From NCBI RefSeq assembly GCF_032464895.1, contig NZ_JAWDIC010000002.1, forward strand, positions 186,001 through 250,000: 64,000 nt of DNA, written 5' to 3'. Positions within the stretch are counted from its first letter, which is position 1, and the number at the start of each line of letters is the position of its first letter. Shown in pieces: positions 1-64,000 of the stretch. Made by a program: the position numbers and the translations under genes. The notes under the pieces were generated by a model that searched no databases, was not told the DNA's origin, and saw nothing but the letters and a program-made list of their open reading frames with translations. This DNA comes from Phycicoccus sp. M110.8. Lineage in GTDB: Bacteria > Actinomycetota > Actinomycetes > Actinomycetales > Dermatophilaceae.

Positions 1-223
1 CCGCGGTGGACTGCAGCGCCTGCAACGCCTCCTGCGAGGTGCCGGCGGTGGCCGCCACCTCGAACCCGGGGACCCGCACGACGTATGCCGCGTGGGCCTC
101 GAGCGCGACCGGCTCGTCCTCGACGACGAGGACCCGGAGGACGTCCGGCGCCGGCCGCCCGGCGGCCGGAGGGGGGTCGGCCGCGGGCCGGCGGCCGGGC
201 ACGGGCGGTCGCTGGTCAGGCAT
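1..223 (-). CDS. Response regulator, DcuR/CitB (DpiA)-like, N-terminal fragment
   Basis: This is the N-terminal part of a response regulator; the rest lies beyond the left edge of the window. After a Pro-rich leader of about 28 residues it shows the start of a receiver domain, LRVLVVEDEPVALEAH, including the acidic pair that binds Mg2+. The phospho-acceptor Asp and the output domain are not in the window. Its ATG start overlaps the last eight bases of the upstream sensor kinase gene, so the two are translationally coupled and form a cognate pair. By analogy with CitA/CitB and DcuS/DcuR systems it probably controls C4-dicarboxylate or citrate uptake, and the divergent dctA gene is the obvious target. 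The pairing is clear; the ligand and the regulated genes are inferred. Confidence 0.85.
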   Translation of the reverse strand, partial: MPDQRPPVPGRRPAADPPPAAGRPAPDVLRVLVVEDEPVALEAHAAYVVRVPGFEVAATAGTSQEALQALQSTA

Positions 224-1820
224 CGGCGTGCTCCTGCACGGGCAGCCGGACGACGAACCGGGCGCCGGGCGGCCCGGAGACCTCGAGGCGTCCCCCGAGC
301 CGGGCCACCGACTGGGCCACGAGCGCCAGGCCGATCCCCCGCCGGCCGGCGCTGCCCTCCTCCTTGGTCGTGAAGCCGCGCCGGAACGCGTCGTCGACCG
401 AGCCGGGCGGCAGGCCGGGCCCGGTGTCCTCCACGACGAGGACGACCTCGTCGCCCTCGGCCCGGCAGTCGACGGTGACGCGGCGCGGCCCGTCGGTGCC
501 GGCCACCGCCTCGAACGCGTTGTCGATGAGGTTGCCCACGATCGTGACGAGGTCGCGGTCGGGCGCGGCCTGGGCCGGCCACTGGGCGCCGTCGGCGATG
601 ACGAGCTCGATGCCGCTCTGGCTCGCCTGGGCCACCTTGCCGAGCAGCAGCGCCGTCAGCACCGGCTCGGACACGGCGCCGACGACGGCGTCGGTGAGCC
701 CCTGGGAGACGCGCAGCTCGTCGGTCGCGAACGCGAGCGCGCGCTCGGGGTGGCCGAGCTCGATGAGGCTGACGATGGCGTGCAGCCGGTTCGCCGACTC
801 GTGCGCCTGCGAGCGCAGCGCCTCGGTGAGTCCGCGGGCGGAGTCGAGCTCACCGGTGAGGTGCTCGAGGTCGGTGCGGTCGCGCAGGGTGACGACGAAG
901 CCCAGCAGCCGGCCGTCCCACTGTGCCCGCGCCTTGTTGAGCACGAGCACGCGCGCGTCGGTCACGTGCAGCTCGTCCTCACGCGCCCGGTCGTCGGTGA
1001 GCGCGGCGACCAGGGTGTCGGGCAGCCCGAGCTCCGGCACGCGGCGGCCCACCGCGTCGGGCGGCAGGCCCAGCAGCCGCACGGCCTCGTCGTTGGCTAG
1101 CCGCAGGGTGCCGTCGAGGTCGACCAGCAGGAGCCCCTCGGTGACCGCGTGCAGGACGGCGTCGTAGTACTCGACCATCTGGCGCAGCTGCCGCTCGCCC
1201 AGCCCGTGGGTCTGGCGGCGGACCCGTCGGGACACCAGGGCCGTGCCGAGGCCGGTGAGCAGGGCTGCCGCGAGGCCAGCGAGGAGGATGCCGGGCAGCT
1301 GGCTGCGCAGCTCGGCCGTCACCGCGGACTTGCGGATGCCCACGGCGACGAGCCCGACGACCGCGCCTCCGTCCTCGACGGGCACCACGACCCGGCGGGA
1401 CGGGCCCAGGGTGCCGGTGTAGTCCTCCACCACCACGCCGCCGCGCTGCGCGGCCTCGATGTGGCCGATGAAGCGGCGGCCGATCTGGCTGGTGTCGGGG
1501 TGGGTGAAGCGGATGCCGTCCGGGCTCATCACGACGACGAAGTCGGTGCGGGTCTCGACGCGGGCCTCCTCGGCGAACCGCTGCAGGCTCGAGGAGTCAC
1601 CCGCCCGCACGCCGGCGACGACGTCGGGGCTGCTCGCCACCGTCTCGGCGACCGCCCGGGCCCGCGCGGTGGCCTCCTGGGTGCTCGCGCGCCCGGCCTG
1701 GACGTACCCGGCGGCGACACCGACCACCACGACCAGCAGCCCGACGAGGACCTGCAGCACGAACACCTGCCGGGCCACGCTCCACCGCGCCGGCGCGCGC
1801 AGCAGGCGCGTCAGCGGCAT
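216..1820 (-). CDS. Sensor histidine kinase, DcuS/CitA (DpiB) family
   Basis: This 534-residue membrane sensor kinase phosphorylates the adjacent response regulator. A first transmembrane helix (about residues 18-40) is followed by an extracytoplasmic sensor domain of about 135 residues, a second helix (about 178-200), a cytoplasmic PAS domain (about 215-320) and a kinase core. The phospho-acceptor box reads SQAHESANRLHAI, the SpoOB/CitA-type H-box. The ATPase domain shows the N-box NLIDNAFEAV, a DTGPGLP G1 box and RGIGLALV. The arrangement and length match CitA/DcuS sensors for di- and tricarboxylates. It is transcribed divergently from dctA, 119 bp away. The ATG start lies inside a copy of the dispersed octamer GTATGCCG. 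Ligand identity (succinate, fumarate or citrate) cannot be read from the sequence. Confidence 0.9.
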   Translation of the reverse strand: MPLTRLLRAPARWSVARQVFVLQVLVGLLVVVVGVAAGYVQAGRASTQEATARARAVAETVASSPDVVAGVRAGDSSSLQRFAEEARVETRTDFVVVMSPDGIRFTHPDTSQIGRRFIGHIEAAQRGGVVVEDYTGTLGPSRRVVVPVEDGGAVVGLVAVGIRKSAVTAELRSQLPGILLAGLAAALLTGLGTALVSRRVRRQTHGLGERQLRQMVEYYDAVLHAVTEGLLLVDLDGTLRLANDEAVRLLGLPPDAVGRRVPELGLPDTLVAALTDDRAREDELHVTDARVLVLNKARAQWDGRLLGFVVTLRDRTDLEHLTGELDSARGLTEALRSQAHESANRLHAIVSLIELGHPERALAFATDELRVSQGLTDAVVGAVSEPVLTALLLGKVAQASQSGIELVIADGAQWPAQAAPDRDLVTIVGNLIDNAFEAVAGTDGPRRVTVDCRAEGDEVVLVVEDTGPGLPPGSVDDAFRRGFTTKEEGSAGRRGIGLALVAQSVARLGGRLEVSGPPGARFVVRLPVQEHADA

Positions 1821-1939
1821 ACTCCACCGCCGTCGGGGAACTCAATGAACACAATCGTGACCCTAGCCACTCGCCGGGGCCACCATCGTCGCTGTTCGCC
1901 ATCCCGGGACGTCCCGGGATCCACAGCTGGGAGAGCACA
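1821..1939. promoter_or_regulatory. Divergent promoter region, sensor kinase / dctA
   Basis: This 119-bp spacer separates the sensor kinase and dctA starts. It contains a relatively AT-rich patch around 1841-1866, unusual for this sequence, which probably carries one or both promoters and possibly the regulator site. Just before dctA a purine-rich stretch (gggagag) about eight bases from the GTG is a plausible ribosome binding site. No clear operator palindrome could be assigned. Confidence 0.4.
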
Positions 1940-3334
1940 GTGAGCACAGCCGCCGACACCGTCGTCGACCGGCCCGCACCGAAGCGGGACCGCACGCACT
2001 ACCTCTACCTCGCGGTCATCGCCGCGATGGTCCTGGGCATCATCGTCGGGTTCGCCTTCCCCGAGTTCGGCATCAAGCTGAAGTGGCTGGGCACCGGCTT
2101 CGTCAGCCTCATCAAGATGATGATCACCCCCATCATCTTCTGCACCATCGTCCTGGGCATCGGCTCGGTGCGCCGCGCCGCCCAGGTCGGCAAGGTCGGC
2201 GGCCTGGCCCTCGGCTACTTCCTCACCATGTCGACCTTCGCGCTGGCGATCGGCCTCGTGGTCGGCAACATCGTCAAGCCCGGCTCCGGCCTGCACCTCA
2301 CCGCCGAGCTGGCCAAGGCCGGCCAGGCGCAGGTGGGCGACAAGAGCGAGACCACGGTCGACTTCATCCTCGGCCTCATCCCCGACACGCTCGTGTCGTC
2401 GCTCACGGCCGGGTCGGTCCTGCAGGCGCTGTTCGTGGCCCTGCTCGTCGGGTTCGCGCTGCAGAAGATGGGCCGCGCCGGTGAGCCGATCCTGGTGGGC
2501 ATCAAGCACTTCGAGCGGCTCGTCTTCCGCCTGATGGCGATGGTCATGTATGCCGCGCCGATCGGCGCGTTCGGCGCCATGGCCGCGCTCGTGGGCGCGA
2601 CCGGCACCAAGGGACTGACCAGCGTGCTGAAGATGATGTTCGGGTTCTACGTGACGTGCGCCGTGTTCGTCTTCGTGGTCCTCGGCGCGGTCCTGTACCT
2701 CGCGACCCGGGTCAACATCTTCAGGCTGCTGAAGTACCTGGCACGCGAGTTCCTGCTCATCCTGTCGACGTCCTCGTCGGAGTCGGCCCTGCCGCGGCTC
2801 ATCGCGAAGATGGAGCACGCCGGCGTGTCCCGCCCGGTGGTCGGCATCACCGTGCCGACCGGGTACTCGTTCAACCTCGACGGCACGGCCATCTACCTGA
2901 CGATGGCGTCGCTGTTCGTCGCCGAGGCGCTGGACAAGCCGTTCACGTTCGGCCAGCAGATCTCGCTGCTGGTGTTCATGATCATCGCGTCCAAGGGTGC
3001 GGCCGGCGTCAGCGGCGCCGGCCTGGCCACCCTGGCCGGTGGCCTGCAGGCGCACCGGCCCGACCTGGTCCCGGGCGTGGGCATCATCGTCGGCATCGAC
3101 CGGATGATGAGCGAGGCGCGGGCGCTGACCAACTTCGCGGGCAACTCCGTCGCCACGGTCCTCATCGGCCACTGGGTCGGCGAGCTCGACCGGCCGCGCC
3201 TGGACCGCGTCCTCGCCGGCGACCTGCCGTTCGACGAGCGGACCATGGTCGACCACGAGGACGAGGAGCCGGTCACCGACGTCGCGCAGGAGCGCACGGC
3301 GGCGCTGCCGCAGCCGGTGGGCCCCGCTCGCTGA
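1940..3334 (+). CDS. dctA: C4-dicarboxylate/cation symporter DctA
   Basis: A 464-residue member of the DAACS (dicarboxylate/amino acid:cation symporter) family, importing succinate, fumarate or malate with protons or Na+. It carries the family hallmarks: an N-terminal set of hydrophobic helices with KMMITPIIFCTIVLGI, the Ser-rich re-entrant loop STSSSESALPRL, GYSFNLDGTAIYLTMASLF with the substrate-site region, the second hairpin SKGAAGVSGAGLATLAGGL, and RALTNFAGNSVATVLIG near the end. Length agrees with DctA (about 420-450) plus a short charged N-terminus and a hydrophilic C-terminal tail. The GTG start was chosen for its upstream purine-rich site and because translation then enters the first helix properly. 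The divergent CitA/DcuS-type kinase supports dicarboxylates over amino acids as substrate. Confidence 0.93.
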   Translation: MSTAADTVVDRPAPKRDRTHYLYLAVIAAMVLGIIVGFAFPEFGIKLKWLGTGFVSLIKMMITPIIFCTIVLGIGSVRRAAQVGKVGGLALGYFLTMSTFALAIGLVVGNIVKPGSGLHLTAELAKAGQAQVGDKSETTVDFILGLIPDTLVSSLTAGSVLQALFVALLVGFALQKMGRAGEPILVGIKHFERLVFRLMAMVMYAAPIGAFGAMAALVGATGTKGLTSVLKMMFGFYVTCAVFVFVVLGAVLYLATRVNIFRLLKYLAREFLLILSTSSSESALPRLIAKMEHAGVSRPVVGITVPTGYSFNLDGTAIYLTMASLFVAEALDKPFTFGQQISLLVFMIIASKGAAGVSGAGLATLAGGLQAHRPDLVPGVGIIVGIDRMMSEARALTNFAGNSVATVLIGHWVGELDRPRLDRVLAGDLPFDERTMVDHEDEEPVTDVAQERTAALPQPVGPAR

Positions 3335-3348
3335 GCCGGCCCTCCCCT

Positions 3349-3387
3349 GACCCGCGGGCCCGTCCCCTCCTCGAGAGGTGGCGGGTC
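3349..3387. terminator. Possible bulged hairpin terminator between convergent genes
   Basis: Arms gaccccg-like: gacccgc at 3349-3355 can pair with gcgggtc at 3381-3387, with a weaker inner pairing around the ctcgag centre. It lies between the convergent dctA and FAD oxidoreductase genes, where a terminator is expected, but the stem is interrupted and has no T-tract. Confidence 0.3.
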
Positions 3388-3409
3388 CGCGGCACGTCCG
3401 GGCGCCTGC

Positions 3410-4654
3410 TCAGCCCACCCCGAGGCTGGTCGCGACGACCCGGGCGACGCGTCGCCCGGACACGAGCGCCCCCTGGATGGAGGAGGTGTCGCGGTGGTCG
3501 CCGGCGACGAAGAGCCCACCGCCGAGGTCGACGGGGCGGCGCACCACGAGCGGCGGGGCCACGAGCGGCAGCGCCTCGCGCACGTCGTGCCTCGCCAGCA
3601 GGTCCCACCCGGCGGTCGACGTCGACCACAGGCGGGCGAGCTCGGCCCGGACCAGGCCCTCGTCGTCCGGCGCACCGGACAGCGTGGTGGCCTGCACGAG
3701 GCGGCGCCCCGGCGGGGCGTACGACGGCGCGGCGTCGGACACGACCGCCGTGTTCACGACCGGCCCCCGTTCGCCGTCCACGCGCAGCCAGCGGCTCGTC
3801 GGCGCCGGGTCGGTCGTCGAGAACCACCAGGTCCGCAGCCCGTTGACCCGCGCCTGCGGCACGACGCCGAGCCGGGCCGCGGACGTCAGGTCAGTCGCGA
3901 CCACCACCGCCCGGGCGGTGACCTCGCCGTCGGGGGTGCGCACCGTCGTCCCCGCGCCCAGCTCGGCGGCCGCACCGAGCCGGACCGGACGGCGCAGGCC
4001 GGCCGCGAGCTGGGCCGGCAGCGCCCGCATGCCGTCGCGGGGCAGGCCCGGGGTGCCGAGCAGGAAGGAGCGCACGAGCAGGAGCACGTACTGCGCGGAG
4101 GTGGCGCCCTCGTCCTCGGCCAGCACGCCGGCCAGGAACGGCTCGAGCACCTCGTGCCGCAGGGGCCCCTTCACCCCCGCTGCGTCGAGCGAGCCGGACA
4201 GGGACGTGTCGGGGCTGCGCAGGAGCCACCGGACGGGTCCGAGCGAGGGCGCGGCCCAGGCGGCGAGACGGCCCACTTCCCCCGGCGTGACCAGCCCGCT
4301 CGCGAGGGTGCGCAGCAGGGAGCCGGGCTCGCGGCGCGGGTCGGCGAGCAGGGCGGTGACGCCGCCGCGCCGGACCTCGACACCGGCACCGAACGACTGC
4401 AGTCCGAGCGCGCCCAGGTCCACGACCCTGCGCACCGCGGGGTAGGACGGGTTGAGCAGCTGGAACCCGACGTCGCACAGGTGCCCGTCGACCACGTCCG
4501 TGCGCACCCGTCCCCCGACGCGGTCCGAGGCCTCGAGGACAAGGACGTCGAGCCCGCGACGCTCCAGCTCGAGGGCACATCCCAGGCCGGCCAGGCCGGC
4601 TCCCACCACCACGACGTCGTGCACGGGAACACCGTCGCACGAGCGGTGCCGCAC
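3410..4654 (-). CDS. FAD-dependent amine oxidase / desaturase-like oxidoreductase
   Basis: A 414-residue flavoprotein of the flavin amine oxidase / protoporphyrinogen oxidase superfamily. The N-terminus has the dinucleotide-binding motif VVVVGAGLAGLGCALELE and the second FAD motif EASDRVGGRVRTD. The C-terminus has GLFVAGDHRDTSSIQGALVS, the FAD-ribityl contact typical of this superfamily. No signal peptide is seen, so it should be cytosolic. The substrate is unknown; related actinobacterial proteins are usually left as NAD(P)/FAD-dependent oxidoreductases. The annotated start is ATG, but the GTG eleven codons in (VHDVVVVGAG) would put the Rossmann fold at the very N-terminus and is an equally good candidate. 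The gene is convergent with dctA and divergent from the GNAT gene. Confidence 0.85.
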   Translation of the reverse strand: MRHRSCDGVPVHDVVVVGAGLAGLGCALELERRGLDVLVLEASDRVGGRVRTDVVDGHLCDVGFQLLNPSYPAVRRVVDLGALGLQSFGAGVEVRRGGVTALLADPRREPGSLLRTLASGLVTPGEVGRLAAWAAPSLGPVRWLLRSPDTSLSGSLDAAGVKGPLRHEVLEPFLAGVLAEDEGATSAQYVLLLVRSFLLGTPGLPRDGMRALPAQLAAGLRRPVRLGAAAELGAGTTVRTPDGEVTARAVVVATDLTSAARLGVVPQARVNGLRTWWFSTTDPAPTSRWLRVDGERGPVVNTAVVSDAAPSYAPPGRRLVQATTLSGAPDDEGLVRAELARLWSTSTAGWDLLARHDVREALPLVAPPLVVRRPVDLGGGLFVAGDHRDTSSIQGALVSGRRVARVVATSLGVG

Positions 4655-4702
4655 CGCTCGCCACGCCTGCCACCGCCCGGCCCGTCACCGCCCGGCCCGC
4701 TG

Positions 4703-4722
4703 CCGGCCCACTGCTGGGCCGG
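4703..4722. repeat. Short perfect hairpin in a divergent spacer
   Basis: Eight-base arms ccggccca and tgggccgg around a ctgc loop, in the 125-bp spacer between two divergent genes. The surrounding GC-rich sequence also repeats the words cccgtcaccg and cccggcccg. It may be an operator or may reflect low complexity. Confidence 0.3.
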
Positions 4723-4779
4723 GCGCGCCGAGGGCCGCGGTCCCGCCCGGGACGGGTCCGGACGGCATACGGTCGGCAC

Positions 4780-5433
4780 GTGACCGAGCTGCGCACCGAC
4801 CGACTGCTCCTGCGGCACTGGCGGGAGGAGGACCGCGAGCCGTTCGCGGCGCTCAACGACGACCCCGACGTCATGGAGCACTTCCCGCACCACCTGACGC
4901 GCGAGCAGAGCAACGCGATGGCCGATCGCATCGCGACCTTCCTCGACGAGCACGGATGGGGCCTGTGGGCCGTCGAGGTGCTCGACACGGGGCAGTTCAT
5001 CGGCTTCACCGGCCTCGCGGTGCCGCGCTTCGAGGAGCACTTCACGCCCTGCGTCGAGGTCGGGTGGCGGCTGGCGCGCGACGGCTGGGGGCACGGGTAT
5101 GCCACGGAGGCGGCCCGCGCGAGCGTCGCCCACGGCTTCACCGAACTCGGCCTCGAGGAGATCGTGGCCATGGTCGTGCCGGCGAACGACCGCTCGCAGT
5201 CGGTGATGCGCAAGCTGGGCATGACCCGCGACGAGGGCGCCGACTTCGACCACCCGCTCATCGAGGAGGGCAGCCCCGTCCGGCGGCACCGCCTCTACCG
5301 GCTGGCCCGCGAGGAGTGGGCACGCGGCGCCGGGTCCTCATCGGGCACGGCAACGGACTCGGGCTCGGGCTCGGGCTCAGGCTCAGGCTCGGGCTCGGGC
5401 TCGGACTCGGGCTCGGACGGAGGATCGCGATGA
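4780..5433 (+). CDS. GNAT N-acetyltransferase (RimJ/RimL type) with Gly/Ser tail
   Basis: A 217-residue acetyltransferase. The first ~180 residues are a standard RimJ/RimL-like GNAT domain: it opens TELRTDRLLLRHWREEDREP, has a GWGHGYATEAARASVAHG acetyl-CoA-binding segment, and NDRSQSVMRKLGM in the C-terminal half. It transfers acetyl from acetyl-CoA to an amino group; the acceptor is unknown. The last ~30 residues are an odd Gly/Ser/Asp repeat tail encoded by a run of ggctcg hexamers, not seen in typical family members. The GTG start is supported by family alignment of the first strand. The stop codon overlaps the start of the next gene (ATGA), so the pair is translationally coupled. Confidence 0.85.
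   Translation: MTELRTDRLLLRHWREEDREPFAALNDDPDVMEHFPHHLTREQSNAMADRIATFLDEHGWGLWAVEVLDTGQFIGFTGLAVPRFEEHFTPCVEVGWRLARDGWGHGYATEAARASVAHGFTELGLEEIVAMVVPANDRSQSVMRKLGMTRDEGADFDHPLIEEGSPVRRHRLYRLAREEWARGAGSSSGTATDSGSGSGSGSGSGSGSDSGSDGGSR
5355..5420 (+). repeat. Hexanucleotide (ggctcg-type) repeat encoding the Gly/Ser tail
   Basis: About ten imperfect tandem hexamers (ggctcg/ggctca/gactcg) lie within the 3' end of the acetyltransferase gene. Because the unit is six bases, gain or loss of copies changes tail length without shifting frame. Confidence 0.8.
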
Positions 5434-6155
5434 CGTCGACACCCGACACCGTGGTCGGCGAGCTCGCCCCGACGGGGGCGCTGCGCGTGTCGATCAACCT
5501 CGGCAACCCGGTCCTCGCCCAGGGCGACTCCGGCGCACCCCGCGGCGTCACCGTCGACATCGCCCGAGAGCTCGGCCGGCGGCTCGGGGTGCCGGTGCAG
5601 ACCCTGTGCTTCGACGCGGCCCGGAAGTCCTACGAGGCGATGGCCGACGGCCGTGCCGACCTCTGCTTCCTCGCCGTGGACCCGGCCCGCGAGGAGCAGG
5701 TCGCGTTCACCCGGCCCTACGTGGCGATCGAGGGTGTCTACGTCGTGCGCGAGGAGTCCCCGGTGCGCACTGCGCAGGACGTCGACCGCGCGGGCGTGCG
5801 CGTCGGCGTCAAGGAGGGCTCGGCGTACGACCTACACCTCACGCGCGAGCTCACCGGCGCCGAGGTGGTGCGCGGGTCCGAGGGTGTCGACGTCTTCGTC
5901 GCGGAGGGGCTGGAGGTCGGCGCCGGGATCCGCCAGCCGGTCGAGGCGTTCGTCGACTCCCACGCCGGGTACCGGGTCGCCGAGCCGGCGTTCATGCAGA
6001 TCCGCCAGGCCGTGGGCACGCCCCGGGGCCGCTCCGAAGCGGCCGTGGCAGGCCTCGACGCCCTGGTGGGCGACCTCGTCGCCGAGGGGTTCGTCGCGCG
6101 CTCGCTCGAGCGTTCCGGCCAGTCCCCGACCCTCGTCGCGGACGGCCGACCATGA
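5430..6155 (+). CDS. Transporter substrate-binding-domain (family 3) protein without signal peptide
   Basis: A 241-residue protein with the fold of family 3 extracellular solute-binding proteins (amino-acid ABC receptors). Recognisable segments are GALRVSINLGNPVL at the start of lobe I, GVTVDIARELGRRLGVPVQ, and DLCFLAVDPAREEQVAFTRP. The hinge/second-lobe region has GVRVGVKEGSAYDLHLTREL. Unlike transport receptors it has no signal peptide or lipobox, so as written it should remain in the cytosol. The start follows an aggatcgc ribosome site inside the end of the acetyltransferase gene (ATGA overlap). It may bind a small polar ligand for the coupled acetyltransferase; this is inference. Confidence 0.8.
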   Translation: MTSTPDTVVGELAPTGALRVSINLGNPVLAQGDSGAPRGVTVDIARELGRRLGVPVQTLCFDAARKSYEAMADGRADLCFLAVDPAREEQVAFTRPYVAIEGVYVVREESPVRTAQDVDRAGVRVGVKEGSAYDLHLTRELTGAEVVRGSEGVDVFVAEGLEVGAGIRQPVEAFVDSHAGYRVAEPAFMQIRQAVGTPRGRSEAAVAGLDALVGDLVAEGFVARSLERSGQSPTLVADGRP

Positions 6156-6264
6156 CGGATGTCATGGGCCCGGGAGTTCCCTGACCGAACACAGACCAAA
6201 CCGGCACGAGACTGCACCCTGCGCTTCACCTGCCGGCACGCCGGCTCGGCTTTGATCCCGAGCC

Positions 6265-8049
6265 ATGCGAACCCCCTCCCCCACGCGCCGCACCCGGCGC
6301 CTGCTGCCGCCCGCCCTGGTCGGCCTGCTCACCGCCGTCCTCGGCGCCGCCGGACTGGCCGTCGGCACCGCCCCGGCGCACGCCGTCACCGACGCTCCGC
6401 ACTGCTCGACCTCGGGCACCTGGACCCCCGGCGAGTTCAACATCTACTGGTTCGACGTCGACCAGGGCGACAGCCAGCTCGTCGTCGGGCCGACCGGCCG
6501 GACCCTGCTCGTCGACCTCGGCGAGACCTCGTTCAACACCACCGGCACCAACACCAACGCCACCAAGGTCGCCGCGCAGATCCGCTCGATCTGCGGCATC
6601 GCCTCCGGCCCCGTCCACCTCGACTACGTCATGGCCTCCCACCACCACCTCGACCACATCGGGTACCCGCGCGTCCCGGGTGACACCACGGCATACGGCA
6701 ACGGGCTGTGGCAGCTCCTCGCGCCAGCGGCCAGCGGCGGGTTCGGCTTCACGGTCGGCCAGCTGATCGACCACGACGGCGGCACCTGGCAGGACAGCAA
6801 CGGAGACGGGACGTGCGAACCCGGCACCTCCACGGCCCCCTCGACCGAGATCAGGTACGACAACGCCGGGACGACCTCCGGCACGGGCGCCCGCTTCATC
6901 TGCTGGCTCTACGGGCCCGCGGCCCAGGCCGACCGCGCCGACATCAACGGCAAGGTCGTCCAGCTGACCAACACCTCCACCTGGCCGTCCCTCGACCTCG
7001 GGACCGGGGTGACCTCGACCATCGTCGAGGCCAACGCCAAGGGCGTCATGCAGGCCGACGGCACCACGCCGGTCAGCGGTGACCACCACCTCGATGCCTC
7101 CCCGCCGAGCGAGAACGACTACTCGATCGGCGTGCGGTTCGCCTTCGGGCCGTTCGCCTACGCGACCGCCGGCGACAGCGACGGCGAGTACGCCACCAGC
7201 GCGAACAGCTACACCTACAACGACGTCGAGTCGCTGCTGAAGACGAAGATGGGCACGGTCAACGCGCTGCGCGCCAACCACCACGGGTCGGCGCACTCGT
7301 CCTCGGACGGCTACGTCACCTCGACCGACCCGCAGGTCGCCTTCATCTCCTGCGGCGTCAACTCCTACGGCCACCCCGGCAACCGCACGCTCGACGCGTT
7401 CCGCACAGTCGGCGCCGACATCTTCCTCGCGAACGACCCGTGCGACACCACGGACACGACCGGGGCCGCGATCGACTACACGGGCACCTACAACCACAAC
7501 GGGACCGTGCACCTGGCGACCTCGGGCTCGGGCGCCGGCTTCACCGTCGCCTACGACGCGGGCACCCGCAGCTACACGACCCGCGCCAGCAGCGGGACCG
7601 GTGGCACCGGTGGCACCGGGGGCACCGGCGGATCCCCGTCCGCGGTCAAGGTCAACGAGATCCTCATGGCCCCGAGCGGCACGGGCACCGAGTGGGTCGA
7701 GCTCTACAACACCGGCACGTCGGCGGTCGACCTGAGCGGCCTGTACATTGACGACGCCGCCGGGGGTGGCGGGTCGCCGCGACAGATCCCGGCCGGCACG
7801 ACGATCGCGGCCGGCGGACACTGGGTCATGGACATCCCGTCGGGCTACCTCAACAACACAGGCGCGGAGTCGGCGCGGTTCCTGGCGATCAGCGGCGGCG
7901 TCGAGACGGTCTACGACACCTACAGCTGGAGCCTGGGCTCGACCCAGTACGACAAGGTGTTCCACCGCACAGGCGACGGCGGGGCCTGGTGCGGCACCAT
8001 CTCCAGCGCGGTGACCAAGGGCACCGCGAACCCGACGACGTGCCCGTGA
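6265..8049 (+). CDS. Secreted metallo-beta-lactamase-fold hydrolase with C-terminal lamin-tail domain
   Basis: A 594-residue secreted protein. Residues 1-38 form a signal peptide ending near APAHA. The main domain resembles the ComEC/Rec2-type metallo-beta-lactamase module: FDVDQGDSQLVVGPTGRTLL, then the metal motif HHHLDH (H126, H128, D130, H131), and later metal-ligand candidates in the ANHHGSAHSSSDGYV region. A Gly-Thr linker (about residues 443-453, from 9-base repeats) leads to a lamin-tail-like immunoglobulin-fold domain beginning VKVNEILMAPSG and containing EWVELYNTGTSAVDLSG. Such pairs occur in secreted nucleases, so phosphodiesterase or nuclease activity outside the cell is a reasonable inference. 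The stop overlaps the start of the next gene. Confidence 0.85.
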   Translation: MRTPSPTRRTRRLLPPALVGLLTAVLGAAGLAVGTAPAHAVTDAPHCSTSGTWTPGEFNIYWFDVDQGDSQLVVGPTGRTLLVDLGETSFNTTGTNTNATKVAAQIRSICGIASGPVHLDYVMASHHHLDHIGYPRVPGDTTAYGNGLWQLLAPAASGGFGFTVGQLIDHDGGTWQDSNGDGTCEPGTSTAPSTEIRYDNAGTTSGTGARFICWLYGPAAQADRADINGKVVQLTNTSTWPSLDLGTGVTSTIVEANAKGVMQADGTTPVSGDHHLDASPPSENDYSIGVRFAFGPFAYATAGDSDGEYATSANSYTYNDVESLLKTKMGTVNALRANHHGSAHSSSDGYVTSTDPQVAFISCGVNSYGHPGNRTLDAFRTVGADIFLANDPCDTTDTTGAAIDYTGTYNHNGTVHLATSGSGAGFTVAYDAGTRSYTTRASSGTGGTGGTGGTGGSPSAVKVNEILMAPSGTGTEWVELYNTGTSAVDLSGLYIDDAAGGGGSPRQIPAGTTIAAGGHWVMDIPSGYLNNTGAESARFLAISGGVETVYDTYSWSLGSTQYDKVFHRTGDGGAWCGTISSAVTKGTANPTTCP

Positions 8050-8633
8050 GCCGGCTCCGCGGCGGCGTCGTCGCAGCCGGGGTGGGCGCCGTGCTGCTGC
8101 TCGGGTATGCCGGGCACGCACTCTCCGGGGCGGCGCCCGCCACCGCCGCGGTAGGGTCCGCGGCGCAGCCGACCCGCCCCGCCATGGACCGGCTGGTCCT
8201 GGTCAGCGGCCGGGACGACCACGGGCTGGTCGAGCTGGCGTCGGTCCCCCTGACCGACCGTGCCGGCCGCGGCGCGGTCGTGGGCACGGTCCCGGACGGC
8301 ACGCTGGCCCGGCCGACCCGGGTGCTCGGCACCCAGGTGGAGGTCACGAGCCTCGACAGGACGGGCGTCACCGGCTGGGTCGACGACTACCGGCTGCGTG
8401 GTGAGCTCCGGGCGGCCGGGGCGGGCGATCCGTGCACCGGTGACCAGGTCGTCGCCACGCGCGTCGCCGGGTCGCGGGTGCTCGTGCACGCCCTGGACGG
8501 GAGCCGGCCCCGGTGGGTGGCCCGCTCGGCGCTGGCCGAGGTGGTCTCGGCGGCCACGTGTGCGGGCGGACCCGCCGGGTCCGACCACGGCTCGCCCGGG
8601 TCCGACCACGGCTCGCCGGGGCACCGCCACTAG
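8046..8633 (+). CDS. Hypothetical exported or membrane-anchored protein
   Basis: A 195-residue protein I do not recognise. It starts with GTG inside the stop of the preceding gene (GTGA overlap), so it is co-translated with the metallo-beta-lactamase/lamin-tail protein. Residues 1-35 form a hydrophobic signal or anchor (GGVVAAGVGAVLLLGYAGHA). The remainder has a short repeated layout, with VPLTDRAGRGAVVGTVPDGT and VEVTSLDRTGVTGWVDDYRL, that is reminiscent of SH3-like cell-wall binding modules. There are two cysteines, one each in GDPCTGDQ and AATCAGG. The C-terminus carries two copies of GSDHGSP and ends in His residues, possibly metal binding. Role as a partner of the upstream hydrolase is inferred from coupling only. 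Confidence 0.6.
   Translation: MSRLRGGVVAAGVGAVLLLGYAGHALSGAAPATAAVGSAAQPTRPAMDRLVLVSGRDDHGLVELASVPLTDRAGRGAVVGTVPDGTLARPTRVLGTQVEVTSLDRTGVTGWVDDYRLRGELRAAGAGDPCTGDQVVATRVAGSRVLVHALDGSRPRWVARSALAEVVSAATCAGGPAGSDHGSPGSDHGSPGHRH
8577..8618 (+). repeat. 21-bp tandem duplication in the 3' end of the exported-protein gene
   Basis: Two copies (20 of 21 bases identical) of a unit beginning gggtccgaccacggctcgcc. They encode the duplicated GSDHGSP tail. Confidence 0.85.
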
Positions 8634-8664
8634 GCGGGCTGCAGCCGGCACCAGCACGCACGGC

Positions 8665-8700
8665 CAGGAGCCGGGGGCGCCGTACCGCCCCCGGCTCCTG
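8665..8700. terminator. Bidirectional hairpin terminator
   Basis: A perfect 15-bp stem (left arm 8665-8679, right arm 8686-8700) with a six-base ccgtac loop. It sits between the stop codons of two convergent genes, so it can serve both strands. It lacks a T-tract, as is common in actinobacteria. Confidence 0.85.
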
Positions 8701-8718
8701 CTGCGCGACGGCCCCGGC

Positions 8719-10566
8719 TCAGCCGGTCGTGGCCGCCCCGTAGATGTCCTGGTCGAGACCGCCCGCGTTGGGGCAGGTGTCGGCCGACCAGGTGCCCGAG
8801 GCGTCCTGCGTGCGGCACTGCAGCACGTCGAAGCCCGTACCTCCCGCGTACCGCGGGTCGTCGCCACCGGCGACCTGACGCGTGTCGGTCCAGGTGTTGT
8901 AGGCGTTGGCGCCCACGGACGACACGTAGTTGTAGTCGCCGTGGAAGGGCACGCGCCGGTCACCGAACATCTCGTAGTTCGGCATCTGGCTGGTCGTGCT
9001 CAGCCGCGTCACCGACCAGGTGGCGCCACCGTCGCGCGATGACGCGGCATACGTGTCCAGACCGGGTGTGGCGGCGGCGAAGCCCGCGGAGTCGCGGACG
9101 GCGCCGTTGTTCCCGGGCGGGTACTGGACGCTGTAGGCGGGGTCGTTGCGGCTGTCGTGCCAGACCGCGTGCAGCACTCCCCCGTCGGCGTTGACGTCGG
9201 GGAAGAGCTGGTGGCCGGTCGGCGTGGGTGCCAGGCGTGCCGGCGTGGACCAGTGGCCGTTGTCGAGGACGGAGAAGTAGATCGCGCCCTGCCCGACCCG
9301 CAGCGTCGACCCGGCCGGGTCGGCGGTGTTGTAGGTCGTGGCCGACGGCACCTCGGACCCGGGGACCGTGGCGTCGTAGACGAGGTAGACCCGCTGGTCG
9401 GCAGCCTTGGGGTCGGCCGTGATCCGCGGCTGGCTGTCGTGCCGGAAGAACACGAAGCCGCTCGTGCACGCGAACGGGCCCGAGCCGCAGTCACGGCTGT
9501 CGCCGACCGACGCCTCGCCGGCCTCGGCGGCCGGCCCGTCGGCGTGCTGGTAGGCCTGCTCGTGCGCAGCGGCCGCTGCGGTCGGGTTGCCCGCGGTGTC
9601 GGCTGCGTCGAACGGCTCGAACGGCGTCGCGACCTGGGGCTTGCCGAAGGTGGCGCCGCCGTCGGTCGAGACGACGTACGCGACCGCGTTCTCCTGGTGC
9701 CCGCGAGAGCTGTCGAACTGCCGGTAGGCGATGTACACCGTGCCGTTGCTCGTCACCGCGATGTCGGCGAACTGGACGTTCTTCGACCCGACAGACAGCT
9801 TGGCCGGCTGGGTGAAGGTGGCGCCGTGGTCGGTGCTGCGCGTGAAGTAGATGGCGTTGTTGCCGTTGATCCCCTGGAAGAGCGACCACGCGGCGTAGAC
9901 GTTCCCGTTGTGGGGCGAGGAGACGCCGCGGTCGACCTCGATGGAGGTCTTGTCGTTGAACCGGCCGTTGAGCGCGGGGCCGGCCTTGCCGACGATGACG
10001 GTGCGCACGTAGTGGGTGGCGTCCTGGTCGTACGTGGCGACCCACACCGAGCCGTTCTGCGGCGAGACGCGGTTGAACGCGTTGCCCATGTAGAACAACC
10101 GGCCCGAGGTGTCCCAGGCCTGCACCGGGTCACCGGCGTTGGTGATGCCCTGCTGCTGCAGCGGGCTCGCCTTCCCCTCGGGCGACTGGTCGGTCGGGTA
10201 GCCGGGCAGCAGGCTGTCGGTCCACGTGCGACCCGAGTCGGTGCTGCGGTAGAAGCCGGCCCACGTGCCACCGGCGAGCTCGACGGTGCAGTAGTCGTTG
10301 GACCCGGCCACGACCACGTCCGTCATGCGCGCGTCGATGGCGGTCGAGGGCTCGTTCTGCTGGCGCCGGTTGGCGCCGCAGGCTGTGATGGCGTCGCCGG
10401 GTGTGGGGACCCGGCCGTTCGCCTTGACGTATGCCGCGTCGACCGTGACGGGCACGTCCGTGACCGTCACGGTGGACGCCGAGGCCGCCAGGAACGACGA
10501 CGCCCCGGCGAGGGCGGCGACCGTCAGCCCTGCGGCGGCGGCTGCTCGGGTGCGGTGGTGGCGCAT
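8719..10566 (-). CDS. Secreted BNR/Asp-box repeat protein (sialidase-like propeller)
   Basis: A 615-residue secreted protein. The ATG chosen is preceded by GGAAGGGAGAG and opens a clear signal peptide (MRHHRTRAAAAAGLTVAALA, cleaved after about residue 30). The mature part contains several Asp-box motifs of the S-x-D-x-G-x-T-W type: STDSGRTW, STDHGATF, STDGGATF and SRDGGATW. These mark a sialidase-type beta-propeller. Pairs of Cys residues near ITACG, RDCGSG and FACTSG suggest disulfides. I cannot identify the Arg triad or the nucleophilic Tyr of true sialidases with confidence, so enzymatic activity is uncertain; many such proteins are uncharacterised exo-alpha-sialidase-like binders. It is convergent with the hydrolase pair and divergent from the cytochrome module. 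Confidence 0.8.
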   Translation of the reverse strand: MRHHRTRAAAAAGLTVAALAGASSFLAASASTVTVTDVPVTVDAAYVKANGRVPTPGDAITACGANRRQQNEPSTAIDARMTDVVVAGSNDYCTVELAGGTWAGFYRSTDSGRTWTDSLLPGYPTDQSPEGKASPLQQQGITNAGDPVQAWDTSGRLFYMGNAFNRVSPQNGSVWVATYDQDATHYVRTVIVGKAGPALNGRFNDKTSIEVDRGVSSPHNGNVYAAWSLFQGINGNNAIYFTRSTDHGATFTQPAKLSVGSKNVQFADIAVTSNGTVYIAYRQFDSSRGHQENAVAYVVSTDGGATFGKPQVATPFEPFDAADTAGNPTAAAAAHEQAYQHADGPAAEAGEASVGDSRDCGSGPFACTSGFVFFRHDSQPRITADPKAADQRVYLVYDATVPGSEVPSATTYNTADPAGSTLRVGQGAIYFSVLDNGHWSTPARLAPTPTGHQLFPDVNADGGVLHAVWHDSRNDPAYSVQYPPGNNGAVRDSAGFAAATPGLDTYAASSRDGGATWSVTRLSTTSQMPNYEMFGDRRVPFHGDYNYVSSVGANAYNTWTDTRQVAGGDDPRYAGGTGFDVLQCRTQDASGTWSADTCPNAGGLDQDIYGAATTG

Positions 10567-10913
10567 GCGCCTCTCCCTTCCGCGCGAGGTGCGCGGCCCT
10601 GCGCCCCCCTTGGTGTGGTGGCGCGTCCGGAAGCGACCGACGGTTGCGGCCGCCATCGTCAGATCGACGGCTCGCGCGCGGGAGGGGTACGGCCCTGCGG
10701 GTGCGTGGGCAAGCGGTCCGGCGGGCCCACCCTGCCACCGGGTCCCGGGCGGCACAACCCCCATACGAGGACGAAACCGCAGGTCAGCCGCGGACGAGCG
10801 GACGGGCCCTTGGTCCCTGTTCTGCGTCACAGCGGTGCCCCACCGTTGGCGCAGAAGGGGCGAGCCGGTCGAGGGCGTGCGGCCCCGGGCGCTCGCCAGG
10901 AAAGGAGCGCCCC
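10567..10913. other. 347-bp divergent intergenic region
   Basis: This gap separates the secreted BNR-repeat gene from the cytochrome b module. It must contain both promoters, but I see no convincing -10/-35 pair, operator palindrome or RNA gene. The only clear signals are the ribosome binding sites at each end: GGAAGGGAGAG on the minus strand and aaaggag on the plus strand. Confidence 0.5.
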
Positions 10914-11192
10914 ATGGTCTACCTCGTCCCGGCCGGCTCCGGAGCGGGCACCTACCTCGACTGGGGAGTGGTGCACCTGTCGCTGACCAACGCCGTGATC
11001 ATCGTCCTGATGCTCGTGCTGTTCGCGGCAGCCCTGCTGCTGCCCTTCCCCGGTGCGACTGCACGCAGCCACGACACGAGCGCGGGCGTGCGCAGCGCGC
11101 CGCCAACGGCGTCGCCGGGCTCGACGGGGCCCGGCTCGACGGCACCCGCGGCGCCGGGCTCCCCCGACGAGGGGACGGAGGCACGGCGATGA
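10914..11192 (+). CDS. Small single-pass membrane protein, first gene of the cytochrome b module
   Basis: A 92-residue protein with a good aaaggag ribosome site. One transmembrane helix (about residues 23-44, NAVIIVLMLVLFAAALLLPF) is followed by a Ser/Pro/Thr/Gly-rich low-complexity tail of about 45 residues. I do not recognise the family. Its stop overlaps the ATG of the cytochrome b gene (ATGA), so it is very probably a small subunit or assembly partner of that protein. Confidence 0.7.
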   Translation: MVYLVPAGSGAGTYLDWGVVHLSLTNAVIIVLMLVLFAAALLLPFPGATARSHDTSAGVRSAPPTASPGSTGPGSTAPAAPGSPDEGTEARR

Positions 11193-11842
11193 GCTCCTCG
11201 ACCAGCTGGACCGTGTGGCTGCGCGAGCGCGTCAGCCGGACCGTGCCGCCGGGCCAGGTCCTCCCTGACCGCCAGCCGGCCTACGTCGCCTCGTGGATCT
11301 ACGTCTTCGGTGTCCTCACCCTCGCCTCGCTGGTGGTGGTCGTGCTCACCGGCATGGGGCTCAGCATCGGGGGCGTCGGGTGGTGGCACACCTCGACCCT
11401 CGGTCGCTACGTCAACAGCCTGCACCTGTGGTCGGTCGAGCTCTTCTTCGTCGTCATGGTGATCCACCTGTGGGGCAAGTTCTGGATGGCCGCCTGGCGC
11501 GGTGGCCGCGCCCTGACCTGGATCACCGGGGTCGTGGCGTTCCTGGCCTCGATCGGCACGGCCTTCACCGGCTATCTCGTCCAGACCAACTTCGACAGCC
11601 AGTGGATCAGCACGCAGGCCAAGGACGGCCTCAACTCGGTCGGCATCGGCGCCTTCTTCAACGTCCTCGACACCGGACAGATGATCCTGTTCCACGTCGT
11701 CCTGCTGCCGTTCGCGGTCGGCATCATCGCCGTCGCCCACGTCATCCTGGTCCGCCGTCACGGCGTCGTCCCGCCGATCGACGAGGTGCGCACCGGGACA
11801 GGGGCCATGTCCGAGACCGCGGCCGAGGAGGTGCGGCCATGA
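11189..11842 (+). CDS. Cytochrome b, N-terminal (b6-type) di-heme membrane protein
   Basis: A 217-residue protein homologous to cytochrome b6 / the N-terminal half of cytochrome b, with four transmembrane helices. Heme ligands are visible as H79 and H93 (spacing 14) in SLHLWSVELFFVVMVIHLWG, and H169 and H184 (spacing 15) in LFHVVLLPFAVGIIAVAHV. The 14/15 spacing is that of b6-type proteins. It should bind two b hemes and carry electrons across the membrane, probably from menaquinol. It is coupled by ATGA overlaps to a small membrane protein upstream and a two-helix protein downstream. No Rieske protein or cytochrome c gene is adjacent, so this is not the main bcc-aa3 supercomplex locus. Confidence 0.88.
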   Translation: MSSSTSWTVWLRERVSRTVPPGQVLPDRQPAYVASWIYVFGVLTLASLVVVVLTGMGLSIGGVGWWHTSTLGRYVNSLHLWSVELFFVVMVIHLWGKFWMAAWRGGRALTWITGVVAFLASIGTAFTGYLVQTNFDSQWISTQAKDGLNSVGIGAFFNVLDTGQMILFHVVLLPFAVGIIAVAHVILVRRHGVVPPIDEVRTGTGAMSETAAEEVRP

Positions 11843-12786
11843 CGACGCTCACGCGGCCGCGGGTGCAGCGGGTCACGCCGGACTCGCACGGCTTCCCCAC
11901 GCGGCCGTACGACCTCGTCAAGGAGTTCGTGCTGGCGCTGGCGGCCGTCGTCGTCCTCACGGCAGTGTTGGCCGCGGTCTTCGGGTCGCCCGACGAGAAG
12001 GCGCTCACCCTGCAGGACTGGGCCAAGGCCGCACCGAACGACGTCGTGGCGACCGCCGTCGCTGAGCTGTCCGGCGACTCCACGAGCGCCTCCTACGGAC
12101 CGCCCTACAACTCCGCCGCCACCGGCCAGACGCTGCTCGGCGTGCCGCTGCAGAAGTGGGCGGGCGTGCGCTACCCGGTCGACTCCGCGAACGACCTCGT
12201 CCTCACCCCGCTGCGGCGCTCCAACCCTGGCCCGGTGGTCGCCACGGCCCTGGGGGTCTGGTCGGTCGCGACGACGGCCCAGCGCGCCCAGTGGGCGACC
12301 ACGTACGAGGCGGCACTCGGCAAGGCGGACGGCAACCCCGCCAAGGTGGCGGCCGGGCAGTACGGCCCGGTGCCGGCGATCGCGAACGGCTTCGAGCGGC
12401 TCGCCGCGTCGGGCGGCCTCGAGCAGCAGCTCGGCGGGAGCACCTTCTACCGCAGCGACCCCACCCGTCAGCTGCTCCTGCTGGCCGACGGGAGCCACCT
12501 CGAGGACCAGGCCCGCGCCCGCAGCCTGGGTGGCGACCAGTGGGGGATGATGAACGAGACCGGCAACTACCCCGGGCAGCCGTGGCTGTGGCTCTACACC
12601 TTCTGGTACCAGGTGCCGCCGTTCTCCACCTCTGACAACGCCGACGCGCTGGTGTGGGGGCTGATGATGGTGCTCACGCTCGGGCTGGTGCTCGTGCCCT
12701 TCATCCCCGGCCTGCGTGACCTGCCGCGCTGGATCCCGGTCCACCGGCTCATCTGGCGCGACTGGTACCGGCGTTCCGCCCGGTGA
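11839..12786 (+). CDS. Membrane-anchored partner of cytochrome b with large extracytoplasmic domain
   Basis: A 315-residue protein starting in an ATGA overlap with the cytochrome b gene. A cytoplasmic N-terminus leads to a transmembrane helix at about residues 27-47, then a domain of about 215 residues that should face outside, then a second helix (ALVWGLMMVLTLGLVLVPFI) and a basic C-terminal tail. The segment PWLWLYTFWYQVPPF before the last helix may be a quinone-site loop standing in for the PEWY region of subunit IV, but this is only a suggestion. There is no CxxCH heme c motif and no Rieske cluster motif. I do not recognise the outer domain. It probably forms one complex with the two upstream proteins. 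Confidence 0.72.
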   Translation: MTTLTRPRVQRVTPDSHGFPTRPYDLVKEFVLALAAVVVLTAVLAAVFGSPDEKALTLQDWAKAAPNDVVATAVAELSGDSTSASYGPPYNSAATGQTLLGVPLQKWAGVRYPVDSANDLVLTPLRRSNPGPVVATALGVWSVATTAQRAQWATTYEAALGKADGNPAKVAAGQYGPVPAIANGFERLAASGGLEQQLGGSTFYRSDPTRQLLLLADGSHLEDQARARSLGGDQWGMMNETGNYPGQPWLWLYTFWYQVPPFSTSDNADALVWGLMMVLTLGLVLVPFIPGLRDLPRWIPVHRLIWRDWYRRSAR

Positions 12787-12798
12787 CCTCCGGTTCGC

Positions 12799-12831
12799 GG
12801 GGGTGGCACGGCATGGCGCCGTGCCACCCCC
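12799..12831. terminator. Bidirectional hairpin terminator
   Basis: A perfect 14-bp stem (12799-12812 with 12818-12831) and a five-base atggc loop, placed between the convergent cytochrome module and lipase gene. Confidence 0.85.
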
Positions 12832-12840
12832 GCCCTGTGG

Positions 12841-14082
12841 TCACTTCAGCGACATCACCGGCTCGCCGGAGGACGTGAGCCCGGTCGAGCTGCGGGTGCA
12901 GGTACCCGACTTCGGGGTCCCGCCGTTGTACGCCTGGCGCAGGCAGCTGCGCAGCGCGAGCTCACCCCAGTAGTTGGGGTGCAGCGACTCCTGGACGTAG
13001 TAGTCGCTCGTCGCCGTGGAAACGGTCCGGATCTGGTTGACCCACTCCGTCTTGTCGACCGCGCCGGCCCCGGTCCAGCTGGACAGCCCCTCCTCCTCGA
13101 GCAGCCCGACCGTGTTCTCGCAGAGGCGCCGGCTGTTGAAGGCCGTCGCCAGCTCGAGCACCCGGGTGTTGGACAGCCCGGTCGCCGAGACGGCGTTCTT
13201 CACGCTGCTGTTGATCGTCGACAGCGCCGTGGAGTTGGCCCAGTCGGCGTCCTTGTTCCAGAAGCCGCACCCGCCGGTGTTCTGCCGCGTGTAGCCGCTC
13301 TGGGGGTACCGGATCCCGGAGCCGCCGGGCAGCGGCGACATGTAGTCCTGGACCATCAGCGTCCACTGCGAGTCGGCGTAGCCCGCGTTGCGCATCGCGG
13401 TCGCCACGTTGAGCAGGGCGTTCTTGATGGCCGTGGTCTGGGCGCTGACGTTGCTGCTGGTGAAGTTCGCCGTGACCGAGGAGTCGTCGTTGCAGTAGTT
13501 GGGCCACAGCGACGAGGACGTCAGGAAGTCCGAGACGCAGGACTGGACGATCGAGCCGAAGTTGAAGTCGTTGCCGCCGATGGAGACCGCGACCATCGTC
13601 ACGTTGTGGCTGCTGGCGTAGGCCTGGAGCATCGTCGCCTGGCCCTGGTTGCCCGCGCCGTTGTCGTAGAAGTCGAGCCCGGGCTTGAAGTAGCCGTTGG
13701 AGTCGGTGTACGTCGTCGTCTTGGCTCCCGAGCAGGCGAGGTTCATGCCGTTGACGCCACCACCGAGGTGGACCTCGGCCGCGTGGGAGCGGTGGCACCG
13801 CGGGATCGTCTCGGCGGTGTCGGACGCGTTGTCGTAGTAGGCGGTCGAGCCGAGCGCGTCGACGTACTGCGACCCGGTGTTGGTGTTGCCGGCCCAGCGG
13901 CCGGCCTCACCCGAGATGTACGAGTCGCCGACCGTGACGACCGTGGGTGTTCCGGCGCCGGGGCCGTCCGCGAGCGCCGGGGCCGGGAGGGCCACGACCA
14001 GGGTCGCGGCGGCCAGGGCGGCGCCGGCAGCCAGGGCGGCAGGGGTGCGCCTGCGGCGCCGGGTGGGGGATGAAGCAGGCAC
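12841..14082 (-). CDS. Secreted SGNH/GDSL-family esterase or lipase
   Basis: A 413-residue secreted hydrolase. The GTG start has GGAG five bases upstream and opens a signal peptide with an Arg-rich n-region ([10 protein letters not shown]) ending near PAPALA. Block I of the SGNH fold is [14 protein letters not shown] with the nucleophile S54, block III is [12 protein letters not shown], and block V is [14 protein letters not shown] carrying the catalytic His. Several Cys residues fit the disulfide-stabilised actinobacterial secreted lipases. It probably hydrolyses ester bonds in lipids or acylated carbohydrates outside the cell. It is convergent with the cytochrome module and divergent from the DUF255 gene. 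A nearby ATG four bases upstream is out of frame. Confidence 0.88.
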
Positions 14083-14292
14083 TGCATCTCCGATCCGCCG
14101 GGTCGCGCCATTGCGACCCGGCTGTTGTGCGCCTGGCCCCGCGGCGGCGTGCGGACCGGTGCGTGTCCAGTTGACGACGCCCATGCAAGCGTGTTCCTGA
14201 CCCTCGGTAAGGCAAGCCGGGGTCAAGCATTGGTCTGGTTTCAGGCAAGGGGGCCGCCGACGTGCGGCACACCCCCGGCATACGGTGGGCGC
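14083..14292. promoter_or_regulatory. Divergent promoter region, lipase / DUF255 gene
   Basis: A 210-bp spacer between divergent genes. It contains a less GC-rich part around 14185-14245 (with gcaagc words at 14212 and 14226) where promoters are likely, and one CGGCATAC octamer ten bases before the plus-strand start. No specific operator was recognised. Confidence 0.35.
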
Positions 14293-16246
<1,954 letters not shown>

Positions 16247-16269
<23 letters not shown>

Positions 16270-16876
16270 CCTCCGCCGCCAGCCGGCCTGCGTCCCAGCC
16301 GGGGACCGCCCCGGGGCACGACAGCAGGTAGTCGGCCACCTGGTCGTCGTCGAGACCGTGCGCCTCGCGCAGCCCGTCGGCCATGGTGCGCAGGTAGGCC
16401 GGTGCAGGCGGGTTTCGTTGCACCGCAGCGGGATCCGGCGTGGTGAAGGTCAGGACCGGGTGTTCCTCGAGCTCACCCACGAGCAGGAGGGACTCGTAGC
16501 GCCCGGGCCCGACGTCGTGCCGCGCGTGCTCGAGCACCTGCGCGAGGTCGAGGTCGGTGCCGGGCTCGCGGTGCATCTCCTGCGCCGCCACGTCGGCGAA
16601 CTGCTGGTCGGTGACGAGGTAGGCCCGGGCCAGCGTGGTGCCGCCCGCACCTGCGTCGTAGAACGCGATCCCACCACCCCAGGTGGGCGACTCCCAGCCG
16701 AACAGGACGCTCCCCGGGAGGGTCATCGGCCGGTCGTCCGCGGGCGCGGCGCCGTTGCGGGCGCCGGGGTAGCTGCGCCGGGCCCCCTGGGGCCGGCCTC
16801 CCTGCACGTAGCAGAGGAAGCGGTCACGTCGGAGGTTGCTGCCGTAGCACGCGTACCAGACCTGCACGCGCTCCAC
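16247..16876 (-). CDS. Gamma-glutamylcyclotransferase-like protein
   Basis: A 209-residue protein beginning with the GGCT-superfamily motif WYACYGSNL, the substrate loop of gamma-glutamylcyclotransferases and BtrG-like enzymes. The middle has [20 protein letters not shown], consistent with the usual GGCT layout, followed by a C-terminal helical section of about 60 residues. Similar actinobacterial proteins are often mislabelled histone deacetylase. Candidate activity is cyclisation of a gamma-glutamyl amine, but the catalytic Glu cannot be confirmed by eye. The GTG start lies 15 bases after the ApbE stop, so it may be the last gene of the flavinylation operon. Confidence 0.72.
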
Positions 16877-16891
16877 CGTGCCACACGGTGC

Positions 16892-17677
16892 TCAGAGCAC
16901 GAGGTGCCGGTATGCCGGCTCGGCCAGCTCGAGCGCCCCGGCGCCGGCCACCGGGTCCACGAACAGTGCCGTGGCCCAGACGTCGGCCCACAGCAGGGTG
17001 GGACCCCACACCGTGGCCGACCCGGACCGCTCCACGGCTGCACCGGAGCGCGGGTCGAGGATGTGGGCGCCACGGGCTGCGGTGCCGGACGTCGCCAGCC
17101 CACCGCGGGTGAGCTCCACGGTCGCCGCGACGCGGCTGCGGTCGCGCGGGTCCTCGATCCCGATGCGCCACGAGGACGGAGCCGCGCCGTACCCGGCACC
17201 GGCGACCAGGTCGCCCCCGGCGCCCAGGCAGAACGAGATGCCGGGGACGTGCGCGAGGTGGGCGGCGGCCCCCTCGACCGCCCAGCCCTTGACCAGGCCG
17301 GTGGGGTCGTAGCCGCCGTCGGCGGTGTGCGCGCTGAAGAGCCCGCCGGTTCGCAGCTCGGCGACGGTGCACAGCTCGCGCACCTCCGCCAGCCACGGGT
17401 GGGCGTCACGCGGGTCCAGCTCGCCCCTCAGCGCCCGCGACAGCTCGCTGTCGGCGCGCCACGTGCTGAAGACCTCGTCCACCTTGCGCAGGTGGGCGAA
17501 GAGCTGCCCGACGGCGGCGTCGGCGGCCGGCGAGTCGACGTCCCCCCGCAGGTGGACGGAGACCGGCATACCCATGACCTGCTCGACGAAGGCGCGCCGT
17601 GGGGCGTCCGTGGTGCCGTCCGTGACGCCATCCGCGGTGCCGCCACCGCTCGGGGCCGGGGTCACGGCCGCCGTCAC
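16892..17677 (-). CDS. apbE: FAD:protein FMN transferase (ApbE)
   Basis: A 261-residue ApbE flavin transferase, which moves FMN from FAD onto a Thr of a partner protein. The family features are an EQVMGMPVSVHLRGD start, VFSTWRADSEL, PTGLVKGWAVEGAA, and the late SGTAARGAHILDPRSG and TLLWADVWATALFV motifs that bind FAD and Mg2+. No lipoprotein signal is evident, so it may act in the cytosol or be exported in an atypical way. It starts with GTG in a GTGA overlap with the FMN-binding gene, its presumed substrate. Context therefore strongly supports a dedicated flavinylation pair. Confidence 0.9.
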   Translation of the reverse strand: MTAAVTPAPSGGGTADGVTDGTTDAPRRAFVEQVMGMPVSVHLRGDVDSPAADAAVGQLFAHLRKVDEVFSTWRADSELSRALRGELDPRDAHPWLAEVRELCTVAELRTGGLFSAHTADGGYDPTGLVKGWAVEGAAAHLAHVPGISFCLGAGGDLVAGAGYGAAPSSWRIGIEDPRDRSRVAATVELTRGGLATSGTAARGAHILDPRSGAAVERSGSATVWGPTLLWADVWATALFVDPVAGAGALELAEPAYRHLVL

Positions 17678-18225
17678 AGGTGCGCCTGGTCGATCGCCGA
17701 CTGCAGCGACTGCAGGTAGCCGTCGGAGGTGACCGTCGCCCCGGAGACCATGTCGATGTTGGCGCTCTGTGCCTGCACGGCCTCCTGGTTGAGGACGGGC
17801 AGCGCGTAGGAGTTGATCTCGACGTCGCGGCCGTTGTTGTTCGGGTAGACGATCGCCTCGGCGTTGGTGATCTTGCCGCCCTGGACCGTGATCCGGACCT
17901 GGACCGGACCCCAGCGCGTCTGCGCGGTGTCGCCGTCGTAGGTCTTGGTCGCCGAGGAGCTGCTCGACCCGCTGGAGGACGAGCTCGACGAGCCGGAGCT
18001 CCCTGAGGAGGAGCCGGAGCTCCCGCTCGACCCGGACGTGCCGCTGGAGCCGGAGCCGGTCGGGCTGCTGCTCGAGCCGGAGCTGCCCGAGCTGCCGGAG
18101 GCCGACCCCGACTGGGCCACCACGGGGGCGGCGAGCGAGGTCCCGGCGCCGGTCGAGGTGTGATAGCTGAACAGCAGGACGAGGGTGGTGAGGGTGGACA
18201 GTCCCCACAGGGTGATGCGTCGCAC
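17674..18225 (-). CDS. Exported FMN-binding-domain protein with Ser/Gly linker
   Basis: A 183-residue protein. The GTG start has an AGGAG site seven bases upstream and opens an N-terminal helix (ITLWGLSTLTTLVLLFSYHT) that is a signal or anchor. A low-complexity Ser/Gly linker of about 60 residues follows. The C-terminal ~90 residues are an FMN-binding domain with VQVRITVQGGKITNAEAIVY and the flavinylation motif DMVSGATVTSDGY, where T164 is the predicted FMN acceptor. It lies between a membrane oxidoreductase gene and apbE, so it should shuttle electrons on the outer face of the membrane. The acceptor is unknown. Confidence 0.9.
   Translation of the reverse strand: MRRITLWGLSTLTTLVLLFSYHTSTGAGTSLAAPVVAQSGSASGSSGSSGSSSSPTGSGSSGTSGSSGSSGSSSGSSGSSSSSSSGSSSSSATKTYDGDTAQTRWGPVQVRITVQGGKITNAEAIVYPNNNGRDVEINSYALPVLNQEAVQAQSANIDMVSGATVTSDGYLQSLQSAIDQAHL
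17950..18110 (-). repeat. Low-complexity Ser/Gly-coding tract
   Basis: Degenerate repeats of Ser and Gly codons encode the linker between the membrane anchor and the FMN domain. Copy changes in units of three bases would alter reach rather than frame. Confidence 0.75.
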
Positions 18226-18233
18226 GGGTGCTC

Positions 18234-19664
18234 CTAGTACGTGAACCGCTCGAGGTGGATGCGCTCGCTCGGGGTGCCGCAGGCCAGCGCGGCGCGCCGC
18301 GCGGCCTCCATCCAGCCGGGCGAGCCGCACAGGAACACGTCCCGCTCGGCCACGTCGGGCACGAGCTGGGTGAGGGCCTGGGCGTCGGTCAGGTGGGCCG
18401 CAGACTGCGGCAGCCAGGTCTCCCGCCCCGGGACGCGCGGCCCCTCGACGGTGAAGTAGCGGGCGCCCCGCTGGGTCGCGAGGTCGTGCAGCTCGTCGGC
18501 GTGCACGAGGTCCTCGCCGGTCCGGGCGCGGTGGATGACGGTGACGTCGCCGGGCGCCTGCCGGAAGCCCTCGAGCAGCGCGCGCATCGGGGTGATGCCG
18601 ATGCCCGAGCCCATGAGCAGGACCTTGCGCCGGGTGCGCACCCCCTCGTGCAGGCGGCCGTACGGCCCCTCGACGAGGACGCGGGTGCCGGGCCGCAGCC
18701 GCGCCAGCCGGGCGGTGCCGTCGCCGACGTGGGCCGCGGTGATGCGCAGGTGGCGTCCGTCCGGGGCCGCGGAGAGCGAGTACGGGTTGGCGCGGGTCCA
18801 GCCCGGCCCGTCGAGGAAGCGCCACTGGAAGAACTGGCCGGGGAGCGCGTCGAGCCGCTCCACCCCCGGGCCGCCGACGACGACGGAGGTGACGCCGGGC
18901 GCCTCCTGCCGCACCGAGACGACCCTGATCGGAGAGCGCAGCGAGCGCCAGGCAGGCAGCCCCAGGCGGTAGACAAGCACCGCGCCGGCGCAGACGGCAT
19001 ACAGGGTCCACCAGAAGACGGTGGAGACGCGGGAGGTGAGGAACTCCTGCCCGGTCCACAGCTGGTGCGGCAGCGCCAGCCCCGCGCCGAGGTAGCCGTA
19101 GAGGTGGATGAGGTGCCACGACTCGTACCGCAGCCGCGCCCGGGCCTTCTTGACCGAGGTGACGACCACCATGCACAGGGCCACGGTGCCGGCGACGGCC
19201 AGCAGCATGCCCGGGTAGTTGACGACGAAGTCGACGATCGTGCCCCACAGGCCCTTCGGACCGGTGGCGGCGTAGCCGAGGGTGATCAGGACGATGTGCG
19301 CCCAGAGGAGGTTGAAGGAGGTGAAGCCGACGTACCGGTGGGTCCGGGCCAGGGCGTCCTGGCCCCACGCCTGCTCGAACCACGGGACCCGCGCCATGAG
19401 GAAGACCTGCACGAGCAGCAGCGCCGAGGCCACGAGCCCGGTGAGGCGGCCCAGCGAGGTGAGGCCTGTGCCCAGGCTGCCGAGGTCCTGCACACCGCCG
19501 TTGGCGACCCAGAGTGTCACCACGAAGAGGACGACGAACCAGAACAGCGACACCGAGGCGTCACGCCACCAGCTCGGCACGGGCCGGACGGGGCGAGGGC
19601 GCCGGGCGGGTGCGGCGGAGGCGGCTGTCGGCGCCATGGCGCCGGCGAGGTCGGTCGAGGTCAC
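18234..19664 (-). CDS. Ferric reductase-like transmembrane ferredoxin/NAD(P)H oxidoreductase
   Basis: A 476-residue membrane oxidoreductase. An N-terminal ferric-reductase-like domain (about residues 30-230) has about six helices with conserved His candidates in RTHRYVGFTSFNLLWAHIV and SWHLIHLYGYLG for b heme. It is followed by an FAD-binding barrel (ANPYSLSAAPDG; the RxYS-type FAD motif appears as NPYSLS) and a nucleotide-binding domain with LLMGSGIGITPMRALL and FLCGSPGWM. It should pass electrons from NAD(P)H across the membrane via FAD and heme to the FMN protein encoded next. The start is uncertain: GTG at 19664 (VTSTDLAGAM) or ATG at 19637. The stop lies nine bases before the FMN-binding start. 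Confidence 0.85.
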   Translation of the reverse strand: MTSTDLAGAMAPTAASAAPARRPRPVRPVPSWWRDASVSLFWFVVLFVVTLWVANGGVQDLGSLGTGLTSLGRLTGLVASALLLVQVFLMARVPWFEQAWGQDALARTHRYVGFTSFNLLWAHIVLITLGYAATGPKGLWGTIVDFVVNYPGMLLAVAGTVALCMVVVTSVKKARARLRYESWHLIHLYGYLGAGLALPHQLWTGQEFLTSRVSTVFWWTLYAVCAGAVLVYRLGLPAWRSLRSPIRVVSVRQEAPGVTSVVVGGPGVERLDALPGQFFQWRFLDGPGWTRANPYSLSAAPDGRHLRITAAHVGDGTARLARLRPGTRVLVEGPYGRLHEGVRTRRKVLLMGSGIGITPMRALLEGFRQAPGDVTVIHRARTGEDLVHADELHDLATQRGARYFTVEGPRVPGRETWLPQSAAHLTDAQALTQLVPDVAERDVFLCGSPGWMEAARRAALACGTPSERIHLERFTY

Positions 19665-19720
19665 GGGAAGACTCTGCGGCCGCCGTCTGTGAGGTTGCTG
19701 TGGACGGCCCGTGACGGACG

Positions 19721-20446
19721 TCAGTCTTCGTCCGGGGCCGCCCGACCACCCTGTCCACGCACGACCCGCCCGTCGACCACGACCAGGTCGGCACGAGCCG
19801 CCGTCGGGCCGACCAGGACCGCGTTGGCCTCGTCCGAGCGCAGCACCCAGGCGCGCGCGTCCTGCGGCGCCGGGCCCGTGCCCACGTGCCGCCGCACCAG
19901 CCGCTCCACCCGCACGTCGTCCGCGAGCGCGCAGAACCACACCTCGTCGAGCTGGGCGCGCACCGGTCGCCACGCCTCGTCGTCGACCAGCAGGTAGTTG
20001 CCCTCGGTGACGACGACGTCCGCCCGCACCGGGACGACCAGGGCGCCCGGCTCCGGCTCCCCCACCGCGTGGTCGAACGCCGGCGCCGCGACCTCGTGGC
20101 GCGGCACCTCCCGCACCGCCCCGAGGACCGCCGCGTAGGCCGCGGCATCGAACGTGTCGGGCGCTCCCTTGCGGTCACGGCGGCCCAGCCGCCGGAGGTC
20201 GGCGTCGGGGAGGTGGAAGCCGTCCATGGGCACGTGGGCGACGTGCCCGGCCACGCCGGGGTCGTCGGCGGTGGCTGCCAGGACCGTCGCGACCAGCGTC
20301 GTCTTGCCCGACCCGGGTGGGCCCGCGATGCCCAGGACCCGCCGTCGGCCGTCGCGCCGTGCTGCTGCCGCCAGTGACCGGATCCGCGTGAGGAGCGCGC
20401 CGTCCGGGACCGGGGCGGTCGCCGGGGCCCCGGTCAGGTCCACCAC
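19721..20446 (-). CDS. Nucleoside/pantothenate kinase-like P-loop kinase
   Basis: A 241-residue ATP-dependent kinase of the uridine kinase / PanK / fructokinase-related (YggC/FrcK-like) family. The P-loop is GIAGPPGSGKTTLVATVL, followed by VPMDGFHLPDADLRRLGRRDRKG with the substrate Asp, and VVTEGNYLLVDDEAW. A basic segment RRHVGTGPAP follows. Substrate could be a nucleoside or a sugar; it cannot be fixed from the sequence. The first GTG of a GTG-GTG pair gives an overlap of about 13 bases with the TauE gene upstream, suggesting coupling. Confidence 0.8.
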   Translation of the reverse strand: MVDLTGAPATAPVPDGALLTRIRSLAAAARRDGRRRVLGIAGPPGSGKTTLVATVLAATADDPGVAGHVAHVPMDGFHLPDADLRRLGRRDRKGAPDTFDAAAYAAVLGAVREVPRHEVAAPAFDHAVGEPEPGALVVPVRADVVVTEGNYLLVDDEAWRPVRAQLDEVWFCALADDVRVERLVRRHVGTGPAPQDARAWVLRSDEANAVLVGPTAARADLVVVDGRVVRGQGGRAAPDED

Positions 20447-21216
20447 CCCAGGAGCTGGCCGCCGATGCGGACGATGAAGGCGACGAGGACGAGCACGAAC
20501 ACGACCCGCACGAACCGGCTGCCCCGGGCCACGGCCGTGCGGGCACCGGTGTAGCCGCCGAGCAGGTTGGCCGCGGCCATGACCAGGCCGATCCCCCACA
20601 TGACGTGCCCGCCCGGTGCGAAGACCGCGATCGCGCCGAGGTTCGTGGCCAGGTTGGCGATCTTGGCCTTGGCGCTGGCCTCGAGGAAGGCATAACCCAT
20701 CAGCCCCACGAGCGCGAAGACGAGGAAGCTGCCCGTGCCCGGGCCCAGCGCCCCGTCGTAGACCCCGATGCAGAAGCCGGTGAGCATCGCCACGACCGTG
20801 TGCCGGTGACCGTCGAACCGCAGGGCCGTCTCCTGCCCCAGCGACGGCCGGGCGACGGTGTAGGCACCCACGACCACGAGCATCACCAGGATGATCGGGT
20901 TGAACGCCGACTTCGGGATGTGCAGCCCGATGAGCGCACCACCGGCCGACCCGACGAACGCGACCGCCGCCATCGGCAGGGCCGTGCGCAGGTCGGGCCG
21001 GACCCGACGCCAGTAGGTCAGCGAGCTCGTCGCCGTGCCGAAGACCGACGACACCTTGTTGGTGGCGAGCAGCTGGGCAGGCGTCGCGCCCGGGAAGCCG
21101 AGCAGCAGCGCCGGCAGCTGGACGAGCCCGCCCCCGCCGACCACGGCGTCGACCCAGCCGGCAGCGAACCCGGCCAGCGCCATGAGCAGCAGCGTGCTCG
21201 TCGCGACGTCGCCCAC
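20434..21216 (-). CDS. TSUP-family (TauE/SafE) membrane transporter
   Basis: A 260-residue polytopic membrane protein of the TauE/SafE (TSUP) family, which exports sulfite or sulfoacetate in characterised members. Family segments are LAGFAAGWVDAVVGGGGLVQ in the first helices, LLATNKVSSVFGTATSSLTY, and FCIGVYDGALGPGTGSF in the second repeat. About eight hydrophobic helices are apparent. The GTG start directly abuts the stop of the HAD gene. Substrate is not determinable here. Confidence 0.88.
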   Translation of the reverse strand: MGDVATSTLLLMALAGFAAGWVDAVVGGGGLVQLPALLLGFPGATPAQLLATNKVSSVFGTATSSLTYWRRVRPDLRTALPMAAVAFVGSAGGALIGLHIPKSAFNPIILVMLVVVGAYTVARPSLGQETALRFDGHRHTVVAMLTGFCIGVYDGALGPGTGSFLVFALVGLMGYAFLEASAKAKIANLATNLGAIAVFAPGGHVMWGIGLVMAAANLLGGYTGARTAVARGSRFVRVVFVLVLVAFIVRIGGQLLGWWT

Positions 21217-21987
21217 TCAGTGCCCGGCGATCCAGCGGTCGACGATGCCCACGATGTCCGAGAGCTGGTGCGCCTCGGCGTCCGGCGTGACGTCGACCTC
21301 GACTCGCTGCTCGGCCGGGATGTCGCTGTGCGGCACCCAGATCGCGCGCATGCCGACCTGCTGCGGCCCGTGGACGTCCTCGAAGAGCCGGTCACCGACG
21401 TACACGGCGTGCTGCGGCTCCACCCCGACCGCCCGGCAGGCCATGAGGAACGCCTCGGCGTGCGGCTTCACGACGTGGATCTCCGAGGAGTAGACGTCGC
21501 CGTCGACGAGGTCGAGGACGCCGTCACGCTGGAACAGCTCGCGGTGGTAGGCCCGCGACCAGATCGTGTTGGACAGGACCCCGACGCGGATCCCCCTGTC
21601 GTGCAACGCCTCCCAGAGCGGTCGGACCTGGGGGTCCGTGTGGGTGTGCGGCTCCCAGAAGCGCTGGTATGCCGCGAGCGCCAGGTGGTGCCGGTCGTGC
21701 TCCGGGTCGACGCCGGCCTGCGCCAGCACCTCCTCGAGGGAGGCGCTGGAGTGGTCGGAGCGACCGCGCTTCCAGGCAGCCTCCTCGGCCACGAGGATGC
21801 GGTGCGCCAGCGAGTCGGCCTCGGCGAGGTCCTCGGGGTCCATGTCGTGGGACTCGACCGGGATGCCGTGGACCTCGCGGGCGAAGACGCGCCACTGCGC
21901 GGGGAGGTCGACCTCGTGCCAGGGCGTGAGCGTGCCGCCCCAGTCGAAGATGACCGCCTCGACCGGTCCGTGGGCCGAGGTCGTCAC
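21217..21987 (-). CDS. HAD-superfamily hydrolase
   Basis: A 256-residue HAD-IA hydrolase. Motif I is [11 protein letters not shown] with the nucleophilic Asp (the usual second Asp is replaced by Gly, as in a known subgroup). Motif II is GVLSNT, motif III the Lys in [10 protein letters not shown], and motif [16 protein letters not shown]. It probably dephosphorylates a small metabolite. The GTG start overlaps the stop of proS (GTGA), so the two are translationally coupled, and the end abuts the TauE gene. Confidence 0.85.
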
Positions 21988-23777
21988 GAGTCGCTGCCGC
22001 GGACCTCGCGGACCTCGCGGACCACCTCGGCCACGACGTCGCCGACCGGCACCTCGCGGCGCTCGCCGGTGGCACGGTCCTTGATCTCGACGACGCCGTT
22101 CTCGAGCGACTTGCCGATGACCACGATCGTCGGCACGCCGAGCAGCTCGGAGTCCTTGAACTTCACGCCCGGGCTGACCTTCTGCCGGTCGTCGTAGAGC
22201 ACCGACAGGCCCTGCGCCTCGAGCGACCGGGTGACGTCCTCGGCGGTCGAGAAGACCTCGGGGTCGCGCGTGACGTCCTTGCCGGTGGCGACGACGTGCA
22301 CGTCGACCGGGCTGATCTCGCGCGGCCAGCGCAGGCCGAGCTCGTCGTGGTTGCCCTCGGCGACGCACGCGACCGCGCGCGAGACGCCCACGCCGTAGGA
22401 GCCCATGATGACGGTCTGCAGCTTGCCGTTCTGGTCCAGCACCTTGAGGTCCAGGGCCTCGGCGTACTTGGTGCCGAGCTGGAAGATGTGGCCCATCTCA
22501 ATGCCGCGCGCCGACTCCAGCCCGTGCCCGCACGACGGGCAGGCGTCGCCGGGCCGCACGTCCGCGGCCTCGATCGTGCCGTCGGCAGTGAAGTCGCGGC
22601 CGGCGACGAGGTCGACGACGTGCTTGCGGGACTCGTCGGCTCCGGTCACCCAGCGGGTGCCCTCGGAGACCCGGGGGTCGAGCAGGTAGCGGATGCCGGA
22701 GGCGTTCTCGCTGCCGAGCACGCCGGGGCCGATGTAGCCCTTCACGAGGGCGGGGTTGGCCGCGAAGTCCTTCTCGTCGAAGGCCTCGACGCTCGCGGGC
22801 TCGACCTGCGCCCCGAGCCGCTTCTCGTCGATCTCGCGGTCACCGGGCACGCCGATGGCCAGCGGCTCGCGCGTGCCGTCGGGGTGGGCGAGCACGACCA
22901 GGACGTTCTTGAGCGTGTCACCGGCCTCCCAGGGACGGTCCTCGCGGGGGAACGCGGCGTTGAGGTGGTCGACCAGCGTCTCGATGGTCGGGGTGTCGGG
23001 GGTGTCCTCGGCGTGCGCGGCCGGCACGCCGTCCCACGGCACGGGGTCGGGCGCGGGCACGCGCACGGCCTCGACGTTCGCGGCATACCCGCACTCGGGG
23101 CAGTGGACGTAGGTGTCCTCGCCGTTCTCCGCGGTGGCGAGGAACTCCTCGCTCTTGGAGCCGCCCATGGCGCCGGCCATCGCCTGGACGATGACGTAGT
23201 GGAAGCCGAGCCGGTCGAAGATCCGGATGTAGGCGTCGCGGTGCAGCTGGTAGGCCTTGTCGAGGCCGGCCTCGTCGATGTCGAAGGAGTAGCTGTCCTT
23301 CATGACGAACTCGCGGCCGCGGAGCAGGCCGGCGCGCGGGCGGGCCTCGTCGCGGTACTTCGTCTGGATCTGGTAGATGGACAGCGGCAGGTCCTTGTAC
23401 GAGGAGAAAAGGTCCTTCACCGCGAGGGTGAACATCTCCTCGTGCGTGGGGCCGAGCAGGTAGTCGGCGTCCTTGCGGTCCTTGAGCCGGAAGATGTTGT
23501 CGCCGTACTCCTCCCAGCGCCCGGTCGCCTCGAACGGCTCCTTGGGCAGCAGGGCGGGGAACAGCAGCTCCTGGGCGCCGATGGCGTCCATCTCCTCGCG
23601 GACGATGGTCTCGACCTTGCGCAGCACCTTCAGCCCGAGCGGCAGCCAGGTGTAGATGCCCGGGCTGACGCGCCGGATGTAGCCGGCCCGGACGAGGAGC
23701 CTGTGGCTCGGCACCTCTGCGTCCGCCGGGTCCTCGCGGAGGGTCCGGAGGAACAGGGTCGACATGCGCAGGGCCAC
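21984..23777 (-). CDS. proS: Prolyl-tRNA synthetase, bacterial type with editing domain
   Basis: A 597-residue class II synthetase that charges tRNA-Pro. Motif 1 and 2 regions are clear ([40 protein letters not shown]). The insertion (editing) domain lies between about residues 220 and 400, and the motif 3 region is [19 protein letters not shown]. The C-terminal anticodon-binding domain has [20 protein letters not shown]. The GTG start was chosen because GAAGGAG lies nine bases upstream and because family members begin (M)[12 protein letters not shown]; an internal ATG four codons later is the alternative. Confidence 0.96.
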
Positions 23778-23885
23778 TTCGGTCTCCTTCGGGTGGGGGG
23801 CCACCGGGAAGGATATCTGCCCGTATGCCGCGTGCTCACCGCGGTTTCGCGGCCGCCGCTCCCCGCCCCGGTGGCCGCTCCGGCT

Positions 23886-23945
23886 CTTCGCCCACAATTC
23901 GCTGTGCGGGTGAAGGTTCACTCGCCAGACGAATCGTGGGCGAAG
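23886..23945. terminator. Long imperfect hairpin downstream of the MSMEG_6728-like gene
   Basis: Outer arms at 23886-23901 and 23930-23945 match at 15 of 16 positions. Inner arms gcgggtgaa (23906-23914) and ttcactcgc (23917-23925) extend the pairing, allowing one G-T pair. It starts 13 bases past the stop codon of the minus-strand gene and precedes proS, so it may be a terminator. Its length and locally lower GC are unlike the neighbouring terminators and it could be a mobile or REP-like palindrome. Confidence 0.6.
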
Positions 23946-23958
23946 ATTCGTGCGCCGG

Positions 23959-24903
23959 TCAGGGCAACAGGAGCCGCGGACGGCCGACGTCGCCCGGGTC
24001 GGCGGCGCGCGGCGCCACGACGAGCCCGGCGCCGAGGTCGTCGGCCAGCGGCCGGTCGACCCGGCCGGCGCGCACGAACCGGAACTCGGGCACGGCAGCC
24101 GCCTCCTCGCCCATCGCCTGCCGGTCCGCGTCGGACGGCTGCCGCGCGATCGAGGTGGACACGGCGCCGGCGCCGTCGCGCGGGGCCGGTGCCGAGCCCC
24201 AGGGCTCCAGCGGCGGCAGGTCGACCACCCAGACCGTGGTCCCGGGGGTGCAGAGACCCGCCAGCAGCGCGGTCACTCGGGCGTCGGCACCGCCGTCCTG
24301 CCCGGGGGTGACGTCCTCCCCCAGGGTGACGTCCTCCCCCGCCAGGAGCCGCCGCACGACCTCGGGCGCGTCCCCCGGCACAGTGTCGAGGCCCAGGAGC
24401 ACGGCCGCGTCAGGCAGTGCGAGCGGCGGTCCGTCGCCGCGGCGGACCGGCCACCGCGGGAACGCTGCGTCCGGCCAGACGTAGGGAAGGTCGTCGGGGA
24501 CGTCGCCGAACAGCGGCCGGTAGTGCTCCGGGTCCTTGCGCACCAGCGAGGAGCGGTGGCTGAGGTGCAGGGCCTCGTCGCCCACCCAGGGCGGCACCTC
24601 GCCCCGGTCGTGCAGCTCGTCCCAGTCCGGCTCGACGCCGCCGGTGAACTCGACCAGGGCCGCACGGGTGGAGTCCGCCCGGCTGCGGGCGCGCCACTCG
24701 TCGACGCAGGCGAGCCCGTAGGCGACCAGCGCCGGGACGAAGCCGCGCCACATCCGCGTCACCGGGTGGTTCTTCCAGCCGTACTCCGGCCACGTGAGCG
24801 CCCGCAGCACCTGGAAGGTCTCCACCCGCTGCTTGCCGAGGCGCCGGTCGTCGAGGGCGGCCGCGCTCGTGCGCGGGTTCGCGTACGGAAGGAACGTCTG
24901 CAT
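23959..24903 (-). CDS. MSMEG_6728-family protein (pyrimidine-dimer glycosylase-like N-terminus)
   Basis: A 314-residue protein. The first ~75 residues match the MSMEG_6728 / DUF1722-like group related to T4 endonuclease V-type pyrimidine-dimer DNA glycosylases: [20 protein letters not shown], then [19 protein letters not shown], and [13 protein letters not shown]. Family members of this kind are short, so the C-terminal ~150 residues, rich in Asp, Gly and Pro with a short duplicated EDVT segment, look like an added or poorly conserved tail. A DNA-repair role is plausible but inferred. No partner gene is adjacent. Confidence 0.72.
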
Positions 24904-24976
24904 CGGTCCTTCCTACCCCGGCCGGGGCCGATCCACCCCTCGGCGGACGCGGTCCCGGCACTGCCACACTGGCCCC

Positions 24977-25591
24977 ATGACGACCCGCATCGAGACGCCC
25001 GAGCAGCTCACGGCCCTCCTGGGCGAGCCGCTCCCCCGTGTGCGCGACAAGGTCCGCCCGGCCCTGCACGACCTCGACCGCGAGTGGCTCGCCGCCTCGC
25101 CGTTCTGCCTGGTGGCGACCTCGGCCGCAGACGGCAGCTGCGACGTCTCGCCCAAGGGCGACCCGCCCGGCTTCGTCCGGGTCCTCGACGACACCACGGT
25201 CGCCGTGCCCGAGCGGCTGGGCAACAAGCGGGCCGACGGCTACCGCAACGTCCTGTCCAACCCGCACGTCGGGCTGATCTCGATCGTCCCGGGCCGCGGC
25301 GACACGCTGCGGATCAACGGGCGCGCGCACCTCGTGAGCGACGCCCCCTGGTTCGACGACATGGTGGTCAAGGGGCACCGGCCGGTGCTGGCACTCGTCG
25401 TCGAGGTCGACGAGGTGTTCCACCACTGCGCCAAGGCCTTCATGCGCAGCCGCCTCTGGCACCCGGAGACCTGGGACCCGATGGCGGTCGGCTCCCGCCC
25501 GCAGATCGCCAAGGCCCTCGAGCGACCCGAGGACTCGATCGAGGAGCTCGAGCGCTACTACGGCTCGCAGTACTCGACCGGCCTCTACTGA
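24977..25591 (+). CDS. PPOX-type FMN flavoprotein (MSMEG_1061 family)
   Basis: A 204-residue flavin-binding split-barrel protein of the pyridoxamine 5'-phosphate oxidase superfamily. Family motifs are FCLVATSAADGSCDVSPKGD, NKRADGYRNVLSNPHVGLI and GDTLRINGRAHLV. Members of the MSMEG_1061 group bind FMN and have no assigned substrate. The ATG start precedes the conserved core by about 40 residues, the usual spacing. The end overlaps the convergent small membrane protein by seven bases. Confidence 0.85.
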   Translation: MTTRIETPEQLTALLGEPLPRVRDKVRPALHDLDREWLAASPFCLVATSAADGSCDVSPKGDPPGFVRVLDDTTVAVPERLGNKRADGYRNVLSNPHVGLISIVPGRGDTLRINGRAHLVSDAPWFDDMVVKGHRPVLALVVEVDEVFHHCAKAFMRSRLWHPETWDPMAVGSRPQIAKALERPEDSIEELERYYGSQYSTGLY

Positions 25592-25782
25592 CGCCGGAGC
25601 ACCACGCGCACCAGGCCGACGACCGACGCGGCCGCAAGGACGATCCCGGCCACGAGCCAGAACCGGGCGCGGGGATCGCGCCCCGGCACCACCACGAGGA
25701 ACGCGCCGAAGGCCAGGAGCGACCCCCAGAACCAGTACCCGATCGTCCCCGGCCCGACATCCTCGTCCTCGACGTCGGTCAC
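25585..25782 (-). CDS. Small two-helix membrane protein
   Basis: A 65-residue protein whose GTG start overlaps the stop of the GNAT gene upstream (GTGA). An acidic N-terminus (TDVEDEDVGPG) is followed by two hydrophobic helices (about residues 17-33 and 41-60) and a basic end VLRRQ. I do not recognise a family beyond the many small actinobacterial membrane proteins of this shape. The overlap with a conserved gene, the length of the open frame and the orderly helices support it as real. Confidence 0.7.
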   Translation of the reverse strand: MTDVEDEDVGPGTIGYWFWGSLLAFGAFLVVVPGRDPRARFWLVAGIVLAAASVVGLVRVVLRRQ

Positions 25783-26624
25783 AGCAGGACCGTCGAGAAC
25801 GTCCCCACGTCGACGAATCCGACACCTCGGTAGGTAGCCCGGGCGCTGGTGTTGAAGTCGTTGACGTACAGCGTGACCCAGCGCGCGCGGGTCTGCATGA
25901 CCTGCTCGACGACCGACGCCATGAGGCCGGTCGCGAGACCCTGGCCACGCAGGTGGGGCGCCAGCCAGACGCCCTGGATCTGCGCGCACCCCAGCGCCAC
26001 CGACCCCACGTCGGCCTTGAAGACGACGGCGCCGTCCTCGACGACGACGAAGGTGTGCCCGCGCTCGATCAGGGCGAGCAGAGCCTGGCGGTATGCCGCG
26101 CCGGAGCCGGTGTACGGCTTGTAGCCGATCTCGCCCTCGAACATGTGCGCCGCGGCGGGCATCACGAGGTCGACCTCGTCGAGGCGTGCGGGCCGCACCC
26201 GCGGGTCCAGCTCGACACCGATCGAGGACGGCAGCTCCATCATGCTCATGAGGGGCTGCGCGGTGCGCACGGCCCGGGCCGGGCCCCACGTCGGCTGGAG
26301 CAGCCGCCACAGCTCGGTGACCTGGTCGGCGGGCCCGAGGATCGAGGCACAGTGCCGGCGCCACCGGCGGACGCGGTCGGCGAACCAGGCGAGGCTCTGG
26401 TCGTCGGCCTCGACCGGGACGAGGTTGGCGCTCGACCAGCACAGGGACTGCAGCCGCCCGTCCACCTTGTGGCCGAGCACCGTCCCGGGCTGGGTGGTCA
26501 GGACGCCCTCGAGCAGGCGCGCCGCGACGAAGACGTTTGCCGCGAGGTCGCGGGAGCAGACCTCGAGGGCGGCGTCGCGGTCCGACGCCGACAGGGCGTG
26601 GACCGGGTTGCGGGTGCGCAGCAC
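25779..26624 (-). CDS. GNAT acetyltransferase with N-terminal DUF4081 domain
   Basis: A 281-residue protein. The N-terminal ~135 residues match DUF4081 (VCSRDLAANVFVAARLLEGV), and the C-terminal half is a GNAT domain with IQGVWLAPHLRGQGLATGLM for acetyl-CoA and WVTLYVNDFNTSARATYRGV near the end. In mycobacteria the gene next to ispG (Rv2867c) has the same architecture, so this is the conserved synteny partner of dxr-rseP-ispG. Its substrate is unknown. It lies downstream of ispG in the same direction. Confidence 0.9.
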   Translation of the reverse strand: MLRTRNPVHALSASDRDAALEVCSRDLAANVFVAARLLEGVLTTQPGTVLGHKVDGRLQSLCWSSANLVPVEADDQSLAWFADRVRRWRRHCASILGPADQVTELWRLLQPTWGPARAVRTAQPLMSMMELPSSIGVELDPRVRPARLDEVDLVMPAAAHMFEGEIGYKPYTGSGAAYRQALLALIERGHTFVVVEDGAVVFKADVGSVALGCAQIQGVWLAPHLRGQGLATGLMASVVEQVMQTRARWVTLYVNDFNTSARATYRGVGFVDVGTFSTVLL

Positions 26625-26710
26625 GGTGTCAGCCTAGGCCCCACCGGGGCACACCGCGTCGCAACGAGGTCCGCCGCTCCCCGCGGCGGTCGCGGCCACC
26701 GAGCGCGGGC

Positions 26711-26763
26711 AGCCGACCGCGCGGAGTGCGGTCAGCCGACCGCGCGGAGGGCGGTCAGCCGAC
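26711..26763. repeat. 23-bp tandem repeat spanning the ispG stop codon
   Basis: Two near-identical copies of agccgaccgcgcggag plus tgcggtc/ggcggtc and a partial third copy. The last copies run into the end of the ispG coding sequence, and the stop codon lies inside the repeat. Confidence 0.8.
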
Positions 26764-27915
26764 GGTGACGGAGGGTGCCCCGGCGTCTGCCTCGTCGACC
26801 GGCTCGCCCATCTCCTCGGCGATGCGCATGGCCTCCTCGATGAGGGTCTCCACGATCTGCGACTCGGGCACCGTCTTGATGACCTCGCCCTTGACGAAGA
26901 TCTGGCCCTTGCCGTTGCCCGAGGCGACACCGAGGTCGGCCTCGCGCGCCTCGCCGGGGCCGTTCACGACGCAGCCCATGACGGCCACCCGCAGCGGCAC
27001 GGTCATGCCCTCGAGGCCGGCGGTCACCTCGTCGGCGAGCTTGTAGACGTCGACCTGCGCGCGACCGCACGAGGGGCACGAGACGATCTCGAGCTTGCGC
27101 GGCTTGAGGTTGAGAGACTGCAGGATCTGGTTGCCGACCTTGACCTCCTCGACCGGCGGGGCCGAGAGGGAGACGCGGATGGTGTCGCCGATGCCCTTGG
27201 ACAGCAGCGCGCCGAACGCGGTGGCCGACTTGATCGTGCCCTGGAACGCCGGCCCGGCCTCGGTGACGCCGAGGTGCAGCGGCCAGTCGCCCCGCTCGGA
27301 CAGCATCTCGTAGGCGCGCACCATGACGACCGGGTCGTTGTGCTTCACCGAGATCTTGAAGTCGTGGAAGTCATGCTCCTCGAACAGCGAGGCCTCCCAG
27401 ACGGCCGACTCCACCAGGGCCTCGGCGGTCGGCTTGCCGTACTTCTCGAGCAGCCGCTTGTCGAGCGACCCGGCGTTGACGCCGATCCGGATCGAGACGC
27501 CCGCGTCCTTGGCGGCCTGGGCGATCTGCTTGACCTGGTCGTCGAACTGGCGGATGTTCCCCGGGTTGACCCGCACGCCCGCGCAGCCGGCGTCGATCGC
27601 GGCGTACACGTACTTGGGCTGGAAGTGAATGTCGGCGATGACCGGGATCTGCGACTTGCGGGCGATCGCGGGGAGGGCGTCCGCGTCGTCCTGCGACGGG
27701 CACGCGACCCGGACGATGTCGCAGCCCGCAGCGGTGAGCTCGGCGATCTGCTGCAGCGTCGCGTTGATGTCCGTCGTCGGGGTCGTGCACATCGACTGCA
27801 CGGAGATCGGGGCGTCGCCGCCGACCTCGACCTTGCCGACCTTGATCTTGCGCGTCTTGCGCCGGGGGGCGAGGACGGGCGGAGGGAGGGCCGGCATACC
27901 GAGACCAACAGTCAT
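26755..27915 (-). CDS. ispG: 4-hydroxy-3-methylbut-2-enyl diphosphate synthase (flavodoxin-type)
   Basis: A 386-residue Fe-S enzyme of the MEP isoprenoid pathway, converting methylerythritol cyclodiphosphate to HMBPP. The TIM-barrel half opens [19 protein letters not shown] and has [14 protein letters not shown]. The C-terminal half holds the 4Fe-4S ligands in [12 protein letters not shown] and [11 protein letters not shown], followed by a conserved Glu. Length fits the family. It follows dxr and rseP in the same orientation, the classic actinobacterial order. The start region can fold into a hairpin formed by two GTATGCCG-type octamers that encloses the ribosome site and ATG. Confidence 0.96.
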
Positions 27916-27937
27916 GCGTCCATTATCCGGTATGCCG
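27892..27937 (-). repeat. 10-bp inverted repeat enclosing the ispG start
   Basis: CGGCATACCG (27892-27901) and CGGTATGCCG (27928-27937) are perfect inverted copies separated by 26 bases. In ispG mRNA the stem would enclose the ATG (27915-27913) and the purine-rich site ahead of it. Each arm contains one copy of the dispersed octamer. Confidence 0.75.
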
Positions 27938-27966
27938 CGCACCTCGCCCCCCGCAGGGTGGGGTCG

Positions 27967-29334
27967 CTACCCGCCCAGGTTGACCGGCTTGACGACATCC
28001 GCGTAGATCAGCAGCGCCGACATCACGATGAGCACGGTCGACACGGCATACGCCACCGGCAGTGCCTTGGCGACGTCGACGTGACCGGGGTCCGGGCGGT
28101 GCAGCAGGCGCGCCACCGACCGCTTGAGGCCCTCCCACAGGGCACCCGCGACGTGGCCGCCGTCGAGCGGCAGCAGCGGGATGAGGTTGAACACGAAGAG
28201 CGCGAAGTTGAGCGACGCCATGAGGCTCAGGAGGAAGACGAACGGGTTGATGCCGTCCGGTCCGCCGATCCACGACACGCCGCCCGAGGCCGCCTCGCCG
28301 GCCATCCGGCCCACGCCCACGACCGAGACGGGTCCGTTGGGGTCGCGCTGCCCGGACCCGAAGGCCGCCTCAGCGACGCCCTTCATCTTCTGGGGGATCT
28401 TCAGGACGATCCCCGCAGTGGCCTTGAGCTGCTCACCGACGATGCCGGGCACCTCGGTCACCGGCTGCGGGACGTAGGCCACCGGCGTCTGGCTGCTGAC
28501 CCCGATGAACCCGGCGTCGACCGTCACGGGCTTGCCCTGGGCGTCGACCTTCGGCCGCCCCTGGTCGTCGACCTGCTGCACGGTGTTGCGGATCGGCGTG
28601 ACGGTGAGCGTCACCTGGCGGCCGTCGCGCTCGACGACGACCGGCGTGGCCTGCCCCACCCGCGGGCGCACGAGGCGGCCGACGTCGGTGGTCGAGGTGA
28701 TGGGCTGCCCGGCGATGGAGACGAACCGGTCGCCCGGCTTCAGGCCCGCCTGGTAGGCCGGCGTCCTCGGGTCGGACGGGGTGCACGCTGTCTTGGTGGT
28801 GGCCTGCTCGGCCGCGACGACGCACTCGCTCACCGCGGCGACGTCGGCGCCCTTCTGCGGCGTGGCGATGCCGTAGAGGGAGACGATGCCGCCGAGCAGG
28901 ACGACGCCGATGAGCAGGTTCATCATCGGGCCGCCGAGCATGACGACGACCTTCTTCGGGACCGACAGCTTGTAGAACACGCGGTCCTCGTCCCCAGGCC
29001 TGATCTCCTCCAGGCTGAGCTGGCGGGCCTCGTCGGCGAGCTGGGAGAAGCGACCCGTGGAGGACACCCGCAGCGTGCCCGGCTTGTCGCCGGGACGGGG
29101 CGGGAACATGCCGATCATGCGGATGTAGCCGCCGAGCGGGATGGCCTTGACGCCGTACTCGGTCTCGCCGCGGCGGGTCGACCACACCGTGGGCCCGAAG
29201 CCGACCATGTACTGGGTGACCTTGACCCCGAACTTCTTGGCGGGCACGAGGTGGCCGATCTCGTGCAGGCCGATCGACAGGCCCACGCCGAGGGCGACGA
29301 ACAGCACCCCGAGGATGTACAGCAGGACGGTCAC
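27967..29334 (-). CDS. M50 site-2 protease (RseP/Rip1-like)
   Basis: A 455-residue intramembrane metalloprotease, orthologous in position and architecture to mycobacterial Rip1. The zinc motif HEIGH (H24, E25, H28) is in the first helix, a PDZ domain covers about residues 180-270 (KPGDRFVSIAGQPITSTTD), and the third ligand motif NLIPLLPLDGGHVAGALWEG is in a late helix. It releases membrane-tethered factors such as anti-sigma factors by regulated intramembrane proteolysis. The GTG start overlaps the dxr stop. A second long loop between the first helices and the PDZ domain is typical for this group. Confidence 0.93.
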   Translation of the reverse strand: MTVLLYILGVLFVALGVGLSIGLHEIGHLVPAKKFGVKVTQYMVGFGPTVWSTRRGETEYGVKAIPLGGYIRMIGMFPPRPGDKPGTLRVSSTGRFSQLADEARQLSLEEIRPGDEDRVFYKLSVPKKVVVMLGGPMMNLLIGVVLLGGIVSLYGIATPQKGADVAAVSECVVAAEQATTKTACTPSDPRTPAYQAGLKPGDRFVSIAGQPITSTTDVGRLVRPRVGQATPVVVERDGRQVTLTVTPIRNTVQQVDDQGRPKVDAQGKPVTVDAGFIGVSSQTPVAYVPQPVTEVPGIVGEQLKATAGIVLKIPQKMKGVAEAAFGSGQRDPNGPVSVVGVGRMAGEAASGGVSWIGGPDGINPFVFLLSLMASLNFALFVFNLIPLLPLDGGHVAGALWEGLKRSVARLLHRPDPGHVDVAKALPVAYAVSTVLIVMSALLIYADVVKPVNLGG

Positions 29335-30620
29335 GCGCGAGCCCCCTGGGCGCTGGTGGTGGTGCCGCCGGCAGTGGCGTCGGTGGCGGTGTCGTCGGTG
29401 GCGAGGTCGGGGCCGGGCAGTCCCAGCACCTTCCGCGCACGCCCGCGGGCCCAGTCGTCGGCCCGCAACACGTCCTCAACGGACAGCGCCGCGGAATCGA
29501 TCCCGGACCCCGTGTGCTCCTGCACGACCCGCTCGACGGTGTCGACGATGTCGGGGAAGCGGATGTGCCCGTCGTGGAACGCGTCGACGGCGACCTCGTT
29601 GGCGGCGTTGTAGACGGCCGGGTACGTGCCGCCGGACTCCCCCACCTGCCGGGCGAGCCGCACCGCGGGGAACGCCTCGTCGTCGAGCGGCTCGAATTCC
29701 CACGACTGGGCCCTGGTCCAGTCGACCGGCACGTCGACGTCCGCCAGCCGGTCGGGCCAGGAGAGGCCGAGCGCGATCGGCACGAGCATGCGCGGCGGCC
29801 CGGCCTGGGCGATCGTCGAGCCGTCGACGAACTCCACCATCGAGTGGATCATCTGCTGCGGGTGGACGACGACCTCGATCGCGTCGAACGGGATGTCGAA
29901 GAGCAGGTGCGCCTCGATGACCTCGAGCCCCTTGTTGACCAGGGTGGCCGAGTTCGTCGTGATGACGCGGCCCATGGAGAAGTTCGGGTGCGCGAGCGCG
30001 TCGGCCGGGGTGACGTCGCGCAGCGAACCGCGGCTGCGCCCGCGGAACGGCCCGCCGCTCGCGGTCACGACGAGCCGGCGCACCTCCTGTGCGCGCCCGC
30101 CCCGCAGGCACTGGGCGATCGCGGAGTGCTCGGAGTCGACGGGGACGATCTGGTCCGCAGCGGCAGCGGCCTTGACGAGCGGGCCGCCGACGATCAGCGA
30201 CTCCTTGTTCGCCAGCGCCAGTCGCGACCCGGCAGCGAGCGCGGCCAGGGTCGGCCGGAGACCGATCGAGCCCGTGATGCCGTTGAGGACGACGTCCGCA
30301 CCCGACCCGGCTGCCGTGACCGCCGCGTCGTCCCCCACGACGACCTGCGGCCGGTATGCCGGGCGGCCGGCGCGGCGCGCGTGCGCGGCGACGGCCTCGG
30401 CCACCGCCTCGTGCGTCCCGCGGGCGACCGCCAGCAGCTCGGCCCCGAAGGCGACGGCCTGCTCGGCGGCGAGGTCGAGGTTCGACCCGGCGGACAGGGC
30501 GGTGACCCGGAACCGGTCGGGGTTGCGCGCGATGACGTCCAGGGCCTGGGTCCCGATGGACCCGGTCGAGCCGAGGACGGCGACGCTGCGCGGTGGTGTC
30601 ACGTCCCCATTGTCCCCCAT
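29331..30620 (-). CDS. dxr: 1-deoxy-D-xylulose 5-phosphate reductoisomerase
   Basis: A 429-residue NADPH-dependent enzyme catalysing the committed step of the MEP pathway. The nucleotide-binding motif is VAVLGSTGSIGTQALDVIA; metal and substrate motifs are LALANKESLIVGG, PVDSEHSAIAQCLRGG and TASGGPFRG, and the C-terminal helical domain contains YPAVYNAANEVAVDAF. A Thr/Ala-rich tail of about 25 residues is extra. The ATG start is used here; the GTG seven codons in (VTPPRSVAVLG) is an alternative with GGGG ahead of it. It is the first gene of the dxr-rseP-ispG run. Confidence 0.95.
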   Translation of the reverse strand: MGDNGDVTPPRSVAVLGSTGSIGTQALDVIARNPDRFRVTALSAGSNLDLAAEQAVAFGAELLAVARGTHEAVAEAVAAHARRAGRPAYRPQVVVGDDAAVTAAGSGADVVLNGITGSIGLRPTLAALAAGSRLALANKESLIVGGPLVKAAAAADQIVPVDSEHSAIAQCLRGGRAQEVRRLVVTASGGPFRGRSRGSLRDVTPADALAHPNFSMGRVITTNSATLVNKGLEVIEAHLLFDIPFDAIEVVVHPQQMIHSMVEFVDGSTIAQAGPPRMLVPIALGLSWPDRLADVDVPVDWTRAQSWEFEPLDDEAFPAVRLARQVGESGGTYPAVYNAANEVAVDAFHDGHIRFPDIVDTVERVVQEHTGSGIDSAALSVEDVLRADDWARGRARKVLGLPGPDLATDDTATDATAGGTTTSAQGARA

Positions 30621-30639
30621 CGGCAGGCCGGGGCCGGAC

Positions 30640-30999
30640 TCAGCGGTCCACGACCACGACGGCCAGCGAGGGGTGCTCGTCCTCGACCTCGACGAGGACC
30701 GACCGGATCCCGTCGAAGCCGTCCGGGTCCACGACCTTGAGCGCCGCGACGCGGTCCCACACCAGCACCCGGCCGTCCGTGCCCTCGTGCGGGTCCTCCT
30801 CGGCCAGGTCGTGCAGGCAGTCGGCGAGCGCGTCGAGGTTGCGGCCGAACCACTCGGGCAGGCGCAGGCTCTCGGCGAACCAGTCGAGGCTCTGCGCCAC
30901 GGTGGCGCCGGCGGGCACGACGAGCACCTGCCTGCCGTCGTCGCGTGCCGAGCGAACGAGGGCGGTCAGCGACGTCCCGGCACCGACCTCATGCACCAC
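30640..30999 (-). CDS. Barstar-family RNase inhibitor
   Basis: A 119-residue protein of the barstar family. The conserved core is clear: LDWFAESLRLPEWFGRNLDAL followed by CLHDLAEED, the helix-loop that plugs the barnase active site. No barnase-like RNase gene is next to it, so it is an orphan inhibitor, perhaps protecting against secreted or contact-dependent RNase toxins. It lies just upstream of dxr in the same direction (19-base gap). Confidence 0.85.
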   Translation of the reverse strand: MVHEVGAGTSLTALVRSARDDGRQVLVVPAGATVAQSLDWFAESLRLPEWFGRNLDALADCLHDLAEEDPHEGTDGRVLVWDRVAALKVVDPDGFDGIRSVLVEVEDEHPSLAVVVVDR

Positions 31000-31122
31000 G
31001 GCGAGCCCCAGGGCAGCGTGCGGTGCGCACTCGGTGCGGGAGCGGCCCCTGGCGCCACGGCATACGAGCCAAAATAGGGCAGCGAGGGGCCCGGCACAGC
31101 CCCGACCGCGGAATCCGGTGGC

Positions 31123-32184
31123 TCACTCGCGGAAGACCCGCTCCTCGATGAGCTGCTCCTCGACCACCCGGCCCTCGGTCTCGAAGCGGCCCTGGTCGAA
31201 CCGCTTCTGGAACTCCAGCTCGAGGTGGTCGACGCCGTTGCGGTTCTTCTCGATCGACAGCACGACCCACTGCCGGAACCGCTCCGCGTTGCCCAGGTGG
31301 TAGACGAGGTGGTGCTTGGCGACGACGTCGTACTTCTCGTTGATGATCAGGACGATGTCGGACTCGTAGGCCAGCGCCGACGAGCCGCGCAGGTCGTGGA
31401 CGCGCATGCGGCGGCCGCCGACGAGGCTGCCCTTCTCGGCCGCCACGATCGACACGACGGGGACGGAGAACTCGAGGGCGAAGTCCTTGAGCCGCTCGAC
31501 CACCGTGGCCACCCGCTCCTCCTCGGCGAGGCTGGACCCGGGCAGGGGGATCTTCTGGAGGTAGTCCACGAGGACCATCGGGGCGCGGCCGTCGCGCTGG
31601 GCGAGCTCGGCGATGGTGTCGTGGATGGTGTCCAGCGTCGTATGCAGGCCGCTGCTCGTGTGGATGTGCAGCCGGTCGGCGTACGACTCCAGCGCCCGTA
31701 CCGCTTCGGGGCCGCCGGGGGCGTTGGCGAACCGGGACTGCAGGTTGTTGGCGGTGCTGTGCCGCGCCTCGAAGGCGGCCCGGATCTTGGTGAGGTTCAC
31801 CCCGTCGGTGCCGGCCACCTCGGCCGCCTCGATCGCGAGCAGCCGCTCCAGGATGCTGTGTGCCCCGTGCTCGTAGGAGAAGAACACGGCCGTGCGGTTG
31901 GCCGCGACCGCGTTGCGCAGGACCTGCAGCATCATCGCCGTCTTGCCGAGGCCCTGGGGGCCACCCAGCAGGACGAGCTCGCCGGAGCGGAAGCCGCCGG
32001 ACAGGGCGACGTCCAGCGCGCCGAACCCGGTCGGCCAGACCCGCGCGCCGGCCGTGTGGCCCAGGCGGAGCTTCTCGTCGGTCTCGCTCATCACCTCGGA
32101 CAGCGACTTCAGCCGTCCGGCCGTGCGCGAGGTGTCCTCCCCCGGGCGCAGGGAGGTGACGACACCCATGTCTTCCACGCTCAT
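31123..32184 (-). CDS. DnaB-helicase C-terminal-like RecA-fold ATPase
   Basis: A 353-residue protein with the RecA-like core of DnaB helicases but no N-terminal primase-interaction domain. Walker A is GGPQGLGKTAMMLQVLRNAV, Walker B is MVLVDYLQKIPLPG, and the later AYESDIVLIINEKYD and SIEKNRNGVDHLELEFQKRF segments match the DnaB C-terminal fold including the arginine-finger region. A ~60-residue N-terminus precedes the core (the GxxxLD substrate region reads TGFGALDVALSGGFRSGEL). It could be a KaiC/RadA-like regulator rather than a replicative helicase. It is preceded by a 131-bp gap with a lower-GC patch. Confidence 0.82.
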   Translation of the reverse strand: MSVEDMGVVTSLRPGEDTSRTAGRLKSLSEVMSETDEKLRLGHTAGARVWPTGFGALDVALSGGFRSGELVLLGGPQGLGKTAMMLQVLRNAVAANRTAVFFSYEHGAHSILERLLAIEAAEVAGTDGVNLTKIRAAFEARHSTANNLQSRFANAPGGPEAVRALESYADRLHIHTSSGLHTTLDTIHDTIAELAQRDGRAPMVLVDYLQKIPLPGSSLAEEERVATVVERLKDFALEFSVPVVSIVAAEKGSLVGGRRMRVHDLRGSSALAYESDIVLIINEKYDVVAKHHLVYHLGNAERFRQWVVLSIEKNRNGVDHLELEFQKRFDQGRFETEGRVVEEQLIEERVFRE

Positions 32185-32315
32185 GGCGGGATTGAACAGC
32201 CAAACGCGCCTCGCCGGAGGCAGATCGGCGCAGACCCCTCCGAGTGGCCGATGGTCAACCGGCACGTATGGGGCGATTGGGACGCGACGGCTGCCCGCCG
32301 CGTCCCGACCGGCCC

Positions 32316-33776
32316 CTACGGGGCGATGCCGACGTAGGTGGTCTCGAGGTACTCCTCGATGCCTTCGAAGCCGCCTTCGCGGCCGAAGCCGGAGGCCTTG
32401 ACGCCACCGAAGGGGGCTGCGGGGTTGGAGATGATGCCCTGGTTGATGCCGATCATGCCGTACTGCAGTCCCTCGGCCACGCGGATCATGCGGCCCAGGT
32501 CGGTGGTGAACACGTACGAGGCGAGGCCGTACTCGGTGTCGTTGGCCAGGTCGATGGCCTCGGCCTCGGTGCGGAAGGACGCGATCGGGGCGACCGGGCC
32601 GAAGATCTCCTCGGTCATCATCCGGGCGTCCTTGGCGACCCCGGTGATCACGGTCGGCTCGTAGAAGTACCCGCGGCCGGGCACGACGTTGCCGCCGGTG
32701 ACGACGGTGGCGCCCTGGGCGCGGGCGTGCTCGACCAGCTCGGCGACCCCGTCGCGGGCCTTGGCGTCGATCAGCGGGCCGACGTCGACGCCCTTCTTCG
32801 TGCCCTTGCCCAACGTCAGGGCACCCATCCGCTTGGCCATCCGGTCGGCGAACTCGTCGACCACGGACTCGTGGACGTAGAACCGGTTCGCGGCGGTGCA
32901 CGCCTCGCCGATGTTGCGCATCTTGGCCAGCATCGCGCCCTCGACGGCCCGGTCGAGGTCGGCGTCCTCGAACACGATGAACGGGGCGTTGCCACCCAGC
33001 TCCATCGAGACCCGCAGCAGCTGCTGCGCCGACTGCTCGACCAGGGTGCGCCCGACCCCCGTGGACCCGGTGAAGGTCAGCTTGCGCAGCCGGGGGTCGC
33101 GGATGACCGGCTCGATCACCTCGCCGGTGCGGGTGGTGGTGATGACGTTCAGGACGCCGTCGGGCAGCCCGCACTCGGCCAGCACCTGCGCCAGGGCCAG
33201 CATCGTCAACGGGGTCTGGCTGGCCGGCTTGACGACCATCGTGCACCCCGCCGCGATCGCCGGGCCGATCTTGCGGGTCCCCATCGCCAGCGGGAAGTTC
33301 CACGGCGTGATCATCAACGTCGGCCCGACCGGCTTCTTCATCGTCAGCAACCGGGTCGCACCGTTCGGCGCGGTCGACCAGCGGCCACTGATGCGGACCG
33401 CCTCCTCGGAGAACCAGCGGAAGAACTCGGCCCCGTAGGTCACCTCGCCCCGCGACTCGGCCAGGGTCTTGCCCATCTCCAGGGTCATCAGCGTGGCGAA
33501 GTCCTCCGCCCGCTCGGTGATCTTCTCGAACGCCGACCGCAGGATCTCCCCACGGTCCCGCGGCGGCGTCGCGGCCCAGTCCGCCTGCGCCGCAACCGCG
33601 GCGTCCAGGGCAGCCTTGCCATCGGCGACGGTGGCATCCGCGACGTGCGTGATCGTCGCCCCGCTGGACGGGTCCTCCACAGCGATCGTCCTGCCGTCAC
33701 TGCCCTCACGCCACCGCCCGCCGATCAGCAGACCCTTCGGGACGGACTCGATGAGCGACTTCTGCGTGGTGGCCAT
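32316..33776 (-). CDS. gabD: Succinate-semialdehyde dehydrogenase
   Basis: A 486-residue NAD(P)-dependent aldehyde dehydrogenase. The family features are VGPTLMITPWNFPLAMGTRK, the Rossmann loop FTGSTGVGR, the general base in MELGGNAPF, and the catalytic Cys in NIGEACTAANRFYVH. The tail has PFGGVKASGFGREGGFEG. SSADH assignment rests on resemblance to GabD sequences and on context: it is the last gene of the polyamine operon, where the final step is succinate semialdehyde to succinate. The start overlaps the agmatinase stop by one base (TGATG). Confidence 0.88.
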   Translation of the reverse strand: MATTQKSLIESVPKGLLIGGRWREGSDGRTIAVEDPSSGATITHVADATVADGKAALDAAVAAQADWAATPPRDRGEILRSAFEKITERAEDFATLMTLEMGKTLAESRGEVTYGAEFFRWFSEEAVRISGRWSTAPNGATRLLTMKKPVGPTLMITPWNFPLAMGTRKIGPAIAAGCTMVVKPASQTPLTMLALAQVLAECGLPDGVLNVITTTRTGEVIEPVIRDPRLRKLTFTGSTGVGRTLVEQSAQQLLRVSMELGGNAPFIVFEDADLDRAVEGAMLAKMRNIGEACTAANRFYVHESVVDEFADRMAKRMGALTLGKGTKKGVDVGPLIDAKARDGVAELVEHARAQGATVVTGGNVVPGRGYFYEPTVITGVAKDARMMTEEIFGPVAPIASFRTEAEAIDLANDTEYGLASYVFTTDLGRMIRVAEGLQYGMIGINQGIISNPAAPFGGVKASGFGREGGFEGIEEYLETTYVGIAP

Positions 33777-34882
33777 CAGGGCTGCTCCTCCGTGGGTGCG
33801 TCGTCGTGCGGTCGGTCGTGCGTCTCGTGCGTGTGGTGGTGCGGGATGTGGCCCTGCGGGATGGCCGCGTTGCGACCCGACAGCAGCGGCAGGGACGGGT
33901 CCCACCGGGTGCCGTCGCGCTCGTCCTGGCGCCGTCGGGCGATCGCCGACAGTGCCTCGAGGACGACCCGGTTGGCGAGCGCCGCAGTGATGTCGGCGTG
34001 GTCGTAGGGCGGGCTGACCTCGACGACGTCCATGCCGACGACCGGCAGCTCGAGGCAGATGCGGCGCACCGAGTCGAGCAGCTCACGGGCGCTGAGGCCG
34101 CCGGGCTCCGGGGTGCCCGTCCCGGGCGCGTGCCCGGGGTCGCACACGTCGATGTCCACGGAGAGGAAGACGCCCTCGCACTCGTCCGTGGCGATGGTGA
34201 ACGCCTCGCTGAGGCACTCCTGCAGGCCGCGGTGGACGATCTCGGTCATCTCGAACGAGCGCATCCGCTGCCCGGCCATCCAGTCGAGCGTCTCCGGCGG
34301 CGGCCAGTACCCCCGGAGCCCGACCTGGAGAAAGCGGTCCCCGCGCAGCGCCCCGGACTCGATCAGCCGGCGCATCGGCTGGCCGTGGCCCCAGAGGGAC
34401 CCGAACTCGATGTCACCGGTGTCGGCGTGGGCGTCGAAGTGGATCATCGAGACGCGGCCGTGGCCCAGGACGTTGGCCACGCCCTTGGCGTCCGGGTAGG
34501 CGATCGAGTGGTCGCCGCCGAGGACGACCGGGATCGCGCCCGCCCGGGCCACCTTCTCGACCGCGGCCTCGAGCGCCGGCAGGGCGACCTCGATGTCGCC
34601 GGAGTACATCTCGACGTCGCCGGCGTCCACGACCTTGAGGTCGACCAGGCCGTCGGTGCGCAGGGCCAGGGAGGGTCGCGAGCCGTCGTGCGGCAGGTAG
34701 TCGGTCATCCGGATCGCCTGCGGGCCGAACCGGGTCCCGGGCCGGTGGGAGGTGCCGCCGTCGAAGGGCGCACCGAGGACGACGACGTCGGCGCCGGCAT
34801 ACGTGCTCTCGTCGTCGAGGTCGCAGCGGTCCACGCCCAGGAAGGTGAAGTCGGGGCCGTACTGCTGCCCGTAGCGCGTCAT
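33776..34882 (-). CDS. speB: Agmatinase (ureohydrolase)
   Basis: A 368-residue Mn-dependent ureohydrolase that splits agmatine to putrescine and urea. Metal motifs are VLGGDHSIAYP, MIHFDAHADTGD and SVDIDVCDPGHAPGTGTPEP, all intact. An N-terminal extension and a His/Asp-rich C-terminal tail (GHIPHHHTHETHDRPHDD) lie outside the core; the tail may bind metal. Other guanidino substrates are possible within the family, but neighbours for putrescine uptake and breakdown favour agmatine. Confidence 0.88.
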   Translation of the reverse strand: MTRYGQQYGPDFTFLGVDRCDLDDESTYAGADVVVLGAPFDGGTSHRPGTRFGPQAIRMTDYLPHDGSRPSLALRTDGLVDLKVVDAGDVEMYSGDIEVALPALEAAVEKVARAGAIPVVLGGDHSIAYPDAKGVANVLGHGRVSMIHFDAHADTGDIEFGSLWGHGQPMRRLIESGALRGDRFLQVGLRGYWPPPETLDWMAGQRMRSFEMTEIVHRGLQECLSEAFTIATDECEGVFLSVDIDVCDPGHAPGTGTPEPGGLSARELLDSVRRICLELPVVGMDVVEVSPPYDHADITAALANRVVLEALSAIARRRQDERDGTRWDPSLPLLSGRNAAIPQGHIPHHHTHETHDRPHDDAPTEEQP

Positions 34883-34961
34883 GGTGTCGACCCTATGCCT
34901 GCGCCGACGGGCCCGCGCACGGCGGCCACCCGTGCCCGCGGTGTGCCGCGTGCAGGCACAT

Positions 34962-36239
34962 TCAGCGCTCCTCCATCGCCCAGGGCGAGCCGTAACCCTC
35001 CGGCTTCGGCGCGGCGAGCAGGTCGAGGAACGGGACGGTGTCGAACGCCTCCGGGCCCTTGACCCCGCTGCCCGACCACACGCCGGTCGCGAGCAGCTCG
35101 AGGGCGACCACGGGGTTGACCGCGGTCTGCCACACGACGCACTGGGCGCCGTACTCGCGCATCGTCTCCTCGTTGTCGGACACGTGGTAGAGGTACGTGC
35201 GGCGGGGCTGCCCGTCCTTGCCGGTGCCGGTCACGAACACGCCCGCGCAGGTCTTGCCCTTCATCCGCGGCCCGATGGTCGCCGGGTCGGGCAGCACCGC
35301 GGCCACGACGTCGCGCGGCGACACCTCGACGCCCTTGACCCGCACCGGGTCGGTGCGGTCGAGGCCTAGCGCGTGCAGGGTCCGCAGGATGGTGATGAGC
35401 TCCTCGCCGAGCCCGTACTTGAACGTCACCCGCTCGGCGTCGAGCCAGCGCGGCATGAGGAGGACCTCCTCGTGCTCGACGTGGACGCACTCCACCGGGC
35501 CGATGCCCTCGGGGAAGTCGAAGACCTCGGGCTCGCTGAACGCGGGGAGGGTGAAGAAGCCCGCCTCGAGGTCGCCGCCGGCTGCGTCCGCCCGCGCCTT
35601 CTCCCACACCACGGGCGGGTTGAGGCACTCCTCGATGATGGTCCACATCGAGAACCCGGGGGCGAAGGTCTCGTTGCCGTCCTCGTCGTAGACGGCCAGG
35701 TTGGCGCCGTCGCGCGTCCCCAGCTCCTCGATGCGCGAGAACAGGTGGTCCGCGGCGTAGCGTGCGAACACGTCGGACAGGCCCGGCTCGACGCCCATGC
35801 CGAGCAGCGCCAGCCGTCCGGCGGACTCCCACTCCCCCGCCGTCGCGAGCTGCTCGTCACCGAGCTTCACGTGCGCCTTCGCGTACGGCTCCTGCGGGTG
35901 CCGCTGCGACAGGCTCATCGCCATGTCGAGGTAGTCGGCACCGGCGGCCAGGGCACCCCGGAAGATCGGCATGACGAACCGCGGGTCGACGGCGTTGAAC
36001 ACGTGCGTCGCGCCGTGCTCCCGCGCCAGCGCCGCGACGGCCCCCTCGTCGGACGCGTCCACCCGGGCCGCGACGAGACGGGTCTCACCGGCCCTGCGCG
36101 CCGACGCCTCCGCCACGGTGCGCTGCGCCCGCGACAGGTCGTAGTCGGCGACCACGAGGAGCTCGAAGAAGTCGCGCTCGACCGCGATGCGCGCGGCGGC
36201 GTCACCGACGCCACCGGCGCCGATCATGAGGATGCGCAC
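34962..36239 (-). CDS. Saccharopine dehydrogenase-like oxidoreductase in the polyamine operon
   Basis: A 425-residue NAD(P)-dependent enzyme of the saccharopine dehydrogenase family, which includes carboxynorspermidine and homospermidine synthases. The nucleotide site is RILMIGAGGVGDAAARIAVE, followed by HVFNAVDPRFVMPIFRGAL and ADYLDMAMSLSQ, then the catalytic-domain segment LLGMGVEPGLSDVFARYAAD. It sits between the potC permease (six-base gap) and agmatinase. The reaction is unknown: it could reductively join or cleave a carboxylated polyamine, or handle an amine-keto acid adduct. Confidence 0.8.
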   Translation of the reverse strand: MRILMIGAGGVGDAAARIAVERDFFELLVVADYDLSRAQRTVAEASARRAGETRLVAARVDASDEGAVAALAREHGATHVFNAVDPRFVMPIFRGALAAGADYLDMAMSLSQRHPQEPYAKAHVKLGDEQLATAGEWESAGRLALLGMGVEPGLSDVFARYAADHLFSRIEELGTRDGANLAVYDEDGNETFAPGFSMWTIIEECLNPPVVWEKARADAAGGDLEAGFFTLPAFSEPEVFDFPEGIGPVECVHVEHEEVLLMPRWLDAERVTFKYGLGEELITILRTLHALGLDRTDPVRVKGVEVSPRDVVAAVLPDPATIGPRMKGKTCAGVFVTGTGKDGQPRRTYLYHVSDNEETMREYGAQCVVWQTAVNPVVALELLATGVWSGSGVKGPEAFDTVPFLDLLAAPKPEGYGSPWAMEER

Positions 36240-36245
36240 GGGTTC

Positions 36246-37037
36246 CTATGCCTTCCTGGCCCTGCGGCGGGAGATGAGCTGCGCGGTCAGGACGATCCCG
36301 ACGGACAGCACGAACATGACCGTGCCGACGACGTTGATCTGCACGGGGGTGCCGCGCTGCGCCGCACCCCAGACGTACATCGGGAAGGTCACCGAGCTCG
36401 GGCTCGCGTTGAAGTTGGTGATGATGTAGTCGTCGAAGCTGAGCGAGAACGCCAGCAGCGCACCGGCCGCGATGCCGGGTGCGACCAGCGGCAGCGTCAC
36501 CTTCATGAACGTCGCCACGGGGGTCGCGCCCAGGTCGGCCGCCGCCTCCTCGAGCCTCGGGTCGAGCGAGGCGACCCGGGCCTTGACGGCCACGACGACG
36601 AAGCTGACGCAGAACATGATGTGCGCGATGAGGATGGCGAGCGCACCCGTCGACAGGCCCATCATCACGAAGAGGGTCAGCAGGCTCGAGCCCATGACCA
36701 CCTCGGGCGTCGCCATCGGCATGAAGATGAGCAGGTTCGTCGTCGCCCGGCCGCGGAAGCGGAACCGGCCGAGCGCGAACGCGACCATCGTGCCGAGGAT
36801 CGTCGCCACGACCGACGCGGTGATCCCGATGCGCAGGCTGAGGCCGAGCGAGTCGCAGATGCCCGGCGTGCCGCACGGGTTGGCCCAGGCGTCGGTGGAG
36901 AACCGCACCCACTGGTAGTTGTAGCGCCCGTTCGGCTTGTTGAACGAGAACAGGGCGACGACCACGTTGGGCAGCAGCAGGATGAACAGCGTGACCATCG
37001 CGGCGAAGGTCAGCAGGTTGCGTCGGACCCAGGCCAT
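36246..37037 (-). CDS. potC: Polyamine ABC transporter permease, PotC-like
   Basis: A 263-residue inner-membrane permease with six hydrophobic helices and the coupling motif EEAAADLGATPVATFMKVTL (the EAA loop that contacts the ATPase). The resemblance is to PotC/YdcV. Its ATG overlaps the potB stop by one base (TGATG), so the two permeases are made together. The segment LAFSLSFDDYIITNF is typical of PotC. Confidence 0.88.
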   Translation of the reverse strand: MAWVRRNLLTFAAMVTLFILLLPNVVVALFSFNKPNGRYNYQWVRFSTDAWANPCGTPGICDSLGLSLRIGITASVVATILGTMVAFALGRFRFRGRATTNLLIFMPMATPEVVMGSSLLTLFVMMGLSTGALAILIAHIMFCVSFVVVAVKARVASLDPRLEEAAADLGATPVATFMKVTLPLVAPGIAAGALLAFSLSFDDYIITNFNASPSSVTFPMYVWGAAQRGTPVQINVVGTVMFVLSVGIVLTAQLISRRRARKA

Positions 37038-37948
37038 CAGACGAGCTCCTCGGTGCCGGCTCGCCGCACGTACGCGGTCACGAGCGTGAGGATGAGGACG
37101 AGCAGGACGAACGACAACGCCGCCGCCAGCGGGTAGTTCAGCACCCGCAGGAACTGTGCGTCGATGACCTGGCCGATCATCACCGTCTGGGTGTTCCCGA
37201 GCAGCTTGGAGTTGATGTAGTCGCCCGCCGCCGGGATGAAGGTCAGCAGCGTGCCCGCCACCACGCCGGGCAGCGACAGCGGCCAGGTGACGTACCGGAA
37301 CGTCTCGCGCGGCGTGGCGTACAGGTCCCCCGCAGCCTCCAGCAACCGGCCGTCGAGCCGGTCGAGCGAGGTGAACAGCGGCAGGATCATGAACGGCAGG
37401 AAGTTGTACGTGAGCCCGCAGATCACCGCGAACTTGCTGGACAGCAGCGAGGAGTTCTCCGACAGGTTGAGCAGCTGCAGCAGGTCGGTGAAGTGGATGG
37501 CGCGCGCGATCCGGGCCGGCAGGTAGTCGTCCGCGAGGATCGTCTGCCAGGCCAGCGTGCGGATGAGGAAGCTGGTGAAGAACGGCGCGATCACCAGGAC
37601 CAGGAGGATGTTCTTCCACGCGCTGCGGCGGCTGGCGATGAAGTAGGCCAGCGGGTAGCCGAGCAGCAGCGCCAGCACGGTCGCCGTGGCGGAGTAGCCG
37701 ATCGAGCGGAGCAGCTGGGGCCAGTAGTCCTGCAGTGCCTGGCCGTAGATCGCGACGTTGCCCGTGAAGGTGTAGCCGTTGTCGACGTCGCCCTCCTGGA
37801 GCGACTGCGACGCCAGCGTGATCATCGGCACGACGAAGAAGACGAACAGCCACAGCAGGCCGGGCAGCAGCAGCGCGTAGGGCACCCAGTTGACGCGCGC
37901 CCTGCGGGCCGGGGGCGGGCCCGCGGACGGCAGGGCGGCGCTACTCAT
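37037..37948 (-). CDS. potB: Polyamine ABC transporter permease, PotB-like
   Basis: A 303-residue permease with a cytosolic N-terminus, a first helix (PYALLLPGLLWLFVFFVVPM), about five more helices and the EAA loop EAAGDLYATPRETFRYVTWP. The region IAPFFTSFLIRTLAWQTIL matches PotB. It starts eight bases inside the end of potA and overlaps potC, forming a tight potABC set. Confidence 0.88.
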   Translation of the reverse strand: MSSAALPSAGPPPARRARVNWVPYALLLPGLLWLFVFFVVPMITLASQSLQEGDVDNGYTFTGNVAIYGQALQDYWPQLLRSIGYSATATVLALLLGYPLAYFIASRRSAWKNILLVLVIAPFFTSFLIRTLAWQTILADDYLPARIARAIHFTDLLQLLNLSENSSLLSSKFAVICGLTYNFLPFMILPLFTSLDRLDGRLLEAAGDLYATPRETFRYVTWPLSLPGVVAGTLLTFIPAAGDYINSKLLGNTQTVMIGQVIDAQFLRVLNYPLAAALSFVLLVLILTLVTAYVRRAGTEELV

Positions 37949-39098
37949 CGTCGAGGTCCGCGCCGGCGGTGTCGGACTGCCGCTGGTCGAGGACGAACTC
38001 GTGCCCCGGGTCCCAGGACACGGTCACCGTCTCGCCCACGTGCGCGCGGGCCGACCCGTCGTTCTGCTGGACGACCATGAGCTCGAAGTCCCACGGCATC
38101 CGCACGAGGTACTGCGTCGACACGCCGGTGAAGGACGCGTCGGTCACCAGCCCGCGCAGCGTGTTGCGACCGCGGTCGCCCAGGCGCAGCTTCTCGGGGC
38201 GGACCCCGACCCAGACGTCGCGTATGCCGTCGGGCACGCGGTCCGCGCGCACCACCAGCTCCTGGTCGTGGGTCCGGGCGCGGAGCATGCCGTCGCCGGC
38301 GTCGCCCTCGATCTGCGCCCGGAGCAGGTTGGACTGCCCGAGGAAGTTCGCGACGAACGTGGAGGCGGGGTTCTCGTACAGCGTCGCGGGGTCCGCGAGC
38401 TGCTCGACGACGCCCTGGTTCATGACCGCGATGGAGTCCGCCATGGTCATGGCCTCCTCCTGGTCGTGGGTCACGTGGATGAAGGTGAGGCCGACCTCCT
38501 GCTGGATCCGCTTGAGCTCGATCTGCATCTGGCGGCGCAGCTTGAGGTCCAGGGCGCCGAGCGGCTCGTCGAGCAGCAGGACGTCCGGACGGTTGACGAT
38601 GGCGCGGGCCAGGGCGACGCGCTGCTGCATGCCGCCGGACAGCTGGGCCGGCTTCTTCTCGGCCACGGCCTGCAGCTGCACCAGCTCGAGCGCCTCCTGC
38701 GCCTTGCGCTTGGCGTCCTTGTCGCCGCGCCGCTTGAGGCCGAAGGCCACGTTCTCGGCCACGGTCATGTGCGGGAAGAGCGCGTAGGACTGGAAGACCG
38801 TGTTGACGTTGCGCTTGTAGGCCCTCAGGTTCGTGATGTCGCGGTCGCCGATGAGGATCTGGCCGGTCGTCGGGTCCTCGAGCCCGGCGACCATGCGCAA
38901 CGTCGTCGTCTTGCCGCACCCGGAGGGGCCGAGCAGGGCGAAGAAGCTGCCCGCGGGGACCGTCAGGTCCATCGGCTGCACCGCCGTGAAGGTGTCGAAG
39001 ACCTTGCTGATGCCCACCAGTCGCAGGTCCTCCACGCTCGTCCTGCGCCCGGTACCGGGTCCTGCGTCGTCCGGCGTGTGCCGGAGCGTCTCGACCAC
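37941..39098 (-). CDS. potA: Polyamine ABC transporter ATPase, PotA-like
   Basis: A 385-residue ABC ATPase. Walker A is LLGPSGCGKTTTLRMVAG, the signature is LSGGMQQRVALARAI and Walker B VLLLDEPLGALDLKLRR, followed by the switch His in FIHVTHDQEEAM. The C-terminal ~120 residues are the TOBE/OB regulatory domain (VRPEKLRLGDRGRN). It energises the permease pair encoded downstream. The GTG start lies three bases after the potD stop. Confidence 0.92.
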   Translation of the reverse strand: MVETLRHTPDDAGPGTGRRTSVEDLRLVGISKVFDTFTAVQPMDLTVPAGSFFALLGPSGCGKTTTLRMVAGLEDPTTGQILIGDRDITNLRAYKRNVNTVFQSYALFPHMTVAENVAFGLKRRGDKDAKRKAQEALELVQLQAVAEKKPAQLSGGMQQRVALARAIVNRPDVLLLDEPLGALDLKLRRQMQIELKRIQQEVGLTFIHVTHDQEEAMTMADSIAVMNQGVVEQLADPATLYENPASTFVANFLGQSNLLRAQIEGDAGDGMLRARTHDQELVVRADRVPDGIRDVWVGVRPEKLRLGDRGRNTLRGLVTDASFTGVSTQYLVRMPWDFELMVVQQNDGSARAHVGETVTVSWDPGHEFVLDQRQSDTAGADLDDE

Positions 39099-39101
39099 TG
39101 C

Positions 39102-40325
39102 TCAGCCCGCCGTGAGCTCGGCGAAGGCCGCGCTGTACTTGGTCTCCTCCGCGGCCGTGAGGCCACGGAACACGTGGGCGTTCGCGAGCGTCGCGGCGTC
39201 GGGGATGATCAGCGGGTTGTCCGCCACGCTCGGGTCCTCCTTCTGCAGCACCGCCTTGGTGCCCTGGACCGGGGAGATGTAGTTGACGTAGTCGACGACC
39301 TTCGCCATGACCGCCGGGTCGTAGTAGTAGTTGATGAGCACCTCGGCGTTCTTCTTGTGCTTGGCCATCGCCGGGATGACGAAGTTGTCCGACCAGAGGG
39401 TGCAGCCCGTCTTGGGCAGCACGTAGCCGAGCTTGGGGTTGTCCGCCTGGAGCTGGACGACGTCACCGGTCCAGGCGATGCAGGCGGCGGTGTCGCCCGA
39501 CGCGAGCGGCTTGGTGTACTCGTTGCCGGTGAAGCCCTTGATCTGGCCGGCGTCCTTGGCCTTCTTCAGCTCGTCCATCGCGGCGTTGAAGTCGGCGTCG
39601 GTGAAGCTCTCGAGCTTCTTGCCCATCGCGAGCAGCACCAGCCCGACGGTGTCGCGCATCTCGGTGAGCAGGGTGACCTTGCCCTTGAGCGCGGGGTCGG
39701 TCAGGAGCTGGTCGACCGACTCGACCTTCTTGCCGCCGGTCGCCGCCGGGTTGTAGGCGATGCCGGCGAACCCGCTCTGCCAGGGCAGGGAGTACAGGCG
39801 GCCCTTGTCGAACTCGACGTCCAGGAGCGAGGGGTCGACGTTCTTGTGGTTCGGGATGTTCGCGAGGTCGAGCTTCTGGACGTAGCCCTGTCGGATGAGG
39901 CGGGCCACCATCCAGTCGGTGCTGCACCAGACGTCGCGGCCGGTGTCCTTGCCGTCGGCGAGGAGGGGCCGGACCTTGGCGTAGAACTCGTCGTTGTCGT
40001 TGTAGTCCTCGGTGTAGTTGACCTTGATCCCGGTCTGCTTGGTGAACTCCTCCAGGCTCGGCCGCTTCTGGGTCTTGTCGTCGACGTCGATGTACTCCGG
40101 CCAGTTCGACCAGTTGACGAGCTTCTCGGTCGCAGACATGTCCTGCGCGGCCTTGGCGGTCGGCGCCGCCGAGCCGGACGCGGACGACGTCGGGTTCTTG
40201 CCCTTGCTGCCGCAGGCGGCCAGCGCCAGCGCGATCGCACCGGCGCCGCCGGCCATCGCCGTGCGCCGGGTGACCATCCCACGGGCGAGGGCTGCACGCA
40301 GGGCCAGGTTGTCGAGTTCGGTCAT
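39102..40325 (-). CDS. potD: Polyamine-binding lipoprotein, PotD-like
   Basis: A 407-residue periplasmic-type solute receptor. The N-terminus has a Tat-like twin Arg (R20-R21) before a hydrophobic stretch and a lipobox LAAC with the lipidated C38, so it is anchored to the outer membrane face. PotD-family features are VNWSNWPEYIDVDDK, GRDVWCSTDWMVARLIRQG and YSLPWQSGFAGIAYNP, and the aromatic/acidic residues typical for amine binding are present (for example IAWTGDVVQL). A strong GGAGG site precedes the ATG. It probably binds putrescine, agmatine or spermidine. Confidence 0.9.
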   Translation of the reverse strand: MTELDNLALRAALARGMVTRRTAMAGGAGAIALALAACGSKGKNPTSSASGSAAPTAKAAQDMSATEKLVNWSNWPEYIDVDDKTQKRPSLEEFTKQTGIKVNYTEDYNDNDEFYAKVRPLLADGKDTGRDVWCSTDWMVARLIRQGYVQKLDLANIPNHKNVDPSLLDVEFDKGRLYSLPWQSGFAGIAYNPAATGGKKVESVDQLLTDPALKGKVTLLTEMRDTVGLVLLAMGKKLESFTDADFNAAMDELKKAKDAGQIKGFTGNEYTKPLASGDTAACIAWTGDVVQLQADNPKLGYVLPKTGCTLWSDNFVIPAMAKHKKNAEVLINYYYDPAVMAKVVDYVNYISPVQGTKAVLQKEDPSVADNPLIIPDAATLANAHVFRGLTAAEETKYSAAFAELTAG

Positions 40326-40431
40326 CGGGACCTCCGAGGGGTCTGCCGGCCGGAGTGGACCTCACGGCCGGGTGGGGGGACGGGACGGACGGGATGTCCG
40401 GGGCGGGTGTGGCCGGGGGGCGTGGTGGCGG

Positions 40432-41880
40432 TCAGCTCTCGATGTTGGCCATGACGTGCTTGATGCGCGTGTAGTCCTCGAAGCCGTACATGGACAGGTC
40501 CTTGCCGTAGCCGCTGCGCTTGAAGCCGCCGTGCGGCATCTCGGCCACGATCGGGATGTGGGTGTTGATCCAGACCGCGCCGAAGTCCAGGCGCTTGGAC
40601 ATGCGCATCGCACGCCCGAAGTCCCGGGTCCAGACGCTGGAGGCCAGGCCGTAGTCGACGCCGTTGGCCCAGCGCACTGCCTCGTCCTCGTCGGTGAACT
40701 GCTGGACGGTGATGACCGGCCCGAAGATCTCGTTCTGGATCGCCTCGTCGTCCTGCTTCAGGCCCGACAGGACGGTGGGCTCGAGGAAGAAGCCGTCACC
40801 GAGCGAGGCGACCCGGTGGCCGCCGGCCGCGACGCTCGCGTGGTCGGGCAGCCGGTCGAGGAAGCCCTGCACCCGCTGGAGCTGGTTCGCGTTGTTGACC
40901 GGTCCGAGCGCGGCATCCTCGTCCTCGGGCATGCCGACCTTGGTGGAGGTGCTGGCGAACTCGGCCAGCGCGGACACGAAGTCGTCGTGGATCCGCGGGG
41001 CGGCGAGCACGCGGGTCGCCGCGGTGCAGTCCTGGCCCGCGTTGAAGTAGCCGGCGCCCGCGATGCCCTCGACCGCCGCCTCGATGTCGGCGTCGTCGAA
41101 GACCACGACGGGCGCCTTGCCGCCCAGCTCGAGGTGGACGCGCTTGACGTCGTGCGAGGCGGCCTCGGCGACCTGCATGCCGGCACGCACCGAGCCCGTG
41201 ATCGCCACGAGCGCCGGCGTCCTGTGGGACACCACCGCACGGCCGGTCGAGGCGTCGCCGGTGACGACGTTGAACGTCCCCGCCGGGAGGAACTCCGAGG
41301 CGATCTCCGCCATGAGCAGGGTGGTCTCGGGCGTGGTGTCCGAGGGCTTGAGGACGATGGTGTTGCCCGCGGCGAGCGCCGGGCCGATCTTCCAGACCGC
41401 CATCATCATCGGGTAGTTCCACGGGGTCACCTGGCCGACGACGCCGATCGGCTCGCGCCGGATCCACGACGTGTGGCCCTTCATGTACTCCCCGGCCGAC
41501 TTCCCCTCGAGCACCCGGGCGGCACCGGCGAAGAACCGCAGCTGGTCCACCATCGGCGGGACCTCCTCGCTGGCGGTCAGCGCGTGCGGCTTGCCGGTGT
41601 TCTCGCCCTCGAGCCGGACGAACTCGTCGGCGCGCCGCTCGATGGCGTCGGCGAAGTCGAGCAGAGCCTTCTGCCGCTCGCTCGGCGTCGTCTGGCCCCA
41701 CTCGGCGAAGGCGGCGTCAGCGGCGGCATACGCCCGGTCGACGTCCGCCTGGGACGACACCGGTGCGGTGGCGACGACCTGCGCCGTCGCGGGGTTCACG
41801 ATGTCCGTCGTCGCGTCCGACTCGGCGTCGACGTACTCGCCGTTGATGAAGTTGCGCAGGACGCGGGGCGTCGAGGTCAC
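40432..41880 (-). CDS. Gamma-aminobutyraldehyde dehydrogenase-like aldehyde dehydrogenase
   Basis: A 482-residue aldehyde dehydrogenase close to PatD/PuuC-type enzymes, oxidising 4-aminobutanal to GABA. The catalytic Cys is in [20 protein letters not shown], the general base in [13 protein letters not shown], and the [13 protein letters not shown] loop binds the cofactor. The GQDCTA sequence is typical of aminoaldehyde dehydrogenases. It is the first gene of the leftward polyamine operon, opposite the lrp-aminotransferase-oxidase genes, so both arms are probably controlled from the shared spacer. Confidence 0.87.
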
Positions 41881-42052
41881 AGAGCACTCCCGAGGGGTTG
41901 GGTGCGGATTCCGGTGTCTGGAACTGTAACCACATCACGCGTGATTTCAATAGGTTCGGACGACCCGATCGCTGAAATCAACACGGATTTAACAAATCGA
42001 CGACGGAATCCGTTGTCAGGGGACTTGCGGACTGTCACCCCGAGACGCCACG
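41881..42052. promoter_or_regulatory. Divergent polyamine-regulon promoter with palindromic operator candidates
   Basis: A 172-bp spacer with a distinctly AT-richer centre than the rest of the window. It contains a perfect 12-bp palindrome ATCACGCGTGAT (41934-41945). An inverted pair, TGATTTCA (41942-41949) and TGAAATCA (41973-41980), has arms whose starts are 31 bp apart (about three helical turns). CGGAATCCG (42004-42012) is a third palindrome. An Lrp/AsnC regulator is encoded at the right end, so these are good candidates for its operators controlling both arms. Promoter elements were not assigned. Confidence 0.65.
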
Positions 42053-42538
42053 ATGTCGGGCGTGACCCGCTCCCCCAACCACTCCCACGAGGCGCGCCTC
42101 GATGACGTCGCGAAGGCGATCATCGAGCACCTCCAGGAGGACGGGCGGCAGCCGTACGCGACCATCGCCAAGGCCGTCGGGCTGTCCGAGGCGGCGGTGC
42201 GCCAGCGCGTGCAGCGTCTCCTCGACTCCGGCGTCATGCAGATCGTCGCGGTGACCGATCCCCTCCAGGTGGGCTTCCGCCGCCAGGCGATGATCGGCAT
42301 CCGCGTCGACGGCGACCTCACCGGGGTGGGTGACGCGCTGACCCGGATGCCCGAGGTCGACTACGTCGTCACCACCGCCGGCAGCTTCGACCTGCTGGCC
42401 GAGGTCGTCTGCGAGGACGACGACCAGCTCCTCGAGCTGCTCACCAAGCGGGTGCGGACCCTCCCGGGGGTCCAGTCCACCGAGACGTTCGTCTACCTGA
42501 AACTCAACAAGCAGCACTACAACTGGGGTACCCGATGA
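42053..42538 (+). CDS. Lrp/AsnC-family transcriptional regulator
   Basis: A 161-residue regulator. A winged-helix domain (DVAKAIIEHLQEDGRQPYAT, then AKAVGLSEAAVRQRVQRLLD) is followed by an AsnC ligand-binding (RAM) domain beginning about residue 68. These proteins form octamers or larger and sense amino acids or amines. Its position between divergent polyamine genes makes it the likely local regulator of both operons. The stop overlaps the next start (ATGA). ATG is used; the GTG three codons on is possible. Confidence 0.9.
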   Translation: MSGVTRSPNHSHEARLDDVAKAIIEHLQEDGRQPYATIAKAVGLSEAAVRQRVQRLLDSGVMQIVAVTDPLQVGFRRQAMIGIRVDGDLTGVGDALTRMPEVDYVVTTAGSFDLLAEVVCEDDDQLLELLTKRVRTLPGVQSTETFVYLKLNKQHYNWGTR

Positions 42539-43974
42539 CCACTGAGCCCACTGCCGCCTACGAACCGTCGTCCGACCTGCGCACCCCCTCCGGCACCCTC
42601 TACTCCGAGGCCGCCCGCGACCACCTGTGGATGCACTTCACGCGGCACTCGGTCTTCGAGGACCGCAGCGACGGAGGCCTGGCCCACAGCGTCCCCATCA
42701 TCGTCCGCGGCGAGGGCCACAAGATCTGGGACGACCGCGGGAACGAGTACATCGACGGGCTCGCCGGCCTGTTCGTCGTCCAGGTCGGCCACGGCCGCAC
42801 CGAGCTCGCCGAGGCGGCGGCCCGGCAGGCCAAGGACCTCGCGTTCTTCCCGCTGTGGTCCTACGCCCACCCCAAGGCGATCGAGCTGGCCGAGCGCCTC
42901 GCCGCCGGCGCCCCCGGCGACCTCAACCGCGTCTTCTTCACCACCGGTGGCGGCGAGGCCGTCGAGACGGCCTGGAAGCTCGCCAAGCAGTACTGGAAGC
43001 TGGTCGGCAAGCCGACCAAGCACAAGGTCATCTCCCGCTCCGTCGCCTACCACGGCACCCCGCAGGGAGCCCTGTCGATCACCGGCATCCCCGCGGCCAA
43101 GGAGATGTTCGAGCCGCTGGTGCCGGGCGCCTTCAAGGTCCCGAACACCAACTCCTACCGGGCCCCGGAGCACCTGCGCGACGACGACAAGGCGTTCGGC
43201 CGCTGGGCCGCCGACCGGATCGCCGAGGCCATCGAGTTCGAGGGCCCCGACACCGTCGCCGCCGTCTTCCTCGAGCCGGTGCAGAACTCCGGCGGCTGCT
43301 TCCCGCCGCCGCCCGGGTACTTCGAACGGGTCCGCGAGATCTGCGACGAGTACGACGTGCTGCTCGTCTCCGACGAGGTCATCTGCGCGTTCGGCCGCAT
43401 CGGCTCGATGTTCGCGTGCGACGACTTCAACTACGTGCCCGACATCATCACCTGCGCCAAGGGCATGACCTCCGGCTACTCCCCCATCGGCGCGATGATC
43501 GCCAGCGACCGGCTGTTCGAGCCGTTCAAGAAGGGCACCACCTACTTCCCGCACGGCTACACCTTCGGTGGCCACCCGGTGTCGGCCGCGGTCGCGATGG
43601 AGAACCTCGACATCTTCGAGCGCGAGGGCCTCAACGACCACGTCAAGGAGAACGCCCCGCGCTTCCGGGCCACCCTGGAGAAGCTGCTCGACCTGCCGAT
43701 CGTCGGCGACGTGCGCGGCGCCGGCTACTTCTACGGCATCGAGCTCGTCAAGGACAAGGAGACCCGCGAGACGTTCAACGACGAGGAGTCCGAGCGGCTC
43801 CTGCGCGGCTACCTCTCCAAGGCACTCTTCGACGCCGGCATCTACTGCCGCGCCGACGACCGCGGCGACCCCGTCATCCAGCTCGCGCCGCCGCTGATCA
43901 TCGGGCAGGCGGAGTTCGACGACATCGAGAGCCGCCTCCGGTCGGTCCTCAAGGACGCCGAGAAGCACCTCTGA
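42535..43974 (+). CDS. Class III aminotransferase, putrescine/omega-amino acid type
   Basis: A 479-residue PLP enzyme. The class III features are FFTTGGGEAVETAWKLAKQY for the phosphate, LLVSDEVICAFGRIG with the PLP-ring Asp, and the Schiff-base Lys in DIITCAKGMTSGYSPIGAM. In this cluster it probably transfers the amine of putrescine, 4-aminobutanal or GABA to a keto acid (commonly pyruvate). Putrescine versus GABA as substrate cannot be decided from sequence. It is translationally coupled to the regulator gene. Confidence 0.88.
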   Translation: MTTEPTAAYEPSSDLRTPSGTLYSEAARDHLWMHFTRHSVFEDRSDGGLAHSVPIIVRGEGHKIWDDRGNEYIDGLAGLFVVQVGHGRTELAEAAARQAKDLAFFPLWSYAHPKAIELAERLAAGAPGDLNRVFFTTGGGEAVETAWKLAKQYWKLVGKPTKHKVISRSVAYHGTPQGALSITGIPAAKEMFEPLVPGAFKVPNTNSYRAPEHLRDDDKAFGRWAADRIAEAIEFEGPDTVAAVFLEPVQNSGGCFPPPPGYFERVREICDEYDVLLVSDEVICAFGRIGSMFACDDFNYVPDIITCAKGMTSGYSPIGAMIASDRLFEPFKKGTTYFPHGYTFGGHPVSAAVAMENLDIFEREGLNDHVKENAPRFRATLEKLLDLPIVGDVRGAGYFYGIELVKDKETRETFNDEESERLLRGYLSKALFDAGIYCRADDRGDPVIQLAPPLIIGQAEFDDIESRLRSVLKDAEKHL

Positions 43975-44005
43975 CGAGCCTGCTTCCTCCCACACCGACA
44001 CCCGC

Positions 44006-45460
44006 GTGACCGAGCCCCTGTGGTGGGCGACCGCCACACCGGATCCGTATGCCGCGCAGCCGGTTCCGTCGTCCGCGACGGGACCGGCTGCCGCCGGCGC
44101 GGCCGCCTTCGCTGACGCAGCCGCCACCACCGGCGCAGACGCGTCCCTGCGTGCCTCCGCCGACGTTCCCGCCTCCGCCGACGTCGTCGTCGTGGGCGGG
44201 GGCTTCACCGGCCTGTGGACCGCGTTCTACCTGCTGGCCGCCGAGCCCTCGCTCGACGTCGTCGTGCTCGAGGCCGAGCACGTCGGCTTCGGTGCGAGCG
44301 GGCGCAACGGCGGCTGGGTGTCGGCGCTGTGGCCGGTCTCGGCCGACACGCTCGCGCGGCGGTCGGGACGGGCGGCGGCGTCGGCCATGCTCGCCGCCCT
44401 GCGCGACACCGTCGACGAGGTGGGCAGGGCCACGGAATCCGTCGGCGTCGACTGCGGATTCCGCAAGGGCGGCACCCTCTCGCTGGCCCGGTCGAGCGCC
44501 CAGGCGGCCCGCGGCCGCGCGGACGTGGCCCACGCCGAGGCCTGGGGCACGGGCACGCGCTGGCTCGAGGCGGGCGCGGCCCGGGAGCGGCTGGCCGCCA
44601 CCGACGTCCACGGCGCCACCTTCAACCCGCACTGCGCCCGGGTGCACCCGCGCCGGCTGGCCGACGGCCTGGCCCGCGCCGTCCGCGAGCGCGGCGGGCG
44701 GGTGCTCGAGCACTGCCGCGTCGCCGACCTCGCCCCCGGGCGGGTGGTCCTCGAGAACGGCCGCAGCGTCACAGCACGACACGTCATCCGGGCCACCGAC
44801 GCGTGGACGGCGCGCCTGCCCGGCCAGCGCCGGGTGGTGGCGCCCGTCTACTCGCTCATGGTGGCGACCGAACCGCTGGGCCCCGAGGCCTGGGACACGA
44901 TCGGTCTCGCCGGGCACGAGGTCTTCAGCGACCACCGGCACGTCATCGTCTACGGGCAGCGCACCGTCGACGACCGGATCGCGTTCGGTGGCAGAGGGGC
45001 CCCGTACCACTTCGGTTCCCGCATCCGGCCCGGGTACGACCACGAGGAGCGGGTGTTCGCCGACCTGCGCGCCACCCTCACCGCGATGCTGCCCCAGCTC
45101 GAAGGCGTGCGCTTCACCCACGCCTGGGGCGGCCCGCTGGGCATCGCGCGCGACTGGCACCCCTCCGTCGGCCACGACCCCTCGACGGGCCTCGGGTGGG
45201 CCGGCGGCTACGTCGGGGACGGTGTCGCCGCCACCAACCTCGCCGGGCGCACCCTGGCCGACCTCGTGCTGGGGCACCGGACCCCGCTGACCGAGCTGCC
45301 GTGGGTCGGGCACCGCAGCCGCCGCTGGGAGCCCGAACCGCTGCGCTGGCTCGGTGTCAACGCTGGGCTCCGACTCGCCTCCGCCGCGGACGCCGAGGAG
45401 GCGCGCACCGGCCGGCCGGCGCGCCTGGGGCGGGCGCTGTCAGCGCTGACCGGGCACTAG
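44006..45460 (+). CDS. FAD-dependent amine oxidase, PuuB-like
   Basis: A 484-residue DAO-family flavoprotein resembling gamma-glutamylputrescine oxidase. The Rossmann motif ADVVVVGGGFTGLWTAFYL comes only after an unusual N-terminal stretch of about 55 Ala-rich residues that separates it from a conserved WW start motif. Later motifs include VGFGASGRNGGWVSALWP and the C-terminal GYVGDGVAATNLAGRTLADL. It offers an oxidase route from putrescine or its glutamyl adduct to the aldehyde. No gamma-glutamylputrescine synthetase gene is in the window. Confidence 0.82.
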   Translation: MTEPLWWATATPDPYAAQPVPSSATGPAAAGAAAFADAAATTGADASLRASADVPASADVVVVGGGFTGLWTAFYLLAAEPSLDVVVLEAEHVGFGASGRNGGWVSALWPVSADTLARRSGRAAASAMLAALRDTVDEVGRATESVGVDCGFRKGGTLSLARSSAQAARGRADVAHAEAWGTGTRWLEAGAARERLAATDVHGATFNPHCARVHPRRLADGLARAVRERGGRVLEHCRVADLAPGRVVLENGRSVTARHVIRATDAWTARLPGQRRVVAPVYSLMVATEPLGPEAWDTIGLAGHEVFSDHRHVIVYGQRTVDDRIAFGGRGAPYHFGSRIRPGYDHEERVFADLRATLTAMLPQLEGVRFTHAWGGPLGIARDWHPSVGHDPSTGLGWAGGYVGDGVAATNLAGRTLADLVLGHRTPLTELPWVGHRSRRWEPEPLRWLGVNAGLRLASAADAEEARTGRPARLGRALSALTGH

Positions 45461-45474
45461 GACACACTGACCGC

Positions 45475-45864
45475 GTGGCCCTCGACCCCGCAGCCCTGTC
45501 CCCCGCCGCGCTCGACTTCCTCACCGAGCGCCACCTGGCGACGCTGACGACGCTGCGCCCCGACGGCTCGCCCCACGTCGTGCCGGTCGGCTTCACCTGG
45601 GACGACGAGCGCCGGCTCGTCCGCGTCATCACCAGCGGCGAGTCGCGCAAGGCGCGCAACGCCGCGCTCGGCGGCCGGGCCGTCGTGTGCCAGGTCGAGG
45701 GTCGCCACTGGATCGCGCTGGAGGGAGTGGCGACGGTGCGCACCGACGCCGAGTCCGTGGCGGACGCCGTGCAGCGGTACGCCGCCCGCTACCGGACGCC
45801 CCGCGAGAACCCGGCCCGCGTCGTGGTCGAGATCGCGGTCGACCGCATCCTCGGCAACGTCTGA
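45475..45864 (+). CDS. PPOX-class (F420-dependent type) oxidoreductase
   Basis: A 129-residue split-barrel flavin/F420 protein with TERHLATLTTLRPDGSPHVV, GFTWDDERRLVRVIT and SRKARNAALGGRAVVCQVEG, the pattern of the small actinobacterial F420-dependent PPOX group. The GTG start was chosen because the conserved LATLTT strand lies about 20 residues in. It follows the oxidase gene by 14 bases and may be co-transcribed, but its substrate is unknown. Confidence 0.82.
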   Translation: MALDPAALSPAALDFLTERHLATLTTLRPDGSPHVVPVGFTWDDERRLVRVITSGESRKARNAALGGRAVVCQVEGRHWIALEGVATVRTDAESVADAVQRYAARYRTPRENPARVVVEIAVDRILGNV

Positions 45865-45898
45865 GCCCTCGGCCCGGCACCCGCCCTAGAGTCGCCCC

Positions 45899-47026
45899 AT
45901 GGAGCCGGAGGAGATCGAGACCCTCACCGACCTCGAGTCGGCCCTCGACTCCGGCGCACCGCTGGCCGGGCTGCGCCTGCAGGACCTCGACCTCACGGCA
46001 TACGAGGACCGGCTGCTGGCGCGCACGGACGTCGCCGGGCTCGTGGTCCTCGGCGGCCGCCTGTCCCCTGCGCTCAACGCGCACCTCGGCAAGCACCACG
46101 CCCTCGTCTTCCCCAGCGACCCCAGGGCGCCCGTCGACCCCTACCGTTCCCGGCTCTACAGCCCGCAGGAGCTGTATGCCGGGCTCGACGACGGCGGGTA
46201 CGACGCGACCCCGGACGCCCGCGCCTACCGGTGGACCCGGCGCGGGTCGGTGCGCCACGACGCGTTCGTGACGCTGCTGCGCGCGATCCACGACGACTCG
46301 ATCACCGACGCGCTCACCGAGTTCATCGCCGGTCGGCCGGTCGTCGGCGTCATGGGCGGTCACGCGCTGGGGCGGAGGTCCACCTCCTACGCCCGGGCAG
46401 CCGCGTGCGGGCACGCGCTGGCCGCCGCCGGCGTCATGGTCGCCACCGGCGGCGGCCCCGGCGCGATGGAGGCCGCGAACCTCGGCGCCCTGGCCGCGGA
46501 CTCCGCCGCCCTGCAGGACGCCCTCGACCGGCTCGCGGCCGTCCCGTCCTTCCGTCCCTCGATCACCGACTGGGCCCGGCTGGCGCTGCAGGTGCGTGAC
46601 GGCCTGCCCCGCCGGGAGACCCCCGCCAGCATCGGCATCCCCACGTGGTTCTACGGCCACGAGCCGCCGAACGTGTTCTGCGACGCCGTCGCCAAGTACT
46701 TCTCCAACGCGATCCGCGAGGACGGCCTGCTGGCCCGGTGCACCGCGGGGCTCGTGGTCCTCGAGGGCGCGGCCGGCACGGTGCAGGAGGTCTTCCAGGC
46801 CGTGACGCCGCTCTACTACGCGACCGGCGAGGCCGTCCTGCCGCGGCTCGTGCTCGTCGGCCACGAGTACTGGACCGAGACCGTCCCCGTCTGGTCGGCC
46901 GTGCAGGCGCTCGGCCGTGGCCGCGGGCTCGGGGCCGCCGTCCACCTCGTCGACACCGTCGAGGAGGCGGCCACCGTCATCCTCGACGGCCTCCCCGGTT
47001 CGCTGTATTCGCCCGCCACCACGTGA
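45899..47026 (+). CDS. LOG-like Rossmann-fold nucleotide-binding protein
   Basis: A 375-residue protein with a LOG/lysine-decarboxylase-like core: VVGVMGGHALGR, VMVATGGGPGAMEAAN and VVLEGAAGTVQEVFQ, the last standing in for PGGxGTxxE of LOG phosphoribohydrolases. An N-terminal domain of about 130 residues, starting EETLTDLESALDSG-like, precedes the core; similar longer LOG relatives exist in actinobacteria. The catalytic Arg and Glu of LOG are partly present, so nucleotide base hydrolysis is possible but not shown. Confidence 0.72.
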   Translation: MEPEEIETLTDLESALDSGAPLAGLRLQDLDLTAYEDRLLARTDVAGLVVLGGRLSPALNAHLGKHHALVFPSDPRAPVDPYRSRLYSPQELYAGLDDGGYDATPDARAYRWTRRGSVRHDAFVTLLRAIHDDSITDALTEFIAGRPVVGVMGGHALGRRSTSYARAAACGHALAAAGVMVATGGGPGAMEAANLGALAADSAALQDALDRLAAVPSFRPSITDWARLALQVRDGLPRRETPASIGIPTWFYGHEPPNVFCDAVAKYFSNAIREDGLLARCTAGLVVLEGAAGTVQEVFQAVTPLYYATGEAVLPRLVLVGHEYWTETVPVWSAVQALGRGRGLGAAVHLVDTVEEAATVILDGLPGSLYSPATT

Positions 47027-47065
47027 CGGCCGAACACGTCGAACCCGCTGCTGGCGTCGTCGTCG

Positions 47066-47087
47066 TCAGTCGAACCATCTCGACTGA
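47066..47087. terminator. Short hairpin between convergent genes
   Basis: Perfect 8-bp arms tcagtcga and tcgactga around a six-base loop. The neighbouring word gtcgtcgtcagtcgaa recurs near 47141 at the end of purU. A terminator is expected here since both flanking genes converge. Confidence 0.5.
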
Positions 47088-47146
47088 CTCCTCGGCCCTC
47101 CGGTCCTCGCTCGCTGGCGCTCGCTGCGATCCTCGGGCTGTCGTCG

Positions 47147-48040
47147 TCAGTCGAAGACGATCGTGCGGCGGCCCCTCAGCACCACCCGGTGCTCGGCGTG
47201 CCAGCGCAGGGCGCGGGCGAACGCCATCGCCTCCAGCTCCTGCCCGACCGACGCCAGCTCGGCCGGGGTCATCCGGTGGTCGACCCGCCGGAAGTCCTGC
47301 TCGATGATCGGGCCCTCGTCGAGGTCCTCGGTGACGTAGTGCGCGGTCGCGCCGATCACCTTCACCCCCCGGTCGTGCGCCTGCGTGTAGGGCTTGGCGC
47401 CCTTGAAGCTCGGCAGGAGCGAGTGGTGGATGTTGATGATCCGCCCCGGGAAGTCCGCGCACAGCTGCGGCGACAGCACCTGCATGTACCGCGCCAGCGC
47501 GATGGTGTCGGCGTCGTGCTCGCGCACGAGGCGGCGCAGCTCCTCCTCGGCCGCCGGCTTGGTCGCGGGCGTGACCGGCACGTGGTGGAACGGCACCCCG
47601 TGCCACGCGGCGAGCTCGCGGAAGTCCTCGTGGTTGGACACGATCGCTGGCACCTCGATCGGCAGGGAACCGGTCTGGACGCGGAAGAGCACGTCGTTGA
47701 GGCAGTGCCCCTGCCGGCTCACCAGGACCAGCACCCGCGGGCGCCGGGCGAGGTCATGGACCGCGGCCGTCATCGCGAACCGCTCCGCCAGCGGCGCCAC
47801 GGCCGCCTCCACCTCGGCGACGTCGACGGGCTCCCCCTCGCGGGCGAGGTGCATCCGCAGGTGGAACTCCCCCGACGAGGCGTCGGCGAACTGCTGGCTG
47901 TCGACGATCGTCATCGCCAGGTCGAGTGCCACCCCAGTGACGGCGTGGACGATGCCGCGCTGGTCGGGGCAGGAGACCGTGAGGACGAACTCGCGGCCGA
48001 CGGCGGGACCTGCAGGGACTGGGTGGTGCTGCACGGCCAC
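47147..48040 (-). CDS. purU: Formyltetrahydrofolate deformylase
   Basis: A 297-residue enzyme hydrolysing 10-formyl-THF to formate and THF, balancing one-carbon pools for purine synthesis. An N-terminal ACT domain (LTVSCPDQRGIVHAVTGVAL) is followed by a formyl transferase-type catalytic domain with GRIINIHHSLLPSFKGAKPY (Asn and His active-site residues) and TAHYVTEDLDEGPIIEQD (catalytic Asp). The first GTG of GTGGCCGTG was chosen; the second GTG is equally possible and no strong ribosome site distinguishes them. Confidence 0.93.
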   Translation of the reverse strand: MAVQHHPVPAGPAVGREFVLTVSCPDQRGIVHAVTGVALDLAMTIVDSQQFADASSGEFHLRMHLAREGEPVDVAEVEAAVAPLAERFAMTAAVHDLARRPRVLVLVSRQGHCLNDVLFRVQTGSLPIEVPAIVSNHEDFRELAAWHGVPFHHVPVTPATKPAAEEELRRLVREHDADTIALARYMQVLSPQLCADFPGRIINIHHSLLPSFKGAKPYTQAHDRGVKVIGATAHYVTEDLDEGPIIEQDFRRVDHRMTPAELASVGQELEAMAFARALRWHAEHRVVLRGRRTIVFD

Positions 48041-48161
48041 AGCGTAGGGCGCGCCACCGCCTGGTTGGCCGGGCCGTCCACGCCCGGGGAGGGCTCCCCA
48101 TTGCCGCCCGTGCGCCACGGTGCGAGGGTTCCCCCAGGCACTCGCAGGGGAGGAGCGGTTC

Positions 48162-48509
48162 ATGCGTACCAACGACGGACACGGCTCGGGTGGGCCCACC
48201 GAGCGCTTCCGGGTCGAGCCGGAGGTCGTGCGGGCCATGGGGTCGAAGCTGGTGGACTACGGGACGCAGTGCGGCGAGGCGAGGTCGTATGCCGCCGCCA
48301 ACCTCAGGCTCGAGGGCGACGGGGGCGCGGTGATGACCAGCTTCATCGGCTGGATCTACGACCTCGACGGCGCCCTGTCGGAGTTCTTCACCGACCTCGA
48401 GCGCGTGGTCGGCGACTCCGGGACGGGTCTGCGCCAGGCGGCCAAGCTGTACCAGCAGCTCGACCACGACGCCGCCGTCCGGCTCGACCGCGCGTACTGG
48501 AGCCACTGA
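48162..48509 (+). CDS. WXG100-like cassette protein 1 (small helical protein)
   Basis: A 115-residue protein with a strong aggggaggag site. It is largely helical with an acidic/amphipathic pattern (VVRAMGSKLVDYGTQCGEAR; LSEFFTDLERVVGDSGTGLR) and no membrane segment. The size and helix-turn-helix shape resemble EspC/WXG100-type type VII secretion proteins, but no clear WxG is present. Two bases separate it from the WXG-type gene downstream. Assignment is by shape and context. Confidence 0.6.
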   Translation: MRTNDGHGSGGPTERFRVEPEVVRAMGSKLVDYGTQCGEARSYAAANLRLEGDGGAVMTSFIGWIYDLDGALSEFFTDLERVVGDSGTGLRQAAKLYQQLDHDAAVRLDRAYWSH

Positions 48510-48510
48510 C

Positions 48511-49263
48511 ATGAGGGCGGCCCTCGACGGAGGCGGCGGCGGGTACCCCGCGGCGAACCTCATCACCCCCTACCCCTCGCAGCCCATCGGCAAGGAGTGG
48601 GACGCCATCACCGGCTTCGTCGGCAAGATCCCCTCGCTCGGCCACTTCGGCTGGAAGGCGTTCGAGCTCGTGAGCGGGGAGGACATCCCCGCGTACTGGG
48701 CGGACAAGCTGGCCGGCAACTGGGACGAGGTGGCGACCTGCGCGGCCGCGGCCCGCAACCTCGGCGACTTCTGCGGCTCGCTGGCCACCGGGATCAGCGG
48801 ACAGGTCCAGGTCGCGCGCCAGGACTGGACCGGTGAGGCGGCCGAGGCCATGGAGGTCTACTTCGCCGGCCTGACCGCCCAGCTCGACACGATGAAGGAC
48901 AACCTGCAGTCCCTCGCCGACGACTGCGACACCACGGCCTTCGGCATCCGCCACTGCTACACCGCCGTCGAGAACATCGTCGAGTCGCTCATGGACGCCC
49001 TCATCGGCATCTGCATCGCCCTGGCGGCCGCGGCCGCCGGCAGCTGGACCGGCATCGGCGGCCTGCTCGGTGCGGCAGGCGTCGGCGCCGGCGTCACCTT
49101 CGCCATCTCGCTCGTCAACGACGCGATCGGGGCGATGGAGACCGCCTTCCAGCTCGCCGACGGCATCATGGCCGTCTTCCCCGCGACGCTGGGCCTGGTC
49201 AAGTCGACCCAGGTGGTGCAGATCGCCTCGCGCGGCTACATCAACAACCTGGTGGACGGATGA
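48511..49263 (+). CDS. WXG100-like cassette protein 2 with hydrophobic C-terminal half
   Basis: A 250-residue protein. The first ~130 residues are helical and contain a WxG turn (ARQDWTGEAAEAMEVYFAGL) typical of WXG100/LXG secretion substrates. The C-terminal half has a glycine/alanine-rich hydrophobic segment (DALIGICIALAAAAAGSWTG; GAAGVGAGVTFAISLVNDAI) that could insert into a membrane. It may be a type VII secreted effector or structural substrate. No EccC-type ATPase is in the window. Confidence 0.65.
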   Translation: MRAALDGGGGGYPAANLITPYPSQPIGKEWDAITGFVGKIPSLGHFGWKAFELVSGEDIPAYWADKLAGNWDEVATCAAAARNLGDFCGSLATGISGQVQVARQDWTGEAAEAMEVYFAGLTAQLDTMKDNLQSLADDCDTTAFGIRHCYTAVENIVESLMDALIGICIALAAAAAGSWTGIGGLLGAAGVGAGVTFAISLVNDAIGAMETAFQLADGIMAVFPATLGLVKSTQVVQIASRGYINNLVDG

Positions 49264-49733
49264 GCACCGACGACACCACGGACGGCACCGCCGACGGTCC
49301 TCCGCCGGTGCTGCCGCACGCCGGGGCGGCCAACCCGGCCCTCGACCGGCTGGTGCGCGAGAACCTTCGCAGGCTCTCTGAGGTCACCGAGGACCCCGGC
49401 CTGCGGCGGCGCATGCGCGAGGTCGTCGACGGACGTGCCTCCCTGCGCGAGCTCGCGTTCAGCGGCGACTTCCAGGCCTTCCTTGAACCCCTCGTGGAGT
49501 CGGGACTGGAGCACTGGCAGCGGCTGCCCGAGGCCGAGCGGGAGGCGTATGCCGAGCAGGGACTGCACGGGAACCTGCCCGTGATGGACGACGGAACCGC
49601 CGGCGACCACGGCGACCGCACGGGCCGTGACGACCGGACCGGTGACGGCCGGACCGGTGACGGCCGGACCGGTGACGGCGTCGGCCGGGACGGCGAGGAC
49701 CGGGGCGCCCGCGGGCCGGCCGGGACCTGGTGA
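49260..49733 (+). CDS. Hypothetical third gene of the WXG100-like cassette
   Basis: A 157-residue protein starting in an ATGA overlap. The first ~110 residues are charged and helical (LRRLSEVTEDPGLRRRMREV; FLEPLVESGLEHWQRLPEAE). The tail is a Thr/Gly/Asp/Arg repeat (DRTGDGRTGDGRTGDG) from a 15-base tandem repeat. I do not recognise the family; coupling suggests it is a chaperone, immunity-type protein or partner of the WXG-like protein. Confidence 0.6.
   Translation: MSTDDTTDGTADGPPPVLPHAGAANPALDRLVRENLRRLSEVTEDPGLRRRMREVVDGRASLRELAFSGDFQAFLEPLVESGLEHWQRLPEAEREAYAEQGLHGNLPVMDDGTAGDHGDRTGRDDRTGDGRTGDGRTGDGVGRDGEDRGARGPAGTW
49627..49671 (+). repeat. 15-bp tandem repeat
   Basis: Three copies of a gtgacggccggaccg unit (first copy with one change) plus a partial fourth, inside the coding sequence. 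Five-codon units keep the frame. Confidence 0.85.
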
Positions 49734-49740
49734 GGCCGGT

Positions 49741-50946
49741 CTAGGCGGTCGCCGCCGCGAGTTGGCCGCAGGCCCCGTCGATGTCCTGTCCCCGCGTGTC
49801 CCGGATCGTCGTCGGGACGCCGTGGGCGCGCAGCCGCTCGACGAACTGCTGCTCCACCCCGGGGCGGGACGCCGTCCACTTCGACCCGGGCGTCGGGTTG
49901 AGCGGGATCGGGTTGACGTGCACCCAGCCGCGGCCGCGCGCGGCGAGCTTCTCGCCGAGCAGGTCGGCGCGCCACGCCTGGTCGTTGATGTCGCGGATCA
50001 GCGCGTACTCGATGCTGACGCGGCGGCCGGTCGTCTCGTAGTAGCGGTGGGCGGCGTCGAGGGCCTCGTCGACCTTCCACCGGGTGTTGATCGGCACCAG
50101 CTCGTTGCGCAGCTCGTCGTCAGGGGCGTGCAGCGACAGGGCCAGCGTGACGGGGATGCCCTCGCCGGCCAGCTTGTCGATGGCCGGCACGAGCCCCACG
50201 GTCGACATCGTGATCCCGCGAGCCGACATGCCCAGCCCCTCCGGGGCCGGGTCGGTCATGCGGCGGATCGCGCCGATCGCGGCCTTGTAGTTGGCCAGCG
50301 CCTCACCCATGCCCATGAACACGACGTTCGAGATCCGGGTGGGGCCGGCGACCTCGGCCGGACCGTCCTCGTCGCCCAGCTCGGCCCCCTCGGAGGTGCC
50401 CACGCTGGGAGCCAGGTCGCCGCGGCGCAGCTGCCGCGCGGCATACACGACCTGCTCGACGATCTCCGCGACCGACATGTTGCGCGTGAGGCCGGCCTGT
50501 CCGGTGGCGCAGAACGGGCAGTTCATGCCGCACCCGGCCTGGCTGGAGATGCAGATGGTGACCCGGCGCGGGTAGCGCATGAGCACCGACTCGACGATCG
50601 CGCCGTCGTGCAGACGCCACGCCGACTTGATGGTGGCGCCGTCGTCGGCCGTGCGCTGGACCAGCGGGGTGAGCAGGGGCGGCAGCAGGTCGCGGACGAG
50701 GTCGTCGCGGATCGCCTTGGGCAGGTCGGTCATCTCCTCGGGCGACTCCACGAGCCGCTCGAAGTAGTGGGTCGACAGCTGCTTGGCGCGGAAGCCCTTG
50801 TGGCCGAGGGCCTCGACGGCCTCCTTGCGCTCGGCCGGCGTGAGGTCGGCCAGGTGGCGCGGCGGCTTGCCCCGGCGGGGCGCCGAGAAGGTCAGCTGAC
50901 CCGGGCGCGGGCGCTCGGTCGTGGGCTCGGGCAGGTCGGTGGTCAC
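49741..50946 (-). CDS. rlmN: 23S rRNA/tRNA (adenine-C2) methyltransferase
   Basis: A 401-residue radical-SAM enzyme that methylates A2503 of 23S rRNA and A37 of some tRNAs. The cluster motif is [11 protein letters not shown] (C-x3-C-x2-C) and the second catalytic Cys is near the end in DGACGQL. An acidic insertion ([20 protein letters not shown]) interrupts the region before [13 protein letters not shown], and this is common in actinobacteria. The GTG start overlaps the cdsA stop (GTGA). The frr-cdsA-rlmN order is conserved. Confidence 0.95.
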
Positions 50947-51893
50947 GGGACCGCCACCACGAGGACGGCCCACGCGAGCGGCGCGACGAGCAGGAGGGAG
51001 TCGAGGCGGTCCATGATGCCGCCGTGGCCGGGGAGGATGTTGCTCATGTCCTTGATGCCGAGGTCTCGCTTGATGGTGGACTCCGTGAGGTCGCCGACGG
51101 TGGCGGCGACGGCGGCGGCGGCCCCCAGCGCAGCACCGGCCCACCAGGGCCCGTCGAGCAGGAGGACGACGGCCACGGCGCCGCCGACCACGCAGGTGAG
51201 CACCGAGCCGGCGAAGCCCTCCCACGACTTCTTGGGACTCACCGACGGTGCCATCGGGTGCCGGCCGAAGAGGACGCCGAACGCGTACCCGCCGACGTCG
51301 CTCAGCACCGTCACCAGGATGAACACGACGACCCGCTGCGCCCCCTTGTCGGCGGCCAGCAGCAGCCCGGCGAAGCCGGCGAGGAAGCCCGGGTAGACCG
51401 CCACCAGGAAGCCGCCCGCGATGTCGCGCACGGCGCCCTGCACGCCGTCGGCGACCCGCCACAGCAGGATGCCGACGCAGGTGAGGCCCAGGGTGACCAC
51501 GAGCGCCTGGCCGCCGCCGATGTAGGCGGACAGCACCATGCTCACGCCACCCACGAGGGTGGGCACCAGCGGCACGTGGATCGCCGCGCGCGTCAGCGCC
51601 CGGCGCAGCTCCCACACGCCCACCGCGATGGCCCCCGCGATGATGACGAGCATCAGCTCCTTGCGGATGACCAGCGACGCGATGATCACCGCGCCCAGAC
51701 CGACGCCCACCCCGATGGCCGCGGGGAGGTTGCGCCCGGCCCGGGAGGGCCCGGGCGACTTCTCCGAGCGCGATGACCCGGCCGAGCGCGACGACGCGCG
51801 GCGCCCCGGCTCGGGCGCCGGCGCGGGGTCGGGACCCCGGCCCGCGTCGCGGCGGGCGCTGCGGGACTCGGGGGTGGTCACGGTCGGCTCCAC
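50943..51893 (-). CDS. cdsA: Phosphatidate cytidylyltransferase
   Basis: A 316-residue integral membrane enzyme making CDP-diacylglycerol from phosphatidate and CTP. An ~65-residue hydrophilic Ser/Arg/Pro-rich N-terminus precedes several helices, and the family signature is near the C-terminus ([17 protein letters not shown] and [20 protein letters not shown], with DRLDSLL). It lies between frr and rlmN as in other actinobacteria. Confidence 0.95.
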
Positions 51894-51911
51894 GTCGGGC
51901 GGGTGAGCTCC

Positions 51912-52469
51912 TCAGACCTCGAGGAGCTCGGCCTCCTTGCCCTTGAGCAGCTCGTCCACGGTGTCGACGTACTTCTTGGTCGTGGCGTCGAGCTCCTTCT
52001 CACCGCGGGCGCCGTCGTCCTCACCCACCTCGCCGTCCTTGACGAGCTTGTCGAGCTCGTCCTTGGCCTTGCGGCGGATGTTGCGGATGGAGACCTTGGC
52101 CTCCTCGCCCTTGTGGCGCGCCAGCTTGATGTAGTCCCTGCGGCGCTCCTCGGTGAGCTGGGGCAGCACGCAGCGGATGACGTTGCCGTCGTTGCTCGGG
52201 TTCACGCCGAGGTCGGAGTCCCGGAGGGTCTTCTCGATCTCGTGCATCGCCGACTTGTCGAACGGCGAGATGAGGATCGTGCGCGCCTCGGGCGTCTGGA
52301 ACGACGCGAGCTGCTGCAGCGGGGTCGGGGCGCCGTAGTAGTCGACGGTGAGCTTGTTGAACATGCCGGGGGTGGCCCGGCCGGTGCGGATGCCGGCGAA
52401 GTCCTCCTTGGCGACCTCGACGGCCTTCTCCATCTTCTCCTCGGCCTCGAGAAGGGTTTCCTCGATCAT
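51912..52469 (-). CDS. frr: Ribosome recycling factor
   Basis: A 185-residue protein of standard RRF length. It starts [20 protein letters not shown], has [20 protein letters not shown], and ends with a long helical section rich in Lys and Glu that forms the three-helix bundle. AAGGAG precedes the ATG by seven bases. It splits ribosomes after termination with EF-G. It is downstream of pyrH. Confidence 0.97.
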
Positions 52470-52548
52470 GTTCCTGCTCCTTGTCGGGTACCGCGCTGGT
52501 GGGCGGCGCCTGGATGTGGTCGGTGTGCCAGGGGGCGGGCTCGGCACG

Positions 52549-53301
52549 TCACCCGGGGGTGACCAGCGTTCCGATCTTCTCACCACGCAGCGCCCGCACG
52601 ACGTTGCCCTCACCCTCCATGCCGAACACCACCATGGGCAGCTTGTTGTCCATGCAGAGGCTGAAGGCCGCGGCGTCCACGACGCGCAGGCCCCGCTGCA
52701 AGGCCTCCTCGTACGTGATCTCGTCGTACTTGGTGGCCTCGGGGTTGGTGCGGGGGTCGGAGTCGTAGACACCGTCGACGCCGTTCTTGCTCATGAGCAC
52801 GGCGTCGCACTTGATCTCCAGCGCGCGCTGGGCGGAGACGGTGTCGGTGGAGAAGTACGGCATGCCGGCACCGGCACCGAAGATGACCACGCGGCCCTTC
52901 TCGAGGTGGCGGATCGCCCGGCGCGGGATGTACGGCTCGGCGACCTGGCCCATCGTGATCGCGGTCTGGACCCGGGTCTCGATGCCCTCCTTCTCGAGGA
53001 AGTCCTGCAGGGCCAGACAGTTCATCACCGTGCCGAGCATGCCCATGTAGTCGGCGCGGGTGCGGTCCAGCCCCTGCTGCTGCAGCTCGGCGCCGCGGAA
53101 GAAGTTGCCGCCGCCGATGACGACGGCGACCTCGATGCCCTCGCGCACGGACTGGGCGATCTGGCGGGCGACGGCGCGGACGACGTCGGGGGCCAGGCCG
53201 ATCTTGCCGCCTCCGAACACCTCACCCGAGAGCTTGAGGAGCACCCGGCGGGAGTGCCCCGAGTGCGCGGCGGGTGTGGTCTGCTCGGGCGCAGCGGTCA
53301 C
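52549..53301 (-). CDS. pyrH: UMP kinase
   Basis: A 250-residue amino-acid-kinase-family enzyme phosphorylating UMP to UDP. Motifs are [46 protein letters not shown] and [19 protein letters not shown]. The short N-terminal tail ([16 protein letters not shown]) is typical of actinobacterial members. AAGGAG is eight bases upstream of the GTG start. Confidence 0.97.
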
Positions 53302-53357
53302 GGCAGCTCCTTGGGAGTCGTCGGGCGGTCACCGCATGATTCCACACTCGACCGGCC

Positions 53358-54053
53358 TCAGCCGAACAGCGGGAACCGGGCGGCATCCGCCCCCAGCAGG
53401 GCACGCTCCCCCGCGTCGAGCGCCGTGCGCCCCGTGCCCTTGCGCGCGTACGTCGCGTCGTCCCAGCCGACGGGGACCGGGTGGCCGAGGAGCCCGTCGA
53501 GGACCTCCCGCAGGCACCGCAGCGGCGCCGAGGGCGCGGGCGGCGCCTCCGGCAGCCGGGCGGCGAGGTCGAGCCGGTGGACCGCGGCCTCCACGACGAG
53601 CGTGTGGACGAAGTCGGGCACCGGCAGCACGTGCCCCTGGGTGGCCACGTGCGCGGCAGGGTCGGCGTGCCGCACAGCCGCCAGCGCCCCCTCCACGGTG
53701 TCGGCCCAGTGCCGCAGGAGCCCGGCAGGGGTCGCGTACGCCGCCGCGGCCCGCCGCACGTACGCCGCGTGCTCGTCGGCGCCGGGCAGGCCCCGCTGCT
53801 GGCCGGCCCAGTAGGTCACCCGGTCGGTGTCGGCAGGCCCCGTCCGGGGGTCCGCTAGGGCGACCAGGGCCCGCTGCGCGTCGAGCATGAGGTGGAAGGA
53901 CAGGTCGAGGACGTTCCACCCGGGCAGGTCGGTGGGGGTCGCCAGGGCGGCGGCGTCCAGGCTCCCGACCAGGTCGAGCGTCTCCGGCCACGCCTGCGCC
54001 AGCACGTCCCCCACGTCCTCCACCCGCGCGAGTCTGGCAGAGTGGCAGCCCAC
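53358..54053 (-). CDS. Maleylpyruvate isomerase-family mycothiol-dependent protein
   Basis: A 231-residue DinB/MDMPI-type protein: DLPGWNVLDLSFHLMLDAQR in the first helices, with the metal-site His, and a later FVHTLVVEAAVHRLDLAARL. Such proteins use mycothiol or act as metal-binding enzymes of unknown substrate, common in actinobacteria. It interrupts the conserved pyrH-tsf neighbourhood. The start may be at a later GTG (VEDVGDVLA). Confidence 0.8.
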   Translation of the reverse strand: MGCHSARLARVEDVGDVLAQAWPETLDLVGSLDAAALATPTDLPGWNVLDLSFHLMLDAQRALVALADPRTGPADTDRVTYWAGQQRGLPGADEHAAYVRRAAAAYATPAGLLRHWADTVEGALAAVRHADPAAHVATQGHVLPVPDFVHTLVVEAAVHRLDLAARLPEAPPAPSAPLRCLREVLDGLLGHPVPVGWDDATYARKGTGRTALDAGERALLGADAARFPLFG

Positions 54054-54075
54054 CCACCTGCGAAGGAGCCCTTGG

Positions 54076-56037
54076 ATGAGGTCTGGAATCCTGCCCGGTC
54101 ACCGCGACGAGTCCGTCCGCCCCCAGGACGACCTGTTCCGGCACGCCAACGGCACCTGGGTCGCCCAGACCGAGATCCCCGGCGACCGCGGCCGGTACGG
54201 CACCTTCGACATGCTCCGCGAGCAGTCCGACGAGCGCGTGCGCCGGCTCATCGAGCGTGCGGCAGCCGACACGACCGCCGAGCCGGGCTCGGCGACCCGC
54301 AAGGTGGGCGACCTCTACAACTCCTTCATGGACGAGGCCCGCGTCGAGGAGCTCGGCCTCGAGCCGGTCCGCGAGCACCTCGAGCTGATCGGCAAGACCA
54401 CCGGGACGGACGAGCTGTTCCGCACCATGGGCCGCCTGCAGCGGATCGGCGTCCCCGGCCTGCTCAACATGGGTGTCGCCCCCGACGCCAAGAACCCGGA
54501 CGAGTACATCGTCTACCTCGGCCAGGGCGGTCTCGGGCTGCCCGACGAGTCGTACTACCGCGAGGAGCGGCACGCGGCCGTCCGCGAGGCGTACCTGCCG
54601 TTCGTCGCCAAGCTCCTGTCGATGGCGGGCATCGGCGACGGCTCCACGGGCGAGGGGTCCCCCGCCGCCGCGGTGGTCGCGCTGGAGACCAAGATCGCCA
54701 AGCACCACTGGGACAACGTGGCGACCCGTGACGCGGTCAAGACGTACAACCCGTACAACTTCTACGACCTCGAGGAGCTCGCGCCCGACGTCATGTGGGT
54801 CGACTGGGCGCGTGGCCTGAGGGCCCGCGACGCCGTCGAGGACGTCATCGTCGGCGAGCCCAGCTTCCTCGAGGGCGTCTCCGTCCTGCTGGACGAGGAG
54901 CTGATCGACCACTGGGCGTGGTGGCAGAGCTTCCACCTGCTGCGCTGGGCCGCTCCCCTGCTGAGCAAGGAGTGGGTCGACACCGAGTTCGACTTCACCG
55001 GCCGGGTCATCTCCGGGCTGCCGCAGAACCGCGAGCGGTGGAAGCGCGGCGTGTCCCTCGTCGAGGGCGCGATCGGCGAGGCCGTGGGCCAGCTGTATGC
55101 CGCGGAGTTCTTCCCGCCGGCCGCCAAGGAGCGGATGCTCGAGCTCGTCGGCAACCTCGTCGAGGCGTTCCGGCGCTCCTTCGAGGGGCTGGACTGGATG
55201 GGCCCCGAGACCCGGGCGCAGGCGCTGGAGAAGCTCGCGGCCTTCACCCCGAAGGTGGGCTACCCCGACCGCTGGCGGGACTACTCCTCGCTCGTCATCG
55301 ACGACGACCTGTTCGGGAACGTGCTCCGGGCGGCGGAGTTCGAGTTCCAGCGCCAGCTCGACAAGCTCGGCGGTCCCATCGACCGCGACGAGTGGCTGAT
55401 GCTGCCCCAGACGGTCAACGCGTACTACCACCCGCTCATGAACGAGATCGTCTTCCCCGCCGGCATCCTGCAGCCGCCGTTCTTCGACCTCGAGGCCGAC
55501 GACGCTGTCAACTACGGCGGCATCGGCGCGGTCATCGGGCACGAGATCGGCCACGGCTTCGACGACCAGGGCTCGCGCTACGACGCCAAGGGCGCCCTGC
55601 GCGACTGGTGGACCGAGGAGGACCGCAAGCGGTTCGACGAGCGCACCCAGGCGCTCATCGCCCAGTTCGACGAGCTGTCCCCGCTGGCCGCCCCGGACGA
55701 GAAGGTCAACGGCGCCCTCACCGTCGGCGAGAACATCGGCGACCTCGGGGGCCTCGCGATCGGCTACGCGGCATACCGCATCGCCACCGAGGGCCAGGAC
55801 GTGCCGGAGCTCGACGGGTACAACGGGCCCCAGCGGTTCTTCCTCGGCTGGGCACAGGTCTGGTCCGGCAAGGCGCGCCCGGAGGAGGCGAAGCGGCTGC
55901 TCGCGGTCGACCCGCACTCCCCCACCGAGGTGCGGGCCAACGCCGTGCGCAACTGCGACGAGTTCCACGAGGCGTTCGGCGTCACCGAGGGCGACGGGAT
56001 GTGGCTGGCGCCCCAGGACCGGGTGCACATCTTCTGA
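54076..56037 (+). CDS. M13-family zinc metallopeptidase (neprilysin/PepO-like)
   Basis: A 653-residue endopeptidase without a signal peptide, so probably cytosolic. The zinc motif HEIGH (H489, E490, H493) is followed by the third-ligand motif GENIGDLGGLAIGY, and the NAYYHPLMNEIVFPAGIL substrate-binding stretch precedes them. Length matches bacterial PepO. A gaaggag site lies upstream of the ATG. It degrades peptides of moderate size. Confidence 0.93.
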   Translation: MRSGILPGHRDESVRPQDDLFRHANGTWVAQTEIPGDRGRYGTFDMLREQSDERVRRLIERAAADTTAEPGSATRKVGDLYNSFMDEARVEELGLEPVREHLELIGKTTGTDELFRTMGRLQRIGVPGLLNMGVAPDAKNPDEYIVYLGQGGLGLPDESYYREERHAAVREAYLPFVAKLLSMAGIGDGSTGEGSPAAAVVALETKIAKHHWDNVATRDAVKTYNPYNFYDLEELAPDVMWVDWARGLRARDAVEDVIVGEPSFLEGVSVLLDEELIDHWAWWQSFHLLRWAAPLLSKEWVDTEFDFTGRVISGLPQNRERWKRGVSLVEGAIGEAVGQLYAAEFFPPAAKERMLELVGNLVEAFRRSFEGLDWMGPETRAQALEKLAAFTPKVGYPDRWRDYSSLVIDDDLFGNVLRAAEFEFQRQLDKLGGPIDRDEWLMLPQTVNAYYHPLMNEIVFPAGILQPPFFDLEADDAVNYGGIGAVIGHEIGHGFDDQGSRYDAKGALRDWWTEEDRKRFDERTQALIAQFDELSPLAAPDEKVNGALTVGENIGDLGGLAIGYAAYRIATEGQDVPELDGYNGPQRFFLGWAQVWSGKARPEEAKRLLAVDPHSPTEVRANAVRNCDEFHEAFGVTEGDGMWLAPQDRVHIF

Positions 56038-56053
56038 GGACGGGAGCGCAGCC

Positions 56054-56548
56054 ATGAGCGAGGAGCGCGAGATCCTCACCTGGGAGCTGTTCGGCACGGC
56101 GGTCCGCGAGCTGGCGACGGTGGTCGCGGCGGACTACCGGCCGGACATGGTCCTGTCGATCGCCCGCGGCGGCCTCCTCATCGGAGGCGGCCTCGGCTAC
56201 GCCCTCGGGGTGAAGAACACCTACACGATGAACGTCGAGTTCTACACGGGGGTCGACGAGCGGCTCGAGGTGCCCCGCATCCTGCCGCCGGCGCCCGACT
56301 TCGTCGACCTGCACGACGCCCGGATCCTCATCGCCGACGACGTCGCCGACACCGGGCACACGCTCCGGTCCGTGCAGGAGTTCTGCGCCGGCAAGGTGGG
56401 CGAGGTGCGCACCGCGGTGATCTACGAGAAGCCGCACTCGGTCGTGAAGTGCGACTACGTCTGGCGGCGGACCGACCGCTGGATCAACTTCCCGTGGAGC
56501 GACAAGCCGCCCGTGACCCAGGACGCCGGCGCGGTCCTCGACGCCTGA
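56054..56548 (+). CDS. Type I phosphoribosyltransferase
   Basis: A 164-residue PRTase-fold protein with the PRPP loop ILIADDVADTGHTLRSVQEF and the LSIARGGLLIGGGLGYALGV pyrophosphate-loop region, close to xanthine/hypoxanthine or YgfT-type enzymes. The exact base is unclear. It follows the M13 peptidase by 16 bases, suggesting co-transcription. Confidence 0.83.
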   Translation: MSEEREILTWELFGTAVRELATVVAADYRPDMVLSIARGGLLIGGGLGYALGVKNTYTMNVEFYTGVDERLEVPRILPPAPDFVDLHDARILIADDVADTGHTLRSVQEFCAGKVGEVRTAVIYEKPHSVVKCDYVWRRTDRWINFPWSDKPPVTQDAGAVLDA

Positions 56549-56600
56549 GTCGGGACGCCGCCCGGGTCAGGACAACGCCCGGCTCAGGACGACGCCGCGG

Positions 56601-56792
56601 TCACAACCCGGCGTTGCGGAGCATGAACTCCGTCTCGGTGTCACGCCCGCCCTGCGGGTCCGGGGCGTCCGAGGCGGGCTGGGTCGTCACCAGCGCCTCC
56701 GGCGGCACCCGGTCGGGCAGCTTCGTGAAGTCCGGCAGCTCGCGGCGCCTGGGCGCCGGCGCGGCCGCCGCGGTGCGTGCGCGCTTCCCCAT
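56601..56792 (-). CDS. Small conserved hypothetical protein
   Basis: A 63-residue protein with a basic N-terminus (GKRARTAAAAPAPRRRELPD), a Pro-rich centre (FTKLPDRVPPEALVTTQPA) and an acidic end with EFMLRNAGL. It has no membrane segment or known motif. The conserved-looking MLRNAGL ending and consistent third-position GC suggest it is real. It is convergent with the phosphoribosyltransferase gene. Confidence 0.5.
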   Translation of the reverse strand: MGKRARTAAAAPAPRRRELPDFTKLPDRVPPEALVTTQPASDAPDPQGGRDTETEFMLRNAGL

Positions 56793-56809
56793 GACGTGAG
56801 TATGCCGCG

Positions 56810-56851
56810 TGCGCGCCGGTCCCGTGCCGGTCCCGCGGCACACCGGCATAC
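56810..56851. repeat. Inverted pair of GTATGCCG octamers
   Basis: GTATGCCG (56810-56817) and CGGCATAC (56844-56851) face each other across 26 bases in the spacer before the tsf terminator. The flanking gtg/cac bases allow a few more pairs. Confidence 0.7.
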
Positions 56852-56853
56852 GC

Positions 56854-56891
56854 AGCGGGGCCCCTCACCGCGGACGGTGAGGGGCCCCGCT
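56854..56891. terminator. Strong hairpin terminator after tsf
   Basis: A perfect 16-bp stem (56854-56869 with 56876-56891) and a six-base gcggac loop, twenty bases beyond the tsf stop codon on the minus strand. It is the strongest hairpin in this part of the window. Confidence 0.9.
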
Positions 56892-56910
56892 GGGGTGTCG
56901 CTGTGCGGCG

Positions 56911-57741
56911 TCAGTTGTTGCCGACGCGGTAGCGCGCGAAGGACGACACGGACGCGCCGGCCTCCTCGAGCACCTTGGCGACGGTCTTCTTGGCGTCCTT
57001 GGCGAACGCCTGCTCGAGCAGGACGTTCTCCTTGAAGAAGCCGTTGACGCGACCCTCGACGATCTTCGGGAGGGCGGCCTCGGGCTTGCCCTCCTCCTTC
57101 GCGGTGGCCTCGGCGACGCGACGCTCGTTCTCGACCGTCTCGGCCGGGACCTCGTCACGGGTCAGCACGGTGGGGCTGAACGCGGCGATGTGCATCGCGA
57201 CGTCGCGGATGACGGCCTCGTCACCCTCGCCACCGACCAGGACGCCGATCTGCGCGGGCAGGTCGGGGCTGGTCTTGTGCAGGTAGGACACGACGACCGG
57301 GGCCTCGACGCGGGCAACGCGCTTGACCTCGATCTTCTCGCCGATGGTGGCGTTGGCGCCGTCGAGCAGGTCCTGGACGGTCGAGCCGTCCTCGAGGGTG
57401 CTCTTGAGCAGCGCGTCGGCGTCGGCCGCGCCAGAGGCGACGGCCTGGGCGAGGACCTGGTCGGCGAGGGCGATGAACTTCTCGCCCTTGGCGACGAAGT
57501 CGGTCTCGCACAGGACCTCGACGAGGGTGCCCGCGCCGCCCTCGGCCTTGGCGGTGACCAGGCCGTTGGACGTGGTGCGCCCCTCGCGCTTGGTGACGCC
57601 CTTGAGGCCCTTGACGCGCAGGATCTCGGTGGCCTTGTCGCGGTCGCCGTCGGCCTCGTCGAGCGCCTTCTTGACGTCGAGCATGCCGGCGCCGGTGGAC
57701 TCGCGCAGGGCCTTGATGTCAGCGGCGGTGTAGTTCGCCAT
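56911..57741 (-). CDS. tsf: Elongation factor Ts
   Basis: A 276-residue GDP-exchange factor for EF-Tu. The N-terminal UBA-like helix reads ADIKALRESTGAGMLDVKKA and the core has VEVLCETDFVAKGEKF. Length and Ala-rich composition match actinobacterial EF-Ts. It follows rpsB by 41 bases, the usual rpsB-tsf operon, but the normal downstream pyrH is 3.6 kb away here. Confidence 0.97.
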   Translation of the reverse strand: MANYTAADIKALRESTGAGMLDVKKALDEADGDRDKATEILRVKGLKGVTKREGRTTSNGLVTAKAEGGAGTLVEVLCETDFVAKGEKFIALADQVLAQAVASGAADADALLKSTLEDGSTVQDLLDGANATIGEKIEVKRVARVEAPVVVSYLHKTSPDLPAQIGVLVGGEGDEAVIRDVAMHIAAFSPTVLTRDEVPAETVENERRVAEATAKEEGKPEAALPKIVEGRVNGFFKENVLLEQAFAKDAKKTVAKVLEEAGASVSSFARYRVGNN

Positions 57742-57782
57742 GGATGTACTCAGCTCTTTTCGTTCGCTGCGGACGGGTGGGC

Positions 57783-58685
57783 TCAGGCGTTGGCGGAGTC
57801 CGCGTCGGCCGCGGGGGCCTCGGCGGCAGCAGCCTCGGGCGCGTCGGCGGCGGCGGTCTCGCCGGCCTCCGGGGCGACCGTCTCGGCAGCCTGGGCGGCG
57901 TCGCCACCGAGGAGCTCGCGCTCCCACTCGGCCAGCGGCTCGTCGCCACCCACGTTGCCGTCGCCCTCACCGGCCGCGGCGGACTTGCCGCCCTGGCTGC
58001 GGGCGATGAGCCCGTCGGCGACGGCGTCGGCGATCACACGGGTCAGCAGGGTGACCGAGCGGATGGCGTCGTCGTTGCCGGGGATCTTGTAGTCGACCTC
58101 GTCGGGGTCGCAGTTGGTGTCGAGGATCGCGATGACCGGCAGGCCGAGCTTGCGGGCCTCGTCGACGGCCAGGTGCTCCTTCTTGGTGTCCACGATCCAC
58201 ACGGCCGAGGGGACCTTGGCCATGTCGCGGATGCCGCCGAGGGTCTTCTCGAGCTTGTCCTTCTCCCGCTTGAGGATGAGGAGCTCCTTCTTCGTGCGGC
58301 CCGAGCCGGCCACGTCGTCGAAGTTGATCTCCTCGAGCTCCTTGAGGCGGGTCAGCCGCTTGGAGATCGTCTGGAAGTTGGTGAGCATGCCACCGAGCCA
58401 GCGGTGGTTGACGTACGGCATGCCGACGCGGGTCGCCTGCTCGGCGATCGGCTCCTGCGCCTGCTTCTTGGTGCCGACGAACAGGATCGAGCCACCGTGC
58501 GCGACGGTCTCGCGGACGAACTCGTACGCGTTGTTGATGTACGTCAGCGACTGCTGCAGGTCGATGATGTAGATGCCGTTGCGCTCGGTCATGATGAAGC
58601 GCTTCATCTTCGGGTTCCAGCGACGGGTCTGGTGCCCGAAGTGGACGCCGCTCTCGAGGAGCTGGCGCATGGTGACGACGGCCAT
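57783..58685 (-). CDS. rpsB: 30S ribosomal protein S2
   Basis: A 300-residue S2 protein. The start [20 protein letters not shown] and the segments [20 protein letters not shown] and [20 protein letters not shown] are unmistakable. An Ala/Glu-rich C-terminal extension of about 60 residues is typical of actinobacteria. aagggag precedes the ATG. The upstream 250 bp contain its promoter but no clear consensus was assigned. Confidence 0.98.
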
Positions 58686-58944
58686 GCCGTGTTCTCCCTT
58701 GTGTCGTTGTCAGTTGCGTCGGCGGCCGAGGTCCGGCCACCTGCCTGGCGCCTGCACGCACCCCGCCGGCCTGCTCGGCCGGACTGCCGTGGTGCGCCCC
58801 TGATCGGAGGAGACCTCGTCACAGGTGGGAAGACGCGCGAATTCGACCGGCTCACACCGGTCGTGCGTCCATCGTACGGCCTGCGCACCCGCACCTGGAA
58901 ATCGCGTGCCCGAGCACGGGCCGCGCGGGTAGGGTCGCGTGCTT

Positions 58945-60195
58945 GTGACCGCCCTGCCCCGCCTCCTCCACCGCGCCACGGAGTGGGCGGTCCCGGCGCG
59001 GATGGGGACGGCGTTCCGGTGGAACCTCGCCTCGTCGTGGGTGGGCCAGCTCGGGGACGGCATCGCCCTGGCCGCCGGTCCCCTGCTCGTCGCCTCCCTC
59101 ACCCGCGACCCCACGCTGATCGCCGCGGCCGCGATGGTCCAGAACGTGCCGACCCTCCTGCTGGGCCTGTATGCCGGTGCCGTCGCCGACCGGGTCGACC
59201 GCCGTCGCCTCGTGCTCGGGGCCAACCTCGTGCGCGTCGCCGTCCTCGCGGTGCTCGTGGTCACCATCGTCACGGGGACGGTGTCGATCGGGCTGCTGCT
59301 CGGGACGCTGTTCGCGGTCGGTGTGGCCGAGCTGTTCGCCGACACCGGCTGGCGCGCGGTGCTGCCGATGATCGTGCCCAAGGACGACCTCGGCATCGGC
59401 AACGCCCGGCAGATGTCCGGGTTCCTCGTGGCCAACCAGTTCGTGGGGCCGGCGGTCGGGGCGAGCCTGTTCGCGCTCGGTTCGGCGGTGCCGTTCGGGG
59501 TGCAGGGGGCGGCGCTGCTGCTGGCGGCGGCGCTGTTCGCCAAGGTGCGCCTGCCGCGGGCAGAGGACACCGAGCGGCCGGAGCAGCACATCGGCCACGA
59601 CATCCTCGACGGCCTGCGGTGGATCGCGGGCAACGCGCCGATCCGCACCCTCACCCTGGTGATCTTCATCTTCAACGTCACCTGGGGAGCCCCGTGGGGC
59701 GTGCTTGTCTACTGGGCCCAGGAGCGGCTGCACGTCGGGGCGGTCGGGTTCGGGCTGCTCACGACGTGCTCTGCCATCGGCGGCGTGACCTCGGTGCTGC
59801 TCTACGACCGGCTCGAGCGGCGCGTCCCCCTGGCCCGGCTGATGCGGATCTGCCTGTCGCTGGAGGTGCTGACCCACCTGGCGCTCGCGCTCACCACGGT
59901 GCCGTGGGTGGCGATGGCGATCATGGTGGTGTTCGGCGGCTACGCGTTCGTGTGGGGGTCGCTGTCGTCGGCGGTGCGGCAGCGGGCGACGCCGAACGAG
60001 TACCAGGGGCGGGTCGGGAGCGTCTACTGGGTCGGCCTGATCGTGGGGCTGCTGGTGGGCCAGTTCCTCGGGGGGCAGATCGCCGACCGGTTCGGGGCGG
60101 CGGCGCCGTTCTGGTTCGCGTTCGCCGGGGCCGGCCTGACCCTGGTGGTGGTCTGGCGCCAGCTCGACCACATCGCCCACGCCGACGCGGCATAG
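58945..60195 (+). CDS. MFS transporter
   Basis: A 416-residue major facilitator protein with about twelve helices. The loop between helices 2 and 3 has GAVADRVDRRRLVLGANLVR, matching the MFS signature (G-x3-D-R-x-x-R-R). It resembles drug-efflux-type members (LAASSWVGQLGDGIALAAGP-like start). A second GTG six bases earlier is an alternative start. Substrate is unknown. Confidence 0.85.
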   Translation: MTALPRLLHRATEWAVPARMGTAFRWNLASSWVGQLGDGIALAAGPLLVASLTRDPTLIAAAAMVQNVPTLLLGLYAGAVADRVDRRRLVLGANLVRVAVLAVLVVTIVTGTVSIGLLLGTLFAVGVAELFADTGWRAVLPMIVPKDDLGIGNARQMSGFLVANQFVGPAVGASLFALGSAVPFGVQGAALLLAAALFAKVRLPRAEDTERPEQHIGHDILDGLRWIAGNAPIRTLTLVIFIFNVTWGAPWGVLVYWAQERLHVGAVGFGLLTTCSAIGGVTSVLLYDRLERRVPLARLMRICLSLEVLTHLALALTTVPWVAMAIMVVFGGYAFVWGSLSSAVRQRATPNEYQGRVGSVYWVGLIVGLLVGQFLGGQIADRFGAAAPFWFAFAGAGLTLVVVWRQLDHIAHADAA

Positions 60196-60258
60196 GCAGT
60201 CCGGAAGTCCGTCCCGGAGCCGGCTGCCGCCGGGCACCCGCGGTTGAGCAGTTCCCAC

Positions 60259-60402
60259 CCCTTTCCCACTTCGGGCCACTGAGCCCCCGAGCTCCGCCCC
60301 GGGACCGCGGTCAGGTGGCCCCAAGTCGGAAAGGGTCTGCACTTCGGGCCACTGAGCCCCCGAGCTCGGCCCCGGGACCGCGGCTCGGTGGCCCGAAGTC
60401 GG
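60259..60402. repeat. Two tandem 62-bp palindromic units
   Basis: Two copies of a 62-bp unit, 60268-60329 and 60341-60402, are identical at 57 positions. Each begins acttcgggccactgagcc and ends with its inverted complement, giving hairpins: 60259-60279 with 60315-60335 (19 of 21) and 60341-60357 with 60383-60399 (16 of 17). They lie between the convergent MFS and SET-domain genes and probably act as terminators. Confidence 0.85.
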
Positions 60403-60432
60403 GCAAGCAGTGGCACCACGAGGTCCGGGGGG

Positions 60433-60795
60433 TCACCCTGCGGCAGCGTCGACGGCGGCCTGGACCTCGGGGGCGAGGTGCCCGGCATACCGGCGCTGGA
60501 GCTCGGGGATCCGCCAGTCCTCGCCGGTGACCATCTGGCGGCACCGGTAGGTCTCGCAGTGGCACCGCACGAGCATCCCGGGGTCCGTCGTCGTCGTCGC
60601 GTAGTCGACGGTCAGCTCCTCCCCCGCAGCCACGTCGCGGAAGGCGACCAGCCGACCGCCGGCCCAGGTGAGCGTGGGGTCGCACGAGTGGTTGAGCAGG
60701 TCTGGGTCCACCTCGAGGGCCGCCCCGGCCGGCAGCGGCTGCGTCGTGAACAGCCCACGGCCGGCGATGGCGGACGCACGGCGCTCGACGGGCAT
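60433..60795 (-). CDS. Minimal SET-domain protein (putative protein lysine methyltransferase)
   Basis: A 120-residue protein consisting of little more than a SET domain: AIAGRGLFTTQPLPAGAALE, then LLNHSCDPTLTW (the NHS motif of the AdoMet site), GEELTVDYATTT (the catalytic Tyr region) and a post-SET-like Cys cluster CHCETYRCRQMV. The domain seems shortened between its N-terminal strand and NHSC, where the I-SET region would be. Histone-like or ribosomal substrates are possible. Confidence 0.78.
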   Translation of the reverse strand: MPVERRASAIAGRGLFTTQPLPAGAALEVDPDLLNHSCDPTLTWAGGRLVAFRDVAAGEELTVDYATTTTDPGMLVRCHCETYRCRQMVTGEDWRIPELQRRYAGHLAPEVQAAVDAAAG

Positions 60796-60829
60796 GGCGC
60801 GAAGCGTACGGGCCGGGAGCCGGTACCGG

Positions 60830-62248
60830 TCAGAGCCGCTCGAACAGCTCGACGTACTGCACCAGGTGGCGGTCGCCGAGGAAGAGGTCACGCACGCGCT
60901 CACGCGCCCCGGTGCCCAGCCGGCGCGCGTACTCCTCGTCGACGAGCAGGTCCCGCACCGCGGCCGCGAAGGCGTCGAGGTCCGTCGGGTCGCGGACGAG
61001 CAGGCCGCTGCGCCCGTGCACGACCTGGTCGTTGATGCCGCCGACGGCCGAGGCCACGACCGGGCGCGCCTTCCACATGGGCTCGGTGACGGTGAGCCCG
61101 AAGCCCTCCACGAGGCTCTTCTGCACGACGACGGCGGCCCGGCGCTGGAGGGCGTTGACGAGGTGCGCGTTCTCGTCGACGTCGTCCATCGGCAGGCAGA
61201 CGAGGTGCGCCCGGCGCCGCGCCTCGACGGGCAGGCAGGCCCACGCGGCCCGGCACTCGGCGAGCACCTGCGCGCCCTCGGGGTCGTCCCCCACGCCCGT
61301 GACGTCGGGACCGGCGAGCACGAGGTGGGTGTCCAGCGGCAGGTCCTGGAGGTGGTCGGTGAACGATCGCAGCACGCCACCCATGTCCTTGAGGCGGTCC
61401 CACCGGCTGACCTGCAGCACGACGCGCGACGCCGCGTCGACCGGGCCCGTGTCGAGGGTCAGGTGGCGGTGCGGGCGCACCGCCCCCCAGGAGCCGTCAC
61501 GGCGACGGAACCGCAGCGAGCCGTGGTCCTTCGGCGCGAGCACCAGGGCGGCCTGGCGCAGGGTCGCGTCGACGTCGGCCGGCGAGAGCTCCTCGTTCTT
61601 GGCGGTGAAGGGGTCGAGCGAGGGCGGGATCACGGTGAGCCGTTCGTCGGGCGCCCAGTCAGGGGCGTACTGGCGCCGGGAGAAGACGAGCGCGTCGACG
61701 TCCACGAGGTGGGGACGGAGGAACTCCCAACCGCTGCGGGTCAGGTCGTCCTGGTCGTCCCGGCCGATGTGGCAGCGCCAGACGACGCAGGCGGCCCCTG
61801 CCTCTCGCGTGGCGGGCACGAGACCAGCGGTCTGGGGGTCGTGGAGCAGGACGAAGTCGCCCGGCTGCACGAGGGCGCGCAGGCTCTCGGCGTTGGGCGC
61901 CAACGCGTCGCGGTAGTGGGCGGCCTCGGCCGGCCCGAGGGGTCCGCCGTCGCCGGGGCTGCCGTGCAGGACGTTGTGCAGCCGCTTGGTGATGGCGAAG
62001 AAGTCCGGGTCACCGTCGAGGACGAGCCACCGCGCATCGACCCCGGCCCCGCGGCTGTAGGCGAGCAGGGCGAGCAGCATCTCCGCGACGCCGCCACCGG
62101 TCGCCGTGGCGTTGACGTTCCAGAGCGTGTGGCCGGCGAACAGCGACCGGGCGCGCTCGGCCGCCCCCGCAAGCCGTTGTGCCCGCTGGGGGTCGAGCAA
62201 CGCGCCGAGCCGGTCCAGCGGCACCGGCGCGATCGCCACCTCGCGCAC
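60830..62248 (-). CDS. GT4 glycosyltransferase, trehalose synthase (TreT)-like
   Basis: A 472-residue GT-B glycosyltransferase. The N-terminal half has LWNVNATATGGGVAEMLLAL and DFVLLHDPQTAGLVPATREA, matching the TreT/trehalose-phosphorylase group. The C-terminal half has VLQVSRWDRLKDMGGVL and the donor-binding KSLVEGFGLTVTEPMWKARP with the E-x7-E motif. It may make trehalose from an NDP-glucose and glucose, or a related glucoside. It is divergent from the aminotransferase. Confidence 0.8.
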   Translation of the reverse strand: MREVAIAPVPLDRLGALLDPQRAQRLAGAAERARSLFAGHTLWNVNATATGGGVAEMLLALLAYSRGAGVDARWLVLDGDPDFFAITKRLHNVLHGSPGDGGPLGPAEAAHYRDALAPNAESLRALVQPGDFVLLHDPQTAGLVPATREAGAACVVWRCHIGRDDQDDLTRSGWEFLRPHLVDVDALVFSRRQYAPDWAPDERLTVIPPSLDPFTAKNEELSPADVDATLRQAALVLAPKDHGSLRFRRRDGSWGAVRPHRHLTLDTGPVDAASRVVLQVSRWDRLKDMGGVLRSFTDHLQDLPLDTHLVLAGPDVTGVGDDPEGAQVLAECRAAWACLPVEARRRAHLVCLPMDDVDENAHLVNALQRRAAVVVQKSLVEGFGLTVTEPMWKARPVVASAVGGINDQVVHGRSGLLVRDPTDLDAFAAAVRDLLVDEEYARRLGTGARERVRDLFLGDRHLVQYVELFERL

Positions 62249-62274
62249 ACCTCATGCTGGCACGGCGGCGCCGT

Positions 62275-62393
62275 GGCGGGAACCGCCAGACGTCCGGGGT
62301 GACGAGACCGGCGCGGCGGGAACCCGCGGGCCTCCGGCGTGGCGGGAACCGGCAGGCCTCCGGCGTGACGGGAACCGGCGCGCCCGCAGGGGT
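62275..62393. repeat. Tandem 26-bp-type repeats in the divergent promoter region
   Basis: Four imperfect units with the core ggcgggaaccggcaggcctc and cggcgt; 62315-62340 and 62341-62366 are the best pair, 62275 onward and 62367 onward are degenerate. They fill most of the 163-bp spacer between two divergent genes and could be regulator binding sites or a simple expansion. Confidence 0.7.
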
Positions 62394-62411
62394 GACGGCT
62401 AGCCTGCGCAG

Positions 62412-63581
62412 ATGGGTAGTCCGCTGGTCGCGCGCATGCAGGGGTTCGGCTCGACCATCTTCGCGGAGATGACCGCGCTGGCGACGGAGCGCGGTGCGGT
62501 GAACCTCGGCCAGGGCTTCCCCGACACCGACGGTCCGCGCGCGATGCTCGACGCCGCCAAGGCCGCGATCGACGCCGGCCGCAACCAGTACCCGCCCGGC
62601 CCCGGCGTGCCCGAGCTGCTGGAAGCCGTTGCGGCACACCAGAAACGCTTCTACGGCATGGACCTCGACCCGCGCCGCGAGGTGCTCGTCACCGTCGGCG
62701 CGACCGAGGCGATCGCCGCGACGATCCTCGCCCTGTGCGAACCGGGCGACGAGGTCGTGACGTTCGAGCCCTACTACGACTCGTATGCCGCGTCGATCGC
62801 CCTCGCGGGCGCGGTGCGGCGGACGTCGGTGCTGCGCTTTCCCGACTTCGCCGTCGACGAGGCGTCGCTGCGCGCGGCCTTCTCCTCGCGGACCCGGCTG
62901 GTGCTGCTCAACACGCCGCACAACCCGACCGGCAAGGTGTTCAGCCGCGAGGAGCTCGAGCTCGTCTGTGCCCTCGCGCGCGAGCACGACGCGTGGGTCG
63001 TCACCGACGAGGTGTACGAGCACCTCGTGTTCGACGGGGTCGAGCACGTGCCGGTCGCGACGCTGCCGGGCATGTGGGACCGGACGCTGACCATCTCCTC
63101 GGCCGGCAAGACGTTCTCGGCGACCGGCTGGAAGGTGGGCTGGGTCAGCGGGCCGGCCGAGGCGGTGGCTGCGGTGCGGGCCGTGAAGCAGTTCCTCACG
63201 TTCGTCGGCTCGGGACCGTTCCAGCCGGCCGTCGCCGTGGCGCTGGGCCTCGGCGACGACGTGTATGCCGGGCTGGCCTCGTCGCTGCAGGCCAAGCGGG
63301 ACCTGCTCGTGGCCGGGCTGCGCGGGGCCGGGTTGGAGGTCTCGGTGCCGGCGGGGACGTACTTCGTCGTGGCCGACGCGGCGCCGCTGGGGGCGGTGGA
63401 CGCCCTGGAGTTCTGCCGCGAGCTGCCGGGCCGGGCGGGTGTCGTGGGCGTGCCGGTGTCGGTGTTCCACGACGACGTCGACGCCGCGCGGACCTTGGTG
63501 CGCTTCGCGTTCTGCAAGCGCGACGAGGTGCTGCAGGAGGCGGTGGGCCGCCTGGGCACCCTGAGGACCTCGGCCGGCTGA
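62412..63581 (+). CDS. Aminotransferase class I/II, DapC-like
   Basis: A 389-residue PLP enzyme very like mycobacterial DapC (N-succinyldiaminopimelate aminotransferase) and kynurenine-aminotransferase relatives. It has AVNLGQGFPDTDGP, NQYPPGPGVPELLEAVA, LLNTPHNPTGKVFS and the PLP-Lys in ISSAGKTFSATGWKVGW. A role in lysine/peptidoglycan precursor synthesis is the best guess, though some relatives act on other amino acids. No strong ribosome site is visible before the ATG. Confidence 0.83.
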   Translation: MGSPLVARMQGFGSTIFAEMTALATERGAVNLGQGFPDTDGPRAMLDAAKAAIDAGRNQYPPGPGVPELLEAVAAHQKRFYGMDLDPRREVLVTVGATEAIAATILALCEPGDEVVTFEPYYDSYAASIALAGAVRRTSVLRFPDFAVDEASLRAAFSSRTRLVLLNTPHNPTGKVFSREELELVCALAREHDAWVVTDEVYEHLVFDGVEHVPVATLPGMWDRTLTISSAGKTFSATGWKVGWVSGPAEAVAAVRAVKQFLTFVGSGPFQPAVAVALGLGDDVYAGLASSLQAKRDLLVAGLRGAGLEVSVPAGTYFVVADAAPLGAVDALEFCRELPGRAGVVGVPVSVFHDDVDAARTLVRFAFCKRDEVLQEAVGRLGTLRTSAG

Positions 63582-63594
63582 CCGGTCCGGTTGC

Positions 63595-63660
63595 GTCCAC
63601 AGGGTCGTCCCTGCGGCGACGCCGTCCACAGGGTCGTCCCTGCGGCGACGCCGTCCACAG
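63595..63660. repeat. 29-bp direct tandem repeat
   Basis: Two perfect copies (63595-63623 and 63624-63652) of a unit starting gtccacagggtcgtccctgc, then an eight-base start of a third. The agggtcgtccct centre of each copy is itself a small inverted repeat. It lies downstream of the aminotransferase and before the next gene. Confidence 0.88.
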
Positions 63661-63711
63661 CCTCGGGCGGCGGTCGTGGGACTGCCGGTCCCCACCCACC
63701 ACGCTGGCCGG

Positions 63712-64000
63712 ATGAACCTCGCGAGCAGCATCGTCCCGGTCGTGGCCTCGGCCCTCGTGGCCGGGGCGGCCGTGACCGGCGCCCGGTCCACGTCTGCACC
63801 GTCTCCGGTCGCAGGAGTGCAGGGTTCCGTTGTCGCACCCGGTGCGGTGGCGCCCGCCGCTGGGCCCGCCCCGGTGGAATCGTCCACCTCCACTGGAGCC
63901 GTCGGAGGTCCGCGTGCCGCCGCGGCTCCGCGTGGCCGGTGGCAGTGGCCGTTGACCCCACGACCTCCGGTCGCTCGTCCCTACCTCGCGCCCCGGTCGA
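63712..64000 (+). CDS. M23-type murein hydrolase, N-terminal fragment
   Basis: The start of a secreted protein, open to the end of the window (96 codons). A signal peptide (NLASSIVPVVASALVAGAAV) is followed by a Pro/Ala/Val-rich spacer and then RGRWQWPLTPRPPVARPYLA, the typical entry to an M23 peptidase (LytM-like) domain. An M23 gene next to rpsB is also found in mycobacteria (Rv2891), though here four genes intervene. The catalytic His/Asp motifs are beyond the window. Confidence 0.7.
   Translation, partial: MNLASSIVPVVASALVAGAAVTGARSTSAPSPVAGVQGSVVAPGAVAPAAGPAPVESSTSTGAVGGPRAAAAPRGRWQWPLTPRPPVARPYLAPRS

What the first reader, a model, noticed from the sequence alone, without database searches (positions are those of the whole stretch)
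83..63270. A highly iterated octamer, GTATGCCG, about once per 1.6 kb
I count 40 exact copies, 21 in one orientation and 19 in the other, where a rough base-composition estimate gives about two. The word forces otherwise rare codons: most TAT (Tyr) codons I noticed lie in TATGCC, and it also brings GCA (Ala-Tyr as GCATAC) and an ATA (in the PotA-like gene), in different reading frames and also in spacers. The DNA word, not the protein, therefore appears to be maintained. Density and strand balance recall DNA-uptake sequences of Neisseria/Pasteurellaceae or cyanobacterial HIP1, and do not fit strand-biased KOPS/Chi. I know of no description for actinobacteria.
Basis: partly seen in the sequence, partly recalled or inferred. 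Interest (0 to 1): 0.9.

Follow-up and report, generated by a model that had tools for sequence, protein, structure and literature searches.

The report
DNA-uptake-like watermark word in Knoellia
Many actinobacteria of one family carry a short DNA word thousands of times, with variant 'dialects' in some genera, much like the tags by which Neisseria and Haemophilus recognise and take up their own kin's DNA; whether it works that way here still has to be tested.

Summary
GTATGCCG occurs 40 times in the window (0.8 expected) and 2,476 times in the 4.12-Mb genome, 1,234 on one strand and 1,242 on the other; the reversed word occurs 135 times. The genus is Knoellia by LeuS identity. Proteins and codon usage do not explain it: 181 coding copies on contig C2 against 13.7 in synonymous shuffles. 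Positions are conserved: 65 of 85 intact in five motif-rich relatives, control octamers 16-21%. At least 500 copies occur in 105 of 186 family genomes; none of 291 genomes of 19 sister families exceeds 177. Some genera carry dialects: GGATGCCG or GAATGCCG, perhaps others. Inverted pairs form hairpins, after gene ends on C2, and in other dialects from their own word. Two foreign-looking stretches are nearly free of it. These are hallmarks of Neisseriaceae DNA uptake sequences. Best explanation: a DUS-like self-recognition word used with the ComEA/ComEC/Tad machinery encoded here. Uptake was not tested and the reader protein was not found: ComEC, ComEA, Tad and RecC do not track the word.

The parts
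83..90 (+). GTATGCCG copy, opposite strand to gene -529..202(-)
   Evidence: context
1815..1822 (-). GTATGCCG copy at gene start 216..1820(-)
   Evidence: context
2548..2555 (+). GTATGCCG copy, Tyr-Ala frame of gene 1940..3334(+)
   Evidence: context
4763..4770 (-). GTATGCCG copy, intergenic
   Evidence: context
6689..6696 (-). GTATGCCG copy, Ala-Tyr (GCATAC) frame of gene 6265..8049(+)
   Evidence: context
8105..8112 (+). GTATGCCG copy in gene 8040..8633(+)
   Evidence: context
9045..9052 (-). GTATGCCG copy in gene 8719..10566(-)
   Evidence: context
10429..10436 (+). GTATGCCG copy in gene 8719..10566(-)
   Evidence: context
14276..14283 (-). GTATGCCG copy, intergenic
   Evidence: context
14430..14437 (+). 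GTATGCCG copy in gene 14293..16269(+)
   Evidence: context
16190..16197 (-). GTATGCCG copy in gene 14293..16269(+)
   Evidence: context
16910..16917 (+). GTATGCCG copy in gene 16892..17677(-)
   Evidence: context
17564..17571 (-). GTATGCCG copy in gene 16892..17677(-)
   Evidence: context
18995..19002 (-). GTATGCCG copy in gene 18234..19664(-)
   Evidence: context
21667..21674 (+). GTATGCCG copy in gene 21217..21987(-)
   Evidence: context
23081..23088 (-). GTATGCCG copy in gene 21984..23804(-)
   Evidence: context
23823..23830 (+). GTATGCCG copy, intergenic
   Evidence: context
26091..26098 (+). GTATGCCG copy in gene 25779..26624(-)
   Evidence: context
27892..27899 (-). GTATGCCG copy at gene start 26755..27897(-); inverted partner at 27930
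27930..27937 (+). GTATGCCG copy, intergenic; inverted partner of 27892
28044..28051 (-). GTATGCCG copy in gene 27967..29334(-)
   Evidence: context
30354..30361 (+). GTATGCCG copy in gene 29331..30620(-)
   Evidence: context
31058..31065 (-). GTATGCCG copy, intergenic
   Evidence: context
34795..34802 (-). GTATGCCG copy in gene 33776..34882(-)
   Evidence: context
38222..38229 (+). GTATGCCG copy in gene 37941..39035(-)
   Evidence: context
41724..41731 (-). GTATGCCG copy in gene 40432..41880(-)
   Evidence: context
44047..44054 (+). GTATGCCG copy in gene 44006..45460(+)
   Evidence: context
45996..46003 (-). GTATGCCG copy in gene 45899..47026(+)
   Evidence: context
46174..46181 (+). GTATGCCG copy in gene 45899..47026(+)
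   Evidence: context
48287..48294 (+). GTATGCCG copy in gene 48120..48509(+)
   Evidence: context
49547..49554 (+). GTATGCCG copy in gene 49260..49733(+)
   Evidence: context
50439..50446 (-). GTATGCCG copy in gene 49741..50946(-)
   Evidence: context
55095..55102 (+). GTATGCCG copy in gene 54076..56037(+)
   Evidence: context
55769..55776 (-). GTATGCCG copy in gene 54076..56037(+)
   Evidence: context
56800..56851 (.). Intergenic inverted pair (two copies: 56800-56807 + and 56844-56851 -), an imperfect hairpin 59 bases after the end of gene 56911..57741(-)
59169..59176 (+). GTATGCCG copy in gene 58945..60195(+)
   Evidence: context
60483..60490 (-). GTATGCCG copy in gene 60433..60795(-)
   Evidence: context
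62783..62790 (+). GTATGCCG copy in gene 62436..63581(+)
   Evidence: context
63263..63270 (+). GTATGCCG copy in gene 62436..63581(+)
   Evidence: context

Best explanation
GTATGCCG is a DNA-uptake-sequence-like watermark. I propose that an unidentified sequence-reading component of the cell-surface DNA uptake machinery (Tad/Flp pili plus ComEA and ComEC) prefers DNA that carries the word, in either orientation. Repeated transformation and recombination between kin would then spread and preserve the word in the core genome, as proposed for Neisseriaceae and Pasteurellaceae. SHOWN: genome-wide, strand-balanced, DNA-level maintenance; conserved positions; dialects; inverted pairs of the local dialect's own word; scarcity in two foreign-looking stretches; presence of ComEA, ComEC and Tad genes.
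For: Genome counts 1234/1242 against control 74/61. Locally balanced strands, 113+/116- on C2 and near-equal in each 50-kb bin. Synonymous-shuffle null 13.7 (sd 3.4, max 22 of 100 shuffles) against 181 observed. Positions intact in 65 of 85 comparisons with five motif-rich relatives against 16-21% of control octamers; 23 of 65 in four motif-poor relatives. Dialects: GGATGCCG at 2,099-4,480 copies in seven genomes of g9, g15 and g51; GAATGCCG 3,135 in G047 and 730 in G046; G036, G037, G046 and G047 hold two dialects. Humibacillus (GG) falls inside a 100/100 LeuS clade with GTATGCCG genera. Inverted pairs of the local dialect's own word. Scarcity: 4 copies in 49.3 kb of an island where about 30 are expected; the longest copy-free gap of C2 is a 61.5%-GC stretch. 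ComEC in 180 of 186 genomes; ComEA-type HHH_3 and TadE each in 80 of 80. Abundance, dialects, two dialects in one genome, inverted pairs and low density in islands are all described for Neisseriaceae (passages of PMC3630211, and PMC7371117).
Against: No uptake data. No gene tested tracks the word: PilM-type T4aP is nearly absent (7 of 186); ComEC, ComEA, Tad-type ATPases and TadE are present in word-rich and word-free genomes alike. The hairpin excess on C2 alone is modest: 3 perfect-stem intergenic pairs, a level reached by 3 of 402 comparable octamers, the word included; 2 of the 7 close +- pairs do not form such stems. The second- and third-longest gaps on C2 (8.0 and 6.7 kb, 73% and 70% GC) hold ordinary-looking genes, among them a principal sigma factor by eye. 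Spacing is only slightly more even than random (variance/mean 0.70-0.80). Whether any Knoellia is naturally competent is not known to me.
Confidence: 0.65

Rival explanations
1. A Chi-like word: an octamer that tells a RecBCD/AddAB/AdnAB-type nuclease-helicase to stop degrading self DNA and start recombination.
For: Right length, non-palindromic, genome-wide, scarce in an island. Chi words differ between taxa (recalled).
Against: No strand bias in any 50-kb bin of C2, whereas known Chi sites are oriented with replication (recalled). RecC is absent from the own genome and does not track the word: 16 of 45 genomes with at least 300 copies and 19 of 35 others have it (the 'others' include two GG-dialect genomes, G017 and G178). 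Inverted-pair hairpins have no role in Chi. AdnAB was not tested.
Confidence: 0.12
2. A HIP1-like repeat kept by methylation or biased repair rather than by uptake.
For: Dense, strand-symmetric, in coding and spacer DNA.
Against: The word is not a palindrome; it exists as single-base dialects and in inverted pairs. In motif-poor relatives the commonest changes are T4 to C, C7 to A or G and T4 to G, so decay follows no single mutational route.
Confidence: 0.12
3. A binding site of a nucleoid, segregation or cell-division protein spread over the chromosome.
For: Genome-wide, near-random spacing.
Against: Would not obviously explain scarcity in an island, two dialects in one genome or the inverted pairs. 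Direction-reading systems such as KOPS are excluded by the strand balance.
Confidence: 0.08
4. A by-product of codon or dipeptide usage.
For: Most coding copies read Tyr-Ala or Ala-Tyr.
Against: Synonymous shuffles keep proteins and codon usage and give 13.7 instead of 181; YA and AY dipeptides are 332 and 297 against 283.5 expected; 45 copies are intergenic.
Confidence: 0.01

Closest known systems
DNA uptake sequence (DUS) of Neisseriaceae, read by the minor pilin ComP
   Same: Thousands of copies, single-base dialects between genera, two dialects in a genome, inverted pairs associated with terminators, sharp drop in genomic islands (passages of PMC3630211 and PMC7371117).
   Different: 8-mer instead of 10-12-mer; high-GC Gram-positive actinobacteria; PilM-type type IVa pilus nearly absent, Tad/Flp pili instead; no reader identified; uptake not shown. 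The shared letters ATGCCG are taken as coincidence.
Uptake signal sequence (USS) of Pasteurellaceae
   Same: Abundant word with two dialects (passages of PMC12616744).
   Different: Different sequence and phylum (recalled), different pilus type.
Flp/Tad-pilus competence of Micrococcus luteus
   Same: Actinobacterial uptake with Flp pili, ComEA and ComEC (passages of PMC6370729); such genes are encoded here.
   Different: No uptake word was mentioned for M. luteus in the passages I saw.
HIP1 of cyanobacteria
   Same: Dense octamer of unknown reader (recalled).
   Different: HIP1 is palindromic (recalled); this word is not.
Chi sites
   Same: Octamer, taxon-specific (recalled).
   Different: Strand balanced here; RecC absent from the own genome.

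Membership tests
DUS/USS uptake words | Short word far above expectation across the whole genome, both strands | tested here: met
   2,476 copies, 1234/1242; control 135
DUS/USS uptake words | Kept at DNA level, not by protein or codon usage | tested here: met
   181 against 13.7 in synonymous shuffles; positional conservation
DUS/USS uptake words | Related dialects in related genera | tested here: met
   GTATGCCG, GGATGCCG, GAATGCCG counted in 186 genomes; GTATGCGG in a 40-kb sample
DUS/USS uptake words | Inverted pairs as terminator-like hairpins | tested here: met
   place after gene ends checked on C2 only; the C2 excess is modest; termination not tested
DUS/USS uptake words | Depleted in horizontally acquired islands | tested here: met
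   4 copies in 49.3 kb, about 30 expected; a 13.8-kb low-GC gap without copies, picked because it is the longest gap. One genome only
DUS/USS uptake words | Host encodes ComEA, ComEC and a DNA-uptake pilus | tested here: met
   ComEA, ComEC and Tad genes found; that the Tad pilus takes up DNA here is inferred from M. luteus
DUS/USS uptake words | Type IVa pilus with a ComP- or ComN-like minor pilin reader | tested here: not met
   PilM_2 in 7 of 186 genomes and not in the own genome; ComP/ComN homologues were not searched for as such
DUS/USS uptake words | Word-bearing DNA is preferentially taken up | not testable with these tools
   Needs an uptake assay
Chi | Orientation bias relative to replication | tested here: not met
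   113+/116- on C2, near-equal in each 50-kb bin; origin and terminus were not located
Chi | Cognate RecBCD/AddAB/AdnAB | tested here: inconclusive
   RecC absent from the own genome and not correlated; AdnAB not tested
KOPS | Strand-biased toward the terminus | tested here: not met
HIP1 | Palindromic octamer | tested here: not met
   GTATGCCG is not self-complementary (sequence; HIP1 definition recalled)

The most novel reading that the evidence does not exclude
A third, independently evolved self-DNA recognition system for natural transformation, the first in Gram-positive bacteria. It would be read by a Tad/Flp-pilus or ComEA-side component rather than a type IVa minor pilin, with at least three whole-genome dialects within one actinobacterial family, and with one Tad locus of the own genome now invaded by a nearly word-free island.
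Probability: 0.6. Interest if true: 0.95.

Novelty: new variant of a known kind. Interest (0 to 1): 0.88.

Why it matters
[quoted passage not shown] A third case in another phylum, with a different pilus, would show that uptake words arise convergently, would point to natural transformation as a common force in these actinobacteria, and would give genetic tools (tag DNA with the word).

Tried and rejected
Codon or dipeptide artefact: rejected by synonymous shuffling. RecBCD-Chi: RecC does not track the word. Type IVa pilus reader: PilM_2 nearly absent. ComEC, ComEA-type HHH_3, Tad-type ATPase and TadE as presence/absence reader: near-universal, so uninformative. Tad locus 2 in 19 genomes: no Tad gene of the K. 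koreensis locus is confined to word-rich genomes; single genes are missing from my gene calls in both groups. Another word in the motif-poor G138, G143, G144 and G147: none, their top words are still GTATGCCG or octamers overlapping it. GTACGCCG in g3, g7 and g35: raised but not sharp, since CGTACGCC rises with it, and G090 has no close pairs; undecided. GTACGGCG in G084: raised, one clear hairpin, but only third in the codon-aware null (37 against 12.4); undecided. CGAAGGGG in Janibacter (G093), weaker in G053, and CGATGCGG in G083 are stronger but less similar words; whether they are the same system is open. Samples of G001, G008, G010, G019, G021, G022, G038, G096, G099, G153, G160 and G183 showed no word standing out from its neighbours; for G010, G019, G022 and G038 my gene caller covered little of the sample (9-26 kb of 40), so the codon-aware test there is weak. 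G184 shows a set of overlapping raised octamers outside my gene calls, not examined. Seven other families sampled at 40 kb: the highest scores are palindromes (G191, G205), but G205 also has GGATGCCT and CGGATGCC raised (z about 8); GGATGCCG itself is not sharp there, and this was not followed further. Two more fetched samples were too short and not used (G189, G200). G146 and G137 were fetched but not used in the position comparison.
Full report
OBSERVATION. The window holds 40 exact copies of GTATGCCG, 21 on + and 19 on - (0.81 expected, maximum 4 in 100 dinucleotide shuffles). It is the top octamer of the window and of contig C2, which I read in full (229 copies, third-order Markov expectation 10.7). 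The genome has 4,117,279 bases in 7 contigs and 1,234 + 1,242 copies, against 74 + 61 of the reversed control word. The best LeuS matches are Knoellia remsis and K. koreensis (89-90%), so the genus is almost surely Knoellia; the species was not identified.

THE WORD IS HELD AT THE DNA LEVEL. Of the 229 copies on C2, 108 read as Tyr-Ala, 52 as Ala-Tyr on the other strand, 21 in other frames, 45 are intergenic and 3 overlap a gene end; 12.5% of C2 is intergenic by my gene calls. Shuffling synonymous codons within genes, which keeps every protein and each gene's codon usage, gives 13.7 copies (sd 3.4, maximum 22 of 100) against 181. 114 of 134 TAT codons are in TAT-GCC. The word is sharp: at five of its eight positions 95-99% of words that match the other seven letters are the word itself.

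POSITIONS ARE CONSERVED. I aligned a 50-kb part of C2 with nine unnamed relatives at 77-80% nucleotide identity. In five motif-rich relatives 65 of 85 covered copies are intact (12/16, 12/15, 10/15, 18/22, 13/17) against 16-21% of control octamers at fixed offsets. In four motif-poor relatives 23 of 65 are intact (5/18, 7/18, 5/15, 6/14; controls 15-17%), and their top words are still GTATGCCG or octamers overlapping it. These data fit active maintenance in some species and decay in others.

DISTRIBUTION AND DIALECTS. Of 186 family genomes in 53 genera, 105 (30 genera) have at least 500 copies (median 1,746), 65 have at most 120 and 16 lie between; three genera (g4, g33, g42) contain both rich and poor genomes. 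Of 291 genomes of 19 other families of the order none exceeds 177 copies, and that one has 135 of the control word. GGATGCCG replaces it in G017 and G018 (g9), G034 and G035 (g15) and G178 (g51), at 3,619-4,480 copies; G036 and G037 hold 2,195 and 2,099 plus 1,217 and 1,189 of GTATGCCG. Elsewhere GGATGCCG is a commoner word, with a background up to about 1,340. GAATGCCG has 3,135 copies in G047 beside 1,025 GTATGCCG, and 730 in G046 beside 2,311; G049 has 388, hardly above the highest background of 352. Named loci agree: Knoellia, Terrabacter, Terracoccus and Intrasporangium oryzae have GTATGCCG as top word, I. calvum has 6 copies, Pedococcus 5, Humibacillus GGATGCCG, and a Phycicoccus MAG GAATGCCG plus GTATGCCG. 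On a LeuS tree Humibacillus falls in a 100/100 clade with Intrasporangium, Terrabacter and Terracoccus; the branching order inside is less sure (88/93 for I. calvum outside the rest). The simplest reading is a T-to-G switch within a GTATGCCG lineage. Samples suggest further words: GTATGCGG in G025 (18 against 1.0), CGATGCGG in G083 (54 against 12.9 in coding DNA) and CGAAGGGG in Janibacter (33 against 5.0 in coding DNA). Their kinship to the main word is less certain.

HAIRPINS. Of seven close +- pairs on C2 (at most 100 bases), four intergenic ones form long stems: three lie 22-27 bases after the end of a called gene and one overlaps a called gene end. A fifth, the window's pair at 56800/56844, is imperfect, and two (one inside a gene) are not such stems. 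In other genomes inverted pairs are built from the local word: GGATGCCG in G034 and G178, GAATGCCG in G047, GTATGCGG twice in G025, CGAAGGGG in G093 and G053, GTACGGCG in G084 (complementarity seen by eye, position relative to genes not checked there). As a control on C2 the excess is modest: 3 perfect-stem intergenic pairs, a level reached by 3 of 402 octamers of similar abundance, this one included; the other two are G+C-only words. [quoted passage not shown]

ISLANDS. In contig C1 the second Tad locus breaks off inside tadA, and the next 49.3 kb (the far end was not reached) looks like an inserted island at about 69% GC; it holds 4 copies where about 30 are expected at the genome's density. 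That it is an insertion is my inference from the gene calls and the truncated Tad match. It carries a TerB-domain protein, a helicase with an exonuclease domain and an RHS-repeat protein (Pfam). On C2 the longest copy-free gap, 13.8 kb, is also the one at 61.5% GC with a conjugation-type ATPase by eye; it was picked for being the longest. The next two gaps (8.0 and 6.7 kb) have 73% and 70% GC and ordinary-looking genes. Drastic drops of DUS density in islands are described for Neisseria (passage of PMC7371117).

MACHINERY AND READER. ComEC (C2:126347-128704) and ComEA (C2:128701-129354, SLBB and HHH_3) are adjacent, and a Tad locus with two Flp pilins lies beside a ComF-like gene. Micrococcus luteus, another actinobacterium, transforms with Flp pili, ComEA and ComEC (passages of PMC6370729). 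None of the families tested separates word-rich from word-poor genomes: PilM 7 of 186, ComEC 180 of 186, RecC 16 of 45 against 19 of 35, Tad-type ATPase, HHH_3 and TadE each 80 of 80. In Neisseriaceae, too, five genomes lacked an obvious DUS (passage of PMC3630211).

INTERPRETATION. Local strand balance, single-base dialects, genomes with two dialects, inverted pairs, scarcity in an island and restriction of this word to one family together match uptake words better than Chi, KOPS, HIP1 or a nucleoid site. I put 0.65 on a DUS-like function. As a family member it fails the type IVa pilus criterion as far as tested, and the uptake criterion is untested, so the claim is 'works like a DUS', not 'is a DUS'. 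I saw no report of it: ten paper searches in an open-access library, some with capped lists, gave none; a 2025 paper names only two families with such words (passage of PMC12616744). Papers were seen as search listings or passages, none in full.

Noticed in passing
own genome C1 about 2163187 to beyond 2212500 (L224:10687 onward, L260, L261): A stretch of more than 49 kb, probably an island, follows a cut-short tadA of the conserved second Tad locus; it carries a TerB-domain protein, a DEAD helicase with an exonuclease domain and an RHS-repeat protein.
   Followed up: partly
C2:380756-380843 (end of contig, outside the window): Runs of 37 and 50 C at the contig end, probably an assembly artefact; they inflate poly-C octamers in contig statistics.
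   Followed up: yes
window, 5 copies of GGTGCGCACC: The palindrome GGTGCGCACC/GTGCGCAC is moderately over-represented here and in G053; possibly a general actinobacterial word.
   Followed up: no
   Followed up: partly
G191 and G205 (other families), L249-L250 and L258-L259: Palindromes CACCGGTG and GACCGGTC, and in G205 also GGATGCCT and CGGATGCC, are raised above a codon-aware null.
   Followed up: no
G184 (g53), L050-L051: Overlapping raised octamers (CGCACCTA, ACCTACTC, AGTAGGTG and others), probably one longer repeat family.
   Followed up: no
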